Source: Cephalotus follicularis
Lineage: Eukaryota > Streptophyta > Magnoliopsida > Oxalidales > Cephalotaceae
Direction: 5' to 3'
Length of the DNA stretch: 64,000 nucleotides
NCBI GenBank assembly: GCA_001972305.1
Contig: BDDD01001494.1
Coordinates: 140,699 to 204,698, forward strand
The position numbers and the translations under genes are program-made. Positions 1 through 64,000 of the stretch are shown here, piece by piece (position 1 is the first letter of the stretch; each line of letters begins with the position of its first letter). The notes beneath the pieces were generated by a model that did no database searches, was not told the origin of the DNA, and saw nothing but the letters and a program-made list of their open reading frames with translations.

Positions 1-960
1 TTGCAAGAGCTGTTGGATCGGGGTTTCATTCGGCCTAGTGTTTCGCCGTGGGGTGCTCCGGTTCTTTTTGTGAAGAAGAAAGACAGGTCTACGAGGCTAT
101 GCATAGACTACAGAGAGTTGAACCGAATCACTGTTCGGAATAAATACCTGCTACCTAGGATTGATGACTTGTTTGATCAACTCCAAGGTGCTCGGTATTT
201 CTCGAAGATCGATTTGAGATCGGGATATCATCAGCTTCGGATAAAGGATGAAGATGTGCCTAAAACTGCTTTCCGTACTCGGTATGGGCATTATGAGTTT
301 TTGGTGATGCCTTTCGGACTCACTAATGCACCGGAAGTTTTCATGGATTTGATGAATAGGGTGTTCCATGAGTACTTGGATCAGTTTGTTATTGTGTTCA
401 TAGATGACATTCTTGTGTATTCCAAGTCGAAGGAAGAGCATAAAGAACAGCTTCGCATTGTGTTGGGGATTCTAAGGAAGAATTAGTTGTACGCGAAGTT
501 TTCGAAGTGTGAGTTCTGGTTGGAACAGGTGGCGTTTTTGGGTCATGTGATTACAGCTGAAGGTATCTGTGTGGATCCTGCTAAAGTTGAGGCTATTATT
601 AAATGGCCGAGACCTACCACAGTGACGGAGTTTAGGAGTTTCTTGGGTTTAGTTGTACGCGAAGTTTTCGAAGTGTGAGTTCTGGTTGGAACAGGTGGCG
701 TTTTTGGGTCATGTGATTACAGCTGAAGGTATCTGTGTGGATCCTGCTAAAGTTGAGGCTATTATTAAATGGCCGAGACCTACCACAGTGACGGAGTTTA
801 GGAGTTTCTTGGGTTTGGCTGGATATTATAGGCGGTTTGTGGAAGGTTTTTCCTCTATAGCCTTACCACTAACTCAGCTTATGAGGAAGGGAGCGAAGTT
901 TGAATGGAATGAAGAACGTGAAAAAAGCTTCGAGAAACTGAAGAATGGTCTTGTGTCAGC
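1..960 (+). pseudogene. Element A reverse transcriptase, broken
   Basis: The first 161 codons hold the RT fingers and palm of a Ty3/gypsy polymerase: the segment around [19 protein letters not shown], a [14 protein letters not shown] block and the catalytic FIDD box at 397-408 (YXDD variant). A TAG stop follows at 484-486. Just after it a 166-bp tandem duplication shifts the frame. The second copy of the duplicated part continues into the RT connection region ([12 protein letters not shown] near 820-850). The protein would normally copy element RNA into cDNA inside cytoplasmic particles. Two independent breaks make it non-functional. Confidence 0.93.
487..818 (+). repeat. 166-bp direct tandem duplication inside RT
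   Basis: Bases 487-652 are repeated head to tail at 653-818. Both copies begin TTGTACGCGAAGTTTTCG and read the same RT segment ([20 protein letters not shown]). I saw no difference between copies by eye, so the duplication is recent relative to the element's other damage. The unit is not a multiple of three and shifts the frame. The end of copy 1 (TTGGGTTTAG) abuts the start of copy 2, suggesting slippage or unequal exchange at short homology. Confidence 0.95.
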
Positions 961-1335
961 ACCAATTCTTTGTTTACGATCTGGGTCGGGTGGATACCAG
1001 ATATACAGCGATGCTTCTAAGAAAGGTTTGGGTCGTGTTCTGATGCAGCACGGTCATGTGATAGCTTATGCTTCGAGACAGTTGTAACCATATGAAGTGA
1101 ACTATCCTACGCATGATCTTGAGTTGGCAGTGGTAGTGTTTGCATTGAAGATTTGGAGGCACTACTTGTACGGAGAAACTTGTGACGTCTTTACCGATCA
1201 TAAGAGTCTCGAGTACATCTTTACGCAAAAAGAGTTGAACATGCGTCAGAGAAGGTGGTTAGAACTTCTGAAGGACTATGATCTGAACATTCAGTACCAT
1301 CCTGGTAAAGCAAATGTGGTAGCTGATACTCTTAG
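961..1335 (+). pseudogene. Element A RNase H, broken
   Basis: This stretch encodes the RNase H domain that removes RNA from the RNA-DNA hybrid. Visible blocks are [20 protein letters not shown] (first catalytic Asp), ASRQL, the [20 protein letters not shown] helix, and [11 protein letters not shown] with the second Asp, ending at [16 protein letters not shown] stop at 1085-1087 lies between ASRQL and the PYEVNY block. Confidence 0.9.
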
Positions 1336-2883
1336 TCGGAAGAGTTCTGGGAGTGTAGCGGCTTTGCTTACTCAGCCGCAGTTGATAGCTGATATGGAGC
1401 GGATGGATTTGCATCTGTATGTTCGGGGTTCTGAAGGTAGTATTGCTTCGATGAATGTTGAGCCTACTCTTATATCTCGGATTAAGATAGCCCAGAGTGA
1501 TGATGGTGAGCTTTGGGCCTTAGTCCAGAATGTTGAAAAGGGTAAGCAATTGGAGTTTCGCATGGATGAGCATGGTGTGATATGGATGGGAAATCGGTTG
1601 TGTGTTCCGTCAGATTCTTCTATCAGAGATGCTATTTTGTCTGAGGCACACAGTTCTCCATTTTCTATACATCTAGGTTCTACGAAAATGTATAGAGACT
1701 TGAAGAAGAATTTTTGGTGGAATGGAATGAAAAGGGATGTAGCGGAGTACGTTGGGAAGTGTTTGATCTGTCAACAGGTAAAGATTGAGCACCAACGTGC
1801 TAGTGGTTTGTTACAGCCCTTGGAAGTTCCGGTATGGAAATGGGAAAGTATTTCGATGGACTTTGTTACGGGTTTGCCAAGAACTTTCAGAAGAAATGAT
1901 GCTATCTGGGTAGTGGAGGATCGATTGACGAAATCGGCTCACTTCTTGGCTATCCGAGAAGACTTTTTGGTTGACCGTTTGGCTGAGGTGTTTCAGCAGG
2001 AGATAGTGAGACTGCATGGGACTGCGGTATCCATTGTTTCGGATAGGGATCCTCGTTTCACATCGGGTTTCAGAAAGCTTGGGGTACTAGGCTCAGTTAC
2101 AGTACAACTTTTCATCCACAAACAGATGGGCAGACTGAGAGGACCATCCAGACCTTAGAAGATATGTTGAGGTCTTATGCTTTGGAGTGGAGTGGGAGCT
2201 GGGATGAGTATTTGAGCTTGGTGGAGTTAGCCTACAATAACAGTTGGCATGCTAGTATCGGTATGGCTCCATTTGAAGCTCTGTATGGGAGGAAGTGTCG
2301 TGCTCTGACATGTTGGGATGAGGTTGGAGAACGCGTTATCGAGGGACCCGAGCTAGTGCAGGTCACTACGGAGAAAGTTGCTATAGCAAGGGAGAGGTTG
2401 AAAGCGGCTCAATCTTGACAGAAGAGTTATGCGGATAGACATCGGAGGGACTTGGAGTTCAAGGTTGGTGAACATGTGTTCTTGAAAGTTTCACCTTGGA
2501 AAGGAGTCCGACGTTTTGGGCTGAAAGGAAAGTTGAGTCCGCTGTTTATCTGGCCTTTTGAAGTTCTGGAGAAGATAGGTGCGGTTGCTTATCGGTTGGC
2601 TTTGCCTCCGCAGTTAGCACATGTCCATAACGTGTTCCACGTGTCTTTGCTGCGAGGTTATCAGTATCATCCCCTACATGTGGTACACTATCCGTTGGAC
2701 AGTATTCCAGAGGATCTATCTTGTGACGAGGAGGCCGAGGCTATTCTGGATCGACAGGAACGGGTGACACGTAGCAAGACCGTCTCTTTGGTTAAAGTGC
2801 TGTGGAGAAATCATCCCGAACGTGAGGCTACTTGGGAGCTTGAGGAGCATATTCGGGAGCGATATCCGCACTTGTTTGTTTGA
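1336..2883 (+). pseudogene. Element A integrase and chromodomain, broken
   Basis: The integrase has the HHCC zinc domain ([10 protein letters not shown], then CLICQQVK near 1770), the first catalytic Asp in [10 protein letters not shown] (about 1855), the second in [10 protein letters not shown] (about 2035) and the Glu region in [12 protein letters not shown] (about 2265). A frameshift near 2070 destroys the segment after RDPRFTS, and a TGA stop sits at 2416-2418. The C-terminal part from 2452 has the GEHVFLKVSPWKGV block and ends with a chromodomain (EAILDRQERVTRSKTVSLVK, then WELEEHIRERYPHLF). In chromoviruses this domain is thought to steer insertion to marked chromatin. The same TGA position is found in element C. 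Confidence 0.92.
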
Positions 2884-2920
2884 GGTATGTTTGTGTTTGT
2901 GATTTCGGGACAAAATCTTC

Positions 2921-2937
2921 TTTTTAGGGGGGGTGGA
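2921..2937 (+). other. Polypurine tract of element A
   Basis: TTTTTAGGGGGGGTGGA lies immediately before the LTR start TGTAATACCC. This is the expected place and composition for the plus-strand DNA primer. Element C has a nearly identical tract at 41493-41509. Confidence 0.9.
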
Positions 2938-4084
2938 TGTAATACCCTGCTCGTTCGTAAATATATTTTACAGATTTTATATGTGTTCTCGGGCTTTTTA
3001 ATTGTGATTAATTTTAAAGTTCGGTTGCCCTATGAATAGGGCTTATGTGATTTGGGCTGACTGATACCAGTCCAATTTTGGGTATGTTATGCTATGTTGG
3101 GTTGGGCCTTTAAATTATTTTCTTATATCAAAATTATTCTATTAAAAACAAGTTATTATCTTTTATTTTTTTTAAATCCTTTTTATTATTAATTCCTTAT
3201 TTTCCCTTTTTCCTTATTTCCTTATTTTTCTTCCTTTTTCTTTCTTTCATTTTCTTCTTATTTCCTATTCCTTTCCCTCCTTCACCCGAAGCACCCCCTC
3301 CACCATCAATTCCACTCGTTTTCAATTCATTCTTTCCTATTCTAATTCCCCACAAATCCTCCTTTCTTCCCTTTATAGCAGATTTTGTCTCCTCCTTTCC
3401 CTTTGAAGAATGACATTGCCATTTATATGTTACCTCCTCTTATCTGCAAATGTCACTGCCGAATTCTCTTTGTGGTGTCTGTGAAGCTGCTGTGTAAACG
3501 ATTTCCTCAAGTCTAAAGAGGTAATCTCGATCCTTAGTTGTTCTTCAAGTTGAATTCATTGGGTTTGCTAAACTTCTCTTTGTTTTGGTTTCCCTTGGTT
3601 TCTTTTTGGTCTCTGTTTTGTCAGAGCAGATTGTGTGTATGTGCTAGTGTTCCTCCTGCTATTTTTCTGTGTTCTTAATACCACTAAAGGTCAGTTAATT
3701 CGTTCCTTTCTACTATGGTTTTGTGGCAATGTGTAAATTAAGTTTTATATTCCCATGTCCATTGGTTTTGATCTCTTGTATAATTATATGTTCTGTTATG
3801 GTATTAGTAAGTTGTCAGCATGTTGTGTGCACCATAACTTGTCACAAACTGGTTTTAAAACATCTGTAAACGATTAAAGACAGAATCTGGACACACATGT
3901 TCTTTTCCGTTTTGTAAGTTAACCCACAGTCAGGTCGTTTTCTTGTCAATTATGTGTTTTTATGTCACCCACAAGTCATATTATGTCATATATTTATGAC
4001 CACGTACCTCTGGTTCAATGTTATAATTGTTTAAACTCTTTTCTGCATTGAATTGTCAAGTTCCAACTGTTCTGTCACCCAGAA

Positions 4085-4269
4085 CAGTCGGCTGTCTCTG
4101 TGGACAGTCGGCTGGAATGGTTGAGTAGCCGACTGCCAGATGAATGCAATCGACTGCCTTAGGTTGAGTAGTCGACTGCATGCACTTTAGTTTGAGTAGT
4201 CGACTGGACATTATGAATAGTCGACTGTTTTGCTTCCCCAGTCGACTGGAGCCCTGTTTTAGTCGACTG
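4085..4269 (+). repeat. 21-bp-pitch palindrome array in LTR A
   Basis: Nine 10-bp motifs of the type CAGTCGACTG start at 4085, 4105, 4126, 4147, 4169, 4197, 4218, 4239 and 4260, so the spacings are 20, 21, 21, 22, 28, 21, 21, 21. Variants are CAGTCGGCTG, TAGTCGACTG, TAGCCGACTG and CAATCGACTG. The 10-12 bp between motifs differ from one another, so the motif and the pitch are what is kept. Confidence 0.95.
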
Positions 4270-5320
4270 TTTTGTCCAGAAATGTACTGTTTTCAACTGT
4301 TTTAATTCGTTTGATCCTCGAATCGATCCGAGTCTTTTCCAAACACTGTTAAGAGTTTGTTTAATGCTTCTGATGTGTCTTAGATTCTTACACGTATGAT
4401 TTTGAATGCCTTCTTAGATTGTTGTGTTCCAAGTGGATTGCGTTTAAAATCGCCCATTCGTAAGTACTTTGTGAGCGCGTAGGGTACGGATTTTCTGTTC
4501 CTTGGCTATCTAATATTCGAACTGAAAACAGTTTTACTAAGCTTCTTCGTTTATGAAATTGAGAATGTTTTATGACTTTGACATGTTTCGCAATTAAAGT
4601 TAGTTTGATATTTAAATGATTCTGACCTTATGTATACGATATGAAATGATACGATGTGTTATGATACGATATGTTATGATACCGTTGTGAGCGGTTTCCG
4701 AATATGTTGAGTGAAAACATATTTTATGTGATTTTGAATTGATTTCGATAAATCAATATTTTTTGAAATAAATACTGAGTGTTGTACCCACCTATGGGGC
4801 GTATCCATAGGAAAGTCGTAGGCCTGGCACGGGGACGTGACACTTCCGTAGCAGTGTGATTAGACTACGGCGTCTCTGAGTGTGTGAACAAATCCCATGA
4901 GGTGGATTTGTGGATCCACTATGTATGATAGAGGCGTATGAATCGATTCTAGTTTATGTGATCTGAGGTGAATTCAGATATGTGACCTGAGGTGAATTCA
5001 GATATATGGTCCGAGGTGTGATCGGATATGTGTATGTGAGAATTGACTTGTGTAGTGCCGCATACTTCAATTCTAGTGGGCATGTGGAATTAGCGCCTCC
5101 CTTGCCAAAATTTATGATATGTGATATGTATATGGCTCAGTATGTTTTATGGACTATGATTTTTGATGTTTTGAAATGTTCCGTAATTGTTTCGAAAGAT
5201 ATGCAATTGTTATTTGAATATGATTAAACTGTTTTATCTGTTAAAGATTTCTGTTACGTTATTATTGATTTATTAATGTTTTTAAATTACCGTTTACTGT
5301 TTTATTTTCCCTTATCCATA

Positions 5321-5358
5321 CTGAGGTTTGCTCAGCCGCATTTTTGTTTCCATGCGGC
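5321..5358 (+). promoter_or_regulatory. Twin hairpin near the LTR 3' end (A type)
   Basis: CTGAG (5321-5325) pairs with CTCAG (5331-5335). Directly after, GCCGCAT (5335-5341) pairs with ATGCGGC (5352-5358). The same pair occurs in the LTRs of element C (about 38823-38870 and 43149-43195, the latter decayed) and, on the other strand, in J (about 33115-33155 and 44527-44570). The role is unknown; an RNA structure in the transcribed LTR is my inference. Confidence 0.6.
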
Positions 5359-5693
5359 AGGTTTTTTGGAGCAGCGGGGGAAAGTGTGACGAGTGATGAC
5401 CACCTTTTGTGATAGGATCCCTAGGAGTGAGATCCTTGTTTTGTGTCTAGTGGTCATGAACACTTTTGAGATACATAAGTTTATCTTTTATGTTTTATGT
5501 TTTTAGATTGGAACTGGATTATGTTTTAAGTTTTCCGTAACTGCTTAATATGTTAAATGATTAAGTTTTAATGTATTGATAAGACTGCCACGTTTTTGGC
5601 TGTTATTGGCTAATAAAGTAAACTTATGATTTAATATGTAATGTTATGTATGATATGACCCTGTGACGACTCCCGCCGTCTAGGGGTGTTACA

Positions 5694-5898
5694 CACTTTT
5701 CCTTCACGCGTCTCCTGTAAGTGTTTTAACTTATTCTACTGCCAGTTTTAGGCGTCGACGTCAACCCTAGGCGTTGACCCGTTGACCTTCTTCCTTGGTG
5801 CTAACAGGCTCCCCAAATCGTGTTAACGCCTACCCCTTTTGTTCTCCATCGATGGACGTCGATGCCAACACTTGGCGTCAATGCCTTAAGGCAAAGAA
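5694..5898. other. Unassigned gap, probably another LTR fragment
   Basis: No gene is seen between element A and the B LTR. The sequence has GGCGTCGACGTC at 5751 and GACGTCGATG at 5856, each followed by a decayed partner 19-20 bp on (near 5773 and 5876). That resembles the arrays of LTRs I and B, so this is probably a remnant of a related LTR, but its ends cannot be placed. Confidence 0.4.
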
Positions 5899-6567
5899 TG
5901 TAACACCCGATATTTTCTTTTATGTAATATTTCGTTTTAAGATGTAATCTTATGCTTGAATTAATGAAAATGTTGGAGATTTCGGCCTCAAAGATGTTTC
6001 CAAACCCTAAATATTGTTTTGGGGAAGGAAATGTGTATGTTAAACCAAAACGGCGCAGTTTTGGGACAATCGCGTCAATGTCTTTGGAAAGACGTCGATG
6101 CCTATGGGAACCAAAATGCACGTGAATGCATGTACATGCACGTCGATGTATATCAAGACATCGACACCTTCTTATGAAAGAGGAAAAGACATCGACGTCT
6201 AAGGAAAGACGGACGCCTTTGAAAAGAACATCTGTCACGTTATACACTGACAAAATAACAAGCAATGGGGCAACTTTTGAGGCATCATCCAGGCATCTTG
6301 ACATGCACAATGCGATGTGTTGATCATGTTGGTGTGTTGCCAGGCATGCTCTAAAACGTGTCCCTCACCTGGTGCATGCAAAGGGATGTGCAATCTCTTC
6401 ACCTGCAACCTGCAGAAGAGAAATGGAATGAGAGCGAAAAACCAGAGGGTGAGAGGGGTGAGCACGGGTGTGTGTGGGTACACGTGAAACAAGAGAGAAG
6501 GGGAAGACTCCTGCCAGCATAAAACACCTCTTCCTTCCCCTCCTTCTTAGCTAAACACAGTGAGAAA
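5899..6567 (+). mobile_element. Family B LTR, left part
   Basis: TGTAACACCCGATATTTTC opens an LTR that aligns with the 5' LTR of B3 (52637 onward). It carries decayed GACGTCGATG/GACATCGACGTC palindromes at about 6075-6205. Element B2 interrupts it at 6568, and the same LTR resumes at 12769. Confidence 0.85.
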
Positions 6568-6739
6568 TGTAATAACCGAAAATTCAATTAATGTATATTG
6601 ATCCAATTTTGAAATAAAATATACATTTTAATTGAGTTATTTGTCCAATTATACTAATTTTTATGATTGGTAAATGTTTGAGGTGAATTGATGTGCAATT
6701 GGGGATGTATCAAAGATTAGAAACCCTAATTTAGCCAAA

Positions 6740-6818
6740 CAGCCGACTGTCACAGGGTAACAGCCGACTGTTGGCCACGTGAAGAAGGCAGTCGACTACC
6801 ACAGATTCCAGTTGACTG
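6740..6818 (+). repeat. Palindrome array near the start of LTR B2
   Basis: CAGCCGACTG at 6740 and 6761, CAGTCGACTA at 6789 and CAGTTGACTG at 6809: spacings 21, 28, 20. Confidence 0.85.
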
Positions 6819-7551
6819 GATTACTCCTGGACAGATGCCTAGCATGTGCAAAGACAAGAAGGACAGATGGGATAATGGCACTTATGTCTCCTCATCTGCC
6901 AGAACATGCAAAAGTGAATGTTTGCATGATCTCTGCAGACCACCAACTACCAATTTGATTAATTAAAAGAGAAAGTGGAAGTGAGGGAGGCATGTGGTGG
7001 AAAGAATGAAAGAAAATTGTGAGTGCATGTGAGTAGGTAGAAATCTGACGAAATTATAAGCCTTTGAGAGTTAGATCAACTGATTCAATGGTGTTTGAGT
7101 GTTAGAAAACACAGAGAGAAGAAAGGGATTAGTGGAGCTTGCATTGGAGATATTAGAAAGCTCAAAAAGGAGGACTTTGAAGCTTTAGAAATTTGGTAAG
7201 TCCTTGATCCGAAATTCTTTGTTATTTTGATGATTAAATGACTAGGAAAAATGTTGTATATCTTATGTTACTAGATTGAAAGAACAATCTTTGGAATTGA
7301 AATGGAAGGTAATATTGAAATCAAGTGTAAATGGTGATATAGCCTCTAGAATAGATTTTAATTGTTGTTAGTGTTAGAACAAATGCTTAAATGGTTCCTA
7401 AGTATGCATATACCTAATGTTGAATCATGCAAATCAGTAGATGAATTGATTAAATTGTTGGAATATGGAAGGTGTTTTTAAATGGAACTAGAGACTTAAG
7501 AGTTCTAGTAATTCTTGATGCAACTAGATGATGATTATAGTAATTGATTAG

Positions 7552-7603
7552 TATATATATATATATATATATACTGATTTCATGTATATATATATATATA
7601 TAT
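7552..7603. repeat. Two TA microsatellite tracts
   Basis: Two (TA)n runs at about 7552-7572 and 7585-7603, separated by about 12 bp, lie inside the B2 5' LTR. They are self-complementary and could extrude as a hairpin. No function is claimed. Confidence 0.9.
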
Positions 7604-8013
7604 CTTCTGTCAAAACAAGTTAAGAACAAAGAATCGAAGATTAATGATATTGACATAGAGAGCAAAGGAGAATTGGAAAATGGAATTAGAGACTTGGTGA
7701 TTTGTTGGAAATTGTAATAAGTAGCTAATGAACCTACTGATATTGATGCATATGTTCATAAACAAACATGCATAGATTGATTCTACTGGAATTGAAAGAG
7801 TGATTGGCGAAAGTGACTTGGAACTCAAAGAGAAAGATCATATTCAATTGATCTTGGGATAGCGATTTGAGGTAGGGGTAATGATATGTCATGGAAGATA
7901 TGAGTATGCATATTATGTATGTTTATTTTCTGCATAATTATATATATTGAATTGATTGGGAATTGAATTAGCATTACATGACTTGCCATTTTTCTGCAAT
8001 TTCTGGGCAGAGG

Positions 8014-8084
8014 CAGTCGACTGGTACCCAAAGCAGTCGACTACTTAACCCAGCAGTCGACTGGTTCTTCATGGCAGCCGACTG
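8014..8084 (+). repeat. Second palindrome array of LTR B2
   Basis: CAGTCGACTG, CAGTCGACTA, CAGTCGACTG and CAGCCGACTG start at 8014, 8034, 8054 and 8075: spacings 20, 20, 21. It follows the GGTAGGGG module, as the second array does in LTRs D, H and F. Confidence 0.9.
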
Positions 8085-8574
8085 TTTTGGGCAAAAAATT
8101 CATGCATTGATTGAATTGTTACTGTTTGTTATTGTTATTGAATTGTATATGCTACCATCATCTAGTATATACTGTTTGATGTTATTTAACATCACTACTA
8201 CTGGTATTACAATGATCGAACGAATTATGTACTATATGTATAATGCATGGTTTTAAACACCATTTCAAGTGAGAACTCTTATTGCAAGAATTATTGATTT
8301 ATGAAAGTGTTACCAAATGTGCTACGGTCACATTATTATAAACTGTTTTGGTGTCGTTTATCACCACCACCACTGTATTTCAATGATTGAAACCAACTAT
8401 GGATTATGTATCCAATTTATGAAATCAAACTATCATTTTCAAGTGAATGATTATTGCCAAATGAACTACTGATTTTTCCTCCTATATGAGAGGTACTTAC
8501 TGTTTTGTTTCCCAAATTGGAAATTGTCATACATATTGCATTCATATATTCCTTATCATACATTATCATTCTAC

Positions 8575-8599
8575 TTAGCCAAGTGAGGACAACGGCTAA
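8575..8599 (+). promoter_or_regulatory. Conserved LTR hairpin TTAGCC/GGCTAA
   Basis: TTAGCC (8575-8580) and GGCTAA (8594-8599) can pair around a 13-nt loop containing GTGAGGACAA. The same module recurs in the partial 3' LTR of B2 (about 12390-12412), in B3, and on the minus strand in H, N, D, G and F, in LTRs otherwise hard to align. Function unknown; an RNA structure is inferred. Confidence 0.65.
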
Positions 8600-8953
8600 C
8601 CCCTACAATTTCAGATTAAGCAAGGACAATTGAAGACTGCTGCTGAAGCTTGGAGAGCTTCTTATTGTTATTTAAGGTTGATTATTTATGATGTTGTACT
8701 GTAATTTTGAGATTGAACGGTTCATACCTCGTAGTGTTGTATTTTCCTTTTTTATGTAAGGATAATTATGGTTTTACCTGTACGTCGTATGGGATACGGG
8801 CGGACGGTTTATATATTCCGGCTTATCGAATGCTTCCGAAATTTAATTATGGTTATTAATTGAAATGCTGGAATATTATTTATGCTTATTTTCTGATATC
8901 ACCACATATGCTGGTCCATTGTACGTGAATGGAATTACGGGGTGTGACAAGCA

Positions 8954-8981
8954 TGGTATTAGAGCATATTCCTTATATGCT
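8954..8981 (+). promoter_or_regulatory. Primer-binding site and overlapping hairpin of B2
   Basis: TGGTATTAGAGC (8954-8965) matches the 3' end of plant initiator tRNA-Met except for one C-to-T change. AGCATAT (8963-8969) can pair with ATATGCT (8975-8981), so the stem covers the last three bases of the primer site. Confidence 0.85.
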
Positions 8982-9055
8982 AAGCTGGGATAAGTTTCTC
9001 GGAATTTAAGTGACTTGTTTCCTGATGATCTTATCATCTCCTTATAGGAAACAGA

Positions 9056-9682
9056 ATGGAAGGGAGAAGAGGACGTACAAGGTCTCGAGCCATAGCTGGA
9101 AATGATACTAAGGAAGCAAATGATGGGGATAACCCGATGGATCGTACAGCCGATTACATCCGGCAGCAGATGGCTACCAGTGCAGCTCAGATGGAGATGA
9201 TGCAACGATTGCACACTCAAGTACAGCAGGCTAGACGACCTTCAAGACGGTCTCGACGGACTGCCATTCAGGAGAATGAAGCTCAACCCGAAGCTTGTTC
9301 TCACTGTGGCCGTAAAAGCCATCGGCTGGAAGATTGCTGGTTGAAAAATGGGTTATGCATGAAATGCGGAGCATCTGACGATCTCTTAATGGCTTGTCCG
9401 AAGAGGCGAATCCTTTCTCGTTCCCGAACTCCTAATCGAAGCAGCCAACAGAGTTTTGGGAAGTGTGGGTTCTGTGGACGTTCGAACCATGACGAAAGCA
9501 AGTGTTGGAAGAAATCTGGGAAGTGCCTGCGATGTGGATCGTCTGATCACCACCTGAATGACTGTCTCCGTATGAAAGCTCAGTCGGGTAATGACGGAGT
9601 TAGTGGAAGTGGCTCGGCTGCACAACCGCGAGGAGACACGGGCAAGAAAATCATGCAAGGTAAAGTTATACTTACCCAATAA
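9056..9682 (+). CDS. B2 Gag remnant: nucleocapsid with four zinc-knuckle units
   Basis: An uninterrupted 208-codon ORF. The start is the ATG that follows a leader motif (TCTCCTTATAGGAAACAGA) shared with other Gags here. The N-terminus (MEGRRGRTRSR) and the QQQM-like block match the other Gags, but the capsid core (the region with REATHWWEM in its relatives) is deleted. Four CCHC-type units follow in two pairs: CSHCGRKSHRLEDC; CMKCGASDDLLMAC, in which the His is replaced; CGFCGRSNHDESKC; and CLRCGSSDHHLNDC. The first pair resembles the B3/H type and the second the G type, whose Gags have one pair each. It might still bind nucleic acid, but without capsid it cannot form particles alone. Whether it is expressed is unknown. 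Confidence 0.7.
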   Translation: MEGRRGRTRSRAIAGNDTKEANDGDNPMDRTADYIRQQMATSAAQMEMMQRLHTQVQQARRPSRRSRRTAIQENEAQPEACSHCGRKSHRLEDCWLKNGLCMKCGASDDLLMACPKRRILSRSRTPNRSSQQSFGKCGFCGRSNHDESKCWKKSGKCLRCGSSDHHLNDCLRMKAQSGNDGVSGSGSAAQPRGDTGKKIMQGKVILTQ

Positions 9683-9699
9683 GATATAACTAAGAAGAG

Positions 9700-10150
9700 A
9701 TAATTGCTAGTGTATTAATTGACCTTGGGGTCACATATGCATTCATTGCATCATATTCCGGTATGACTTGCATAGTATCACCGTTTGTCTACATATATAA
9801 AGGGAGGCTAATGGTCCAACTAGCGACTTCCTGCTGACCAATGCGAGAATAGATAATGGTGCGATTCTGATAGTGAGAGTTCAGTATCAAAAGATGATCT
9901 GAGACTGCTCCTATATCCAGAGCACCATACCGAATGGCTCCTGCTAAGCTGAAGGAGTTGAAAGTACAACTGCAAGATTACCTTGACAAAGGGTTTATCA
10001 GACCGAGTGTATCACCGTGGGGAGCACTGGTTCTGTTTGTTAAAAAGAAGGATGGGTCGATGCGACTATGCATTGACTACAGACTGCTGAATCAAGTGAC
10101 GGTAAAGAACAAGTATCCTCTACCACATATTGAGGAGTTGTTCGACCAGC
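9700..10150 (+). pseudogene. B2 protease and RT remnants
   Basis: The 9700-9780 stretch reads SVLIDLGVTYAFIASYS, a decayed aspartic protease active site (normally D-S/T-G). RT resumes at about 9905 with [20 protein letters not shown] and runs through [19 protein letters not shown] and [20 protein letters not shown] to ELFDQ at 10149. There it stops abruptly against the inserted LTR. The catalytic YXDD part is absent. Confidence 0.85.
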
Positions 10151-10153
10151 CTT

Positions 10154-12250
10154 TGACATTTGAGAACTCATTTTCTCAACGGTACCAACAACGAAGCTCA
10201 AATATATCGACACGGAGATGGAAAGAATATCATAGCAATGGCAACAAAACAAAATACATCTCCGTAGGAGCCAAATCGATATACGACAACAATAGAAACA
10301 TATATGTCCACAAGAGCCATGTAGATACAACAGCAAAAGACTGGATGGACATATGATCACAACTAATTCATAGCAATATAGGGGTTCAATCAAGAATGCC
10401 CAATAAAAGATCCCGAATATACAATGATGGAAACCAATCACAAGGGCTATCAACAAGCTTAGGAATCGTAAATACAGGATATCAACAATCATATAAATCA
10501 ACAAGCTATGGCATTTAAAAATCACAACAAAGGCAATATCCAGCATCAACAACAAATGAGATAAAGTAAGGAAGGAGATGTTCTACTCACAATATCAGAG
10601 CCAATACTTCCACGAACTAGCCCCTCGGAGTTTAGAATCGACTATCGGTTTCCAAGTCTACAACGATATTACATAACAACATCCATAAGCATACTTTCCA
10701 TGCTTATATAACGAAAGATGTATAAAATGTACATATAGGCTATATGATAGCTATATTTCCCATTTACACTTACTAGAATCTCTAACATCCATAAACCTCA
10801 AAGATTCATTAGTCCACCATTCACATATAGTCTCTTAGCAACTTATAATACATTTTCAACGTATTCAAATATCCATTCAATCTCTACTCTTAATACTCAG
10901 TAATTCCAACATTAACATACTCATACAAATACCATTCATTAAACCCTTAAACACTTTCAATTCTATGCCTGCATATGAACATATGTTCTCAATTATTCAC
11001 TATCTACACTAGAATCTCCACCCCATGTGTAAACATGCATATATCAACTAATTAGCAAGTAACAGGAAGGAAACTCACAATTCACTATCATCAACTTATA
11101 ACACGTTCCAGTACAGCCATAAATTTACTATAGATATCAATATAATAGATGCAAATAACAAAATTACTATAGGAGAGGAAATTCACCTCCCAAGCGTTGG
11201 AATCTAGATCGGCTATCGGATTCCCTGTCATGGATCGCAAACTCCACCATTATCGATCAAGTCCTTCACTCTGCATGAAATATCACAAACGCGTTATATT
11301 ATATATATACATCAAACGTCGCGCGTTACCGGAGCTGCGGACAGATTCCGGACAACCCTCCGGAGTCCCGGTCACGACACCAACAGCCCCTACATTGACT
11401 GAGCAACACACATTACTGATTGAAACTCACGGCGACTCACCCAAAAACGGGCAGCCACCACCGGCAGTGAGTTTGACTCACTGAGTCAACTCGCCGGTCA
11501 ACCAACAATCAAGGTCATTTCACAAAAAAGTGTCCACGAGGTCCATACTACACGTATCCGACCGTAACTCACCGGGAATCGGCGGCTGCCGACACGCCCG
11601 AGCTCCGGCGGAGGCGCCATTGCTCCGCCCGAGGCACCACTAGCATCCACAAGCTCCGGTCTACTCATTGGTGGCCGAGACTCGCCGGGAATCGGCGCCA
11701 AACGTGGCGCCATAGGCGGCAGCGAGTCGGCTCAACTCAGTCGACTCAACCGCTATATCCGGCCGTTTCCGGCCGAATCACGCCACAACAGCCGTCGAAA
11801 TGGGAAGAGGTGGTCTTCTAGGCCATGACAGCACCCATCCGTGATGCCAAAAGTGACGGACGGCAGTGGCAGTGGCCAAAGCGCACCGACAGTGGCCATC
11901 GGGCGTGGGAGAAGAGAAGGAAAGAAGAAGAAAAGAGGGAGAGGGAAAGCTTACCGGCGATGGTGAGGATCCGCGCTGCTCCTCTCGGTCCGGCGCCTTA
12001 CGCCGTCGTCTCTCTCCCGATCTCTCTCTGTCTCTCTCTCTGCAACACTCTCCCGTCTCTCTCTTTTTCTTAAATGGCACGGGCGCAGCACCCGTGCCTT
12101 GTTTTAATTTTTTAACAGAAGGCGCACCTGGCGCCTTCTGGAAATGCCAGTTTTTTTTTTATAACAATTTTAATTTCTAAAATGTCATTCGCCAATATGC
12201 ACGCTCACGTGTTTTGCGAATCGACCTCGTAAATGTGACGGGGCGTCACA
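10154..12250 (-). mobile_element. LTR L, minus strand (about 2.1 kb)
   Basis: Read on the minus strand, this begins TGTGACGCCCCGTCACATTT (right end, 12250) and ends with ATGTCA near 10154. No coding region is recognised. The right third (about 11200-12100) is GC-rich with CCGG-type words and ends in a CT-rich tract (12008-12070). The 5-bp flanks differ (GCCTT left, GCGGG right), and flanking B2 sequence jumps from RT to integrase. So either the LTR insertion was followed by deletion or this is a recombination product. The left boundary is approximate. Confidence 0.65.
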
Positions 12251-12350
12251 GCGGGACTGCTACAATCGCTACCAGTGGTTGAATGGAAATGGGAGCACGT
12301 GACCATGGACTTTGTGTCAGGATTGCTGAGGTCACGGAATCAGCATGAAT
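12251..12350 (+). pseudogene. B2 integrase scrap
   Basis: About 33 codons read GLLQSLPVVEWKWEHVTMDF, the integrase block around the first catalytic Asp, then VSGLLRSRNQHE. They match the minus-strand integrase of G (16650-16800). The scrap fuses directly to the 3' LTR at about 12351, so everything from this point to most of the LTR is deleted. Confidence 0.88.
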
Positions 12351-12763
12351 TGCATTCATATATTCCTTATCATACATTATCATTCTACTTAACCAAGTGA
12401 GGACAACGGCTAACCCCTACAATTTCAGATTAAGCAAGGACAATTGGAGACTGCTGCTGAAGCTTGGAGAGCTTCTTATTGTTAGTTAAGGTTGATTATT
12501 TATGATGTTGTACTGTAATTTTGAGATTGAACGGTTCATACCTCGTAGTGTTGTATTTTCCTTTTTTATGCAAGGATAATTATGGTTTTACCTGTACGTC
12601 GTATGGGATACGGGCGGACGGTTTATATATTCCGGCTTATCGAATGCTTCCGCAATTTAATTATGGTTATTAATTGAAATGCTGGAATATTATTTATGCT
12701 TATTTTCTGATATCACCACATATGCGGGTCCATTGTACGTGAATGGAATTACGGGGTGTGACA
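12351..12763 (+). mobile_element. Partial 3' LTR of B2
   Basis: It matches 8540-8949 of the 5' LTR with only scattered changes and ends TGTGACA, followed by the TSD copy AGAAA. The first roughly 1.97 kb of this LTR is missing. Confidence 0.92.
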
Positions 12764-12768
12764 AGAAA

Positions 12769-13481
12769 GGAGACTGAACAGAGAAAGAGAGAGAGAAGAT
12801 AGAACCACCATTGTTGAGCACTTGGAGCTTGGACGTTGGAGCTCTTGGGATTGCAACCTTGGCGAGTTGGAGCTACTGTGAGCAACCCTTGGAACACAAA
12901 GACGTGGACTTTCTAGTTCCTAACTTGGAACAACAAGGTAGGGGAAAGTGATGATTCTTATACATGCATTTTGAGTTTTAAGATAATGAATGCCATTGGT
13001 GAATTGCATGTTAATGGATGAATTGTAATCTCTGGACTTGTTGTGATGACTACTGTGATGTACAGAGTGAACATGCATGTGAAAATTACATGAATATTCG
13101 AACTGGTTTGTGTAATGGATGATTTGGGTAATGACTTGGTGTGTTAAAACTATGGAAATGACGTTATGGACTGAATAGACGTCGACGTCTACATAAAGAC
13201 GTCGATGTCTTCGTGTGTGAATGCAAAAGACATCGATGTTTGAGTAAAAACATCGACGCCTTTTCTGGGTATTCATAGAATAGTAGTGTTTACTGCAGAT
13301 GGTGAATTGGCCACTTGTGGTTACATGTTTATTTACGGATTGATGTTCTGGTTACATATCCTGATAACCAGTAGCATGTCTTACGCCTTGAGAGGGTGAG
13401 TTTTGCTTATATGAGGGTTTAGGGGCCGGATTCTTCTCCCTATAATCAAGGCGTAAGACATGCTACTAGTTATCAGGATAT
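12769..13481 (+). mobile_element. Family B LTR, right part
   Basis: This continues the LTR interrupted at 6567. It has the TTGTTGAGCACTTGGAGCTTGG block and CCTAACTTGGAAC followed by GGTAGGGG (compare 53330-53470), then GACGTCGACGTC/GACATCGATG-type palindromes at about 13180-13260. The last third of the LTR is missing. It ends in an inverted repeat that abuts a minus-strand D LTR. Confidence 0.85.
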
Positions 13482-13482
13482 G
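13355..13482. repeat. 37-bp inverted repeat at an LTR-LTR junction
   Basis: The arm 13355-13391 (CATATCCTGATAACC...) is repeated in reverse at 13446-13482 with one mismatch, around a 54-bp loop. The right arm ends where the opposite-strand D LTR begins. The equivalent B3 region (about 53815-53930) shows only a weak trace of such symmetry. Confidence 0.9.
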
Positions 13483-14567
13483 GTGAGTGGATAACTTAAG
13501 CTCAGGGACAGGAATATAACCACAGATTATCATATTATCCATATCACAACACGTCCAACATACATTTCATCATGCAAACCAGCTTCAACATGCATACACT
13601 TAATCACACTTGATTCTCAGTAGGCAAGCATAGCAGTTGAAAACAGTAGCAACCACATTCTAAATTCAGTAGCTACAACTCACAAAACCAGGCATTTCGA
13701 ATCATGGAACATGCAGTAAGTTTAAACTCAAAATGCCATTACAACTTCCCCTACCTTTGATTCCAAGTTAGGAATCTGTAAGTCCACCTCTTTGTGTTCC
13801 AACAGAGACCTTCTGAGCTCCCTAGAAGCTCCAACTCCAAGCCCAGCAGCTCCAAGAACAGCCCAACAGCTCCAACCCGAGCTCCAAGCTTCAACAATGG
13901 TGGAACACTCTCCTTTCTATTTTCTTTGTGTTTTTCTCACTATTCTCTCTGGTTCTTTGTCCTTCCAGTACCAGGATGAAAGGGAATGAGTGGAACGTTT
14001 TTATGTAGAGTCTTTCCTCCTTTTCTTCCTTCACTCCTCACATGGCACTAAATGCCACACTCTCCCATTCACATGCATGCACACACTCACAGGGCCAATT
14101 TCTCTGCCCCATGACGTCTTGCATGATCCACAGGTGTCCCTTCCTTCCATTCTTCGGGCTGCATGAGGCACAGATGGCACCCACTTCCAATGTCAGTTGT
14201 AACATGTGATTTCTGTCACATGGAATAAACAGAGCATGATCCAGTCGGCTGCCTTTCCCTAGCAGTCGGTTGTTCGCCTGGCAGTCTGTTTCCAAGTGTC
14301 ACGACAGTTGGCCAGTCGACTGGTTCATCCCACCAGTCCACTGCTTCCGCACGCAGTCAGCCAATCGGCTGGTCTCCCATACCAGTCGACTGCCTCCAGT
14401 ATTTACAAAGTTAGCACACTTCTAAGTACATAATTGATTTAAAATAAACATTATCATAGTTTGGGAAAACATCATCAAATTCAGAAAAATCCATCATTTT
14501 ATTAATTCCACAATTAAGGTACAATTACATTGTGAAATTATAGTACATGAAAATTACGGGCGTTACA
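13483..14567 (-). mobile_element. Family D LTR fragment, minus strand
   Basis: It aligns with 27490-28553 of the solo D LTR. Its right end is the intact LTR start (minus-strand TGTAACGCCCGTAATTTTC at 14567), while its 3' half is missing at 13482. Decayed CAGTCGACTG-type motifs lie at about 14242-14396. No coding potential is seen. Confidence 0.88.
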
Positions 14568-16064
14568 GTTATGTTTTGAGAAATCAGTAGAACAGTACAA
14601 CAACAATAGCAGTAGTTCTCCTTAGAGAAAATAGTACATTAGATAACGTTCATTTGTGCATATAGCACTCATTTATTGAAATCCTTAAAACAGTAGTAAA
14701 TATAGAATTTACTCAATATATATAATATGTATCTATAATAGTGGCAATATGCAATTTGCATAACAATACAATCAATTTCAAGCATCAACAGTAATAATGC
14801 ACAATCTGTTTAATTCATAGTAGTATTGATTCTTAGAAGCAAGAATCAGGAAAGCCAGTATGATCGAATGATTGTGAAGCATAAACAGTAACATATCGAC
14901 TAAATTCATTACAGTTTTTCACTTAAACGCTGATAATTTTTCACTAATAGTCGACTGTTTCCTCTATTAGTCAACTGTTTCTCTTGCACAATCGACTGTT
15001 TCATTTGAATAGTCGACTGTCTCTCTTGCATAGTCGATTGTTCCTCTTGAACAGTCGACTGTTCCATTAAGTAGTTGACTGTTTCTCTTAAACAGTCGAC
15101 TGTTTCTCACAGAATATCGATTCACAGTATAGCAGAAAAATAGAGCATGGGTCGACTGTTTCTCACGGAATATCAATTCATAGTATAGCAGAAAAATAGA
15201 GCATGCAATTCTCAATTCAATTCAATCTAACCTCAACATGCAAGCATATTTAAACCATATTGACGTAATATACATGCTATATCTTCAAAATCATGTCATA
15301 ATCCCTACCTCAATTCGCTATCCCGGAATCAATTGATTGATTCTTCTCTTTATACACAATACTGTTCAACTCATTGCATCCTTCAACAATTCTACAATTC
15401 ATTCCAGGTTTTCATGTTAACAGTAGATATAGAACGAAATTTAGTATGTATATACCAATTGAAAAACTATAACAATAACTGAATTCCAAAAATAGAAGCT
15501 TACCAATCAATCCCAGCTTGTATTTCAACCTTCAACTCCATTTTCATCATGCAACCTCAATACAGTAGATAGCTTCCTATCTCTTCAACGTTTCTAACTG
15601 TATATTTACTATTTCTAACAACTGATATAAAGGACTTCATTTCAGTAATTCGTCTGATTTCTCTAACTCAATCTCCTGGCATTTTCCTTCTCTCTCTACT
15701 GTTTTCTTTCTAATTTTTGTTTTCCCTTTCTGTTTTGTAGGTTGCATGTGTTTGAAGACACTAACCTCATCCTTAGTCATCAGTTGGTGCCACGTTTTGG
15801 AACTGTTGACACGTTCTTAGGACACCTGCCCAATTTACAAACCATTTCTCGCCACTGCTTTGTTTTAATCAACACGTAACAGACTTCTGTCTGAGCTCTC
15901 CCAGTCGACTGCTTTCTGTAACAGTCGACTGTTTCCATTAAGAGTAACCCAGTTGACTGCTTTCTCTAACAATCGGCTGTTAAGCGCCAAATCTTTTGTT
16001 CCTTTAAGTTTCTTCCCCCAACTTTCAATTTAATTCAATTTCATCCGAATGCCAATCAATTAAA
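14568..16064 (-). mobile_element. 3' LTR remnant of element G, minus strand
   Basis: This matches 46960-48254, the 5' LTR of G, in the same orientation. The left end is cut by the D fragment. The right end, where the LTR start and polypurine tract should be, is fused to the integrase remnant. It carries a very regular palindrome array (14948-15102) and a second short one (about 15902-15985). Confidence 0.82.
14948..15102 (-). repeat. 21-bp-pitch palindrome array in LTR G
   Basis: Eight motifs start at 14948, 14968, 14989, 15010, 15031, 15052, 15072 and 15093: spacings 20, 21, 21, 21, 21, 20, 21. They are TAGTCGACTG, TAGTCAACTG, CAATCGACTG, TAGTCGACTG, TAGTCGATTG, CAGTCGACTG, TAGTTGACTG and CAGTCGACTG. 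The spacers are similar here (TTTCTCTTGA-like), suggesting growth by unit duplication. A decayed counterpart lies at 47345-47505. Confidence 0.95.
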
Positions 16065-17200
16065 TCCTCAATAACAACCATTAGCTTGATGCATGAAAAA
16101 TTCAGCATTAATTTCAAATCTATCGGCATAACTCTTTTGCCGAGTCTGAGCTACAAGTAACCATTTCCTGACTATCATAACCTTATCAATAGTTTCTTGG
16201 ACAATGTCAGGTCCCAACAGTTGTCTTTCGCCCACTTTATCCCAGCTTATAGGAGATCTACATTTCCACCCGTATAATGCTTCATAAGGAGCCATTCCGA
16301 TGCTAGAATGACAAATGTTGTTAAGGAGAATTCAATAAGTGAAATATGATCCTCCCAACTTCCAACAAAATCAATCACCCAAGCCCAGAGCATATCTTCT
16401 AGAGTTTGAACTGTACGCTTGGACTATCCATCAGTCTGTGGTTGGAATGCTGTACTGAAATTCAAGGTTGTTCCCATAGCTACTTGGAACTTCCTCCAGA
16501 ACCTTGAGGTAAACCTCGCATCACGGTCACAAACAATACTGACCGGTACTCCAAGCAACTTCACAATCTCTTGCATATATAACCGTGTTAACTTCTCAAT
16601 AGAATATGTGATATTCATCTGAAGAATGTGAGCAGATGTGGTGAGTCTGTCCATGACAACCCAAACTGATTCATGGCGATTCTGTGATCTTGGCAAGCCC
16701 GACACAAAATCCATGGTTATATGTTCCCACTTCCATTCTACTACAGGTAAATATTGCAACAATCCTACAGGTTTCTGATGTTCTGCCTTGACTCTCTGAC
16801 AAGTCAAACATCTGGCCACGAATTCGGCAATATCTCTCTTCATGCCACTCCACTAGTAGTTTCTTTTAATATCATGCCACATCTTAGAGCTTCCAGGATG
16901 GATACTGTACTGTGATTTATGAGCTTGCTACAATAGCTCATCTTTTAAACTCTCGTCATCTGGAACACATACTCTCCTTCAGAACCTCAATATACCATCA
17001 GAATTTATGGAGAATTCAGAGTTAGGATCTGATTCAGAATTCTCACGAATTTTCCACAACTCAGTGTCACTGAACTGAGCATTCTTGATGCATTCAAGAA
17101 GTTCTGGTTGTGCTCTATGATTTGCTACAATAACACCTCTGGAAACCATGAAAGTATTCCATCTCTGAAAATCCTCCAATAGCTTCCACTATGAGACCAT
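16065..17200 (-). pseudogene. Element G integrase, broken
   Basis: On the minus strand this shows part of the zinc domain (EFVARCLTCQRVKAEH), ITMDFVSGLP with the first Asp, VCDRDARFTSRFW with the second, and [12 protein letters not shown] with the Glu region. It ends at SYADRFEINAEFF. The C-terminal domain, any chromodomain, the polypurine tract and the LTR start are deleted. Stop codons and frameshifts separate the blocks. Confidence 0.9.
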
Positions 17201-17650
17201 CGCACCAGCAATCATTGCTTTGCAACTCAAGGCATTCGCAACAACATTCGCCTTCCCTGGGTCGTTTTGAATACTACAGTTATAATCATTGACTAATTCA
17301 ACCCACATTCTCTGCGTCATGTTCAATTTCTTCTAAGAGAATATGTATTTCAGACTTTTGTGGTCAGTGAATATCACAAATTGAGCACCATAAAGATAGT
17401 GTCTCCATTTCTATAAGGAAAACACTAAGACAGCTAATTCAAGATCATGTACCGAATAGTTCTCCTCATACGGTTTCAACCTCCTTGAAGCGTAAGCAAT
17501 TACTCGACCATGTTTCATGAGAACGCATCCCAAGACTTTCCCAGAAGCATCATTGTACACAGTAAAGTCTTCATTACCCTCCAGTAAAGTTAACACAGGA
17601 GCCGAAATCAACCGACTCTTCAATTCCTGGAAACTTGTGAAGCAAGCGTC
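17201..17650 (-). pseudogene. Element G RNase H, broken
   Basis: Minus-strand blocks are [40 protein letters not shown] and [11 protein letters not shown], ending at [13 protein letters not shown]. Stops interrupt it after LAVLVFSL and after YIFS. It lies between the RT and integrase of the same element. Confidence 0.88.
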
Positions 17651-18470
17651 ATCCCAATCAAAACTTCACTTCTTCTGAGTCAAACGGGTCAACGGAGTAG
17701 CAATTTTAGAAAATCCTTCAATAAACCACCGATAATAGCCTGCCAATCCCAAGCAGCTATGAACTTCAATAACATTCTTAGGTTGTGGCCAATTCATAAT
17801 ACTCTCGATCTTTGAAGGATTCACCGATAACCCATCACTAAACACAATATGACCGACAAAAGTCGCACGATCTAGCGAAAATTCATACTTACTGAATTTA
17901 CAAAATAAGCGCTCCTTCCGTAGAGTTTGCAACACAATCCTCAAATGTTGCATATGATCCTTAATACTCTTAGAATATATCAGAATGTCGTCTAAGAAGA
18001 TCACAACAAACTGATCCAGATAGGGTTGAAATACCCGATTCATTAAACACATGTATGTTGCAGGGAAATTCGTCAAACCTAACGCCAATATCAGGAACTC
18101 ATAGTGTCCATATATGGTTCGAAAAGCAGTCTTCTTGACATCACCGTTATGAATTCTCAACTGATGATAGCCTGTCGTCAAGTTAAATTTAGATAACATA
18201 GTTGAGCCTTGTAATTGATCGAACAACTCCTCATTGTGTGGAAGAGGATACTTGTTCTTCACAGCCACCTGATTCTATAGCCGATAATCGATGCATAACC
18301 TCATCGATCCATCCTTCTTCTTTATAAACAATACCGGTGCTCCCCTCGGTGATACACCCGGTCTGATAAAGCCCTTGTCAAGATAGTCTCGCAATTGAAC
18401 CTTTAACTCCTTCAATTCAGCAGGAGCCATTCTATATGGAGCTTTAGAAATATGAGCTGTTCTTATCATT
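17651..18470 (-). pseudogene. Element G reverse transcriptase, broken
   Basis: A 200-codon minus-strand frame (18268 to 17666) carries NKYPLPHNEELFDQLQG, TTGYHQLRI, the catalytic FLDD box in VVIFLDDILIYSKS and the LAGYYRWFIEGFSKIATPLT block. Upstream, [20 protein letters not shown] and [20 protein letters not shown] are separated from it by a stop. Confidence 0.9.
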
Positions 18471-18853
18471 AATTCGATACTGAACTCCATATCTCTCTCT
18501 GGTAGAAATGAAACAAGATCTGCTGGAAACACATCAGGAAATTCACAGACAATAGGAATCTGTTCCAGACTATGCATACATTTCATTTCGTCTACCACAT
18601 AGGCCAAGTAACCTTCACACCTTTTCTCAAGATATTTATTCGCTCGAGCAAAAGAACAATCAGAGCAGAAGTATTCTTCTCTCCCACGAACTAGAATACA
18701 GTTTGATCTGACAGATAAAAGGTCACCACCTTATTGTAACAGTCAGCACAAGCTCAATGAACATAGAGCCAGTCCATCCCCAAGATAACATCAAAATCTC
18801 GGATCGACAGTACAATCAGATTAGCGAATAGTTGAACCCCAGCTATCATGATC
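18471..18853 (-). pseudogene. Element G protease C-terminus and RT N-terminus, split by H
   Basis: The minus-strand frame reads VQLFANLIVLSIRDFDVILG then MDWLYVH, the conserved ILGMDWL block after the protease active site. Stops and frameshifts follow, up to [15 protein letters not shown]. The missing N-terminal half is at 30808-30990: the two halves join in frame across element H, whose TSD TGATC marks the break. Confidence 0.9.
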
Positions 18854-20759
18854 TGTCACATCCTATTTCTCAAACAACATTTAAGTGGTAGCAAATTAAC
18901 ATAATATACGTCTTATCCATTTTCACGATAAATTTTAAACTTTTCAGACAGTTATAACAAAGACTGAAGCATTCAATAATAAGCCGAATTAAAACGCAAC
19001 ACGCGTCCCATACCACATGTTGCCAACAACATAAATAAATCATTTGTCAAAAGCCCTCAAAGGGAGTGTGAATTAAAACATTCGATACGGCATCTGATCA
19101 TATACAAATATCCATCAAAATACATTATCCCAATAATACAGCTATCCAAGTAAATTAATCCATTACAATAACCGGAAATCCATCAGTTACAACAACATAA
19201 CACAATAACAATTTAGCAATTCCAATAAGAGTTACAACTCCACTGGCTAACATTATTACAATTATGCTTCTCCACGCGCATCCATATAGGTCCCACTCCA
19301 TCAATCTGAAATGTAGGGGGTTAGCCTTTGTCCTCACTCAGCTAAGTAGAGAAGTTATAAATGAAGTTCGGGGTCAATAATAATGAAGTCATGTATGAAT
19401 GCACAATGATGCCGTACAGAGTGTATAACACTACATATATAAACATTATATGTATATTTATCAGTATAACCAAACATGTCCTCAAGGGGACCAATCAAAC
19501 ACAATCAATAGAAACAATGTCCACGTTACTCGCACGGCAGCGGTAACAACAGTCCGGACACGGTAAACGGTACTAGTATGGCGTCTAAGTACCAACAGTA
19601 CCCCTCTAACGCAACAGTGGAAAACGATACCAAGCATGGTGGCTAAGTAATAGCAATACCCCGCTAGTGGCAACAGTAACAATCACATTCAACAGTCAAC
19701 TCAAGTGATGCATAATTATAAACACTTGAAATAGTAATATCGATGTATAGCCCTCTCCTAATCAGTTCACAAGATTTGGAGATTACTTCCCCCGTCATTT
19801 TGAAAAAAAATATGTATTTTCGTACAAAATAATGATTTGTTTTAAAATCATATATAAACTTCTAAAATGATAAAACATTTTAGAAACCAGTTACAATTCG
19901 TTTCGCAATTCAGTTAACAGTACAATATATAATGAAAACATATGCTCAGAATGCATCTAAGATCGTTGGCATCATGCCTATGTCTATCGCTTCCTCTACG
20001 GTCGATTTTTCCTCTGAAACAGTCGGCTGCTTTCCATAACAGTCGACTGTCTTCCTTAGCAGTCGACTAATCTAGCACCAGTATCAACTGTCGACTGTAT
20101 CTCTTCAACAGTCGTCTGTTCTGCGCGAACAACACATGCACAGTCGACTGTTCTTCCTAACAGTCGGCTGTATACCATGAGCAGTCGACTGTTGTACTTC
20201 AACAATCGGCTATTCTGCGAAAAACTGTAGTACTCAATTCATTCTATTTCGTTCAACATTCAATTACAAACCATTCTACCATATTCATTCAATAGAATAT
20301 CATAAATGATCACTTCACAGTCCACAGACATAAATCAGTTCATGCATTTTCTCCGTTTTATCTCAATATCAGTGGAAGGAAATCATGGTAATGCATGAAA
20401 ACAAATCATTCTCAATTAAAACTCAGTACACATATCATGTTAACAATCAAAAGTGAGCATGATATTTACCCTTTTAATTCACAGTCCATCAACCATACGA
20501 TTAATCCATAATATCACTATTTTTAAACTTAAATAGCATGCATAATTTCTCCACAAATTTCCCCTACCTTTGATTTCAAGTTAGAAATCTGTAAGTCCAC
20601 CACTTTGTGTTCCAATAGTGAAGTTTTGAGCTCCCCAGAAGCTTCAACTCCACTCCAGTAGCTCCAACTCATCACCTCCAAAACACCCACATGACTGATT
20701 GTCCCTGTCCCATGACCTGCATGGCATACAAGTATTCACTCTTCCCTTTGCATTGGTCG
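18854..20759 (-). mobile_element. 3' LTR of H, partial
   Basis: Plus-strand TGTCACATCC marks the LTR end. It aligns with the 5' LTR of H (25634-25906 and 28559-30430), apart from a roughly 200-bp gap near 20683 (sequence equivalent to about 30142-30345 missing). The conserved hairpin on the minus strand is at about 19315-19350. LTR N enters at 20760. Confidence 0.9.
20020..20212 (-). repeat. Palindrome array in the H 3' LTR
   Basis: Motifs start at 20020, 20040, 20060, 20088, 20109, 20141, 20161, 20182 and 20203: spacings 20, 20, 28, 21, 32, 20, 21, 21. The homologous array in the H 5' LTR is at about 29455-29670, and a further group lies at about 30508-30660. Confidence 0.93.
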
Positions 20760-22089
20760 TGTCACACTCCACTGTTTCGGTTCACGTACAATGGACCAGC
20801 ATATGTGGTGATATCAGAATTTAGCATAAAATAATATTCCAGCATTTCAATTAATAATCATAATTAAATTTGCGGAAGCATTCGATAAGCAGAAATATAA
20901 AATAAGCCATCCGCACGCATCCCATACTACGTGCGGGTAAACCAACAATTATCCTTACATAAGGAAATACAACACAAAACGGGGTATGAACCGTCCAAAA
21001 ATCAAATTGCAGTACAACATTATAAATAATCAACCTTAAATCAAAATAAGAAGCTCTCCAAGCTTCAGCAGCAGTCTCCAAAAGTCCTTGCTTAATCTGA
21101 AATTGTAGGGGTTAGCCGTTGTCCTCACTTGGCTAAGTAGAATGATAATGTATGATAAGGAGTATATGAATGCAACATGTATGACAGTTTATATCAAAAT
21201 AACATTTAAATGAGCCAATATATAAGAAATCATGCCAAGTGGCCATAAACAATCCATATGCAAGAATACCGCACAAGGGTACAATCAATTCAACACTCAC
21301 TTGGGTGTCACATGTTGCTAACTCCTAGCACCGACTGTGCACCACCTAACTATCACCTTACGTTCCGAAGATGATAGAAAAGGTAACACTTACTACCGGC
21401 GTTGGCGGGTAGTTTAACAATCAATTTCTGCATTGCAGAACACTTGGTGATACTCTGGCCAACTCCTGGCACCCAGAATCACATCCCGTAGTTAGTGACA
21501 TCCTCCGTCACTCAACCACGGCACTAACATAGACAATCAATTCAATCAATTCAATTCAATAATATTACATATATCAATAATATGCAATATGAAGTAGTTT
21601 TCTTTAGAAACTTTGACAATTCACTTATCGTACCTCTCTTCGGAGGAAAACGATATCACTTCGATAATGGTTTCCAGTTTGGGAAACAAAACAGTAGGTA
21701 CCTCTCATATAGGAGGAAAATCAGTAATTCATTTGGCAATAATTATTCAATTAAAAACGATAGTTGATATCAAAATTTGGGTACATAGCCCATAGTTGGT
21801 TTCAATCCTTGAATACAAGTGGTAGTGGTGTTAATAGCACCAAAATCAGTATATACTAACAAAACAGTAGTATATTCAATAACAATATCACAATTCAGTA
21901 GCTCTTGTAAATAATAGTTCCCATTTGAAAGTGACGTTTAAAACCATGAATTGTGCATATAGCACATAGTTCGTTCGATCGATGCAATATAAGTAGTAGT
22001 GATGTTAAATAACATCAAACAGTGTACACTATATGGTGGTAACATATACAATTCAGTTTCGGTACCAAACAGTAACAATTCAATCAATG
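20760..22089 (-). mobile_element. LTR N fragment (B2/G type), minus strand
   Basis: Plus-strand TGTCACACTCC, then GTACAATGGACCAGCATATG, matches the reversed end of LTR B2. It aligns back to the B2 position near 8104 and then stops at 22089. The 5 bp before it are GGTCG. The rest of this LTR and its TSD partner are lost in the deletion that joins it to LTR I. Confidence 0.85.
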
Positions 22090-24127
22090 TTAAACATATA
22101 ATACAGCGGAAAAACTTTGTTCTTATTACATATCAAAACATTTATGCAAACATCGTTGCATAGCCTTTCTTTCACAAAAACTCATTCTTAAGAGCTTCCT
22201 GTAAGCTCATAATCTCCATTCATTCATTTCCTGAAAACATTTTATTTGAAAACAACATTGAAAGGAATGAGCTCAAAATAGCTCAGTAAGGTGTTTTTAT
22301 AGTAAACACATTTCATCATAACATTTTTCTAGTCAATACATATAACTAGAACATTTCGTAAAGCCTATCACTTTTCTAATTACAAACTTGTAACTAGAAC
22401 ATTTCATAAACATAGAAGTCATAAAAACCTTAATGAACCATTTACACCACTTCACCGGGGCATTGTGCACTCCCCGACTACGATCCTTACATCACATGCA
22501 TGTCCGTGAGCATCTCGCTCCATTAACATTGAGCATCTCGCTCCATTCCCCTTGGATCGTAATCCAAGGGCGGTTCATTCATCATATGCTTTCAGTGATC
22601 AGCTCAAAGCATTCATAAAAATCATTTCATAACATTTCTTTCACAATTCATAACCTTTCTCTTCATTTGAGTTATTGACTCAAATGATTACATAAAACAG
22701 TTTTGCATAGCTTTACTGAAACTGATAATTCATATAGGAATAAGAATTTTCAGAGAAAACTTAAAACAGAAACATTAAAGTAGACATCTTTAAGAATTCA
22801 GAAAGCTCAAGATCATAACAATTGGTTAAGAATTGAATCCGCTATGAATTTTTGAAAGTGGCTGGTTCCATAAGAAAATAGGGCATGAGCAGTAAAATGA
22901 ATCATTGATTCTCATCAAGAATTTGACATAATTTCGAGATACATAAAACATAACAGTTAAAGAGTACATCTTAAGGTTTTCAAAACATCCAACCATTTAG
23001 TTTTTTATCAAGAAACGAGCAAGATATGATTTAAATAAGTTGCTGCATAACCCAGGAATAAAATAGTCCCCAGACAGCAATTTAAAACATTGATTTTCAT
23101 CAAGAAATAGATAGAATCTTGAAACGTGCAAAGCATAAAAGTTAAAGAGGACATCCTAGCGTTTCCAGAACATTCAACCATTGAAAAATTCATCAAGAAT
23201 TGAGGAAGATATCAATAGTACATAACTTTGAATCAAAACAGAGGAAGCTTTGACATAAATGGGTATAGGAATTCCTTACTTTGCTTTAGAATTTCGTTCT
23301 CTTTTGCTCTCCGACGAATTCTTCACTTCACTCTCAGCAGGAGCACTTTCCTTCTCAGCCAAAATGACTGAGTTCAACCTTCTTTTCCATTAAATAGAAG
23401 GATTACTTGGGAGGCAAGTCTTCTCCCCTTCTCACACAACTCAACTCTCTCTCTTGGCAGCCCATGTTCTCAAATTCAACCAATCCAAGTGATGACACTT
23501 GTTAGATCATATGATAACATCTCATATCATCCTTACCTGTCCTGCCACGTGTCCAAAACTAAATATTTTCACTCACAAAATGCCAAAAAGTCAGATTTTG
23601 CATTTTGTCTGTAGCTCAAAGCGTCGACGTTTTCTCCCTAAGCGTCGACGGTCACAGGCTTGACCTGAGTTCTCCACTTCTATCCCGACTAAAGCGCTGA
23701 CGCTTTCTTACAAAGCGTCGCCGCTTTAAGTCTTCGTCCAGGTCAACTGACACACTTGACTTCAATGCGTCTACGGTTTCAATTAGAGCGTCGTCCGTTG
23801 CCCAAATGCGTTGACTCTTTCTCGTAAGCGTCGCCGGTGTGAGGGCTTTGTCCAATTTACCGTTGCACTAGTTTAAAGCGCAGATAGAAGGGGTCTAAGC
23901 GTCGCCCGTTACTACCCAAGCGTCGACGCTTGAAGTGGAACTGTCGGCGCTTAAGACAGTTTTTTTCCTTCTCATCACTTAGCCAAATTCCATTTTCTTA
24001 TGGGGGCGTTGCCCCCGAACCACCGAGCGTAGGGTCAAACTACGGGTCCCTTGAACTATTTGCCAAAATACATACTAGCAATCATTTTCCATAATTAATG
24101 TCTTACATGGAAATTTGGGTCATTACA
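22090..24127 (-). mobile_element. LTR I fragment, minus strand
   Basis: The right end at 24127 is an intact LTR start (minus-strand TGTAATGACCCAAATTTCC), placed inside the protease of H. The left end is truncated near 22090, soon after a TTTTTCCGCTG-type word usually found about 100 bp before such LTR ends. It carries its own palindrome array (23624-23947). A GAGCATCTCGCTCCATT word is repeated near 22508 and 22532. No gene is seen. Confidence 0.75.
23624..23947 (-). repeat. GCGTCGACGC-type array in LTR I
   Basis: Cores (the TCGA position) fall at 23624, 23645, 23697, 23718, 23770, 23791, 23811, 23831, 23902, 23923 and 23944. Within groups the spacing is 20-21 bp; between groups it is 52-71 bp. 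The best copy is the perfect palindrome AAGCGTCGACGCTT (23918-23931). Others are decayed (GCGTCGCCG, GCGTCTACG, GCGCTGACG). Confidence 0.88.
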
Positions 24128-24480
24128 CAAGGGAATACCTGCCATAGACATCTCACAACTCCTATATACCTAATCAGTGTACATAGAAGTCCAAGTCGGT
24201 GTACTCACATCAAGCATATATTACATGCAGTCAGGGGTAACATCTAAGCAAGATGCAGAACGTGCAGATATAAAAGAATGTGATGCTCCAGAATCCATCA
24301 ACACCCTAGTAGAAAAACCATAGATATACAAAGTACCTCCAACAACAGAAGTCGACTCTGGAACCTCTGTCTGAGTAAGTACAAAGACTCTGCCTTTTGC
24401 GATGCCCTTGCCGGTGTCTCTCCTCTGTGATGGTCCCGCTGCTGCACCACTACTACTCCCAGGCCCAGTAGGTGCTGCAG
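24128..24480 (-). pseudogene. Element H protease remnant
   Basis: Minus-strand translation gives GTLYIYGFSTRVLMDSGASH followed by SFIS, an intact-looking DSGA active site of a retroviral-type aspartic protease. Two internal stops follow, then SCEMSMAGIPL, where LTR I interrupts it. The sequence is close to the B3 protease (56780-56990). Confidence 0.9.
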
Positions 24481-25525
24481 TTGAACTCTACAGACAATCT
24501 CTCACTGAATGGCCAGATGCCCCACATCGTAAACACAACCCATTCTTCGCCCAACAATCTTTCACTTGATGACCTGAACGACCGCAATGAAAGCAAACAC
24601 CAGACCTCGCATTACTCCCTTGACTCAGAGTACCCTGTGTAGCAGTCTGGTCTTGGAGGATTTCGTCGAAGATCCACTGCCCTCCCATTTTGAGGAAGCC
24701 GGTCTAGACTGTGTTGGGCTCTGTTTATTCTGCTGTGCACGGGCCCTCTCTACTCGGTCTTCACTAGATATACTCTCCAGCAGTCTCGCTTTTTGAGTGA
24801 CTTCTGAAAAAGTCCTCAACTCCATGGCCCTGGTCCTTGACAGAAGATCTGGTCGCAGACCTCTCATAAGCCTATGTATCTTCTTCACTTCATCAGCTAC
24901 CAGATAGGGTGAATGTCTGGCTAGCTCCATGAACCTTGCTTGATATTTTTCCACTGTCATCTCTCCCTGACGAACTCAAGGAGTTCTGTCTCCCTCCTCT
25001 CCTGCTCAATTCAAGGAACATAAGTCTCCATAAATACTGTTTGAAACCTAACCCAGATACTGTTGAGCCCGATGGACTTCGATTTTTCTTTGATCATCTC
25101 CCACTGGTGGGTGGCCTCTCCCCATAGACGATATACGGCGAACTTCAATTTCTGATCGTTTGTATAGTCCATCACATCAAATATCTTCTCCAAATCCTGT
25201 AGCCATCTCTCCGCAATGGTGGCATCGAGTTCCCTCAAAAACTGGGTGGATTTTGCCGCATGAACCTCTCAAGGCCCCTCCCAAACTGACTATCGTCCTC
25301 CCCCTAGCAATGGTCCGGAGCCCTATGTCGTGGCCGAGCCTACGCGTAGTATTGGCGCATCTTCTCCGCATTAGCCATATTAAAGGCCATCTGCTGCTGG
25401 AAATAATCTGCGATACGGACCATCAGATCCCTCTCATCCTAGGGAACATTCACTCCTTGCAGAAAATTTGCTCCCTTAGGGGCATTTTCTCCAGCAACTC
25501 TAGCACGTGTTCTCCTTCTATCCAT
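24481..25525 (-). pseudogene. Element H Gag, broken
   Basis: The start at 25525 (MDRRRTRARVAGENAPKG) matches the Gag start of B3. Blocks follow in several frames: ELDATIAERWLQDLEKIF, LKFAVYRLWGEATHQWEM, TVEKYQARFMELARHSPYLV, SEVTQKARLLESIS, and two zinc knuckles (CFHCGRSGHQVKDC and CLRCGASGHSVRDC). Frameshifts near 25240, 25000 and 24640 break it. Gag would form the particle shell and bind element RNA. Confidence 0.9.
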
Positions 25526-25602
25526 TCTGTCTCCTATAAGGAAATGATATACACTATCATCAGGAAACATTTTATTAATTGCCAAGGAAAATATCCTAGC
25601 TA

Positions 25603-25630
25603 AGCATATATGGAATATGCTCTGATACCA
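25603..25630 (-). promoter_or_regulatory. Primer-binding site and hairpin of H
   Basis: GCTCTGATACCA (25619-25630) is the complement of the tRNA-Met primer site. AGCATAT (25603-25609) and ATATGCT (25615-25621) pair and overlap the inner end of the primer site, as in B2. Confidence 0.88.
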
Positions 25631-25633
25631 TGT

Positions 25634-25906
25634 TATCACACCCCGTTTCTCAGACAACATTTAAGTGGTAGCAAATTAACATAATATCTGGCTTATCCAT
25701 TCTCACAATAATTTTTAAACTTTTTAGAAAGTTATAACAAAGACGGAAGCATTCGATAATAAGCCGAATTAAAACGCAACACACGTCCCATACCACGTGT
25801 TGCCAACAACATAAATAAACCATTTGTCAAAAGCCCTCAAACGGAGCGTGAATTAAAACATTCGATACGGTATCTGATCATATACAGATATCCATCAAAA
25901 AACATT
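25634..25906 (-). mobile_element. 5' LTR of H, first segment
   Basis: It begins TATCACACCCCG, one base off the expected TGTCACACCCCG, next to the primer site, and matches 18854 onward. The solo D LTR splits it at 25907. Confidence 0.9.
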
Positions 25907-28553
25907 TGTCACACCCCGTTTAAGAGAAACGTATCATTAAACCAGTAAAGGCAATTATCACAAAATACAGCTCATACAAAAACTATAAAATTTAAACTTT
26001 TAACAAGCTGTCAGTTAGGAAGCATAAAATCCATAAGATGTAACCCGTAGCGTGCATCCCATACTACACGCTACTCAAAATAACCCATCATCATTAATTG
26101 CCCATAAACGGAGCGTGATTATAGTACAAGTTTAAACCCCTCACAAGTTACATCCGTAAGAACGGTACATCAGAAACCCTTAACAATTCAGTTATTACAT
26201 AACAGGAGAAGTAAAACTAAGAACAATATAACACTTGCTCTTCGTCCATGCCAATCCAATAGTCCGCTGCATCAATCTGTCAAGTAGGGGGTTAGCCTTT
26301 GTCCTCACTCGGCCAAGTCATAAAAGTAGTTCGGGATTAAAATTAAATGCATGTCATGATGTGAATGCATGAATGATGCAGTACAGTAGAAATTTCAGTT
26401 TGTATATATACGAAAATATATATATTTGACAGTACGGTAAATATCACTGGGTACATATATAAGAAAATATATGTATGCAGAAATAGTACAGTAGTAACCC
26501 GGTCAGGGCTACATCAACAAACACAGTAATGTCCGAGAAGGACCAACAGGCAGTACAGGATGTCCACATAGGACCACAACAACAGGCAGTATGTGTAGCG
26601 CCGCCAACTCCTGGCCCCACGCTAAACTCCCACTCCGGTCCCTACTTCAGGAAACCGAGCGAGGCAACAGTACAGTGAGTTACCTAGCCATGCTCCTGGC
26701 CCCTAGGTCAACCCTACCACTAGCCGGCGCTGGCAGCCTCCGCCATGCAACTAGTGGCTCAAACACAAACACATAGCAATTCACAGAGCAAACAGTGAAT
26801 TCAAGCAGTAGCCGTATAGTAAACAGGACAGTAGTGATCGGTTAGATCCACAACAGGCAGTTGTTTTCCAAAATGTTTTCAAAAGTGACAACATTTGAAA
26901 ATAGGCATTTTCAGTAGAAAATACTTTTAAACAGTACAGTGGTGGAAAACGCTTTCCAAAGATACTTGAAAATACGATATCAATATTCGTTTGTACTCAA
27001 AATAGCAGTTTCAATTCAAATATGCATTTCTAAGGTAACAACACATTAGAAATCATAGTTCGGGTACAAACAGTACAAACAGGCAGTAAAACAGTACATA
27101 TGCAATGCATACAAATGCTCAAATGCATCCTAGTAGGAATCAGGATCGTTTCGCATCGTTTTAGGCAAAAAGCAGTCCAACCAGTCAGCTGGAATCCTTA
27201 CCAGTCGACTGTTTCTGGGTCGAGCACTATCAGTAGTCTACTGGTTCCTTCTACCAGTCGACTGTCCATTAGGCAGTCGGCTGTTGTTCCTCAACAGTCG
27301 ACTGTTACAGTACTCTCACACGAGAACATTCCCAGATTTTCATCTTTTGGGAAGTACGAAGTATGAATAGTAGACTGCTTTCCATTTGCACTCGACTGGT
27401 ATCAATGAGTAGTCGACTGTCTTCCTTCGACAGTCGGCTGCTCTGCTAAGCAGTGGCATGCAAAATCGATCTAACTACTCCAACGAATCATGGTAAGCAG
27501 ATAAATCAAGCTCAGGGATAGGAATATAACCACAGGTTGTCATATCATTCATATAACAACACATTCAACATGTATTTCAACATGCAACCAATTCCATGTT
27601 AAGGTTCAACATGCATACACTTGATCACATTTGATTCTCAATAGGCAGGCATAGCAGTGGAAAACAGTAGCAACCACATCCAAAATTCAGTGGCTACAAC
27701 TCACAAACCAGGCATTTCAAATCATAGACCATGTAGTACTATTAAGCTCAAAATACCATTACAACTTCCCCTACCTTTTGATTCCAAGTTAGGAATCTGT
27801 AAGTCCACCTCTTTTCGTTCCAATCAGTGACGTTCTAAGCTCTCCAGAAGCTCCAACTCCAAGCTCAGCAGCTCCAAGGATAGCCCAACAGCTCCAACTT
27901 GAGCTCCAAGCTTCAACAATGGTAAAAACACTCTTCTTCCCTCTTTTCTTTGTGTCTTTCCCTACTGTTTTCTCTGGCTCTCTAACCTTTCAGTACCAGT
28001 ACGAGGGAGGTGAGTGAAGACGTTTTTATGCAGAGTCTTTCTTCCTTTCCTTCCTTCACTCCTCACATGGCACTAAATGTCACACTCTCCCATTCACATG
28101 CATGCACACACTCACAGAGCCAATTTCTCTACCCCATGAAGTATTGCATGATCCACAGGTGCCCCTTACATCCCTTCCTCCGGCTGCATGAGGCACAGAT
28201 GGCACCTTCTTCCAATGTCAGTTGCAACATGTGATTTCAGTCACATGCAATAAACAGAGCATGATCCAGTCGACTGCCTTTCCCTGGTAGTCGGCTGTTC
28301 GCCTGGCAGTCTGTTGCCAAGTGTCACGACAGTTGGCCAGTCGACTGTCCCTATATGCTGCCATCCACTCGGCTGGTCCTCCATGTCAGTCGACTGCCTA
28401 CAGTATAATTACCAAGTAATCACACTTCTAAGTATATAATTGATTAAGATCAACATCACCACAATTTGGGAAAACATCATCATTTTATTAACTCCACAAA
28501 TAAGGTATAATTACATTGTGAAATTACATCATATGAAAATTACGGGCGTTACA
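25907..28553 (-). mobile_element. Complete solo LTR of family D (2,647 bp), TSD ACATT
   Basis: Plus-strand ends are TGTCACACCCCG and GGGCGTTACA. ACATT at 25902-25906 is repeated at 28554-28558, and H LTR sequence is continuous across it. A solo LTR with a perfect TSD means an LTR-LTR recombination removed the internal part. It holds palindrome arrays (27182-27440 and about 28266-28400), the GGTAGGGG module on the minus strand near 27770 and the hairpin near 26285-26320. Confidence 0.95.
27182..27440 (-). repeat. Palindrome array in solo LTR D
   Basis: Group 1 starts at 27182, 27202, 27234, 27255, 27274, 27295; group 2 at 27368, 27389, 27410, 27431. Spacings are 20, 32, 21, 19, 21 and 21, 21, 21. 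Members include CAGTCGACTG, CAGTCGGCTG, CAGTCAGCTG and TAGTCTACTG. Confidence 0.93.
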
Positions 28554-28558
28554 ACATT

Positions 28559-30802
28559 ATCCCAATAATACAGCTATCCAAGTAAATTAATCCGTTACAA
28601 TAACCGAAAATCCATCGGTTACAACAACATAACACAATAAAAGTTTAGCAATTCCAATAAGAGTTACAACTCCACTGGCTAACATTATTACAATTATGCT
28701 TCTCCACGCGCATCCATATAGGTCCCATTACATCAATCTGAAATGTTGGGGGTTAGTCTTTGCCCTCACTCGTTTAAGTAGCAAAGTTATAAATGCAGTT
28801 CGGGGTCAATAATAATGAAGTCATGTATGAATGCACAATGATGCCATACACAGTGTATAACAGTACATATACATACATTTTATGTATATTTATCAGTATA
28901 ACCAAACCTGTCCTCAAGGGGACCACTCAAATACAATCAGTACAAACAATGTCCACGTTACTCGCACGGTGACGGTAACAACAGTCCGGACACGGTAAAC
29001 GGTACTAGTATGGCTGCTAAGTACCAACAGTACCCCGCTAACGGCAACAGTGGAAAACGATACCCAGCACGGTGGCTAAGTAACAGCAATACCCCGCTAG
29101 TGGCAACGGTAACAATCACATTCAACAGTCAGCTCAAGTGATGCATAATTATAAACACTTGAAACAGTAATATCGATGTATAGCCATCTCTTAAACAGTG
29201 CACAATATTTGGAGATTACTTCCCCCGTCAATTTAAAAAATATATATATAATTTGGTACAAAATAATGATTTGTTTTAAAATCATATATAAACTTCTAAA
29301 ATGAGAAAACATTTTAGAAAACAGTTACAATTCGTTTCGCAATTCAGTTAACAATACGATATATAATGCAAACATATGCTCATAATGCATCTAAGATCGT
29401 TGGCGTCGTGCTTATGTCTATCGCTTCCTCCACGGTCGATTTTTCCCCTGAAATAGTCGGCTGCTTTCCATAACAGTCGACTGTGCCCTTGGGTTAGTCG
29501 GCTGTCTTCCTTACCATTCAACTAATCTGGCACGAGTATCAACAGTCGGCTGTCTTTCTTCGACAGTCGACTGTTCTAGGCGAACAACACATGCAGAGTC
29601 GACTATTCTTCATAATAGTCGGCTGTATACCTTGAGCAGTTGATTGTTGTACCTCAACAGTCGGCTGTTCTACGAAAAACAGTAGTACTCAATTCATACA
29701 TTTTGTTCAACATTCAATTACAAACCATTCTACCATATTCATTTAATAGAATATCATAAATTAATTATTCACAGTCCACAGACATAACTCAGTTCATGCA
29801 TTTTCTCAGTTTTATCTCAATATCGGTGGAAGCTAATCATGGTAATGCATGAAAACAAATCATTCTCAATTAAAACTCAGTACACATATCATGTTAACAA
29901 TCAACAGTAAGCAAGATATTTGCCCTTTTGATTCACAGTCCATCAACCATACGATTCATCCATAATATCACTATTTTTAAACTGAAATAGCATGCATAAT
30001 ATCTCCACAATTTTCCCTACCTTTGATTTAAAGTTAGAAATCTGTAAGTCCACCTCTTTGTGTTCCAACAGTAAAGTTTTGAGCTCCCGAGAAGCATCAA
30101 CTCCAATCCAGTAGCTCTAACTCGTCACCTCCAAACTCCGATTGGTTAAACAATTTGAGAATCTCTCTCTGTTTCTCTCATGATTCCTCACTGTTTTTCT
30201 CTGTAACTTCTCACTGTTTTCTTTCCTTTCATGTACTGAGCGAGAGAGGTGAAGAGGAGACCATTTTATGCAGGCACTTCTCTGTCTCTTTTCTCCAACC
30301 CATTTCCATGGCACTAAATGCCATCCCTCTCTCACATCTGCATGCACACACCCACATGACTTATTCTCCCTGTCTCATGACCTGCATGGCGTACAAATAG
30401 TCACTCTTCCCTTTGCATTGGCCGTATGACACACAGATGGCACACCCTTCCTCCTTGTCAGTCGTTGCATGTGATCTTGTCACGTGCAACAAAACAGAGC
30501 ATAATCCAACCGGCTGTTCTTCCCAAACAGTCGGCTGTCTGCTTGGCCGTGGTTGCCAGGTGGCTCGACAGCCGCCAGTCGGCTGGTTCATCCAACCAGT
30601 TGACTGTTCCATTAAACAGTACACCAGTCCGCTGGTCAATTGTACTAGTCGACTGCCTTAGTCAACAATTCAGCCTCTAAGTACCTTAATTTTATTTTGG
30701 AATCAATATAATAGCCGGAAACATCATCTCTCTCATTAATTAAATAACAAGATTACATTTGAAATTCAAATATTACAATATGAAAAAATCTCGGGCGCTA
30801 CA
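28559..30802 (-). mobile_element. 5' LTR of H, second segment
   Basis: This continues the H LTR after the D insertion to the LTR start (minus-strand TGTAGCGCCCGAGATTTTTTC at 30802). It contains palindrome arrays at about 29455-29670 and 30508-30660. With 25634-25906 it makes an LTR of about 2,517 bp. No gene is seen. Confidence 0.92.
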
Positions 30803-30807
30803 TGATC

Positions 30808-30990
30808 TCACAGTTATTTATTACGGTGTCAGCCAATAAGTAGTCTCCGGTTAGAGTATGCATTTCCTACACATATGGAAAATAAGAAGTCACACAATGC
30901 AAGTCACCAATAAAACATGATGCAATGAATGAATGTGTAGCTATAGGATCAATTAATACGTGAGCTAATATACCAGATACAAAAACGGTA
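30808..30990 (-). pseudogene. Element G protease N-terminal half
   Basis: Minus-strand translation gives GILAHVLIDPIATHSFIASC, with the active-site triplet decayed from D-S/T-G to D-P-I. An internal stop and then DTVINNCEI follow, continuing in frame at 18853 on the other side of H. Confidence 0.88.
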
Positions 30991-32154
30991 CATCCCACAA
31001 TAGATGTAGACTATGTCCTCTTTAGATAAAGTATCAACTCTACCTTTCATAACTCCCTTTCCAGTATCCCATCGCAGTTGAGTAGCCACACCACTTCCAC
31101 TAGCTCCAACACTTCCTTGTTGATTGCGCATTTGCTCTCTCACTATGGGACAATCTTTCAACTGATGCTCTTGCGAGCCACATCTTAAACACTTCCCCAT
31201 TTTCTTCCAACACACATTTTCATTATGGTTCGAAAGACCACAGAAACTACATCGTCCAAAACTTTATTGGTTACTTCGGTTAGGAGTTATGGAATGAGAA
31301 GTATTTCGTCAACAACCTCCTTGTCTCCTAGTGATAGACTTCGATGATCTAGTGGGATTATTACTTCCTTGTCTTTGTGCAGAAGCAGGTCTCGATAGAG
31401 AACCACGAGATCACTCCATTCTTCGTTCATTAGCATCTACCTCCTGAATTCTTGCCTTTTCAGTAACAGCCACAAAAGAAGTCAGCTACAGTACCACAAG
31501 ATTAGATATGATATATGGCCTTAAGCCCTTCAAGAATCTTCTGATCTTTTTTGACTCACCCTCCACAAGATAGGGCGTGTGCCTCACCAGCTCAATGAAT
31601 CTGGTATGGTATTGAGCTACCTTCATATCTCCTTGACGTAACTCCAAAAGTTCTGTCTCCTTCCTATCACGCTCAATTTGTGGAACAAAAGTTTCAGACA
31701 AATCGGACTCGAATCTGTCCGAAGTACTATCGAGATGCAGAGATACCCACTTTGCTTCTATCATCTCCCACCAATGGGTAGCTTCTCTCCATAAGCGGTA
31801 CACTGCAAAATTCAGCTTTTGTTCATCAGTGCACTCAAGTGCAGCCAAAATATTTTCCATATCCTTCATCCATTGTTCCACTACGGTGGCATCAAGTTCT
31901 CCCTTGAACATCGAAGGATTTTGTCTCATGATCCTCTCCAAATCCACCAGCATGATAAACTTCAGGTGCCTACTGGTATGCTTGATTAGTTTCATACAGA
32001 TGTTGTAACTTTGCCATATTCTCCGCATTGGCTTGCATCTGCTGTTGAAAAGATCAGTCATATGATCCAAAGCACTCCTCTCCTCATTCACTAACGGGGC
32101 ATTTGCTCCTTCTTCGGCTCTAGGCCTTCCACGTCTTCCCCTTCGATTATCCAT
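30991..32154 (-). pseudogene. Element G Gag, broken
   Basis: The start is the ATG at 32154 (MDNRRGRRGRPRAEEGANAP), just after the leader motif TCTCCTATAAGG read on the plus strand. The capsid core is visible: RQNPSMFKGELDATVVEQWM, LNFAVYRLWREATHWWEMIE, LRQGDMKVAQYHTRFIELVR and KKIRRFLKGLRP. It shifts frame after LRPYIISNLVVL (31486). The zinc pair CSFCGLSNHNENVC and CLRCGSQEHQLKDC lies at 31140-31260. Stops lie between the two parts. This is a different subfamily from the B3/H Gag. Confidence 0.9.
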
Positions 32155-32231
32155 TATGTCTCCTATAAGGAAAGTGATGTTAATCACAAGGAAACAATTC
32201 ACTTAATTGCCGAGGATAGTATCACAGCGAT

Positions 32232-32262
32232 AGCTTATAATTTAATATAAGCTCTGATACCG
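32232..32262 (-). promoter_or_regulatory. Primer-binding site and hairpin of G
   Basis: GCTCTGATACCG (32251-32262) is the tRNA-Met primer site complement with one end mismatch. AGCTTATA (32232-32239) pairs with TATAAGCT (32246-32253), overlapping it. The stem sequence differs from H and B2 but pairing is kept. Confidence 0.88.
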
Positions 32263-32266
32263 TGCT

Positions 32267-32812
32267 TGTCACACCACATTTTCATTTAACACATGGTTAA
32301 CCAATTAATCTAGTATTTATCAATAATATAAAACTTTTAAACTTTGCGGAAGCATTAAATAATACTGGATTATACATACACATGTAGCCCATACTACATG
32401 CTTAAGCTTACACAATTCAAAGTTATATATTACATATTTAAAATGCAAATATAACATAACAGGGTATGACTTATTACATTTTACAACCTTAAATTAAACC
32501 TTCAGGGCAATGCTTTAGCAGCACGTGTCCACTTCCCATCGTTAATATGAAATTGTAGGTATTAGCCTTTTGTCTACTCGGCTAAGTAGGAAATATGCAT
32601 GAAGATGAATATATAAATGTAATCCTGCATGACAGTTCATAATTAAAAATAAGGTATATATATATATAAGCAACCATGCCAAGTGGCTACAATCAATCAG
32701 TTATCAAGAATACTACAAAGGGTAAAAGCAATACAGTTGTCCAAAGACCAGTAGTGGGTGTCAAACGTCGCTATCTCCTAGCCCCAACGATGCACCACCT
32801 AACTACCACCAT
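32267..32812 (-). mobile_element. 5' LTR of G, first segment
   Basis: Plus-strand TGTCACACCACATTTTCATT marks the LTR end beside the primer site. It includes the conserved hairpin on the minus strand at about 32562-32588 and a (TA)n tract near 32655. Element J interrupts it at 32813; it resumes at 46735. Confidence 0.9.
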
Positions 32813-35331
32813 TGTAACACCCCAGATTCAGAATCGGGATCACTCCCGATTCGGGATCGGTGGTCACACAAAACTGAGCTAAAAACATGTCAAAAATCTT
32901 AATCTTAATCATCATCAATACGCGATGCTTTTAAAAATCTGAAAACATGTATAATACTTAATATAAACTCCAAAATCAAAAATTAAGTTCATAACACCGG
33001 TCAACATATGATCATAATACAATTATTATTCAAATGACAGAATCAAACTCCTAAATGATCCTCTAACATAGGGTAACTCTTTCATCACACTTGCCCCATA
33101 AGCTCCTGATACATGCCGCATGAAAAACAAAACGCGGCTGAACAAACCTCAGTAGGGATATAAAATCATAAAACAATTTACGAACAAAACAGAACAGTTA
33201 AGAATCAAAACAGATTTCGTAACCAAACAGATTTTGAAATGAAACAAAACAAAACAGTTTAGACATTCTTTATAAATTACCTCATTAATTTTCGTGTAAA
33301 CCAATTCCATAACTTTCAAAACATAAAGCATACTTTTCAGAACATGGAGCATACATTTCAAAATCATATAGTTCCATACTTTCCATAACATAAAGAATTC
33401 CTTTCAAAATCATATAGTTTCATACCGAGCCACATAACATATCACATATCAGAACACATATAGCAAAGGATTCATGACGTCCACATGCCAAATAGAATTG
33501 AAGTGTACAGCACTACACAAACAATTGCATATCATAACATATCACACATTGCATAACTCATCACGTATGCTATATACTAGAATCGATTCATACGCCTCTA
33601 TCATACATAACAGATCCATAAATCCACCTCATGGGATTTATTCATAACATACAGAGACCTCGTAGACTAATCACACCGCTACGGAAGTGTCATGTCCCCG
33701 TGCCAGGCCTACGACAAGCCTATGGTATGCCCCATAGATGGTTACAATACTCAGTATTTTGCCATTCGAAAACATTGATTTATCATAATCAATTAAAATT
33801 CATATAGAAGGCTTTTTAGAAATATATTCAAAAATAATAGTTATCAAACGAGTCGATCATATCATATTTCATAACATATCATAAAAACAAAGCTTAATTT
33901 ATCGAAGAAAGTGTCAAAGAGCAGAATATCCGTTTATCTCATTAAAGCAAAATAGATTTAATTCAGATAAAACTGAATGATAAACAAAATGAAGAATCCT
34001 TATTTTACTCACAAAATGAAACCGAAATTATACTCTAATAAAATCGATAATAGTGTACCAAGAAACGAAGAATCCGTACCTCATGCGATAACAAAAATAA
34101 CCTCAAGAATATATATCAATAATTTTCTAGACCGCTCCTCAGTTGTGGCAAGTATCTAACAGAAATAAAATTGTTCTCATAAAGACTTGAAATAAAAGCA
34201 GGCATCAACTGATGGGCCACTGTACACTGATCATGACCATATAAGATAATGATAGGTTTGCTAAGTCCAACTTGCAAAAACCACATCTAAACATAAATTC
34301 ACTAAATTCAAGCGGTCGTCTAGGTCATTCAATTTTGAATCATAAAACCGTTTCAGCTCATAAAATTGCAGAAACAGATACTTAATTACATAATTCAACA
34401 GAAAACAGAATTTAACAGAGCAAAGTTCAGTGTTTGCCGAAAGCAGACAGAATGGAGTACAGAGCCATAATCACACCGCGGAATTGGAACGGATCACACC
34501 TATGTGGAGAACGGAGTCGGAAAAGCTGTCTAAAACGTGTCGTCGGAGACTGCCGACTCGTGGGCTCACACAACGCTGGCCAGCGCATGTCTATCATGTG
34601 CGGTCACCAACCAGTAGTAGGAATGGGCGGATCTGAAGCATTGGAGGTCAGGGATCACATATCCAGGGTGCGTTTGCAACGGCGCCGCCGCATTTGGGCC
34701 GAACAAACGCATTTGACCGCGGATTACTTCACCGCCGATCTGCGTTGCCGGCGTAACCAAGGGTCGGGGTCGGTCTGGTTCACTTCATCTCAACCAAGGA
34801 CTCTGAATATGAGCTTGCCTTGTCGTGTCGATCACCGGAGCAGGAGAATCGATGCCAATCATATGCGGGAGAGAGAAGACATCGCGCACGCCGCACGGGC
34901 CATTTGCTGGCATGGGGATGGCTTCCGGTGTACTCAGGAGGCTGTGGGGGTTCGACCGGTACCTTCGCCACCGTCATATTGGTACCGACGCTGACGGCAG
35001 AGGCTGAGAGGGAGAGAGAGAGGGAGAGAGGGTGGCGGGGAGAGAAAGTGTGTGGGTGAGAAAAGAGAAAAAAATATAAAAATAGGGTTTTTGATTTTTT
35101 TTAAATGCTGAAAATGGTTTTAACACTCCAATAAAAAAATCCAGAATTGTTTTATTTATTCATAGACTTGATATCAAAACCCACTAGGCTAAGGGTAAAA
35201 CCCACTTAGCCCAACCAAGAGCAAAACAGACCGAAAATGGGTAGTCCACATACCGAAAAAAAATATCGACAGCCCACACAAAATAGCTTTAAAAAGCCCG
35301 AAAATTTTATACAGAAAAACAGGATATTACA
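32813..35331 (-). mobile_element. 3' LTR of J (2,519 bp)
   Basis: The plus-strand ends are TGTAACACCCCAG and GGATATTACA. It matches 44219-46729. A GC-rich block at about 34430-35040 stands out from AT-rich surroundings and ends in a GA-rich tract (about 35005-35050). The twin hairpin of the A type is at about 33115-33155. I saw no regular GTCGAC array in it. Confidence 0.92.
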
Positions 35332-35354
35332 TCTCCACCCCCTTAAAAAAAAGA
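35332..35354 (-). other. Polypurine tract of J
   Basis: Read on the minus strand, TTTTTTTTAAGGGGGTGGAG precedes the LTR start TGTAATATCC. It corresponds to the tracts of A and C. Confidence 0.85.
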
Positions 35355-36496
35355 TTCCGTCCCGAAATCTAAAACCACTACTAACATGAATCAAACAGAT
35401 TGTCCCAATGGAACACACCATATCATATCAGTGAAAACCTTAAACAATATATAAAAGCACTATGGATAACCATTACAAACCATATTCTTAGGATTTTCTG
35501 AAAATCGGGCATGATGCATTTGTTTATCAGACTCCATGCCACCTAATTAACCACAGTTTATATGTTTGGAGAACAACTCTCATATTTCCTCACAATCTAT
35601 ATGTTGGGGCTCATCCCGTACCAGAGTACATCATAACTAAATCAAATATACCATTTGCAAGCGAAAGACAATCCATTCAATACTATCAAAGATGGGCTTG
35701 ATCATATCCAATAATATCATACGCATGCGAAAGATGATCATGTCCATGAATAATCAATTGAGTACATTCTAACTCTTATAATCTCCCGAAAGTTGGGCAT
35801 GTAGTATTCGTTTATCGGACTTCTGCCCCCTGTAGAGAAAACACAATTTATATCCATACTCCCGAAGGAGGAACCAAAAGTTACAAATGGGCTCAGCCCT
35901 TAGTGAACCACAATTTAAGTCCGAATCATCATTCCAATCTCTCAACTATAAACTCATGCATATCCAATACATCAACACACATATCTCATAAGCACTGCCG
36001 CATGTCAACGGGTCGATAACAGAATAAACATATCTCTTAAGTTATCTCTTATACATAATAAGTCTCATAAATCTATACAGTTTAGTTTATAGACAAAAGG
36101 CCCTCTTTACAAATCATATAAACAAATCCATATCCATTATCATAAGCAATGAATGTGTGCAGAGATGTAGCAGATATATATATATATATATATATATAAT
36201 ATCGATCATGTGAGATGCATACCTAGCATAAAAGATGTGAACAATGTCACCTCAAATCCATATAAGCAATAACACAATCTGTCATCAGTAACTCTACCAT
36301 AAACTATAATTCAAAGCCTTCCATCCCATATTAATCCATGACCGTGCTATAACTATTACATTTCATATCTGTTTACGGTCTATATCCATTTACAATCCAT
36401 ATTCGTTTATGATTCATAGTCATTTAGCACTCCACTAGGAATCTAGAGGTAAACTCCATATGCAATTGACATCGAGTGGTTGACTAAATACATATA
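35355..36496 (-). other. Internal region of J, 3' half, no genes seen
   Basis: About 1.1 kb of AT-rich sequence without recognisable protein similarity in any frame. It has a (TA)n tract at about 36174-36198 and loose local repetition (ATATCCATT, TTTATATCCATAC and similar). The last five bases used as target by element C are CTGTC at 36497-36501. Confidence 0.7.
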
Positions 36497-36501
36497 CTGT
36501 C

Positions 36502-39181
36502 TGTGATACCTTGTTCGTTCGTAAATATATTTTACGAAATTTATCTGTGTTTTCGGGCTTTTAATTTTGTTTAATTTTAAAAGTCCGGTTGCCCTATGAT
36601 CGGGTTTATGTGAATTGTGCTGTCTGATATTAGTCCGATATTTGGGTATGTTATGCTATGTTGGGTTTTGTTTATTTTATTTTAATCCAAAAGTATTTAT
36701 TAAAAACAATTTATTTACCTTTTATTTTAAAATTCCTTAATTCTTTTTATTCCTTAATTCTTTAAATTCCTTTTTCTTATTTTATTCTTTTTCTCCCACA
36801 TTTCTCCTACTTCCTCCCACTTTCTTCCTACCTCTCTTCTTCTTTCCCGAAATTCCCTCTTCCTACCAACAAAAACACATGTTAAAGCTTCCTTTTCCTA
36901 ATTCAAAATCCAGAAAAAGCCTCTTTCTTCCCCTTTTGATCAAATCATGTCTCCTCCTTTATCCATTATTAGAGTACCTTTGCTATATTATATGTTGCCC
37001 ACTTCTTTCTTGTAAGCCATTGGCAAATTCTGCATTGTGGGTGTGTGATAAGCTACTGTGTATTTGTGTCATCAAATTCGTAGAGGTAATCTTGATCCTG
37101 TTGATGTTATTTTGAGATTGAATTCATTGGGTTTGCTAAACTTCACTTTGTTCTTGGTTTTCTTTTGGTTTTGGTCTCTTTGCCTCTGTTTTTGTCACAG
37201 CAGATTGTGTGTTTGTGCTTGTGTTCCTCCTACTATTTTCTGTGTCCTTAACATCACTACAGGACAGTGAATTCGTCATTTTTATAATGGTTTTGTTGTT
37301 ATGTTGAGAAAATTGAGTTTTTAAGCTCTTAGTGTCTTGGGGTCTTTGATTCTTACCTAAAAGTGTTGTCATTGCGTTAGTAATGTTATCTGAACGTTTT
37401 ATGCACCTAAATATGTCACAAACTGAGTTTACAACATCTATAATCAATTAGAAACAAAATATGGACATGTTCATGCAATGTCTTCTTGCTTCCTTTTGCA
37501 AAGTTAAATCATTGAAAGGTCATTTCCTTATCAAATTTGTGTTTTTATGTCACCTACAAGTCATATATAATCATATGTTTATGTACATATGTCTCTAGTT
37601 TAATGTAGAAATCATTTGAACCATTTTCAGTAGCAAATCGTCAGATTTCCAACTATTCTGTCGCCCAAAACAGTCGGCTGTCTCAGTGGACAGTCGGATG
37701 GAATGGTTGTGTAGTCGACTGGAGGGAAGAACACAGTCGACTGCCTGCATTTTTTAATTGTGTAGTCGACTGTTCATATGGTCCAGTCGACTGGACCCCT
37801 GTTTTAGTCGACTGTTTTGCCCTGGAATGTGCTGTTTTCAACTGTTTTGATTCGTTTGATCCCCGAATCGATCCGAATCTTTTCCAAACACTGTTAAGAG
37901 TCTGTTTAATGCTTCTGATGTGTTTTAAACTCTTATTCATATGATTTTGAATGCCTTTTAGATTGTGTACTTCAAAGGAGAATTTGTTTTTGATCGCCTA
38001 TTCATAAGTACTTTGCAAGCGCATAAGGTACGAATTTTCTTTTCCTTGGCTATCTGACCTTCAAACTGAAACTGTTTTGATAAGCATCTTCGTTTATGAA
38101 ATCAATGATGTTTCATGATTTTGATACGTTTCGAATTTAAAGTTGGTTTGACATTTTAATTGATTCCGACTTTATATATACGATATGTATGGTACGATAT
38201 GTTATGATATGATATGTTATAATACTGTTGTGAGCAGTTTTTGAATATGTTGTGTGAAAACATATTTATGTGATTTAAGTTGATTTTGATAAATCAATTA
38301 TTTTTTAATTAAATAATGAGTATTGTACCCACCTATGGGGCGTATCCATAGGCACGTCGTGGGCCTGGCACGGGGACGTGACACTTCCGTAGCGGTGTGA
38401 TTAGACTACGACGTCTTTGATTGTATGAACGAATCCCGTGAGGTGGATTTGTGGATCCGCTATGTGATAGAGGCGTATGAATCGATTCTAGTTTATGTGA
38501 TCTGGGGTGAATTCAGATATGTGGTCCGAGGTGTGATCGAACATGTGTATGTGAGAATTGACTTGTGTAGTGCCGTACACTTCAATTCTAGTGAGCATGT
38601 GGAATTAGCGCCTCCCTTGCGAAAATTTATGATATGTGATATGAATATGGCTCAGTATGTTTTAAACAATTATGATTTCGATGCTCCGTAATTGTTCGAA
38701 AAATATGCAATTGTCATTTGAATATGATTAAACTATTTTATCTGTTAAAGATTTCTGTTAGTTTATTATTGGATTATTAACGTTTTTAAATTACAGTTTA
38801 CTATTTTAATTCCCTTATCCGTACTGAGGTTTGCTCAGCCGCGTTTTGTTTTTTTTTTCATGCGGCAGGTTTTCAGGAGCAGCGGGGGAAAGTGTGATTG
38901 AGTGATGACCACCCTATGTGTTGGATCCTTAGGAGAGTGATCCTTATGTTAATTTTAGTGGTCTGAAACATGGATTTTTATGTTTTACGTTTTAAATTGG
39001 AACTGATTTATGTTTTGAATTTTCCGCAACTACTTAATATGTTAAATGTTAAGTTTTAATGTTTTGATAACACTGCCACGTTTTTGGTTGTTTTTGGCTA
39101 ATAAAGCAAACTTATGATTTGTTATGTTATGTTATGTATGATATGACCCTGTGACGACTCCCGCCGTCCGGGGGTGTTACA
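36502..39181 (+). mobile_element. 5' LTR of C (2,680 bp)
   Basis: It starts TGTGATACC, where the 3' LTR has TGTAATACC, and ends GGGTGTTACA. It aligns with LTR A throughout, including the palindrome array and twin hairpin. Relative to the 3' LTR it retains about 690 bp (about 37256-37956). Confidence 0.95.
37671..37814 (+). repeat. Palindrome array in the C 5' LTR
   Basis: Motifs start at 37671, 37691, 37712, 37734, 37763, 37784 and 37805: spacings 20, 21, 22, 29, 21, 21. Compared with A it has lost about two motifs but kept the pitch. The 3' LTR of the same element lacks the whole array. Confidence 0.94.
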
Positions 39182-39187
39182 GAATTT

Positions 39188-39199
39188 TGGTATCAGAGC
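39188..39199 (+). promoter_or_regulatory. Primer-binding site of C
   Basis: TGGTATCAGAGC, six bases after the LTR end, is complementary to the 3' end of initiator tRNA-Met. The next bases (GAGG, then TTTGAATGG) already belong to the RT/RNase H region, so leader, gag and protease are deleted. Confidence 0.92.
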
Positions 39200-39623
39200 G
39201 AGGTTTGAATGGAATGAAGAGCGAGAAGAAAGCTTCGAGAAACTGAAGAATGGTCTTGTGTCAGCACCGATTCTTCGTTTACCATCTGGGTCGGGTGGAT
39301 ACCAGATATACAGCGATGCTTCTAAGAAGGGTTTTGGATGTGTTCTGATGCAACACGGTCATGTGATAGCTTATGCTTCGAGACAGTTGAAGCCTTATGA
39401 AGTGAACTATCCTACACATGATCTCGAGTTGGCAGCAGTAGTGTTTGCGTTGAAGATTTGGAGGCACTACTTGTACGGAGAAACTTGTGACGTCTTTACC
39501 GATCATAAGAGTCTCAAGTACATATTTACACATAAAGAGTTGAACATGCGTCAGAGAAGGTGGTTAGAGCTTCTGAAGGACTACGATCTGAATATTCAGT
39601 ACCACCCAGGTAAAGCAAACGTG
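39200..39623 (+). pseudogene. Element C RNase H fragment
   Basis: It begins in [20 protein letters not shown] and runs through [40 protein letters not shown] and [11 protein letters not shown] to YHPGKANV, where the assembly gap starts. The reading frame is open in this part, unlike the same region of A, which has a stop. No start codon of its own is expected. Confidence 0.9.
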
Positions 39624-40003
39624 NNNNNNNNNNNNNNNNNNNNNNNNNNNNNNNNNNNNNNNNNNNNNNNNNNNNNNNNNNNNNNNNNNNNNNNNNNNNN
39701 NNNNNNNNNNNNNNNNNNNNNNNNNNNNNNNNNNNNNNNNNNNNNNNNNNNNNNNNNNNNNNNNNNNNNNNNNNNNNNNNNNNNNNNNNNNNNNNNNNNN
39801 NNNNNNNNNNNNNNNNNNNNNNNNNNNNNNNNNNNNNNNNNNNNNNNNNNNNNNNNNNNNNNNNNNNNNNNNNNNNNNNNNNNNNNNNNNNNNNNNNNNN
39901 NNNNNNNNNNNNNNNNNNNNNNNNNNNNNNNNNNNNNNNNNNNNNNNNNNNNNNNNNNNNNNNNNNNNNNNNNNNNNNNNNNNNNNNNNNNNNNNNNNNN
40001 NNN
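39624..40003. other. Assembly gap (380 N)
   Basis: A run of N from 39624 to 40003 lies inside the pol of C. By comparison with A (1320-1449) the true sequence could be as short as about 130 bp, so 380 may be an estimate or hide an extra insertion. Confidence 0.99.
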
Positions 40004-41455
40004 GCTGCGATGAATGTTGAGCCTACTCTTATATCTCGGATTAAGACAGCTCAGAGTGACGATGGTGAGCTTTGGGCCTTAGTCCAGAATGTTGAAAAGG
40101 ATAAGCAATCAGAATTTTGTATGGATGAGCATGGTGTGATATGGCTGGGTAATCGGTTGTGTGTTCCGTCAGATTCTTCTATCAGAGATGCTGTTTTGTC
40201 AGAGGCACATAGTTCTCCATTTTCTATTCATCCGGGTTCTACGAAAATGTATAAGGACTTGAAGAAGAATTTCTGGTGGAATGGAATGAAAAGGGATGTT
40301 GTAGAGTACGTTGGGAAATGTTTGATCTGTCAGCAGGTAAAGATTGAACACCAGCGTGCTAGTGGTTTGTTACAGTCCTTGGAAGTTCCGGTATGGAAAT
40401 GGGAAAGTATATCGATGGACTTTGTTACGGGTTTGCCGAGAACTTTCAGAAGGCATGATGCTATATGGGTAGTAGTGGATCGATTGACGAAATCGGCTCA
40501 CTTCTTGGCTATCCGAGAAGACTTTTCTGTGGATCGTTTGGCTGAGGTGTTTCAGTAGGAGATAGTGAGACTGCATGGGACTCCAGTATGCATTGTTTCG
40601 GATAGGGATCCTTGTTTCACGTCGCGGTTTTGGAAAGGGTTTCAGAAAGCTTGGGGTACTAGGCTCAGTTACAGTACAGCTTTTCATCCACAAACAGATG
40701 GGCAGACTGAGAGAACCATCCAGACCTTAGAGGATATGTTGAGGTCTTGTGCTTTGGAGTGGACGGGGAGCTGGGATGAGTATTTGAGCTTGGTAGAGTT
40801 TGCCTACAATAACAGTTGGCATGCTAGTATCGGTGTGGCTCCGTTTGAAGCTTTGTATGGGAGGAAGTGTCGTGCTCTGACATGTTGGGATGAGGTTGGA
40901 GAGCGAGTTATCGAGGGACCCGAGCTAGTGCAGGTCACTACGGAGAAAGTGGCAATAGCAAGGGAGAGATTGAAAGTAGCTCAATCTTGACAGAAGAGTT
41001 ATGCGGTCAGACATCGGAGGGATTTGGAGTTCAAGGTGGGCGAACACGTGTTCTTGAAAGTTTCACCTTGGAAAGGAGTCCGACGTTTTGGGCTGAAAGG
41101 AAAGTTGAGTCCGCGGTTTATCGAGCCTTTCGAAATTCTGGAGAAGATCGGTGCGGTCGCTTAATGGTTAGCTTTGCCTCCGCAGTTAGCACATGTCCAT
41201 AATGTGTCCCACGTATCTTTGCTGAGGGGTTATCAGTATCATCCCCTGCATGTGGTTCACTATCCGTTGGACAGCATTCGTGAGGATTTATCTTGTGACG
41301 AGGAGGCCGAGGCTATTCTGGATCAACAGGAACGGGTGACACGTAGCAAGACCGTTTCTTTTGTGAAAGTGCTGTGGAGGAATCATTCCGAACGTGAAGC
41401 TACGTGGGAGCTAGAGGAGCATATTCGGGAGCGTTATCCGCACTTGTTTGTTTGA
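40004..41455 (+). pseudogene. Element C integrase and chromodomain, broken
   Basis: The integrase resumes at [20 protein letters not shown]. It has the zinc domain ([10 protein letters not shown] then CLICQQVK), [39 protein letters not shown] and [12 protein letters not shown]. Stops occur at 40556-40558 (TAG), 40988-40990 (TGA, the same place as in A) and 41162-41164 (TAA). The chromodomain EAILDQQERVTRSKTVSFVK, then WELEEHIRERYPHLFV, closes it at 41455. Confidence 0.92.
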
Positions 41456-41492
41456 GGTATGTTTGTGCTTGTGATTTCGGGACGAAATCTTC

Positions 41493-41509
41493 TTTTTAGG
41501 GGGGGTGGA
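41493..41509 (+). other. Polypurine tract of C
   Basis: TTTTTAGGGGGGGTGGA immediately precedes the 3' LTR and matches element A. Confidence 0.9.
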
Positions 41510-43507
41510 TGTAATACCCTGTTCGTTCGTAAATATATTTTACAAATTTTATCCGTGTTTTCGGGCTTTTAATTTTGTTTAATTTTAAAAGTCCGGTTGC
41601 CCTATGATCGGGTTTTTGTGAATTGTGTTGTCTGATATTAGTCTGATATTTGGGTATGTTATGCTATGTTGGGTTTTCTTTATTTTATTTTAATCCAAAA
41701 GTATTTATTAAAAACAATTTATTTACCTTTTATTTTAAAATTCCTTAATTCTTTTTATTTATTAATTCTTTAAATTCCTTTTTCTTATTTTATTCTTTTT
41801 CTCCCACATTTCTCCTACTTCCTCCCACTTTCTTCCTACCTTTCTTCTTCTTTCCCGAAATTCCCTCTTCCTACCAACAAAAACACATGTTAAAGCATCC
41901 TTTTCCTAATTCAAAATCCAGAAAAAGCCTCTTTCTTCCCCTTTTGATCAAATCATGTGTCCTCCTTTATCCATTATTAGAGTACCTTTGCTATATTATA
42001 TGTTGCCCACTTCTTTCTTGCAAGCCATTGAAAAATTCTGCATTGTGGGTGTGTGATAAGCTGCTGTGTATTTGTGTCATCAAATTCGTAGAGGTAATCT
42101 TGATCCTTTTGATGTTATTTTGAGATTGAATTCATTGGGTTTGCTAAACTTCACTTTGTTCTTGGTTTGCTTTTGGTTTTGGTCTCTTTGCCTCTGTTTT
42201 TGTCACAGCAGATTGTGTGTTTGTGCTTGTGTTCCTCCTGCTATTTTCTGTGTCCTTAACATCACCTTTTAGATTGTGTACTTCAAAGGAGAATTTGTTT
42301 TTGATCGCCTATTCGTAAGTACTTTGCAAGCGCATAAGGTACGGATTTTCTGTTCCTTGGCTATCTGACCTTCAAACTGAAACTGTTTTGATAAGCATCT
42401 TCGTTTATGAAATCAACGATGTTTCATGATTTTGATACGTTTCGAATTTAAAGTTGGTTTGATATTTTAATTGATTCCGACTTTATCTATACGATATGTA
42501 TGGTACGATATGTTAGGATACGATATGTTATGATATGATATGTTATAATACTGTTGTGAGCAGTTTTTGAATATGTTGTGTGAAAACATATTTATGTGAT
42601 TTAAGTTGATTTTGATAAATCAATTATTTTTAACTTAAATACAGAGTATTGTACCCACCTATGGGGCGTATCCATAGGCACATCATGGGCCTGGCACGGG
42701 GATGTGACACTTCCGTAGCGGTATGATTAGACTACGGCGTCTCTGAGTGTATGAACGAATCCCATGAGTTGGATTTGTGGATCCGCTATGTGATAGAGGC
42801 GTATGAATCGATTATAGTTTATGTGATCTGAGGTGAATTCAGATATGTGGTCCGAGGTGTGATCGGACATGTGTATGTGAGAATTGACTTGTGTAGTGCC
42901 GTACACTTCAATTCTAGTGGACATGTGGAATTAGCGCCTCCCTTGCCAAAATTTATGATATGTGATATGAATATGGCTCAATATGTTTTAAACAATTATG
43001 ATTTCGATGTTCCGTAATTGTTCGAAAAATATGCAATTGTCATTTGAATATGATTAAACTGTTTTATCTGTGAAAGATTTCTGTTACGTTATTATTGGAT
43101 TATTAACGTTTTTAAATTACCGTTTACTGTTTTAATTCCCTTATCCGTACTGAGGTTTGCTCAGCCGCGTTTTGTTTTTTTTTTTCATGCAGTAGGTTTT
43201 CAGGAGTAGCGGGGGAAAGTGTGATTGAGTGATGACCACCCTATGTGTTGGATGCTTAGGAGAGTGATCCTTATGTTATGTTTAGTGGTCTGAAACATGG
43301 ATTTTTATGTTTTACGTTTTAAATTGGAACTGATTTATGTTTTGAATTTTCCGTAACTACTTAATATGTTAAATGTTAAGTTTTAATGTTTGATAAGACT
43401 GCCACGTTTTTGGCTGTTTTTGGCTAATAAAGCAAACTTATGATTTGTTATGTTATGTTATGTATGATATGACCCTGTGACGACTCCCGCCGTCCGGGGG
43501 TGTTACA
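41510..43507 (+). mobile_element. 3' LTR of C (1,998 bp), array deleted
   Basis: It starts TGTAATACCCTG and ends GGGTGTTACA, followed by TSD copy CTGTC. It matches the 5' LTR closely but jumps at about 42265 from AACATCAC to CTTTTAGATTG, a deletion of about 690 bp that removes the entire palindrome array. Its twin hairpin is also decayed (ATGCAGTAGG). Confidence 0.95.
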
Positions 43508-43512
43508 CTGTC

Positions 43513-44218
43513 CCATAACTGTCCTATCAATTCATTCACAATCTATTTTGAGCATTCATGCAATGCCCATCCATTCAATAACAGTCCATCCGATCACTAA
43601 CCATTCAAAAATGACCCATTCGATCACTATCTGATCAATAACGATCCATTCTATCACTGTCCGTTTGATAACAAGTCACACAATCATTATCCGTTCACTA
43701 ACGGTCTTTAATGATATGATGCGGTCGATATCGATACACTGGCCATCCATACACTATCCATTCACAATGACAATTCATACTCTTTCTCGATCAACCGTTA
43801 TTCGATACGAAAGCTATTCAAGCAACACTTAAGCCTTTCAGCCCATTCGATTGATCGCTGAGCCATTACGGATCATTTGGTCGGTCACCTAGCCATTATG
43901 GCTCATTCGGTCGGTTTTTTAATCGCTATACAGTTCATAGACCTCACTAACTCACCCAAAGTTTGCTCATTCCGTGCACCCTCTTGTGCCACAGCTGACT
44001 CCGCTTCCTGATTAATATTCCTTAGTCATCCAACTCTACGCACCATCAAAGAAACAAAACCGAGACGGGGTAAGACAAAGAGAGACAAAAGACTGGAATA
44101 AAAAGGACATATCGAAATGACTCTTAAGGAATAGCCCTAACCCAAATGTCTACCCATCTCACCGGTCAAACCTAGATAGGTCTTATAAGGAACAAAACCT
44201 ATTCTACAATACCTAAAC
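43513..44218 (-). other. Internal region of J, 5' half
   Basis: AT-rich sequence with short imperfect repeats of CATTCGATCACTATC type at about 43560-43700. On the minus strand a short Gag-like start (ATG at 44046: MVRRVG then stop) follows a leader that begins next to the LTR with TTTAGGTATTGTAG, a decayed form of the tRNA-Met site seen in C. No pol or full gag is recognisable. Confidence 0.6.
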
Positions 44219-46729
44219 TGTAACACCCGTGATTCAGAATCGGGATCACTCCCAATTTGGGATCGGTGTGTCACACAAAACTGAGCTAAAAACATGTGAA
44301 AATCTTAATCTTAATCTTAATCATCATCAATACGTGGTGGTTCTAAAAATCTGAAAACATGTATAATCCTTAACATAAACTCCAAAATCAAAAATTAAGT
44401 TCATAACACCGGTCAACATATGATCATAATACAATTATTATTCAAATGAGAGAATCAAACTCCTAAGTGATCCTCTGACATAGGGTAACTCTCTTATCAC
44501 ACTTGCCCCAGAAGCTTCTGATAACCGGCCGCATGGAAAAAAAAATGCACCTGAGCAAACCTCAGTACGGATATAGAATCAAAAAATAGTTTTTGACCAA
44601 ACAGAACAGTTACGAATCAAAACAGATTTCGAAATGAAACAAAACAAAACACTTTAAACATTCTTTATAAATTACTTCAGTAATTTTTGTATAAACCAAT
44701 TCCATAACTTTCGAAACATAAAGCAAACTTTTCAGAACATAAATCATACATTTCAAAATCATATAGTTCCATACTTTTTAGAACATAAAGCATTCCTTTC
44801 AAAATCATATAGTTTCATACTGAGCCACATAACATATCACATATTAGAACACATATAGTAAGGGACTCATGACGTCCACATGCCAAATAGAATTCAAGTG
44901 TACGGCACAACAAAAACAATTCCCATATCATAACATATCACACATTGCATAACTCATCACATATGCCATATGCTAGAATCGATTCATACGCCTCTATCAT
45001 ACATAACGAATCCATAATTCCACCTCATGGGATTTATTCATAACATACAGAGACGTCATAGACTAATCATACCTCTACAGAAGTGTCATGTCCCCGTGCT
45101 AGACCTACGACATGCATATCGTACACCCCATAGGTGGGTACAATACTCAATATATTTCCATTCAAAAACATTGATTTATCATAATCAATAAAAATTCATA
45201 TAGAAGGCTTTTTAGAAATACATTAAAAAATAATCATTATCAAACGATGTCATTTTTTCATAGCATACATTTTCATAATCAGAAATCAACTCATTTATTT
45301 TCCACTATAAAAGAGATGATCATATCATATTTCATAGCATATCATAAAAACAAAGCTGAATTTATCGAAGAGAGTGTCAAAGAGCAGAATATCTGTACAT
45401 CTCATTAAAGCAAAACAAATTCAATTCAGATAAAGCTGAATGATAACAAAAACGAAGAATCCGTATTTTATTCGCAAAATGAAACTGAACTTATACTCTA
45501 ATAAAATGAATAAGAGTGTATAAAGAAACGAAGAATCTGTACCTCATGCGATCACAAAAATAACCTCAAGAATATATATCAATAATTCTCTAGACCGCTC
45601 CTCGGTTGTTACAAATATCTAACAGAAATAAAATCATTCTCATAAGGACTTGAAATAAAATCAGACCTCGACTCATGGGTTACTGTACACTGATCATGAC
45701 CATATAAGATAATGATAGGTTTGCTAAGTCCAATTTGCAGAAACCACATCTAAACATAAAATTTCGAATTCACTAAATTCAAGCGGTCGTCTAGGTCATT
45801 CACTTTTGAATCATAAAACCGATTCAGCTCATAAAATTGTAGAAACAGATACTGGATTACATAATTCAACAGAAAACAGAATTTAACGGAGCAAAGTTCA
45901 GAGTTTACCGAAAGGAGACAGAATGGAGCACAGAGCCATAATCACACCACGAAATTGGAACGGATCACACCTATGCAGAGAACGGAGTCAGAAAAGCTGT
46001 CTAAAACGTGTCGTCGGAGGCTGCCAACGGTTGGGCTCAAGGGCCGCCGCTCGCTGGCCCGTGTTTATCACGTGTAGTTGCTGACCAGTAGCAGGAAAGG
46101 GCGGATCTGAATCTTTGGAGGTCAGGGATCACATATCCGGGACGCGTTTGCCACGGCGCCGCGGTATTTGGCCGGAACAAATGCATTTGACCGAGGTTGA
46201 CTTTATCGCCGATCTGTGTTGCTGGCGTCGCCAAGGGTCGGGGCTGGTCGGGTTGACTTCATCTCGACACCAGGAGTCCGAATATGGGCTTGACTTGTCG
46301 TGCCGATCACTAGAGCGGGAGAATCAATGCCAAAAAGATACGGGAGAGAGAAGACATCGCGCATGCCGAAGGGGCCGTTTGTCGGCATGGGAATGGCGTC
46401 CGGAGTACTCAGGAGGGCGTGGGGGTTCGACCGGTACCTTGGCGCCGATGACAGAGGCTGAATAGGAGAGAGAGCGGGAGAGAGATTGATTTTTTTTTAA
46501 AACGCTGAAACTGGTTTTAACACTTAAATAAAAAAAAGGCCAAAATTGTTTTATTTATTCATGGACTTGCTATCAAAACCCACTAGGCTAAGGCTAAAAC
46601 ACACTTAGCCCATCCAAGAGCAAAACATACCAAAAATGGGCAGTCCACATACCAGAAAAAAATATCTACAGCCCACACGAAATAGATTAAAAAAGCCCGA
46701 AATTTTATACGGAAAAATGGGATATTACA
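44219..46729 (-). mobile_element. 5' LTR of J (2,511 bp)
   Basis: It matches the left LTR with scattered substitutions and small indels, and repeats the GC-rich block at about 45900-46470. Ends are TGTAACACCCG and GGATATTACA; TSD copy ACCAT follows at 46730. Confidence 0.92.
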
Positions 46730-46734
46730 ACCAT

Positions 46735-48254
46735 GCACTCCGATGATGATAGAAAAGGTAAACAGTATTGCCGGCATTTAGCGGGCAATTAACAGTCACG
46801 GACTACATTGCAGATAAGTTTGGTGTATAAGCTCCAGCCAACTCCTGGCACCGAGGCCCGCCTCTGTAGTCAGTGATACACTCCGATCACTACACCATCA
46901 AACTATCAATCACAATCAATACAGTACAGTACAGTTATTACATATATAATGTAATAGAAAGTAGTTCTCTTTTGAGAATTCAGTAAAACAGTACAGTCGA
47001 AGTAGCAGTAGTTCTCCTTAGGGAAAACGGTACAGTCGAAAACGTTCAGTTGTGCATATAGCACTCATTTATTGAAATCCTTAAGACATTAGTAAATATA
47101 GAATTTACTCAATAGACATAATATATATCTATAACAGTGGCAATACGCAATTTGCATAACAATGCAATCAATTTCAAGCATCAACAGTAATAATGTCCAA
47201 TCTGTTCAATTCATAGTAGTATTGATTCTTAGAAGCATGAATCAGTAAAGCCAGTATGATCTCATGTTTGTCAAGCATAAACAGTAAGAAATCAAACAAA
47301 ATCAGTACACTTTTTCTCTTAAACGTTGATAATTTTCTCTATCAGTCGACTTTTTCCTTTTTTTTTTGTCGACTGTCTCTCTTGCACAGTCGACGGTCTC
47401 TCTTGAATAGTCGATTATTTCTCTTGCATAGTCGATTGTTCCTCTTGAATAGTCGGCTGTTCCATTGAGTGGTCGACTGTTTCTCTTAAAAAGTCGACTA
47501 TTTCTCATAGAATATCGATTCACAGTATAGCAGGACAACAGAGCATGCAATTCTCAATTCAATTCAATCTAACCTCAACTTGCAAGCATATTTAAACCAT
47601 CTTGATATAATATACATGCTAGATCTTCAAAATCATTTCGTAAACCCTACCTCAATTTGTTATCCCAGAATCAATTGATTGATTCTTCTCTTTATACACA
47701 ATATTCATTAACTCATTCCAACCTTCAACAATTCTAGAATTCATTCCAGGTTTGCATGTTAATATTAGATATAGAACGAAATTCAGTACGTATATACCAA
47801 TTCCACAACTATAACAATAACTGAATTCCAAAAACAGAAGCTTACCAATCAATCCCAGCTTCTATTTCAACCTTGAAACTCCATTTTCATCATGCAACCT
47901 CAATACAGTAGATAGCTTCCTCTTTCTTCAACGTTTCTAACTGTATATTTACTATTTCTAATAGCTGATATAAAGAACTTCATTTCAGTAATTCGTTTGA
48001 TTTCTCTAACTCAATCTCCTGGCATTTTCCTTCTCTTTCTACTATTTTCTTTCTAATTTTTGTTTTCCCTTTCTATTTTGCAGGTTGTAGGTGTTTCAAG
48101 ACACTAACCTCATCCTTAGTCATCAGCTGGTGCCACATTTTAGAGCTGTTGACACGTTCTTAGGACACCCGCCCAATTTACAAACCATTTCACGCCACTA
48201 CTCTGTTTTAATCAACATGTAACAGACTTTTGTCTAAGCTCTCCCAGTCAACTG
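46735..48254 (-). mobile_element. 5' LTR of G, second segment
   Basis: This continues from 32812 after the J insertion. It matches the G 3' LTR remnant (14568-15920), including a decayed array at about 47345-47505 (motifs roughly 20-21 bp apart). LTR M interrupts it at 48255 and the LTR start is outside the window. Confidence 0.85.
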
Positions 48255-49288
48255 TGTAACACATTGTATTATATTTTGGAGTATTGATGCCATGTATAAT
48301 AATTATGGATCTTTGTTGATTAAGTAAGGCATGGACTACATTATTTTGGACCAAAGTTGTTTAATTTCATTATGGGCTAATTTATAAGTGGTTTGTGTTA
48401 AAGCTATGGTTAAAATCCCAAAATCTAATTTTTTAAAGTATGGCCGAAATTACACCTTAACATAGGCCCAAATAATTAATTTTTTTATGTTATACTTGGT
48501 CCAAATCCTCTATATTCATGCATGGCCGAAATTTCATGTTATTAAGGCCCAAATTGTTTCATTAAATACGGCCAAGTCTTGAAGGACCTCAAAGGTCCTA
48601 GAAATTTCTTTGGAATTACACAATTATAAGGCTTGCAAAGGAAGAAAAACTGCATTCCTCATTTCCTTGCTCACCAGACGCGTTCTTCTCGTGTAAAGCC
48701 CTCCATTCTTTTTTAAATTTCTTCAAGTAATCTTGAAGAGACAAAGTTTATAAAGTGATTCTCCTCTTCTCTCCTGGTGTTTTAAGGTAAGCTCTAGCTA
48801 TTTCCTTGCTAAGATTAGTTATTGGGTTGCGTGTTAGCTCCCCATTTTACGGGTTTGAAGAATAATGGAAGAAGTTGAAGTTGTCTTTGAAAAATTGTTA
48901 GCATTTATGATAGGAATTGAAGCCGTATAGCATGGATTGATTTGAGACTTTTATCTTCTTAAAAAATTTCAGATTTAGGAAAGGTGATTGAGTGATTGAA
49001 TTATGCTTGTAAAATGGTTAATAACTATACTAGACTGGAGATTTTATGGCATGAATTGGTTCGTCTTTTATTTTCTCTAAAAATTCGGGTTTGAAGGGTG
49101 GAAGGGAGAATTGATTTTCTATGGATTTATATTAGCTTAATAAGTTAGTAGTTGAAGAATTAAAGTGTGAATGTGTTGATAATTAAAGTATATTATCATG
49201 GTTTAGACTCACATTTTTCTTTCCTAAATTTCGGGTTCTTTAAGGAGGAAGGAAGGGCTAATTTTTTCTTAATGTTTAAAGATGGATA
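48255..49288 (+). mobile_element. LTR M, first part (forward)
   Basis: TGTAACACATTGTATTATA opens a new LTR where G LTR sequence stops; the 5 bp before it are AACTG. It has a plant LTR character (AT-rich, donor-like TTTTAAGGTAAGC near 48785) but no recognised relative here. It appears to be interrupted at 49294 by the K LTR; its continuation would lie beyond the window. No gene is seen. Confidence 0.55.
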
Positions 49289-50474
49289 ATGTTTGTAAGA
49301 GCCCTAAATATTATAAAATATTATTACTGGGCTTTGTAATTATTTTTCCGCCTTTTGGGCTGGGCCCGAATTTTATGATGTATTCATTTGGGCCTTAATG
49401 TGATACAATTTGTGAACTTGGGCTAAAGAGATTATGCTTTTCTCATTGGGCCAAATTTAATGTTGTAATTAGATTTTTGGGCTTGTACGTGGAAAGTCTA
49501 GTTTGGCCCAAGTGGGAGGAGGCTGGCCTAAGCGCAGCTGAGGCCTACACCCGTAAGAATTCTCTCAAGAATTCTAGACTCTTCCATGACCATTATAAAA
49601 GGGGAAAGGAACCTGGTAAAAACACTTTGGCCATTTCTTGCATAGTTTCTCTAGAAAAATTGGGAGAATGAGATAGTGGGAAGAAGGAGACAAAGTGGGT
49701 GCTGTCCATGGAGCCCCCATGTCCCCTGCACTCCAATGGTATAAATATCATTCCCTGAGAGCAAGACTTTGTGCAAGGAAGAAGAAATTGGCAAGGGTAA
49801 AGGTGTGTAGCAGACCCCTGTTGGAAGGAAGTCCAGAATTCAAGAGGATGGAAGCGATCTCCATTTTCTACCTTTACCCAGGTAGGTTACTCCATGTCCG
49901 AGTGCCTACGAGCATGTGTGTGTATTATTGCTGGTCTGAAGTGTGTGCTGCTTGTTGTGTGTAATTGTGTGATAATTGCTACTGCCCGTGCCTGTGTATG
50001 ACTGTTTTGATTATTTTATATGAAATTGTAAGAATGGAACACATGCACTTGTCCCTTAGTATTAATAGCTCTGCACTGTGCACCCTGTCCGTCCTTGTCC
50101 ATGCAACCTCGTGCGTTATGCACGTTAGCGTTGCGTACTGAGAAGCCGAGGTGAAGCTTGGGCTGTCCTGGTCATGCGCCCAAGCCTGGCGACGCACCGA
50201 CCTTCTTATCGGCGGATGCCTGAGCTTCCCCATTGCTGGCATGCGCCAGTCATGCACCCATGGCATGTAGTACACGACACTAGTGCACAATGCCTGGCCT
50301 GCCATTATACTAAGCGTTCTTGAATGCCCCTGGCATGTGCCGAGCTCTTCCCTGGTGAATTCTTGAGGAGCCACATGCCAGTGGTGCCGTGCTGAGATGC
50401 TTCACTCTCCCCAGCCATGGCGTCGGAGGTGGCATTGCTGGAAAGCCATTCCTGAGAGGCACTAGAAGTGATGA

Positions 50475-50720
50475 CGCCAGGGGTGCCGAGGTGACATGCA
50501 CCCGAGGAGATGATGCCCGAGGTGACATGCGCCCGAGGGGATGGTGCCAGGTGACATGCGCTCGAGGAGATGGTGCAAGGTGACATGCCCCCGAGGTGCC
50601 GAGGTGACATGCGCCTGACAAGATGGTGCCGGGGTGACAGGCGCCTGAGAAGACGATGCCCGAGGTGACATGCACCCGAGGAGATGGTGTCGAGGTGACA
50701 TGCGCCCGAGGAGATGTGAT
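50475..50720. repeat. GC-rich minisatellite in LTR K
   Basis: About seven imperfect units of roughly 30-38 bp, built on GAGGTGACATGCGCCCGAGG and GAGATGGTGCC. Related scraps continue to about 50880. Confidence 0.88.
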
Positions 50721-51479
50721 GCCAGGGCAGACATGCCCGAGCTCTTCTGCCAATGCCTGGGGAGCCATGTGCCCGAGGTGGTGACTCTAGAGGAGTCATG
50801 CTGGGATGACATGCCAGGAATGTGATGAGCCAGAGGTGACAGCGCCTGCGAGAGCAGGCGCCGAGGTGACAACGCCAGGGGTAACATATGCTCTTCCCTA
50901 CCATGCTCGCGTTGTGGTACTCCTCTACTCTCGCCGAGCATGAAATGGTACTAAGTTCTCCCCTGCCATGAGCCAAGTATGCATGCTATGCATGCATTGT
51001 TCCCTGGAGTTATCCCCTACATGCACCTACGTGGAAAGGAAATGGAATATGAGTACGTATATGTCCCTTGGCATGACCTCCCTGTATGCGTTCACGAAGA
51101 AGGGAGTTGGATAAGTACATGCATACATCCCAGGCAGGTAATTATGTGATGAATATAGCCTTGCATGCGCCATGCATCCGGGTCTTGTGCATGGGAAGGC
51201 ACCATGCACTCCTTTATACCCTGGTCAGACTTAAGGAATGAATAAAGAATGATAAAGGAAAGGGAACAAAGAAAGGAAATTAAATAGGTATGTATGCGTA
51301 TCCTGAGTAAGTATTTAAGAGATGGATAGGGCCTTGCATGCTCCATGCATGCGTCTTGGACGTGGGCCTAGTGCATGGGAAGGCACCATGCACTCTTTTA
51401 TGTCCGAGATATGTTAAGGAAAATGAAATGAATGGGATAAATGGGATGTAAAGGAAAAAGGATATTTATAGATGGTCCC

Positions 51480-51715
51480 AGGCAGGTGAGCCCAACAGGG
51501 GAGAATTCCGCTGAGCTAGTGAACCCAATGGGTGAATACCACGAGGCAGATGATCTCGGGCGAATCCGCAAATGGTCAACATAAAGGTGTATTCCGCCAG
51601 AGCTGGTGATCCAAAGGGTGAACCGCCAGAGCAGGTGACCAAAGGCCGAATTCTGCTCGGCAGGTGAACCTGGAGGAGATTTCTGCGGGATGGTGAGCCT
51701 AAAGGTGAACCTTAT
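51480..51715. repeat. Second degenerate repeat block in LTR K
   Basis: Five or six loose units of about 35-45 bp of the type CAGGTGAACC, then GGTGAATTCCGC (for example near 51484, 51523, 51603, 51635, 51661). Confidence 0.6.
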
Positions 51716-52276
51716 ATATTGACCAGACCATAGGATGATCGGACCAGACTCCTCTGTATTATTGATTGATATGTATGACTTGAGTAGAGTAGTCCGAGGA
51801 TAAAGGATGATGGTTTCTATGCGAGGATGTTATATTATGTATTGTGATCTGCATTCATGGTAGGCATGCATATTTATTTCTCCTCTGCATTTATTGTTGT
51901 TCCTCTGGTATGTGCCTGTATATGTGGTAGCCTACACAACCCCCAGGGTTGCTAACCGGGCCAGGTACAGGAACATGTAGTGGAGGCACATCGCAGCAGC
52001 ACCAAGGATAAAAGATTATCATAAATTCCTCCTCGATAGTACGCTTTATGATCAGATTTGCAAGGAATAATATGTATTTTATTTATTTTGCCTGCTGGTT
52101 CTAGCAGTGTATTCTTTTCGTATTTATCTTGGTGTGTATATCCACACATTAAATAAATGGTTTATGTTTATGATTATTTAAGTTTCAAATTTTATGGTAT
52201 TGATTAATGATGATTGTACGGATTGCCACGTATCGAGTCGTGTGGCCCAACCCGCGGCTCGGGGCATGACAAGTTT

Positions 52277-52288
52277 TGGTATCAGAGC
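52277..52288 (+). promoter_or_regulatory. Primer-binding site of K
   Basis: TGGTATCAGAGC, five bases after the LTR end, is complementary to initiator tRNA-Met. The overlapping hairpin of B2, B3, G and H is not obvious here. Confidence 0.92.
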
Positions 52289-52428
52289 CGTACTATTCTG
52301 GATATGCCGGGATAGGACCCTTGGCAAGTGAAATAAGATACATGTGTGGATATTGACCCGTTCTTTTATGAATCGGAATGGAAGGATGACAAAGTAAGAA
52401 CGTACGAGGAGAGAGGTCTGGGCCGTCA

Positions 52429-52636
52429 ATGAGACGTACCCGTAGAAATAAGGAAAGATAAGAGGAAGTAAATGTGGCTCATGGAGCCGAAGCTGCTGCT
52501 CCAACACGACAGGAACCCAGAGGACTTATGAGGAGAATACGGGCGATGATAAGTTAAATGTATGAGTTATGCAACGTATATGTTAAAAAGGTGAAGCGGA
52601 ACACTGGTGGAAGATGATTGAGTCTTCTAGGGACAC
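52429..52636 (+). pseudogene. Element K Gag, N-terminal remnant
   Basis: The ATG at 52429 starts MRRTRRNKER followed by a stop. Further on, AHGAEAAAPTRQEPRGLMRR and EAEHWWKMIESSRDT are readable, the latter being the conserved capsid block (E-A-x-H-W-W). Several deletions and stops break it. Element B3 is inserted right after the GACAC target. Confidence 0.82.
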
Positions 52637-52810
52637 TGTAACACCCGGTGTTTTCCTGAATGTAATATTTCCATTTATGATGTAATCCTTAAACTTGATT
52701 TAATGAGAGTGTTGAGTTTTGAACTCAAAAGATGCTTGCAAACCCTACTTATGACTTTGGTAATGGAATGTGTGTTAAAAGCTTTAAACGACACTGTTTT
52801 GGAAAAATGA

Positions 52811-52954
52811 CATCGACGACTTTTGTAAAGACGTCGACGCCTATTGGAACCAGGGTACAAGTGAATGGAGGGACATGCGCATCGACATGGAGAGAAGACA
52901 TCGACACTTTCTTACAAAGTACAAAAGACATCGACGTCTAAGGAAAGACGTCGA
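52811..52954 (+). repeat. First GACATCGACGTC-type array of LTR B3
   Basis: TCGA cores lie at 52813, 52834, 52882, 52901, 52931 and 52951: spacings 21, 48, 19, 30, 20. The best copies read AAGACGTCGACGCC and AGACATCGACGTCT. The sequence outside the TCGA core differs from the CAGTCGACTG class. Confidence 0.9.
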
Positions 52955-53698
52955 CGCCTTTGTAAGAATGGCCAGAACGTTCTTCATAGGCAGAATAACA
53001 TGCAAGGGGAATTGTTTAGAGGCTTTACCTAATGCCTTTTCAAGTGCGTTTAGACGTGTTGGGCATGTTGGTGTACTAACCAGGAGCACTAAAACCTACC
53101 CTCACATGGAACATGCAAGGAATTATGACATCCTATCATGCAACCTGCAAAAGGGAGATTAGAAAACAAAAAGAATGTGCAGAAAGAAGGAAAGTGGGAG
53201 AGATCTCGGGAGTGGCCTGCTAAATGCCAGAAGAAGGGTATTTGGGGAAGCCATCTGCATAAGGATAAACCTCCCCACTTCTCTCTCTCGTTTCAAAACA
53301 CCAGAAGGAAACAGTGAGTGTGTGTGTGCCATTGTTGAGTTTGCTTGGAGCTTGAGGTTTGAGCTCGTGGGTAGCAGTTGCTAAGAGATCTTGGAGTTGC
53401 TGGTAGCCAGAACGTGGAACTCAAAGAGGTGGACTTTCTGGTTCCTAACTTGGAACATTAAGGTAGGGGAAAGTGGTGAATTTATATGTGCATTTTGAGT
53501 TCTGAGTTAATGTACAGCATGGTGAATTCCATGTTAATGATTGGATTGAGATTCTAGACTTGTTGTAGTGTTACTGTGATACACTGAGTTGATCATGCAT
53601 GTACTATTACATGAATACGTGAATCTGTTGTGAAAAGAATGGATGTGATAATAGCTTGGCGTGTTAAATCGTGGAAAACACGTTCTGTGTTGAAAAGA

Positions 53699-54060
53699 CA
53701 TCGACGTCTTTATAAAGACATCGACGCCTTTTCTGGGGAATTATAGAACTGTGAAGATGGCTATTTAAGCCACTTGAGATCACCTGTATGATTTCGATTT
53801 GATGTTCTGGTTGTGTTCCTGTTAACCAGTAGCATGCCTTACACTTTTATGGTGGTGTATTCGTTTATATGAGGGATTAAAAGGTTGGATTTTACCCTCT
53901 AGAATCAAGGCTTGCGTACTGATACTCTCTGGTATGAAAAAGACATCGACGCCTTTGTATAAGACATCGACGTCTTTGGTTCGAATACGCCTGGGAACAC
54001 TTGCACATAGGGTTGATGTTTTAGGCTAAAAGACATCGACGACTTAAGGAATGACATCGA
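53699..54060 (+). repeat. Second GACATCGACGTC-type array of LTR B3
   Basis: Cores occur in pairs: 53701 and 53721 (20 bp), 53946 and 53967 (21), 54036 and 54057 (21). The matching 3' LTR array is at about 57981-58335; there the middle pair is reduced to one copy by loss, or non-gain, of exactly 21 bp. Confidence 0.92.
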
Positions 54061-54560
54061 CGTCTTTCCTCCTGGACAGTAGAATTTCGCTTGAATGGGA
54101 CCCGTTAAACCTGAAACGACTCTAGAAACGAACCTAGATGCATTCTGAGCATATGTTTGCATTGTTACTGAGATTTGCATTATGGTTACTTTCCTGAAAA
54201 GTGTTAAACCATTTTGAAAAGCTTGCATGATTATTATGATCATTTGGGTACGAAAATGTATATTTGTCAACATATGGATTTATATATTTTTCAAAAAGTT
54301 TGGGGAAGTATTTCCAATGACAGAGAACTGTTTTAAAGGTTTGATCATGAAACCAAATGTACCTTGCGAAAATGTATAATTTATGAATGTATATATTTTT
54401 GAAATAATTGGGGAAGTATTTCCAAAGACAGAGAAATGTATTGTTTTAAGGTTATGACTTATTACAACTTGTGAACGGAATAATATATTTTGAACAAATA
54501 TATTTTGATCAAGTAATTATATGTAATTGCTTTACTTGTACTGTGAAATGCCTGTGCTTT

Positions 54561-54741
54561 TTGATTATTGGCCATCGTGCTAATAACCTGTTGATTATTG
54601 GCCATCGTGCTAATAACCTGTTGATTATTGGCCATCGTGCTAATAACCTGTTGATTATTAGCCACCGTGCTAATAACTTGTTGATTACTTAGCCACTGTG
54701 CTAGTAACCTGCTGTTGGTTTAGTCGCCGTGCTAAACAACT
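54561..54741 (+). repeat. 30-bp tandem repeat in the B3 5' LTR
   Basis: Three identical 30-bp units (TTGATTATTGGCCATCGTGC...) at 54561, 54591 and 54621 are followed by two to three diverged units. The 3' LTR has only two identical units (58825 and 58855). The two LTRs are identical at insertion, so the change came afterwards. Confidence 0.95.
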
Positions 54742-55035
54742 TATTGAGGACTTGCTTCAAAACCGTTTGGGATGGAGTAAGAGTGCGTGACGTTGGGGCC
54801 AGGAGGTGGAGACGGTCATGACGACTGGTTTATCTGGTTCCTTTTTGGGAACATATTTACTGCTCGTGTTGATATAACTTATGAGTTATACTTGTACTGT
54901 GAGCATGCATATATTCTTATATGTACACACGGAGGTATTTTTACTATGAAAATTACATGTCATGGCTCATCATTATGCATTCATTCCTGCTACTCTTTAT
55001 CTTATGACTCGAACTGTATTTATGGGTCTATTCAC

Positions 55036-55060
55036 TTAGCCGAGTGAGGACAAAGGCTAA
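55036..55060 (+). promoter_or_regulatory. Conserved LTR hairpin of B3
   Basis: TTAGCC (55036-55041) pairs with GGCTAA (55055-55060) around a GTGAGGACAAA loop; ACCCCTAC follows. An identical copy is in the 3' LTR at about 59270-59294. Confidence 0.65.
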
Positions 55061-55440
55061 CCCCTACTGTAACAGATTGATGGAGTGGTCTTGACATGGA
55101 GCATGCACGGAGACTTAAAGAGAAGGCTTGGATTTTCTCTTTTATATTTGAGTTGTTGAACATTTATCATGATATGTATTTGGGATTATTTGTAACCTGG
55201 CTTACATTGTATGTATTATTTCACGCTCCGTTGGGCGATCAACGGTTATGCTGGTTTATTGGGCATCACGTAGTATTGGATGTGTGATGTGTTTTTATAT
55301 TCTGCTCATTTACGTTGTTGCTTCCGCTATCGAAGGTTTTAAATTATCAGTATTTTGCATGAGCTGGATTTTTTTTTATGTTGATTGCCTTACCATTTAT
55401 ATGTTGTCTATGTTGAAGGAAAGACGGGGTGTGACAACAG

Positions 55441-55472
55441 TGGTATCAGAGCTTATATTCCTTATATAAGCT
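55441..55472 (+). promoter_or_regulatory. Primer-binding site and overlapping hairpin of B3
   Basis: TGGTATCAGAGC (55441-55452) is a perfect tRNA-Met site. AGCTTATA (55450-55457) pairs with TATAAGCT (55465-55472), covering the last three bases of the site. The stem sequence equals that of G and differs from B2 and H with pairing conserved. Confidence 0.9.
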
Positions 55473-55604
55473 ATCGCTGGGATACTATCCTCAGCAACTA
55501 AATAGTTGGATGAAGGAACTTATCCAAGCTAATATTTTCCTTGGCAATTAACGAATTGTTTCCTTGAGATGACTGCTAATGACATCTTTTCCATATAGGA
55601 ACAA

Positions 55605-57602
55605 ATGGACCGAAGAAGAACACGTGGTAGGGATAGGGCCGCTGGAGCCAATGCCTCTGAAGGAGTGAATGTGCCTCAAGATAATAGAGACCTAATGACC
55701 CGGATTGCTGACTACTTCCAGCAACAGATGGCCTTTAATAGGGCCAATGCGGAGGAGATGCGCCAGTACTACGCGCAAGCTCGACCGCAACACAGACCTC
55801 CCGATCGCTGCCCGGGAGAAGATAGTAATAAATTTGGAAGGGACATCGAGAGATTCATGAGGCAGAATCCACCTCGTTTCCGGGGAGAACTTGATGCCAC
55901 AATTGCTGAGAGATGGCTTCAAGATTTAGAGAAGATTTTTACGGTGATGGACTGCACCGATGCTCAGAAGCTGAAATTTGCCGTGTACCGTCTATGGGGA
56001 GAGGCCACTCACTGGTGGGAGATGGTCAAAGCAAAGTGGGAGTCAGCTGGACTTGACGCTACATGGCATAGGTTCCAGACAGAGTTCCTCGATTCCTATG
56101 TACCTCGGATGGAGCAAGAACGGAGGGACAGTGAGCTTCTGGAGTTACGACAATGGGAGATGTCTGTGGCCGAGTACCAGGCCAGGTTTATGGAGCTATC
56201 CAGACATTCACCATATCTAGTAGCTGATGATGTGAAAAAGATAAGGAGGTTTTTGAAGGGTTTGCGACCAGACCTTCGGTCAATGATTAGGGCTATGGAG
56301 CTGGGTACCTTTTCAGAGGTCGCACAGAAGGCACGGCTGCTAGAGAGCATATCTGGTGAGGATCGAGCAGAGTGGGCTCGGGTGCAACAAGTTAAACAAA
56401 ACCCGACAAGACCAGCTTCTTCGAAATGGCAAAGTAGTGGTTCTCCGAGTAAGTCATCGAAGAACAGATTTGGGCAAACAGCCACACTGAGGACTCCTAG
56501 TCAGGGGAGTAATGCGGGAACCGAAGTCTGTTATCACTGTGGTCGGAAGCGCCACTTGCAGAAGGATTGTTGGAGGATGAATGGGCTATGTTTGAGGTGT
56601 GGAGCATCTGGCCATTCGGTGAGGGACTGCCCGAAGGGTTCAGCTACAGCACCTACTGGGCCGGGGAGCAGCAGTGGTGCGGCTGCGGGACCATCACAGA
56701 GGAGAGATACAGGCAAGGGCATCGCAAAAGGTAGGGTCTTTGTACTCGCTCAGACTGAGGTTCCAGAGTCGACTTCCGTTGTTGGAGGTACTCTGTATAT
56801 ATATGGTTATTCTGCTAGAGTACTGATGGATTCAGGTGCATCGCATTCATTTATATCTGCACATTTTGCATCTTGCTTAGATGTCACCCCTGACTGCTTA
56901 TCTTACACCCTTGATGTGAGTACACCGACTGGGACTTCTATGTATACTGACTCGGTATATAGGAGTTGTGAGATGTCTATGGCAGGCATTCCTCTATATG
57001 CGGATCTAATTGTACTGCCTATCCGTGACTTCGATGTAATATTGGGGATGGATTGGCTATCGGCGCACCGTGCTCGTATGGATTGTTACCGCAAGACTGT
57101 GGACTTTTGTCTGCCCGACGGAACGACCTTTCAGTTCAAGGGAGACAAAGGATTCTCAACACCGATCATATCTTTTGTCCGAGCATCGAGATACCTGGAG
57201 AAGGGATGCGAAGGATATTTGGCTTATGTTATTGATCGAAGGAAGGATAAAGGCTTGAGCTTGGAGGAAATTCCAGTTGTGTGCGAATTTCCGGATGTGT
57301 TTCCTGATGACTTGGGATCCTTACCACCCAAGAGGAGTATGGAGTTCGTTATTGACCTTGTTCCTAGAACGGCTCCTTTCTCTAAATCACCCTATCCGAT
57401 GGCTCCGGCTGAGCATCCTATCATGCAACCTGCAAAAGGGAGATTAGAAAACAAAAAGAATGTGCAGAAAGAAGGAAAGTGGGAGAGATCTCGGGAGTGG
57501 CCTGCTAAATGCCAGAAGAAGGGTATTTGGGGAAGCCATCTGCATAAGGATAAACCTCCCCACTTCTCTCTCTCGTTTCAAAACACCAGAAGGAAACAGT
57601 GA
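55605..57602 (+). CDS. B3 Gag-protease polyprotein, pol-deleted, intact ORF (665 codons)
   Basis: The ATG at 55605 follows the conserved leader word ATATAGGAACAA. The N-terminus is basic (MDRRRTRGRDRAAG). The capsid region (about residues 85-270) has FRGELDATIAERWLQDLEKI, LWGEATHWWEM, VAEYQARFMELSRHSPYLV and KKIRRFLKGLRPDLR. Two CCHC zinc knuckles (CYHCGRKRHLQKDC and CLRCGASGHSVRDC) are near residues 309 and 329. The protease follows with DSGA near residue 407 and ILGMDWLSAHRA about 75 residues later. The RT linker ([18 protein letters not shown]) ends at MAPAEH, near residue 603. From about 57413 the frame runs, without a stop, into LTR sequence for some 63 codons. Function: particle assembly, RNA binding and Gag processing. 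RT and integrase would have to come from another element. The foreign C-terminus is an oddity of the deletion. I am confident of the ORF, not of its expression. Confidence 0.92.
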   Translation: MDRRRTRGRDRAAGANASEGVNVPQDNRDLMTRIADYFQQQMAFNRANAEEMRQYYAQARPQHRPPDRCPGEDSNKFGRDIERFMRQNPPRFRGELDATIAERWLQDLEKIFTVMDCTDAQKLKFAVYRLWGEATHWWEMVKAKWESAGLDATWHRFQTEFLDSYVPRMEQERRDSELLELRQWEMSVAEYQARFMELSRHSPYLVADDVKKIRRFLKGLRPDLRSMIRAMELGTFSEVAQKARLLESISGEDRAEWARVQQVKQNPTRPASSKWQSSGSPSKSSKNRFGQTATLRTPSQGSNAGTEVCYHCGRKRHLQKDCWRMNGLCLRCGASGHSVRDCPKGSATAPTGPGSSSGAAAGPSQRRDTGKGIAKGRVFVLAQTEVPESTSVVGGTLYIYGYSARVLMDSGASHSFISAHFASCLDVTPDCLSYTLDVSTPTGTSMYTDSVYRSCEMSMAGIPLYADLIVLPIRDFDVILGMDWLSAHRARMDCYRKTVDFCLPDGTTFQFKGDKGFSTPIISFVRASRYLEKGCEGYLAYVIDRRKDKGLSLEEIPVVCEFPDVFPDDLGSLPPKRSMEFVIDLVPRTAPFSKSPYPMAPAEHPIMQPAKGRLENKKNVQKEGKWERSREWPAKCQKKGIWGSHLHKDKPPHFSLSFQNTRRKQ

Positions 57603-59682
57603 GTGTGTCTGTGCCATTGTTGAGTTTGCTTGGAGCTTGAGGTTTGAGCTCGTGGGTAGCAGTTGCTAAGGGATCTTGGTGCTGCTGGTAGCCAGAACGT
57701 GGAACTCAAAGAGGTGAACTTTCTGGTTCCTAACTTGGAGCATTAAGGTAGGGGAAAGTGGTGAATTTATATGTGCATTTTGAGTTCTAAGTTAATGTAC
57801 AGCATGGTGAATTGCATGTTAATGATTGGATTGAGATTCTGGACTTGTTGTAGTGTTACTGTGATACATTGAGTTGATCATGCATGTACTATTACATGAA
57901 TACGTGAATCTGTTGTGAAAAGAATGGATGTGATAATAGCTTGGCGTGTTAAATCGAGGAAAACACGTTCTATGTTGAAAAGACATCGACGTCTTTATAA
58001 AGACATCGACGCCTTTTCTGGGGAATTATAGAACTGTGAAGATGGCTATTTAAGCCACTAGAGATCACCTGTATGATTTCGATTTGATGTTCTGGTTGTG
58101 TTCCTGTTAACCAGTAGCATGCCTTACACTTTTATGGTGGCGTATTCGTTTATATGAGGGATTAAAAGGTTGGATTTTACCCTCTAGAATCAAGGCTTGC
58201 GTACTGATACTCTCTGGTATGAAAAAGACATCGACGTCTTTGGTTCGAATACGCCTGGGAACACTTGCACATAGGGTTGACGTTTTAGGCTAAAAGACAT
58301 CGACGTCTTAAGGAATGACATCGACGTCTTTCCTCCTGGACAGTAGAATTTCGCTTGAATAGGACCCGTTAAACCTGAAACGACTCTAGAAACGAACCTA
58401 GATGCATTCTGAGCATATGTTTGCATTGTTAGTGAGATTTGCATTATGGTTACTTTCCTGAAAAGTGTTAAACCATTTTGAAAAGCTTGCATGATTATTA
58501 TGATCATTTGGGTATGAAAATGTATATTTGTCAACATATGGATTTATATATTTTTCAAAATGTTTGGGGAAGTATTTCCAATGACAGATAACTGTTTTAA
58601 AGGTTTGATCATGAAACCAAATGTACCTTGCGAAAATGTATAATTTATGAATGTATATATTTTCGAAATAATTGGGGAAGTATTTCCAAAGACAGAGAAA
58701 TGTATTGCTTTAAGGTTATGACTTATTACAACTTGTGAACGGAATAATATATTTTGAACAAATATATTTTGATCAAGTAATTATATGTAATTGCTTGACT
58801 TGTACTGTGAAATGTCTGTGCTTGTTGATTATTGGCCATCGTGCTAATAACCTGTTGATTATTGGCCATCGTGCTAATAACCTGTTGATTATTAGCCACC
58901 GTGCTAATAACTTGTTGATTACTTAGCCACTGTGCTAGTAACCTGCTGTTGGTTTAGTCGCCGTGCTAAACAACTTATTGAGGACTTGCTTCAAAACCGT
59001 TTGGGATGGAGTAAGAGTGCGTGACGTTGGGGCCAGGAGGTGGCGACGGTCATGACGACTGGTTTGTCTGGTTCCTTTTTGGGAACATATTTACTGCTCG
59101 TGTTGATATAACTTATGAGTTATACTTGTACTGTGAGCATGCATATATTCTTATATGTACACACGGAGGTATTTTTACTATGAAAATTACATGTCATGGC
59201 TCATCATTATGCATTCATTCCTGCTACTCTTTATCTTATGACTCGAACTGTATTTATGGGTCTATTCACTTAGCCGAGTGAGGACAAAGGCTAACCCCTA
59301 CTGTAACAGATTGATGGAGTGGTCTTGACATGGAGCATGCACGGAGACTTAAAGAGAAGGCTTGGATATTCTCTTTAATATTTGAGTTGTTGAACATTTA
59401 TCATGATATGTATTTGAGATTATTTGTAACCTGGCTTACATTGTTATCTCGTACTGATGTATTATTTCACGCTCCGTTGGGCGATCAACGGTTATGTTGG
59501 ATTATCGGGCATCACGTAGTATGGGATGTGTGATGTGTTTTTATATTCGGCTCATTTACGTTGTTGCTTCCGCTATCGAAGGTTTTAAATTATCAGTATT
59601 TTGCATGAGCTGGATTTTTTTTTATGTTGATTACCTTACCATTTATATGTTGTCTATGTCGAAGGAAAGACGGGGTGTGACA
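57413..59682 (+). mobile_element. 3' LTR of B3, 5'-truncated (2,270 bp)
   Basis: It matches the 5' LTR from about 53130 to its end and finishes TGTGACA, followed by TSD copy GACAC. It lacks the LTR start and the first palindrome array. The second array and 30-bp repeat are present with fewer units. Confidence 0.95.
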
Positions 59683-59687
59683 GACAC

Positions 59688-60511
59688 ATACTCTTGGATG
59701 CTTTTAAAGTTGAGATTGATAAGAGAGAAGCTGAATTTCTAGGGCTGACACAGGAAGAATCTCCCCGTAGTGTTGGTAGCCCAGCAGGACCTTCGAGGTT
59801 AGGAAGGCAATCTCGTGGTTTTGAGCAGAGACGACCTTGTCGTGATACACGACGGAGGAGTCAGCGGAGGACGACTTTTAAAGGAGGTTCTTCTAAACCT
59901 ATCAATGGTGAACAGAAGTCTGTTGAACCTTGTGTATATTATGGTCACTCTAACCATGTTTCAGATGATTGCTGGTGGAAAGATGGTCGGTGTTAGAGTT
60001 GTAGAGCTCTAGACCACATCACTCCTTAATGTCCATAGAATCAGTTCAACACAGGAGGTCAAATGGGACAAGGATCAAACCGATCATAGGGAAGCTTCCA
60101 GCAAACACGTCCTAACACCAGTTCACATGGAGATCGTGGAAAATAGCCGATGGGTTCCGCACTTATGGTACAAGGAAGAGTATCTGCTATGGATCAGCGA
60201 GCTGCAGCTGGATCACCCTCAGTGATTGGAGGTATGGTTTATGTATCCCAGCTTTTGGCATGGACTTTGATTGATCCAGGCTCATCCCATTCATATGTTG
60301 CTTCTCATTTTATAAGCCGTATGAATTTGGAGCCTGAGCCTTTACCTTTTGTGATAGAGGTCAACAGACCAGTAGGAGAGTCGACTACCTCCCGGTGGGT
60401 GTGTAGATCTTGTGCCATTGAGATTTCGGGACACGTTCTTCTGGTACACCTTATAGTACTATCGATGGGCGAACTTGATATGATTCTAGGTATGGATTGG
60501 CTGTCAGAACA
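59688..60511 (+). pseudogene. Element K Gag C-terminus and protease, broken
   Basis: This continues K's gag after B3: DAFKVEIDKREAEFLGLTQ, then a basic Ser/Arg-rich stretch and a zinc knuckle that has lost its second Cys (CVYYGHSNHVSDDC). Stops follow in the second knuckle (about 59995-60030). From 60150 an open frame reads the protease: LAWTLIDPGSSHSYVASHF (active site D-P-G), then LDMILGMDWLSEH, where element F is inserted. It is more distant from the other Gags here. Confidence 0.88.
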
Positions 60512-61652
60512 TGTCACGCCCCCGTTTTCCAAAGAAGGCAACATAAAAGCGGTAAGGCAATCAACACAACATAATTCAGCTCATGCGATAAAACGTATAA
60601 ACAAAATCTTCAGTAGTAGAAGCAATAACGTGAAATAAGCTGAATAAAATATGTATCATGCATCCCATACTACGCGATACCCACAGAGTTCATATAAACC
60701 AATAACATTGTCGATCGCCCAAAAACGGAGCGTGATAATACAGTACAAAAGAAATAAACCCAAGTTACAATAATCCAGTTTACATAAAATTAAGAGAAAC
60801 AACTCAGTCTTCACTTTAAGTCTCCTTGCGTGCTCCATGTCAAAAACCCATTTCATCAATCTGTTACAGTAGGGGGGTTAGCCTTTGTCCTCACTCGGCT
60901 AAGTAGAAAAGTTCATGTATACAGTTCAAGGTCAAGGTAATGTGTATCATGAATGAATGCATAGTGAGGCAGTATGACATGTAATTTTCACAGTAATTAT
61001 ATCTCCGTATGTACATATAAAAACATATGCATGTTCACAGTACAGGTATAACCTCATAAGGTTATATCAAACACAGGTAGTAAGTATGTCCCAAAAAGGA
61101 AGCAGACAAGCAGGCCGTCATAACCGTCGCCACCTCCTGGCCCCAATGTCATGTACTCTTACCCCATCCCCGTTTTCGAACGGTTTGGAGCAAGTCCTCT
61201 GTATGTTGCTTAGCACGGTGGCTAAACCAATAGCAGGTTACTAGCACAGCGGCTGAGTAATCAAGAGCTTACAATTACAGTTCAAATACAAGTCAAGCAA
61301 CAAAACATGATTACTTGATCAAAATATATTTTTTTAAAATATATTATCAATTATCAGGTTGTTATAAGTTGTAATACTTAAAAAAATACATTTCTCCGTC
61401 TTTAGGAATACTCCCCCAGTCATTTGAAAATATAAGTTTATATTTGTCAAATATACATTTTCTTACAAAAAATGATTATAATAATCATGCAAGTTTTCCA
61501 AGATGGTTAATACATTCAGTAATCAACCAAAATCAATTTACAGTACGGTAATAGTTCAAATGCAGGGCAAACATATGCTCAGAATGCACCTAGGGTTGTG
61601 GGTATTTAACCTAGGCCTATCACCTTCTCTAAGGGTTCAATTTCTGTTATAA

Positions 61653-61868
61653 CAGTCGGCTGTTTTTCCATAACAGTCGGCTGGATCCTTGAGACAGTCG
61701 GCTGTTCTTACCCAACAGTCGACTTGTTCATCACGAGTAATCAGTAGTCGACTGTCTTCCTTCGACAGTCGACTGTTCTGGGTAAAAACGCATGCACAGT
61801 CGACTGTTCTTACTTGACAGTCGGCTGGATAATTGAGTAGTCGACTGTTTTACTTAAACAGTCGGCTG
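61653..61868 (-). repeat. Main palindrome array of LTR F
   Basis: Ten motifs start at 61653, 61674, 61695, 61716, 61745, 61766, 61797, 61818, 61838 and 61859: spacings 21, 21, 21, 29, 21, 31, 21, 20, 21. Motifs are CAGTCGGCTG, CAGTCGACTG and TAGTCGACTG; the spacers are unlike each other. Confidence 0.96.
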
Positions 61869-62700
61869 TTCTGGGCTGGACAGTACCAGTAATTCACTTC
61901 TAAATCCATTCAACAAGCAATTGAAACCATTCCACATGTATTCATATCACAGAATATCATCAGTAGTCATATCATGGTCTAAAACACAACTCAATTCATG
62001 CATTATTCTCCGTTTTCATTGTAATTCAAATGAAACCCAAACATGGTATTGCACGAAAACCAATGCAAAACTCCATCCAAAATTCAGTGTGCATGTCAGG
62101 TTATTTATTAATAGTAACCACAACATCAATACAGAAATCCACAGCCAGACAACTACATCATCCATTTATAACATCATTACTCTTAAACTCAAAATGCATG
62201 CATAAAATTCTCAACTATTTCCCCTACCTTTGATTTCAATTTAGAAATCAGAAGTCCACCTCTTTGTGTCTCCTTTCCAGTATCTTTGAGCCTCCCAGTA
62301 GCTCCAAGAATAGTCCAATAGTTCCAATCCAAGCTCCAAGCTTGACAATGGAGAATCCTCTCAATTCTCACTATCTTCACTCTCAATTTCTCACTATCTT
62401 CTCTCTCAATTCCTCTAGTTCATTCTTATCAGATTGCAGGTGAGAGAGACGAAGGGAAGAGAGCGTTTATGTAGACCTCTCTCCCTCAACCCGTTTGCAT
62501 GGCACTAAGGGCCCTTCTCCCCCATTATCACTTGCATGCACACACACTTGTCACTCTTTCTGTTATCCTCTGTCTTTGCAGGTCCTGGCGTGATGGTGCA
62601 TGCTCAACACGTCCTATTTCACGTGATGCCTTCTGAAGATGCTCTTCCCATGTCAGTTTGCATGTGATTTCGCCATTTGTCACAAAAATGGAGCACAAAC

Positions 62701-62851
62701 CAGTCGGCTGCCCTTCTCTGTCAGTCGGCTTTTCACCAGGAAGTCTGTTGGCAAGTGTCACGACAGTTGGCCAGTCGGCTGGTTCCTCATGCCAGTCGAC
62801 TGCCCCACACTTCAGCCCAACAGTCGGCTGGTATATCGTACCAGTCGGCTG
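62701..62851 (-). repeat. Second palindrome array of LTR F
   Basis: Motifs start at 62701, 62722, 62772, 62793, 62821 and 62842: spacings 21, 50, 21, 28, 21. The 50-bp gap holds decayed copies (AAGTCTGTTG at 62741, CAGTTGGCC at 62764). All but one intact copy are CAGTCGGCTG. Confidence 0.92.
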
Positions 62852-63015
62852 TCCAAGCCAAAATTCGCACAATTATACTTAGAATCACACTTCTAAATGC
62901 TCTAAGTTAATTTAAATTCAAGATATCGACCAGGAAATTCACCTTTTATTAATTCAAGGTAAAAACTACATCGAGGATTACAATAATACATGAAATTGAT
63001 ATTCTGGGCGTTACA

Positions 63016-63030
63016 ATCCCCCATCCTTCA
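63016..63030 (-). other. Polypurine tract of F
   Basis: On the minus strand GAAGGATGGGGGAT directly precedes the LTR start TGTAACGCCCAG. The position fits; the tract is shorter than in A and C. Confidence 0.8.
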
Positions 63031-63058
63031 AAGAAATTCGTCCTCGAATTTACATATA

Positions 63059-63283
63059 CTAAAACAAGTAAGGATAACTCTCCCGAATATCCTCTTCTCG
63101 TTCCCAAGTTGCCTCATCCGGACGATGAAACTGCCATTGAACCTTTACCATCGGAATGGTGCGGTTCCTCAATACTTGTGTCTTCCGATCCAGGATTCCC
63201 ACGGGTGACTCCTCCCAAGAAAGATCATCCCTCACCGTAACCGAGTCACAATCCAAGACATGTGATGGGTCTCGGATATAACG
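63059..63283 (-). pseudogene. Element F chromodomain, separated by a stop
   Basis: The minus-strand frame reads RYIRDPSHVLDCDSV, then LSWEESPVGILDRKTQVLRN, RTIPMVKVQWQF and WEREEDIRESYPYLF, a Tekay/Del-type chromodomain. A TGA next to 63284 cuts it off from the integrase although the frame is otherwise continuous. Confidence 0.9.
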
Positions 63284-64000
63284 TCATAGCATCGATACAT
63301 GGAAGACATCATGTACACTTGACAATGTAGGAGGCAAGGCTAGCTGATAAGCTACTTCCCCGACTCTTTCCAGAATTTCAAAAGGACCAATATAGCGTGG
63401 CGCTAGCTTGCCCTTCTTCCCGAACCTTTGCACCCCTTTCCACGGAGATACCTTCAAGAACACGTGATCTCCAACACTAAAGGACAAAGGCCTTCTCTTC
63501 ACACTGTCGACATAGCTCTTTTGCCGACTCTGTGCTGCTAGCAACTTCTCCTTGATGAACATGACTTTCTCCGAAGTCTCCTCCACCAAATCTGACCCAA
63601 GCAATGGTCGTTCACCAACCTCGTCCCAACAGATGGGTGACCTACACCTCCTCCCATACAGTGCCTCGTATGGAGCCACACCAATACTCGCGTGATAGCT
63701 GTTGTTGTACGAAAACTCTATCAAAGGAATATGGTCTTCCCATGTCCCAGCGAAATCGATCACACAAGCCTGAAGCATATCCTCCAAGGTTTGGATGGTA
63801 CGCTCTGATTGTCCATCTGTTTGAGGGTGAAAAGCGGTACTGAGATTCAATCTTGTTCCGAATGTTGTCGAAAATCTCTTCCAGAAGTTGGAAGTGAAGA
63901 TCGAATCCCTATCACAAACGATGCTCACCGGAACACCGTGTAGTCTCACAATCTCCTTCACATATAATCGACCCAACTTGCTCGCTGAATCAGTGACGTG
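63284..64000 (-). pseudogene. Element F integrase, C-terminal two thirds, runs off the window
   Basis: An open minus-strand frame enters at the window edge (GRLYVKEIVRLHGVPVSIV). It carries CDRDSIFTSNFW with the second catalytic Asp, [31 protein letters not shown] with the Glu region, and the DNA-binding-like GDHVFLKVSPWKGVQRF block. It stops at VHDVFHVSML before the chromodomain. It is the best preserved integrase in the window; the first Asp and zinc domain are outside it. Confidence 0.92.

Follow-up and report, generated by a model that had tools for sequence, protein, structure and literature searches.

The window, that is, the whole stretch of 64,000 nucleotides of Cephalotus follicularis DNA that was analyzed, contains LTRs that carry arrays of short near-palindromic words of three classes, A, G, and I (Table 1). 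Separate open frames in the window together matched the Pfam domains for gag, RVP protease, RT, RNase H, integrase, and chromodomain. In another locus, L019, gag, RT, integrase, and the chromodomain were ordered within one locus, and the class G element there also contains antisense frames of 155, 111, and 105 aa. Target-site duplications of 5 bp (GACAC, CTGTC, and ACATT) were found, as was a tRNA primer-binding site, TGGTATCAGAGC, at 39188 and 55441. The domain order with a C-terminal chromodomain, TG...CA LTRs, 5-bp duplications, and primer-binding sites identify the array hosts as Ty3/gypsy chromovirus LTR retrotransposons. Long LTRs and a chromodomain suggest that they may belong to the Tekay/Del lineage.

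Table 1. LTRs, word arrays, and coding frame in the window (offsets are counted within the LTR)
Feature	Position	Strand	Remarks
LTR, same family as LTR 36502	2938..5693	+	class A main array 4089-4264, offset 1152-1327
LTR fragment, class G words	5899..6424	+	words 6096-6193, offset 198-295
LTR, class A words	6571..8949	+	words 6744-6765 and 8018-8079; start not fixed, TGTAATAACC start at about 6568 by eye
LTR fragment, class G words	12766..13479	+	words 13183-13254; matches LTR 52637 at 76% identity upstream of the main array of the latter
LTR region, class A words	14568..16110 (limits approximate)	-	words 14952-15153 and 15906-15974
LTR, class I words	20760..24124	-	start TGTAATGACCC at 24124, end TGTGACA at 20760; interrupted by other sequence at about 21190-21671
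Class I array, 11 words	23625..23945	-	offset 179-499
Class I word centres	23625, 23646, 23698, 23719, 23771, 23792, 23812, 23832, 23903, 23924, 23945	-	
Solo LTR, class A words	25908..28553	-	target-site duplication ACATT
5' LTR (larger part) of minus-strand element	28554..30802	-	class A words, offsets 152-270 and 1140-1365
LTR, class A main array	36502..39181	+	array 37675-37809, offset 1174-1308; shares target-site duplication CTGTC with 41510-43507
5' LTR, class G words	52637..55436	+	
Class G upstream (minor) array	52814..52952	+	offset 178-316
Class G main array	53702..54058	+	53702/53722, 53947/53968, 54037/54058; offset 1066-1422
Gag-protease open frame, element with 5' LTR 52637	55599..57413	+	Retrotrans_gag, RVP_2
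3' LTR, element with 5' LTR 52637	57414..59682	+	first ~490 bp missing; class G words 57987-58322
LTR, class A words	60509..63015	-	word offsets 169-310 and 1152-1358

The class G element that starts at 52637 is flanked on both sides by GACAC, and a deletion into its 3' LTR removed most of pol. The class I LTR sits within the protease of a minus-strand element and splits that protease. LTR 36502 represents a chromovirus family whose LTRs do not resemble any of the others. Several LTRs carry two arrays of like class; the short array lies about 150-320 bp and the long array about 1060-1430 bp from the LTR start, both within the first half of LTRs of 2.5-2.8 kb. These positions coincide in class A and class G LTRs, and the LTR family that lacks detectable similarity to the rest also has a class A array, at offset 1152-1327.

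At up to 3 mismatches, the window contains 113 words, against about 4.6 in first-order Markov sequence. The preliminary description of this DNA had listed 17 cores with a TCGA centre. All 17 are class words, 11 of class I (0-4 mismatches to AAGCGTCGACGCTT) and 6 of class G (1-3 mismatches to AGACGTCGACGTCT); however, the exact TCGA centre is present in just 9. The remaining eight are all of class I and are centred on TCGC (three times), CTGA, TCTA, TCGT, TTGA, or TCGG. Class I words are loose, with a degenerate left half. In class G, one arm position is mostly A, so that GTCGAC is not consistently kept (18/24). The outer arms around the TCGA centre are of the type AACAG/CTGTT, AGACG/CGTCT, or AAGCG/CGCTT. 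As a palindrome core, TCGA is prominent in the window: of its 254 sites, 44 show 6 of 7 pairs, compared with 5% for ATAT, 7% for TATA, and 0-4% for other cores. It is less striking in a 200-kb sample (TCGA 37/553 or 6.7%, TATA 7.2%, ATAT 5.5%, remaining cores 0-3.5%).

In the window together with 200 kb picked by coordinate, and with near-duplicate arrays counted, 89 of 159 gaps in 38 arrays were 20-21 bp, whereas 11.6 were expected and 1000 random placements gave at most 22. By class, these gaps numbered 52/73 (A), 23/51 (G), and 14/35 (I). Among gaps of at least 24 bp (n=59, after the removal of 5 near-duplicate arrays), a period of 10.0 was the strongest in a scan of 8-26, with R(10.5)=0.36 and p 0.0005. 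Gap counts and period scan thus place the words at multiples of about 10.5 bp, as in helically phased transcription-factor sites. The 20-21 bp spacing that had been described for the listed cores is right within each group of words; however, the groups are split by gaps of 52, 52, and 71 bp in class I and of 225 and 69 bp in class G (53702-54058). Contrary to a refuting condition set in the preliminary description, the words of all three classes are periodic across family members and genome-wide; in a hand count of class I, 39 of the 50 plus-strand places among the matches listed were at 20-21 bp, with 14-28 bp allowed.

Genome-wide counts confirmed and extended the observation on the listed cores. 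Closely spaced pairs outnumbered those of a reversed-pattern control 72- to 626-fold: 38,225 vs 137 for class A, 11,559 vs 45 for class G, 3,757 vs 6 for class I, and 204,663 vs 2,830 for any GTCGAC pair. Mixed A-I pairs, in both orders, numbered 2. All unambiguous neighbouring words were of like class (102/102), while nearest-class calling without the ambiguity filter made 13 of 115 neighbours up to 120 bp apart mixed in the 200-kb sample. The three discrete classes with a common TCGA centre and helical phase, as originally proposed, are supported.

We considered whether neutral tandem duplication of a 21-bp unit gave rise to the arrays, with classes that descend from one array by point mutation. 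Some arrays were detected by Tandem Repeats Finder, and adjacent spacers were slightly more alike than random (45% vs 35%). However, 85 of 100 spacers were distinct and word identity was 76%; mixed pairs are nearly absent, both arms differ in concert from class to class, and LTRs that are homologous but differ in class have neither words nor most of the 5' flank in common. A single ancestral array altered by simple mutation, which the preliminary description had named as a way to be refuted, is thus disfavoured, and we consider this origin highly improbable. Across class A families, word cores were 77-97% identical and spacers 57-66%, a comparison in which core identity is inflated because cores are defined by motif match. 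Between LTRs 2938 and 36502, identity was 97% in word cores, 64% in spacers, and 81% in flanks. In closer pairs, words were no better conserved than flanks (87 vs 93; 68 vs 91).

One possibility raised in the preliminary description was that a binding protein and its sites co-diverge between lineages. A chromodomain tree of 8 rows did not show an association of class with coding lineage: the chromodomains of one class A and one class G element are sisters (82% identity, 100/99 support), while the chromodomain of another class A lineage is at 58%. Judging by these sequences, array class does not track coding lineage. This bears on the idea that the words bind an element-encoded protein, such as Gag or the integrase with its chromodomain, or the product of another element in trans, in the manner of VANC. 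The lineage-specific arrays and their switching recall the VANC targets (PMC5735166). However, because sister chromodomains carry different classes, class is probably not determined by the pol of the element itself, and no accessory gene was seen from gag to chromodomain in the one element inspected, the frame-broken class G element of L019. We regard an element-encoded binding protein as improbable.

Four cross-class LTR pairs were approximately 75-88% identical 3' of the arrays and lost similarity across the arrays. The 3' part of the class I LTR is 83-88% identical to the class A LTR ending at 8949, in which the match begins at 8105, 26 bp past the last word centre; that of the class A LTR at 60509..63015 is 75-76% identical to class G LTR 52637; and, 3' of its array, the class A solo LTR is 78-80% identical to the class G LTR of L019. 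For the A/G pairs L4-L9 and L019-L6, identity 3' of the arrays was 76 and 80%, against 54-60% for same-class pairs apart from the near copies L7-L8 (93%). In the 5' segment, the same cross-class pairs fell to 48 and 54%, against 52-90% for same-class pairs and 42-47% for reversed controls; the same-class G pair L4-L019 reached only 52% there. The same-class pair L1/L2 retained 74% upstream with 84% downstream; a single same-class control of comparable divergence was available. The segment between the arrays carried little class signal.

Identity rose about 70 bp past the last word in L4/L9 and 0-40 bp past it in L019/L6; in L13/LI and L005/L010, the rise came 20-25 and 310-600 bp, respectively, past the last class A word. 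Cross-class 5' similarity was partly retained in the first 70-130 bp and in a block near offset 670-890 (69-79%). In L019 (class G), the LTR is 72-79% identical to class A LTRs over its first ~125 bp and 69-70% identical to class G LTRs in the minor-array region; the cassette therefore looks bounded at both ends. Since some 5' similarity persists, one swap of the whole 5' half by a single switch in R does not fit L019. Because class ignores lineage and the 3' parts are homologous, class switching apparently occurs via exchange of the array-bearing part of the LTR. Of the two possibilities that the preliminary description had raised, switching therefore fits, rather than gradual co-divergence.

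The palindromes may instead work in RNA, with neighbours as stems with loops of 6-7 nt or as a long stem ladder, and thereby supply precursors of small RNAs or signals for dimerisation or packaging; the classes would stay pure because pairing is limited to like words. All 13 tested arrays were more stable than dinucleotide shuffles on both strands (z -1.2 to -10.2), and the antisense strand folded more strongly in 11 of them. In maize, small RNAs reportedly occur at the palindrome clusters of Sirevirus LTRs (Bousios 2016, via PMC10760457). Changes in words are strand-biased with antisense pairing kept in class A (48:10) and class G (40:10), and not in class I (22:24); the A and G transitions mostly preserve G-U pairing on the antisense strand. 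A symmetric dimer would not predict this bias, which counts against our preferred explanation. However, hairpins do not need a pitch of 20-21 bp, odd half-pitch gaps near 31, 52, and 73 bp are likewise favoured, and frequent variants disrupt sense-strand pairing. Half-variants also point one way in 20 of 22 class A and 23 of 24 class G neighbours; tandem CAGCCGACTG pairs number 16,274/16,384 genome-wide against 55/37 in controls, although pairing should favour opposed variants (CAGCCGACTG-CAGTCGGCTG). We consider the RNA explanation unlikely.

Beyond the observed words, pitch, class exclusivity, common positions, and loss of cross-class homology across the arrays, our reading as a whole is that class-specific, helically phased candidate DNA-protein sites in chromovirus LTRs are exchanged as cassettes by recombination; we assign it a probability of roughly 0.57. 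The words would be putative sites of dyad-binding DNA proteins in the regulatory part of the LTR, each a near-palindrome of 10-14 bp with the common TCGA centre and one of three outer arms. At about two helical turns or other whole turns apart, bound dimers may stack on one face of the DNA and could bind cooperatively. We propose that each class has its own factor, probably host-encoded, and that the arrays activate rather than repress. A lineage would change class when the stretch of another LTR that bears the array is taken up as a cassette, its 3' junction lying at the array end or beyond; the simplest routes would be template switching between two co-packaged RNAs and gene conversion. Besides the strand bias, the loose class I words, the class G arm position that departs from GTCGAC, the mixed neighbours under unfiltered calling, the 5' similarity retained across classes, the low 5' identity of L4-L019, and the single comparable control pair weigh against this reading. 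A further step, in which three mutually exclusive operator classes, each with its own trans-acting factor, form an address system whose cassettes pass between chromovirus lineages, is tentative, and we hold it to be somewhat doubtful.

The interpretation in the preliminary description is partly supported overall, and the binding protein and the escape from a repressor that it had invoked are putative. A host silencing factor may act on the words in a class-specific manner, as repressor sites or RdDM targets, or the words may mark an escape from one, and class switching could provide such an escape. The noncoding tandem motifs of VANDAL are targets of both VANC and RdDM (PMC10398659). However, repressor sites would be expected to be lost, yet word cores outlast spacers between families and the arrays are extremely abundant; it is possible that repressor sites are retained for some other function. 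A role in silencing therefore appears to be rather improbable.

The nearest parallels known are the palindromes of Sirevirus LTRs and the motifs of the VANC/VANDAL system. The earlier statement that nothing of this kind is described in plant LTR retrotransposons was too strong: in the LTRs of Sireviruses (Ty1/copia), families have palindromic words of their own, present in many copies that cluster in the upper LTR half, and all families but one share a core with differing flanks (Vitis CGGTCGACCG; exception, Tnd-1 ACAATCGATTGT; PMC2829016). Both systems thus have palindromic copies in the first LTR half and a core with varying flanks. However, Sireviruses have a CGG-CCG core and motifs upstream of env too, and the accessible part of that account describes no helical pitch, exclusive classes in one genome, or class exchange, whereas the C. 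follicularis arrays have a pitch of 20-21 bp and occur twice per LTR in several LTRs. We rejected a Sirevirus host because coding matches near the arrays are of the Ty3/gypsy type, and the CGG-CCG core because the centre here is TCGA.

VANDAL elements similarly have short noncoding motif arrays that differ among related families, with proposed co-evolution with VANC binding proteins (PMC5735166, PMC10398659, in part). However, they are Mutator-like DNA transposons encoding their own binding protein and the motifs given there are not palindromic, whereas the present arrays lie in retrotransposons, with no accessory gene visible in one frame-broken element, and their classes appear to be exchanged between lineages. 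In the fungal retrotransposon crapaud, the 5' LTR half forms U3 subfamilies discordant with the internal region, and recombination at template switch was proposed; its 5'-half diversification is alike, but the accessible part of the account contains no palindromic word arrays (PMC10787394). ONSEN of Arabidopsis offers direct evidence of LTR-part exchange among family members, most LTR junctions of new copies fitting a first template switch in R; however, it is one Ty1/copia family, and the accessible part of the account describes no binding-site classes (PMC5668417).

If our reading is right, these LTRs are a natural replicated case in which one promoter architecture is re-addressed to three factors with the switch mechanism visible, and how transposons drop one regulator and gain another becomes directly testable. 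The three words may serve as three baits for binding proteins, and the swap junctions may reveal the route. If the address system also exists, its site pairs in this single plant genome would perhaps number in the hundreds of thousands, and a lineage could change its regulator in one recombination event. Retrotransposons would then have an equivalent of VANC-type motif specificity that does without a protein encoded by the element. With more than 200,000 closely spaced GTCGAC pairs in the genome, uptake by host genes could follow.

Three word classes share a TCGA centre and differ in their arms: class A is AACAGTCGACTGTT, the reference class of the preliminary description, class G is AGACGTCGACGTCT, and class I is AAGCGTCGACGCTT. 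This division, proposed in that description, was upheld, and class words were present at all 17 of the 17 core positions it listed. One arm position of the class G word was A in 18 of 24 window words, and class G therefore usually reads ATCGAC. The left half of the class I word was poorly kept. A generic palindrome scan of the window singled out TCGA as the core (six or more of 7 positions were paired at 44 of 254 sites); other cores reached 0-4%, except ATAT and TATA. In a 200-kb sample of the genome, TCGA (6.7%) was level with TATA (7.2%) as a palindrome core. The window held 113 words with up to three mismatches versus approximately 4.6 in Markov sequence. No fourth class was seen in the generic palindrome-pair scan, or by eye among the listed places with GTCGAC pairs.

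The words are widespread in this carnivorous pitcher plant. The sample comprised 20 stretches of 10 kb picked by coordinate, seven from contig 1. At least one word with up to three mismatches occurred in 18 of the 20, although single three-mismatch words can arise by chance. Arrays of at least three words with one dominant class occurred in 11 of 20. Pairs were counted on the forward strand of the 1.577-Gb genome with a reversed-pattern control, and these counts of repeats are lower bounds: at least 38,225 class A pairs (control, 137), at least 44,114 class A pairs at wider gaps (123), at least 11,559 class G pairs (45), at least 3,757 class I pairs (6), and at least 204,663 GTCGAC pairs of any kind (2,830).

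In the window, Ty3/gypsy elements are nested within one another and carry gag, a retroviral-type protease, reverse transcriptase, RNase H, integrase, and a chromodomain. LTR limits were set, where possible, by TG...CA ends, primer-binding sites, and the target-site duplications GACAC, CTGTC, and ACATT. For the gag-protease frame at 55599-57410, each of the top ten protein matches came from Cephalotus follicularis (identity 79-87%, covering 44-62% of the query). Neither the Rfam scan nor the tRNA scan of the window gave a match. A loss at 57414, seemingly a single deletion, removed most of pol and ~490 bp from the start of the 3' LTR of the class G element and joined its gag-protease frame to LTR sequence. 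Both LTRs of this element carry a 30-bp tandem repeat of the TTGATTATTGGCCATCGTGCTAATAACCTG type (five copies at 54561-54711 and four at 58823-58945). A G+C-rich minisatellite of the CCGAGGTGACATGC type, with a period of about 30 bp, lies outside the mapped LTRs at 50482-50744. The reverse transcriptase region at 483-816 contains a perfect 166-bp tandem duplication, either recent or an assembly artefact, and 380 N occupy 39624-40003 in the RNase H to integrase region of an element.

In LTRs with a known start, words occupy two sites, at offsets of roughly 150-320 and 1060-1430 bp; LTRs with both are listed in the table. Only the first site is present in the class I LTR (offset 179-499). The LTRs at 2938 and 36502 form a family with the second site only, which holds class A words at offsets 1152-1327 and 1174-1308; this family showed no detectable similarity to the other LTRs. 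An internal negative was provided by two LTR-like repeats, 32813-35330 and 44219-46728, which start TGTAACACCC and are 84% identical; they were without a palindrome array and had only isolated four-mismatch matches (1 and 4, respectively). Six LTRs of classes A and G share a conserved block of the TAG-TGCATT-TGAGCAT-TGT-TGCAT type some 50-100 bp 3' of the main array, at offset about 1400-1530 (e.g., 54115-54165). The block lies near two homology junctions and is possibly the start of R or a template-switch site. A TATA-like CATAAA was noted at offset about 524-563 in four LTRs (L6, L7, L9, and L10), and CATAAG at 622 in L4.

LTRs with both word sites, and parts of the class G element L019 from the genome sample
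Feature	Handle	Class	Coordinates
LTR	L6	A	25908-28553
LTR		A	28554-30802
LTR	L9	A	60509-63015
LTR	L4	G	52637-55436
gag	L019	G	4525-5646
Reverse transcriptase	L019	G	6505-7110
Integrase	L019	G	7309-8315
Chromodomain	L019	G	8634-9095
LTR starts	L019	G	1722 and 9146

Arrays are nearly pure in class. Among unambiguous words (101 A, 51 G, and 28 I), all 102 neighbours at distances up to 100 bp shared one class. Nearest-class calls in the 200-kb sample without the ambiguity filter gave 13 mixed neighbours out of 115 within 120 bp. Wholly pure arrays numbered 32 of 37, arrays being admitted only with at least 70% of words of one class, and only two A-I pairs within the pitch range, in both orders, were counted genome-wide. 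Spacers at the 20-21-bp pitch were distinct in 85 of 100 cases; neighbouring spacers were 45% identical (random, 35%) and neighbouring words 76%. Neutral 21-bp tandem duplication followed by simple mutation from one array was considered and rejected on the grounds of spacer diversity, the near absence of mixed pairs, and the loss of most 5' homology.

Between families of class A, identities in word cores, spacers, and flanks were 97, 64, and 81% (L1/L2, at 2938 and 36502), 84, 66, and 59% (L7/L9), 77, 57, and 58% (L7/L6), and 79, 57, and 54% (L9/L6), respectively. The class G values were 84, 76, and 71% (L4/L5) and 95, 67 (over 6 bp), and 70% (L4/L12). In closer pairs, words were kept no better than flanks, or worse (words versus flanks: L7/L8, 87 and 93%; L11/L11b, 68 and 91%; L10/L6, 92 and 88%; L4/L4b, 98 and 98%). 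This contrast fits constraint in living elements and decay once inserted, with the bias that words were picked by their likeness to the motif.

Gaps of 20-21 bp made up 89 of 159 in 38 arrays, near-duplicates included, versus 11.6 under random placement (maximum, 22 in 1000 runs). With five near-duplicate arrays dropped, the 59 gaps of at least 24 bp favoured a period of ~10 bp; the best in a scan of 8-26 was 10.0 (R=0.41), and R at 10.5 was 0.36 (p=0.0005, uniform; 0.00125 with jitter). Four bins at odd half-pitches (31.5, 52.5, 73.5, and 94.5, within 1 bp) held 16 gaps versus 11 in seven out-of-phase bins. Since skipped sites are unable to produce odd half-pitches, the pitch seems to reflect the DNA helix itself.

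The expectation that class would track coding lineage was not borne out. By chromodomain, L019 (class G) was sister to the class A element that precedes L9 (82%; support, 100/99); two further class A elements, at 2419 and 40991, were 56-58% identical to both. The tree had eight rows; L015, which has no words, was assigned to no group, and L011, with a chromodomain truncated next to other sequence, was excluded for that reason. Shuffled labels did equally well in 212 of 500 trials for A and 216 of 500 for I; therefore, this small tree only shows that class A is split.

The 3' parts of LTRs were alike across classes (L4/L9, 76%; L019/L6, 80%); same-class pairs showed 54-60%, and the near copies L7/L8 93%. 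Over the 5' segment, L4/L9 and L019/L6 fell to 48 and 54%, respectively; other cross-class pairs were at 46-53%, and reversed controls at 42-47%. Same-class pairs showed 52-69% (G) and 55-90% (A); at 52%, one class G pair did not stand out from the cross-class pairs. Little class signal was present between the arrays. Sliding identity climbed about 70 bp (L4/L9) and 0-40 bp (L019/L6) past the last word, and 310-600 bp past it in the sample loci L005 (G) and L010 (I). These three pairs were followed from 34 rows of cross-class flank matches, many other rows being overlapping stretches or nested neighbours. In a fourth pair, L13 (A) and the class I LTR, taken from the LTR comparison outside these rows, identity climbed 20-25 bp past the last A word; the class I LTR has no words near there. 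The same-class pair L1/L2 showed 74% upstream and 84% downstream.

Over its first ~125 bp, the L019 LTR was 72-79% identical to L10 and L6, both of class A; its minor-array region was 69-70% identical to L5 and L4, both of class G; and around offset 670-890 a block was alike across classes (69-78%). Since the start is A-like but the minor-array region G-like, the G arrays resemble a cassette inserted into an L6-like LTR and bounded on both sides. A single template switch in R would shift everything upstream; L019 therefore calls for either two switches or gene conversion. In new copies of ONSEN, most LTR junctions fit a first template switch in R and one lies in U3, according to the available text (PMC5668417). 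The fungal element crapaud, as the accessible part of its report describes it, likewise has U3 types that do not follow the internal region, for which recombination and gene conversion were proposed (PMC10787394).

We propose that dimeric DNA-binding proteins, one per class, would stack on one face of the helix. The words have an orientation within the LTR (in class A, sense C at -2 in 28 of 93 words but G at +2 in 3), and half-variants of neighbouring words had the same direction (A, 20 of 22 cases; G, 23 of 24), which suggests that one half-site is under stricter constraint. Transitions keeping antisense RNA pairing outnumbered those that do not by 48:10 in A and 40:10 in G (e.g., arrays 61657-61863 and 52814-52952) but not in I (22:24), and antisense folding was stronger than sense in 11 of 13 arrays. 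This strand bias leaves a puzzle for the dimer-site reading. Class-specific phased sites for DNA-binding proteins, exchanged as cassettes, remain our preferred reading as a whole, at a probability of about 0.57, and action in RNA is unlikely; the 5' similarity partly kept across classes and the usual lack of GTCGAC in class G slightly lowered the former estimate and raised the latter. Besides gag-pol, the region between the L019 LTRs contains antisense frames of 155, 111, and 105 aa. With gag and pol broken across several frames, the element is not intact; judging from this one broken element, the putative class factors probably either come from the host or act in trans.

In the available text, Sirevirus LTRs (PMC2829016) are the nearest in kind, with family-specific palindromes that have a common core and cluster in the upper LTR, and the VANC/VANDAL system is the nearest in logic (PMC5735166, PMC10398659, as far as their accessible text goes). 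Among the matches listed, exact-word searches returned no title on plant transposons, and no titles or abstract openings described such arrays in Ty3/gypsy LTRs. As far as this literature search goes, the new features are spacing at a helical pitch, classes that exclude each other within one genome, the two-site layout of the LTRs, and passage of class from one homologous chromovirus LTR to another.
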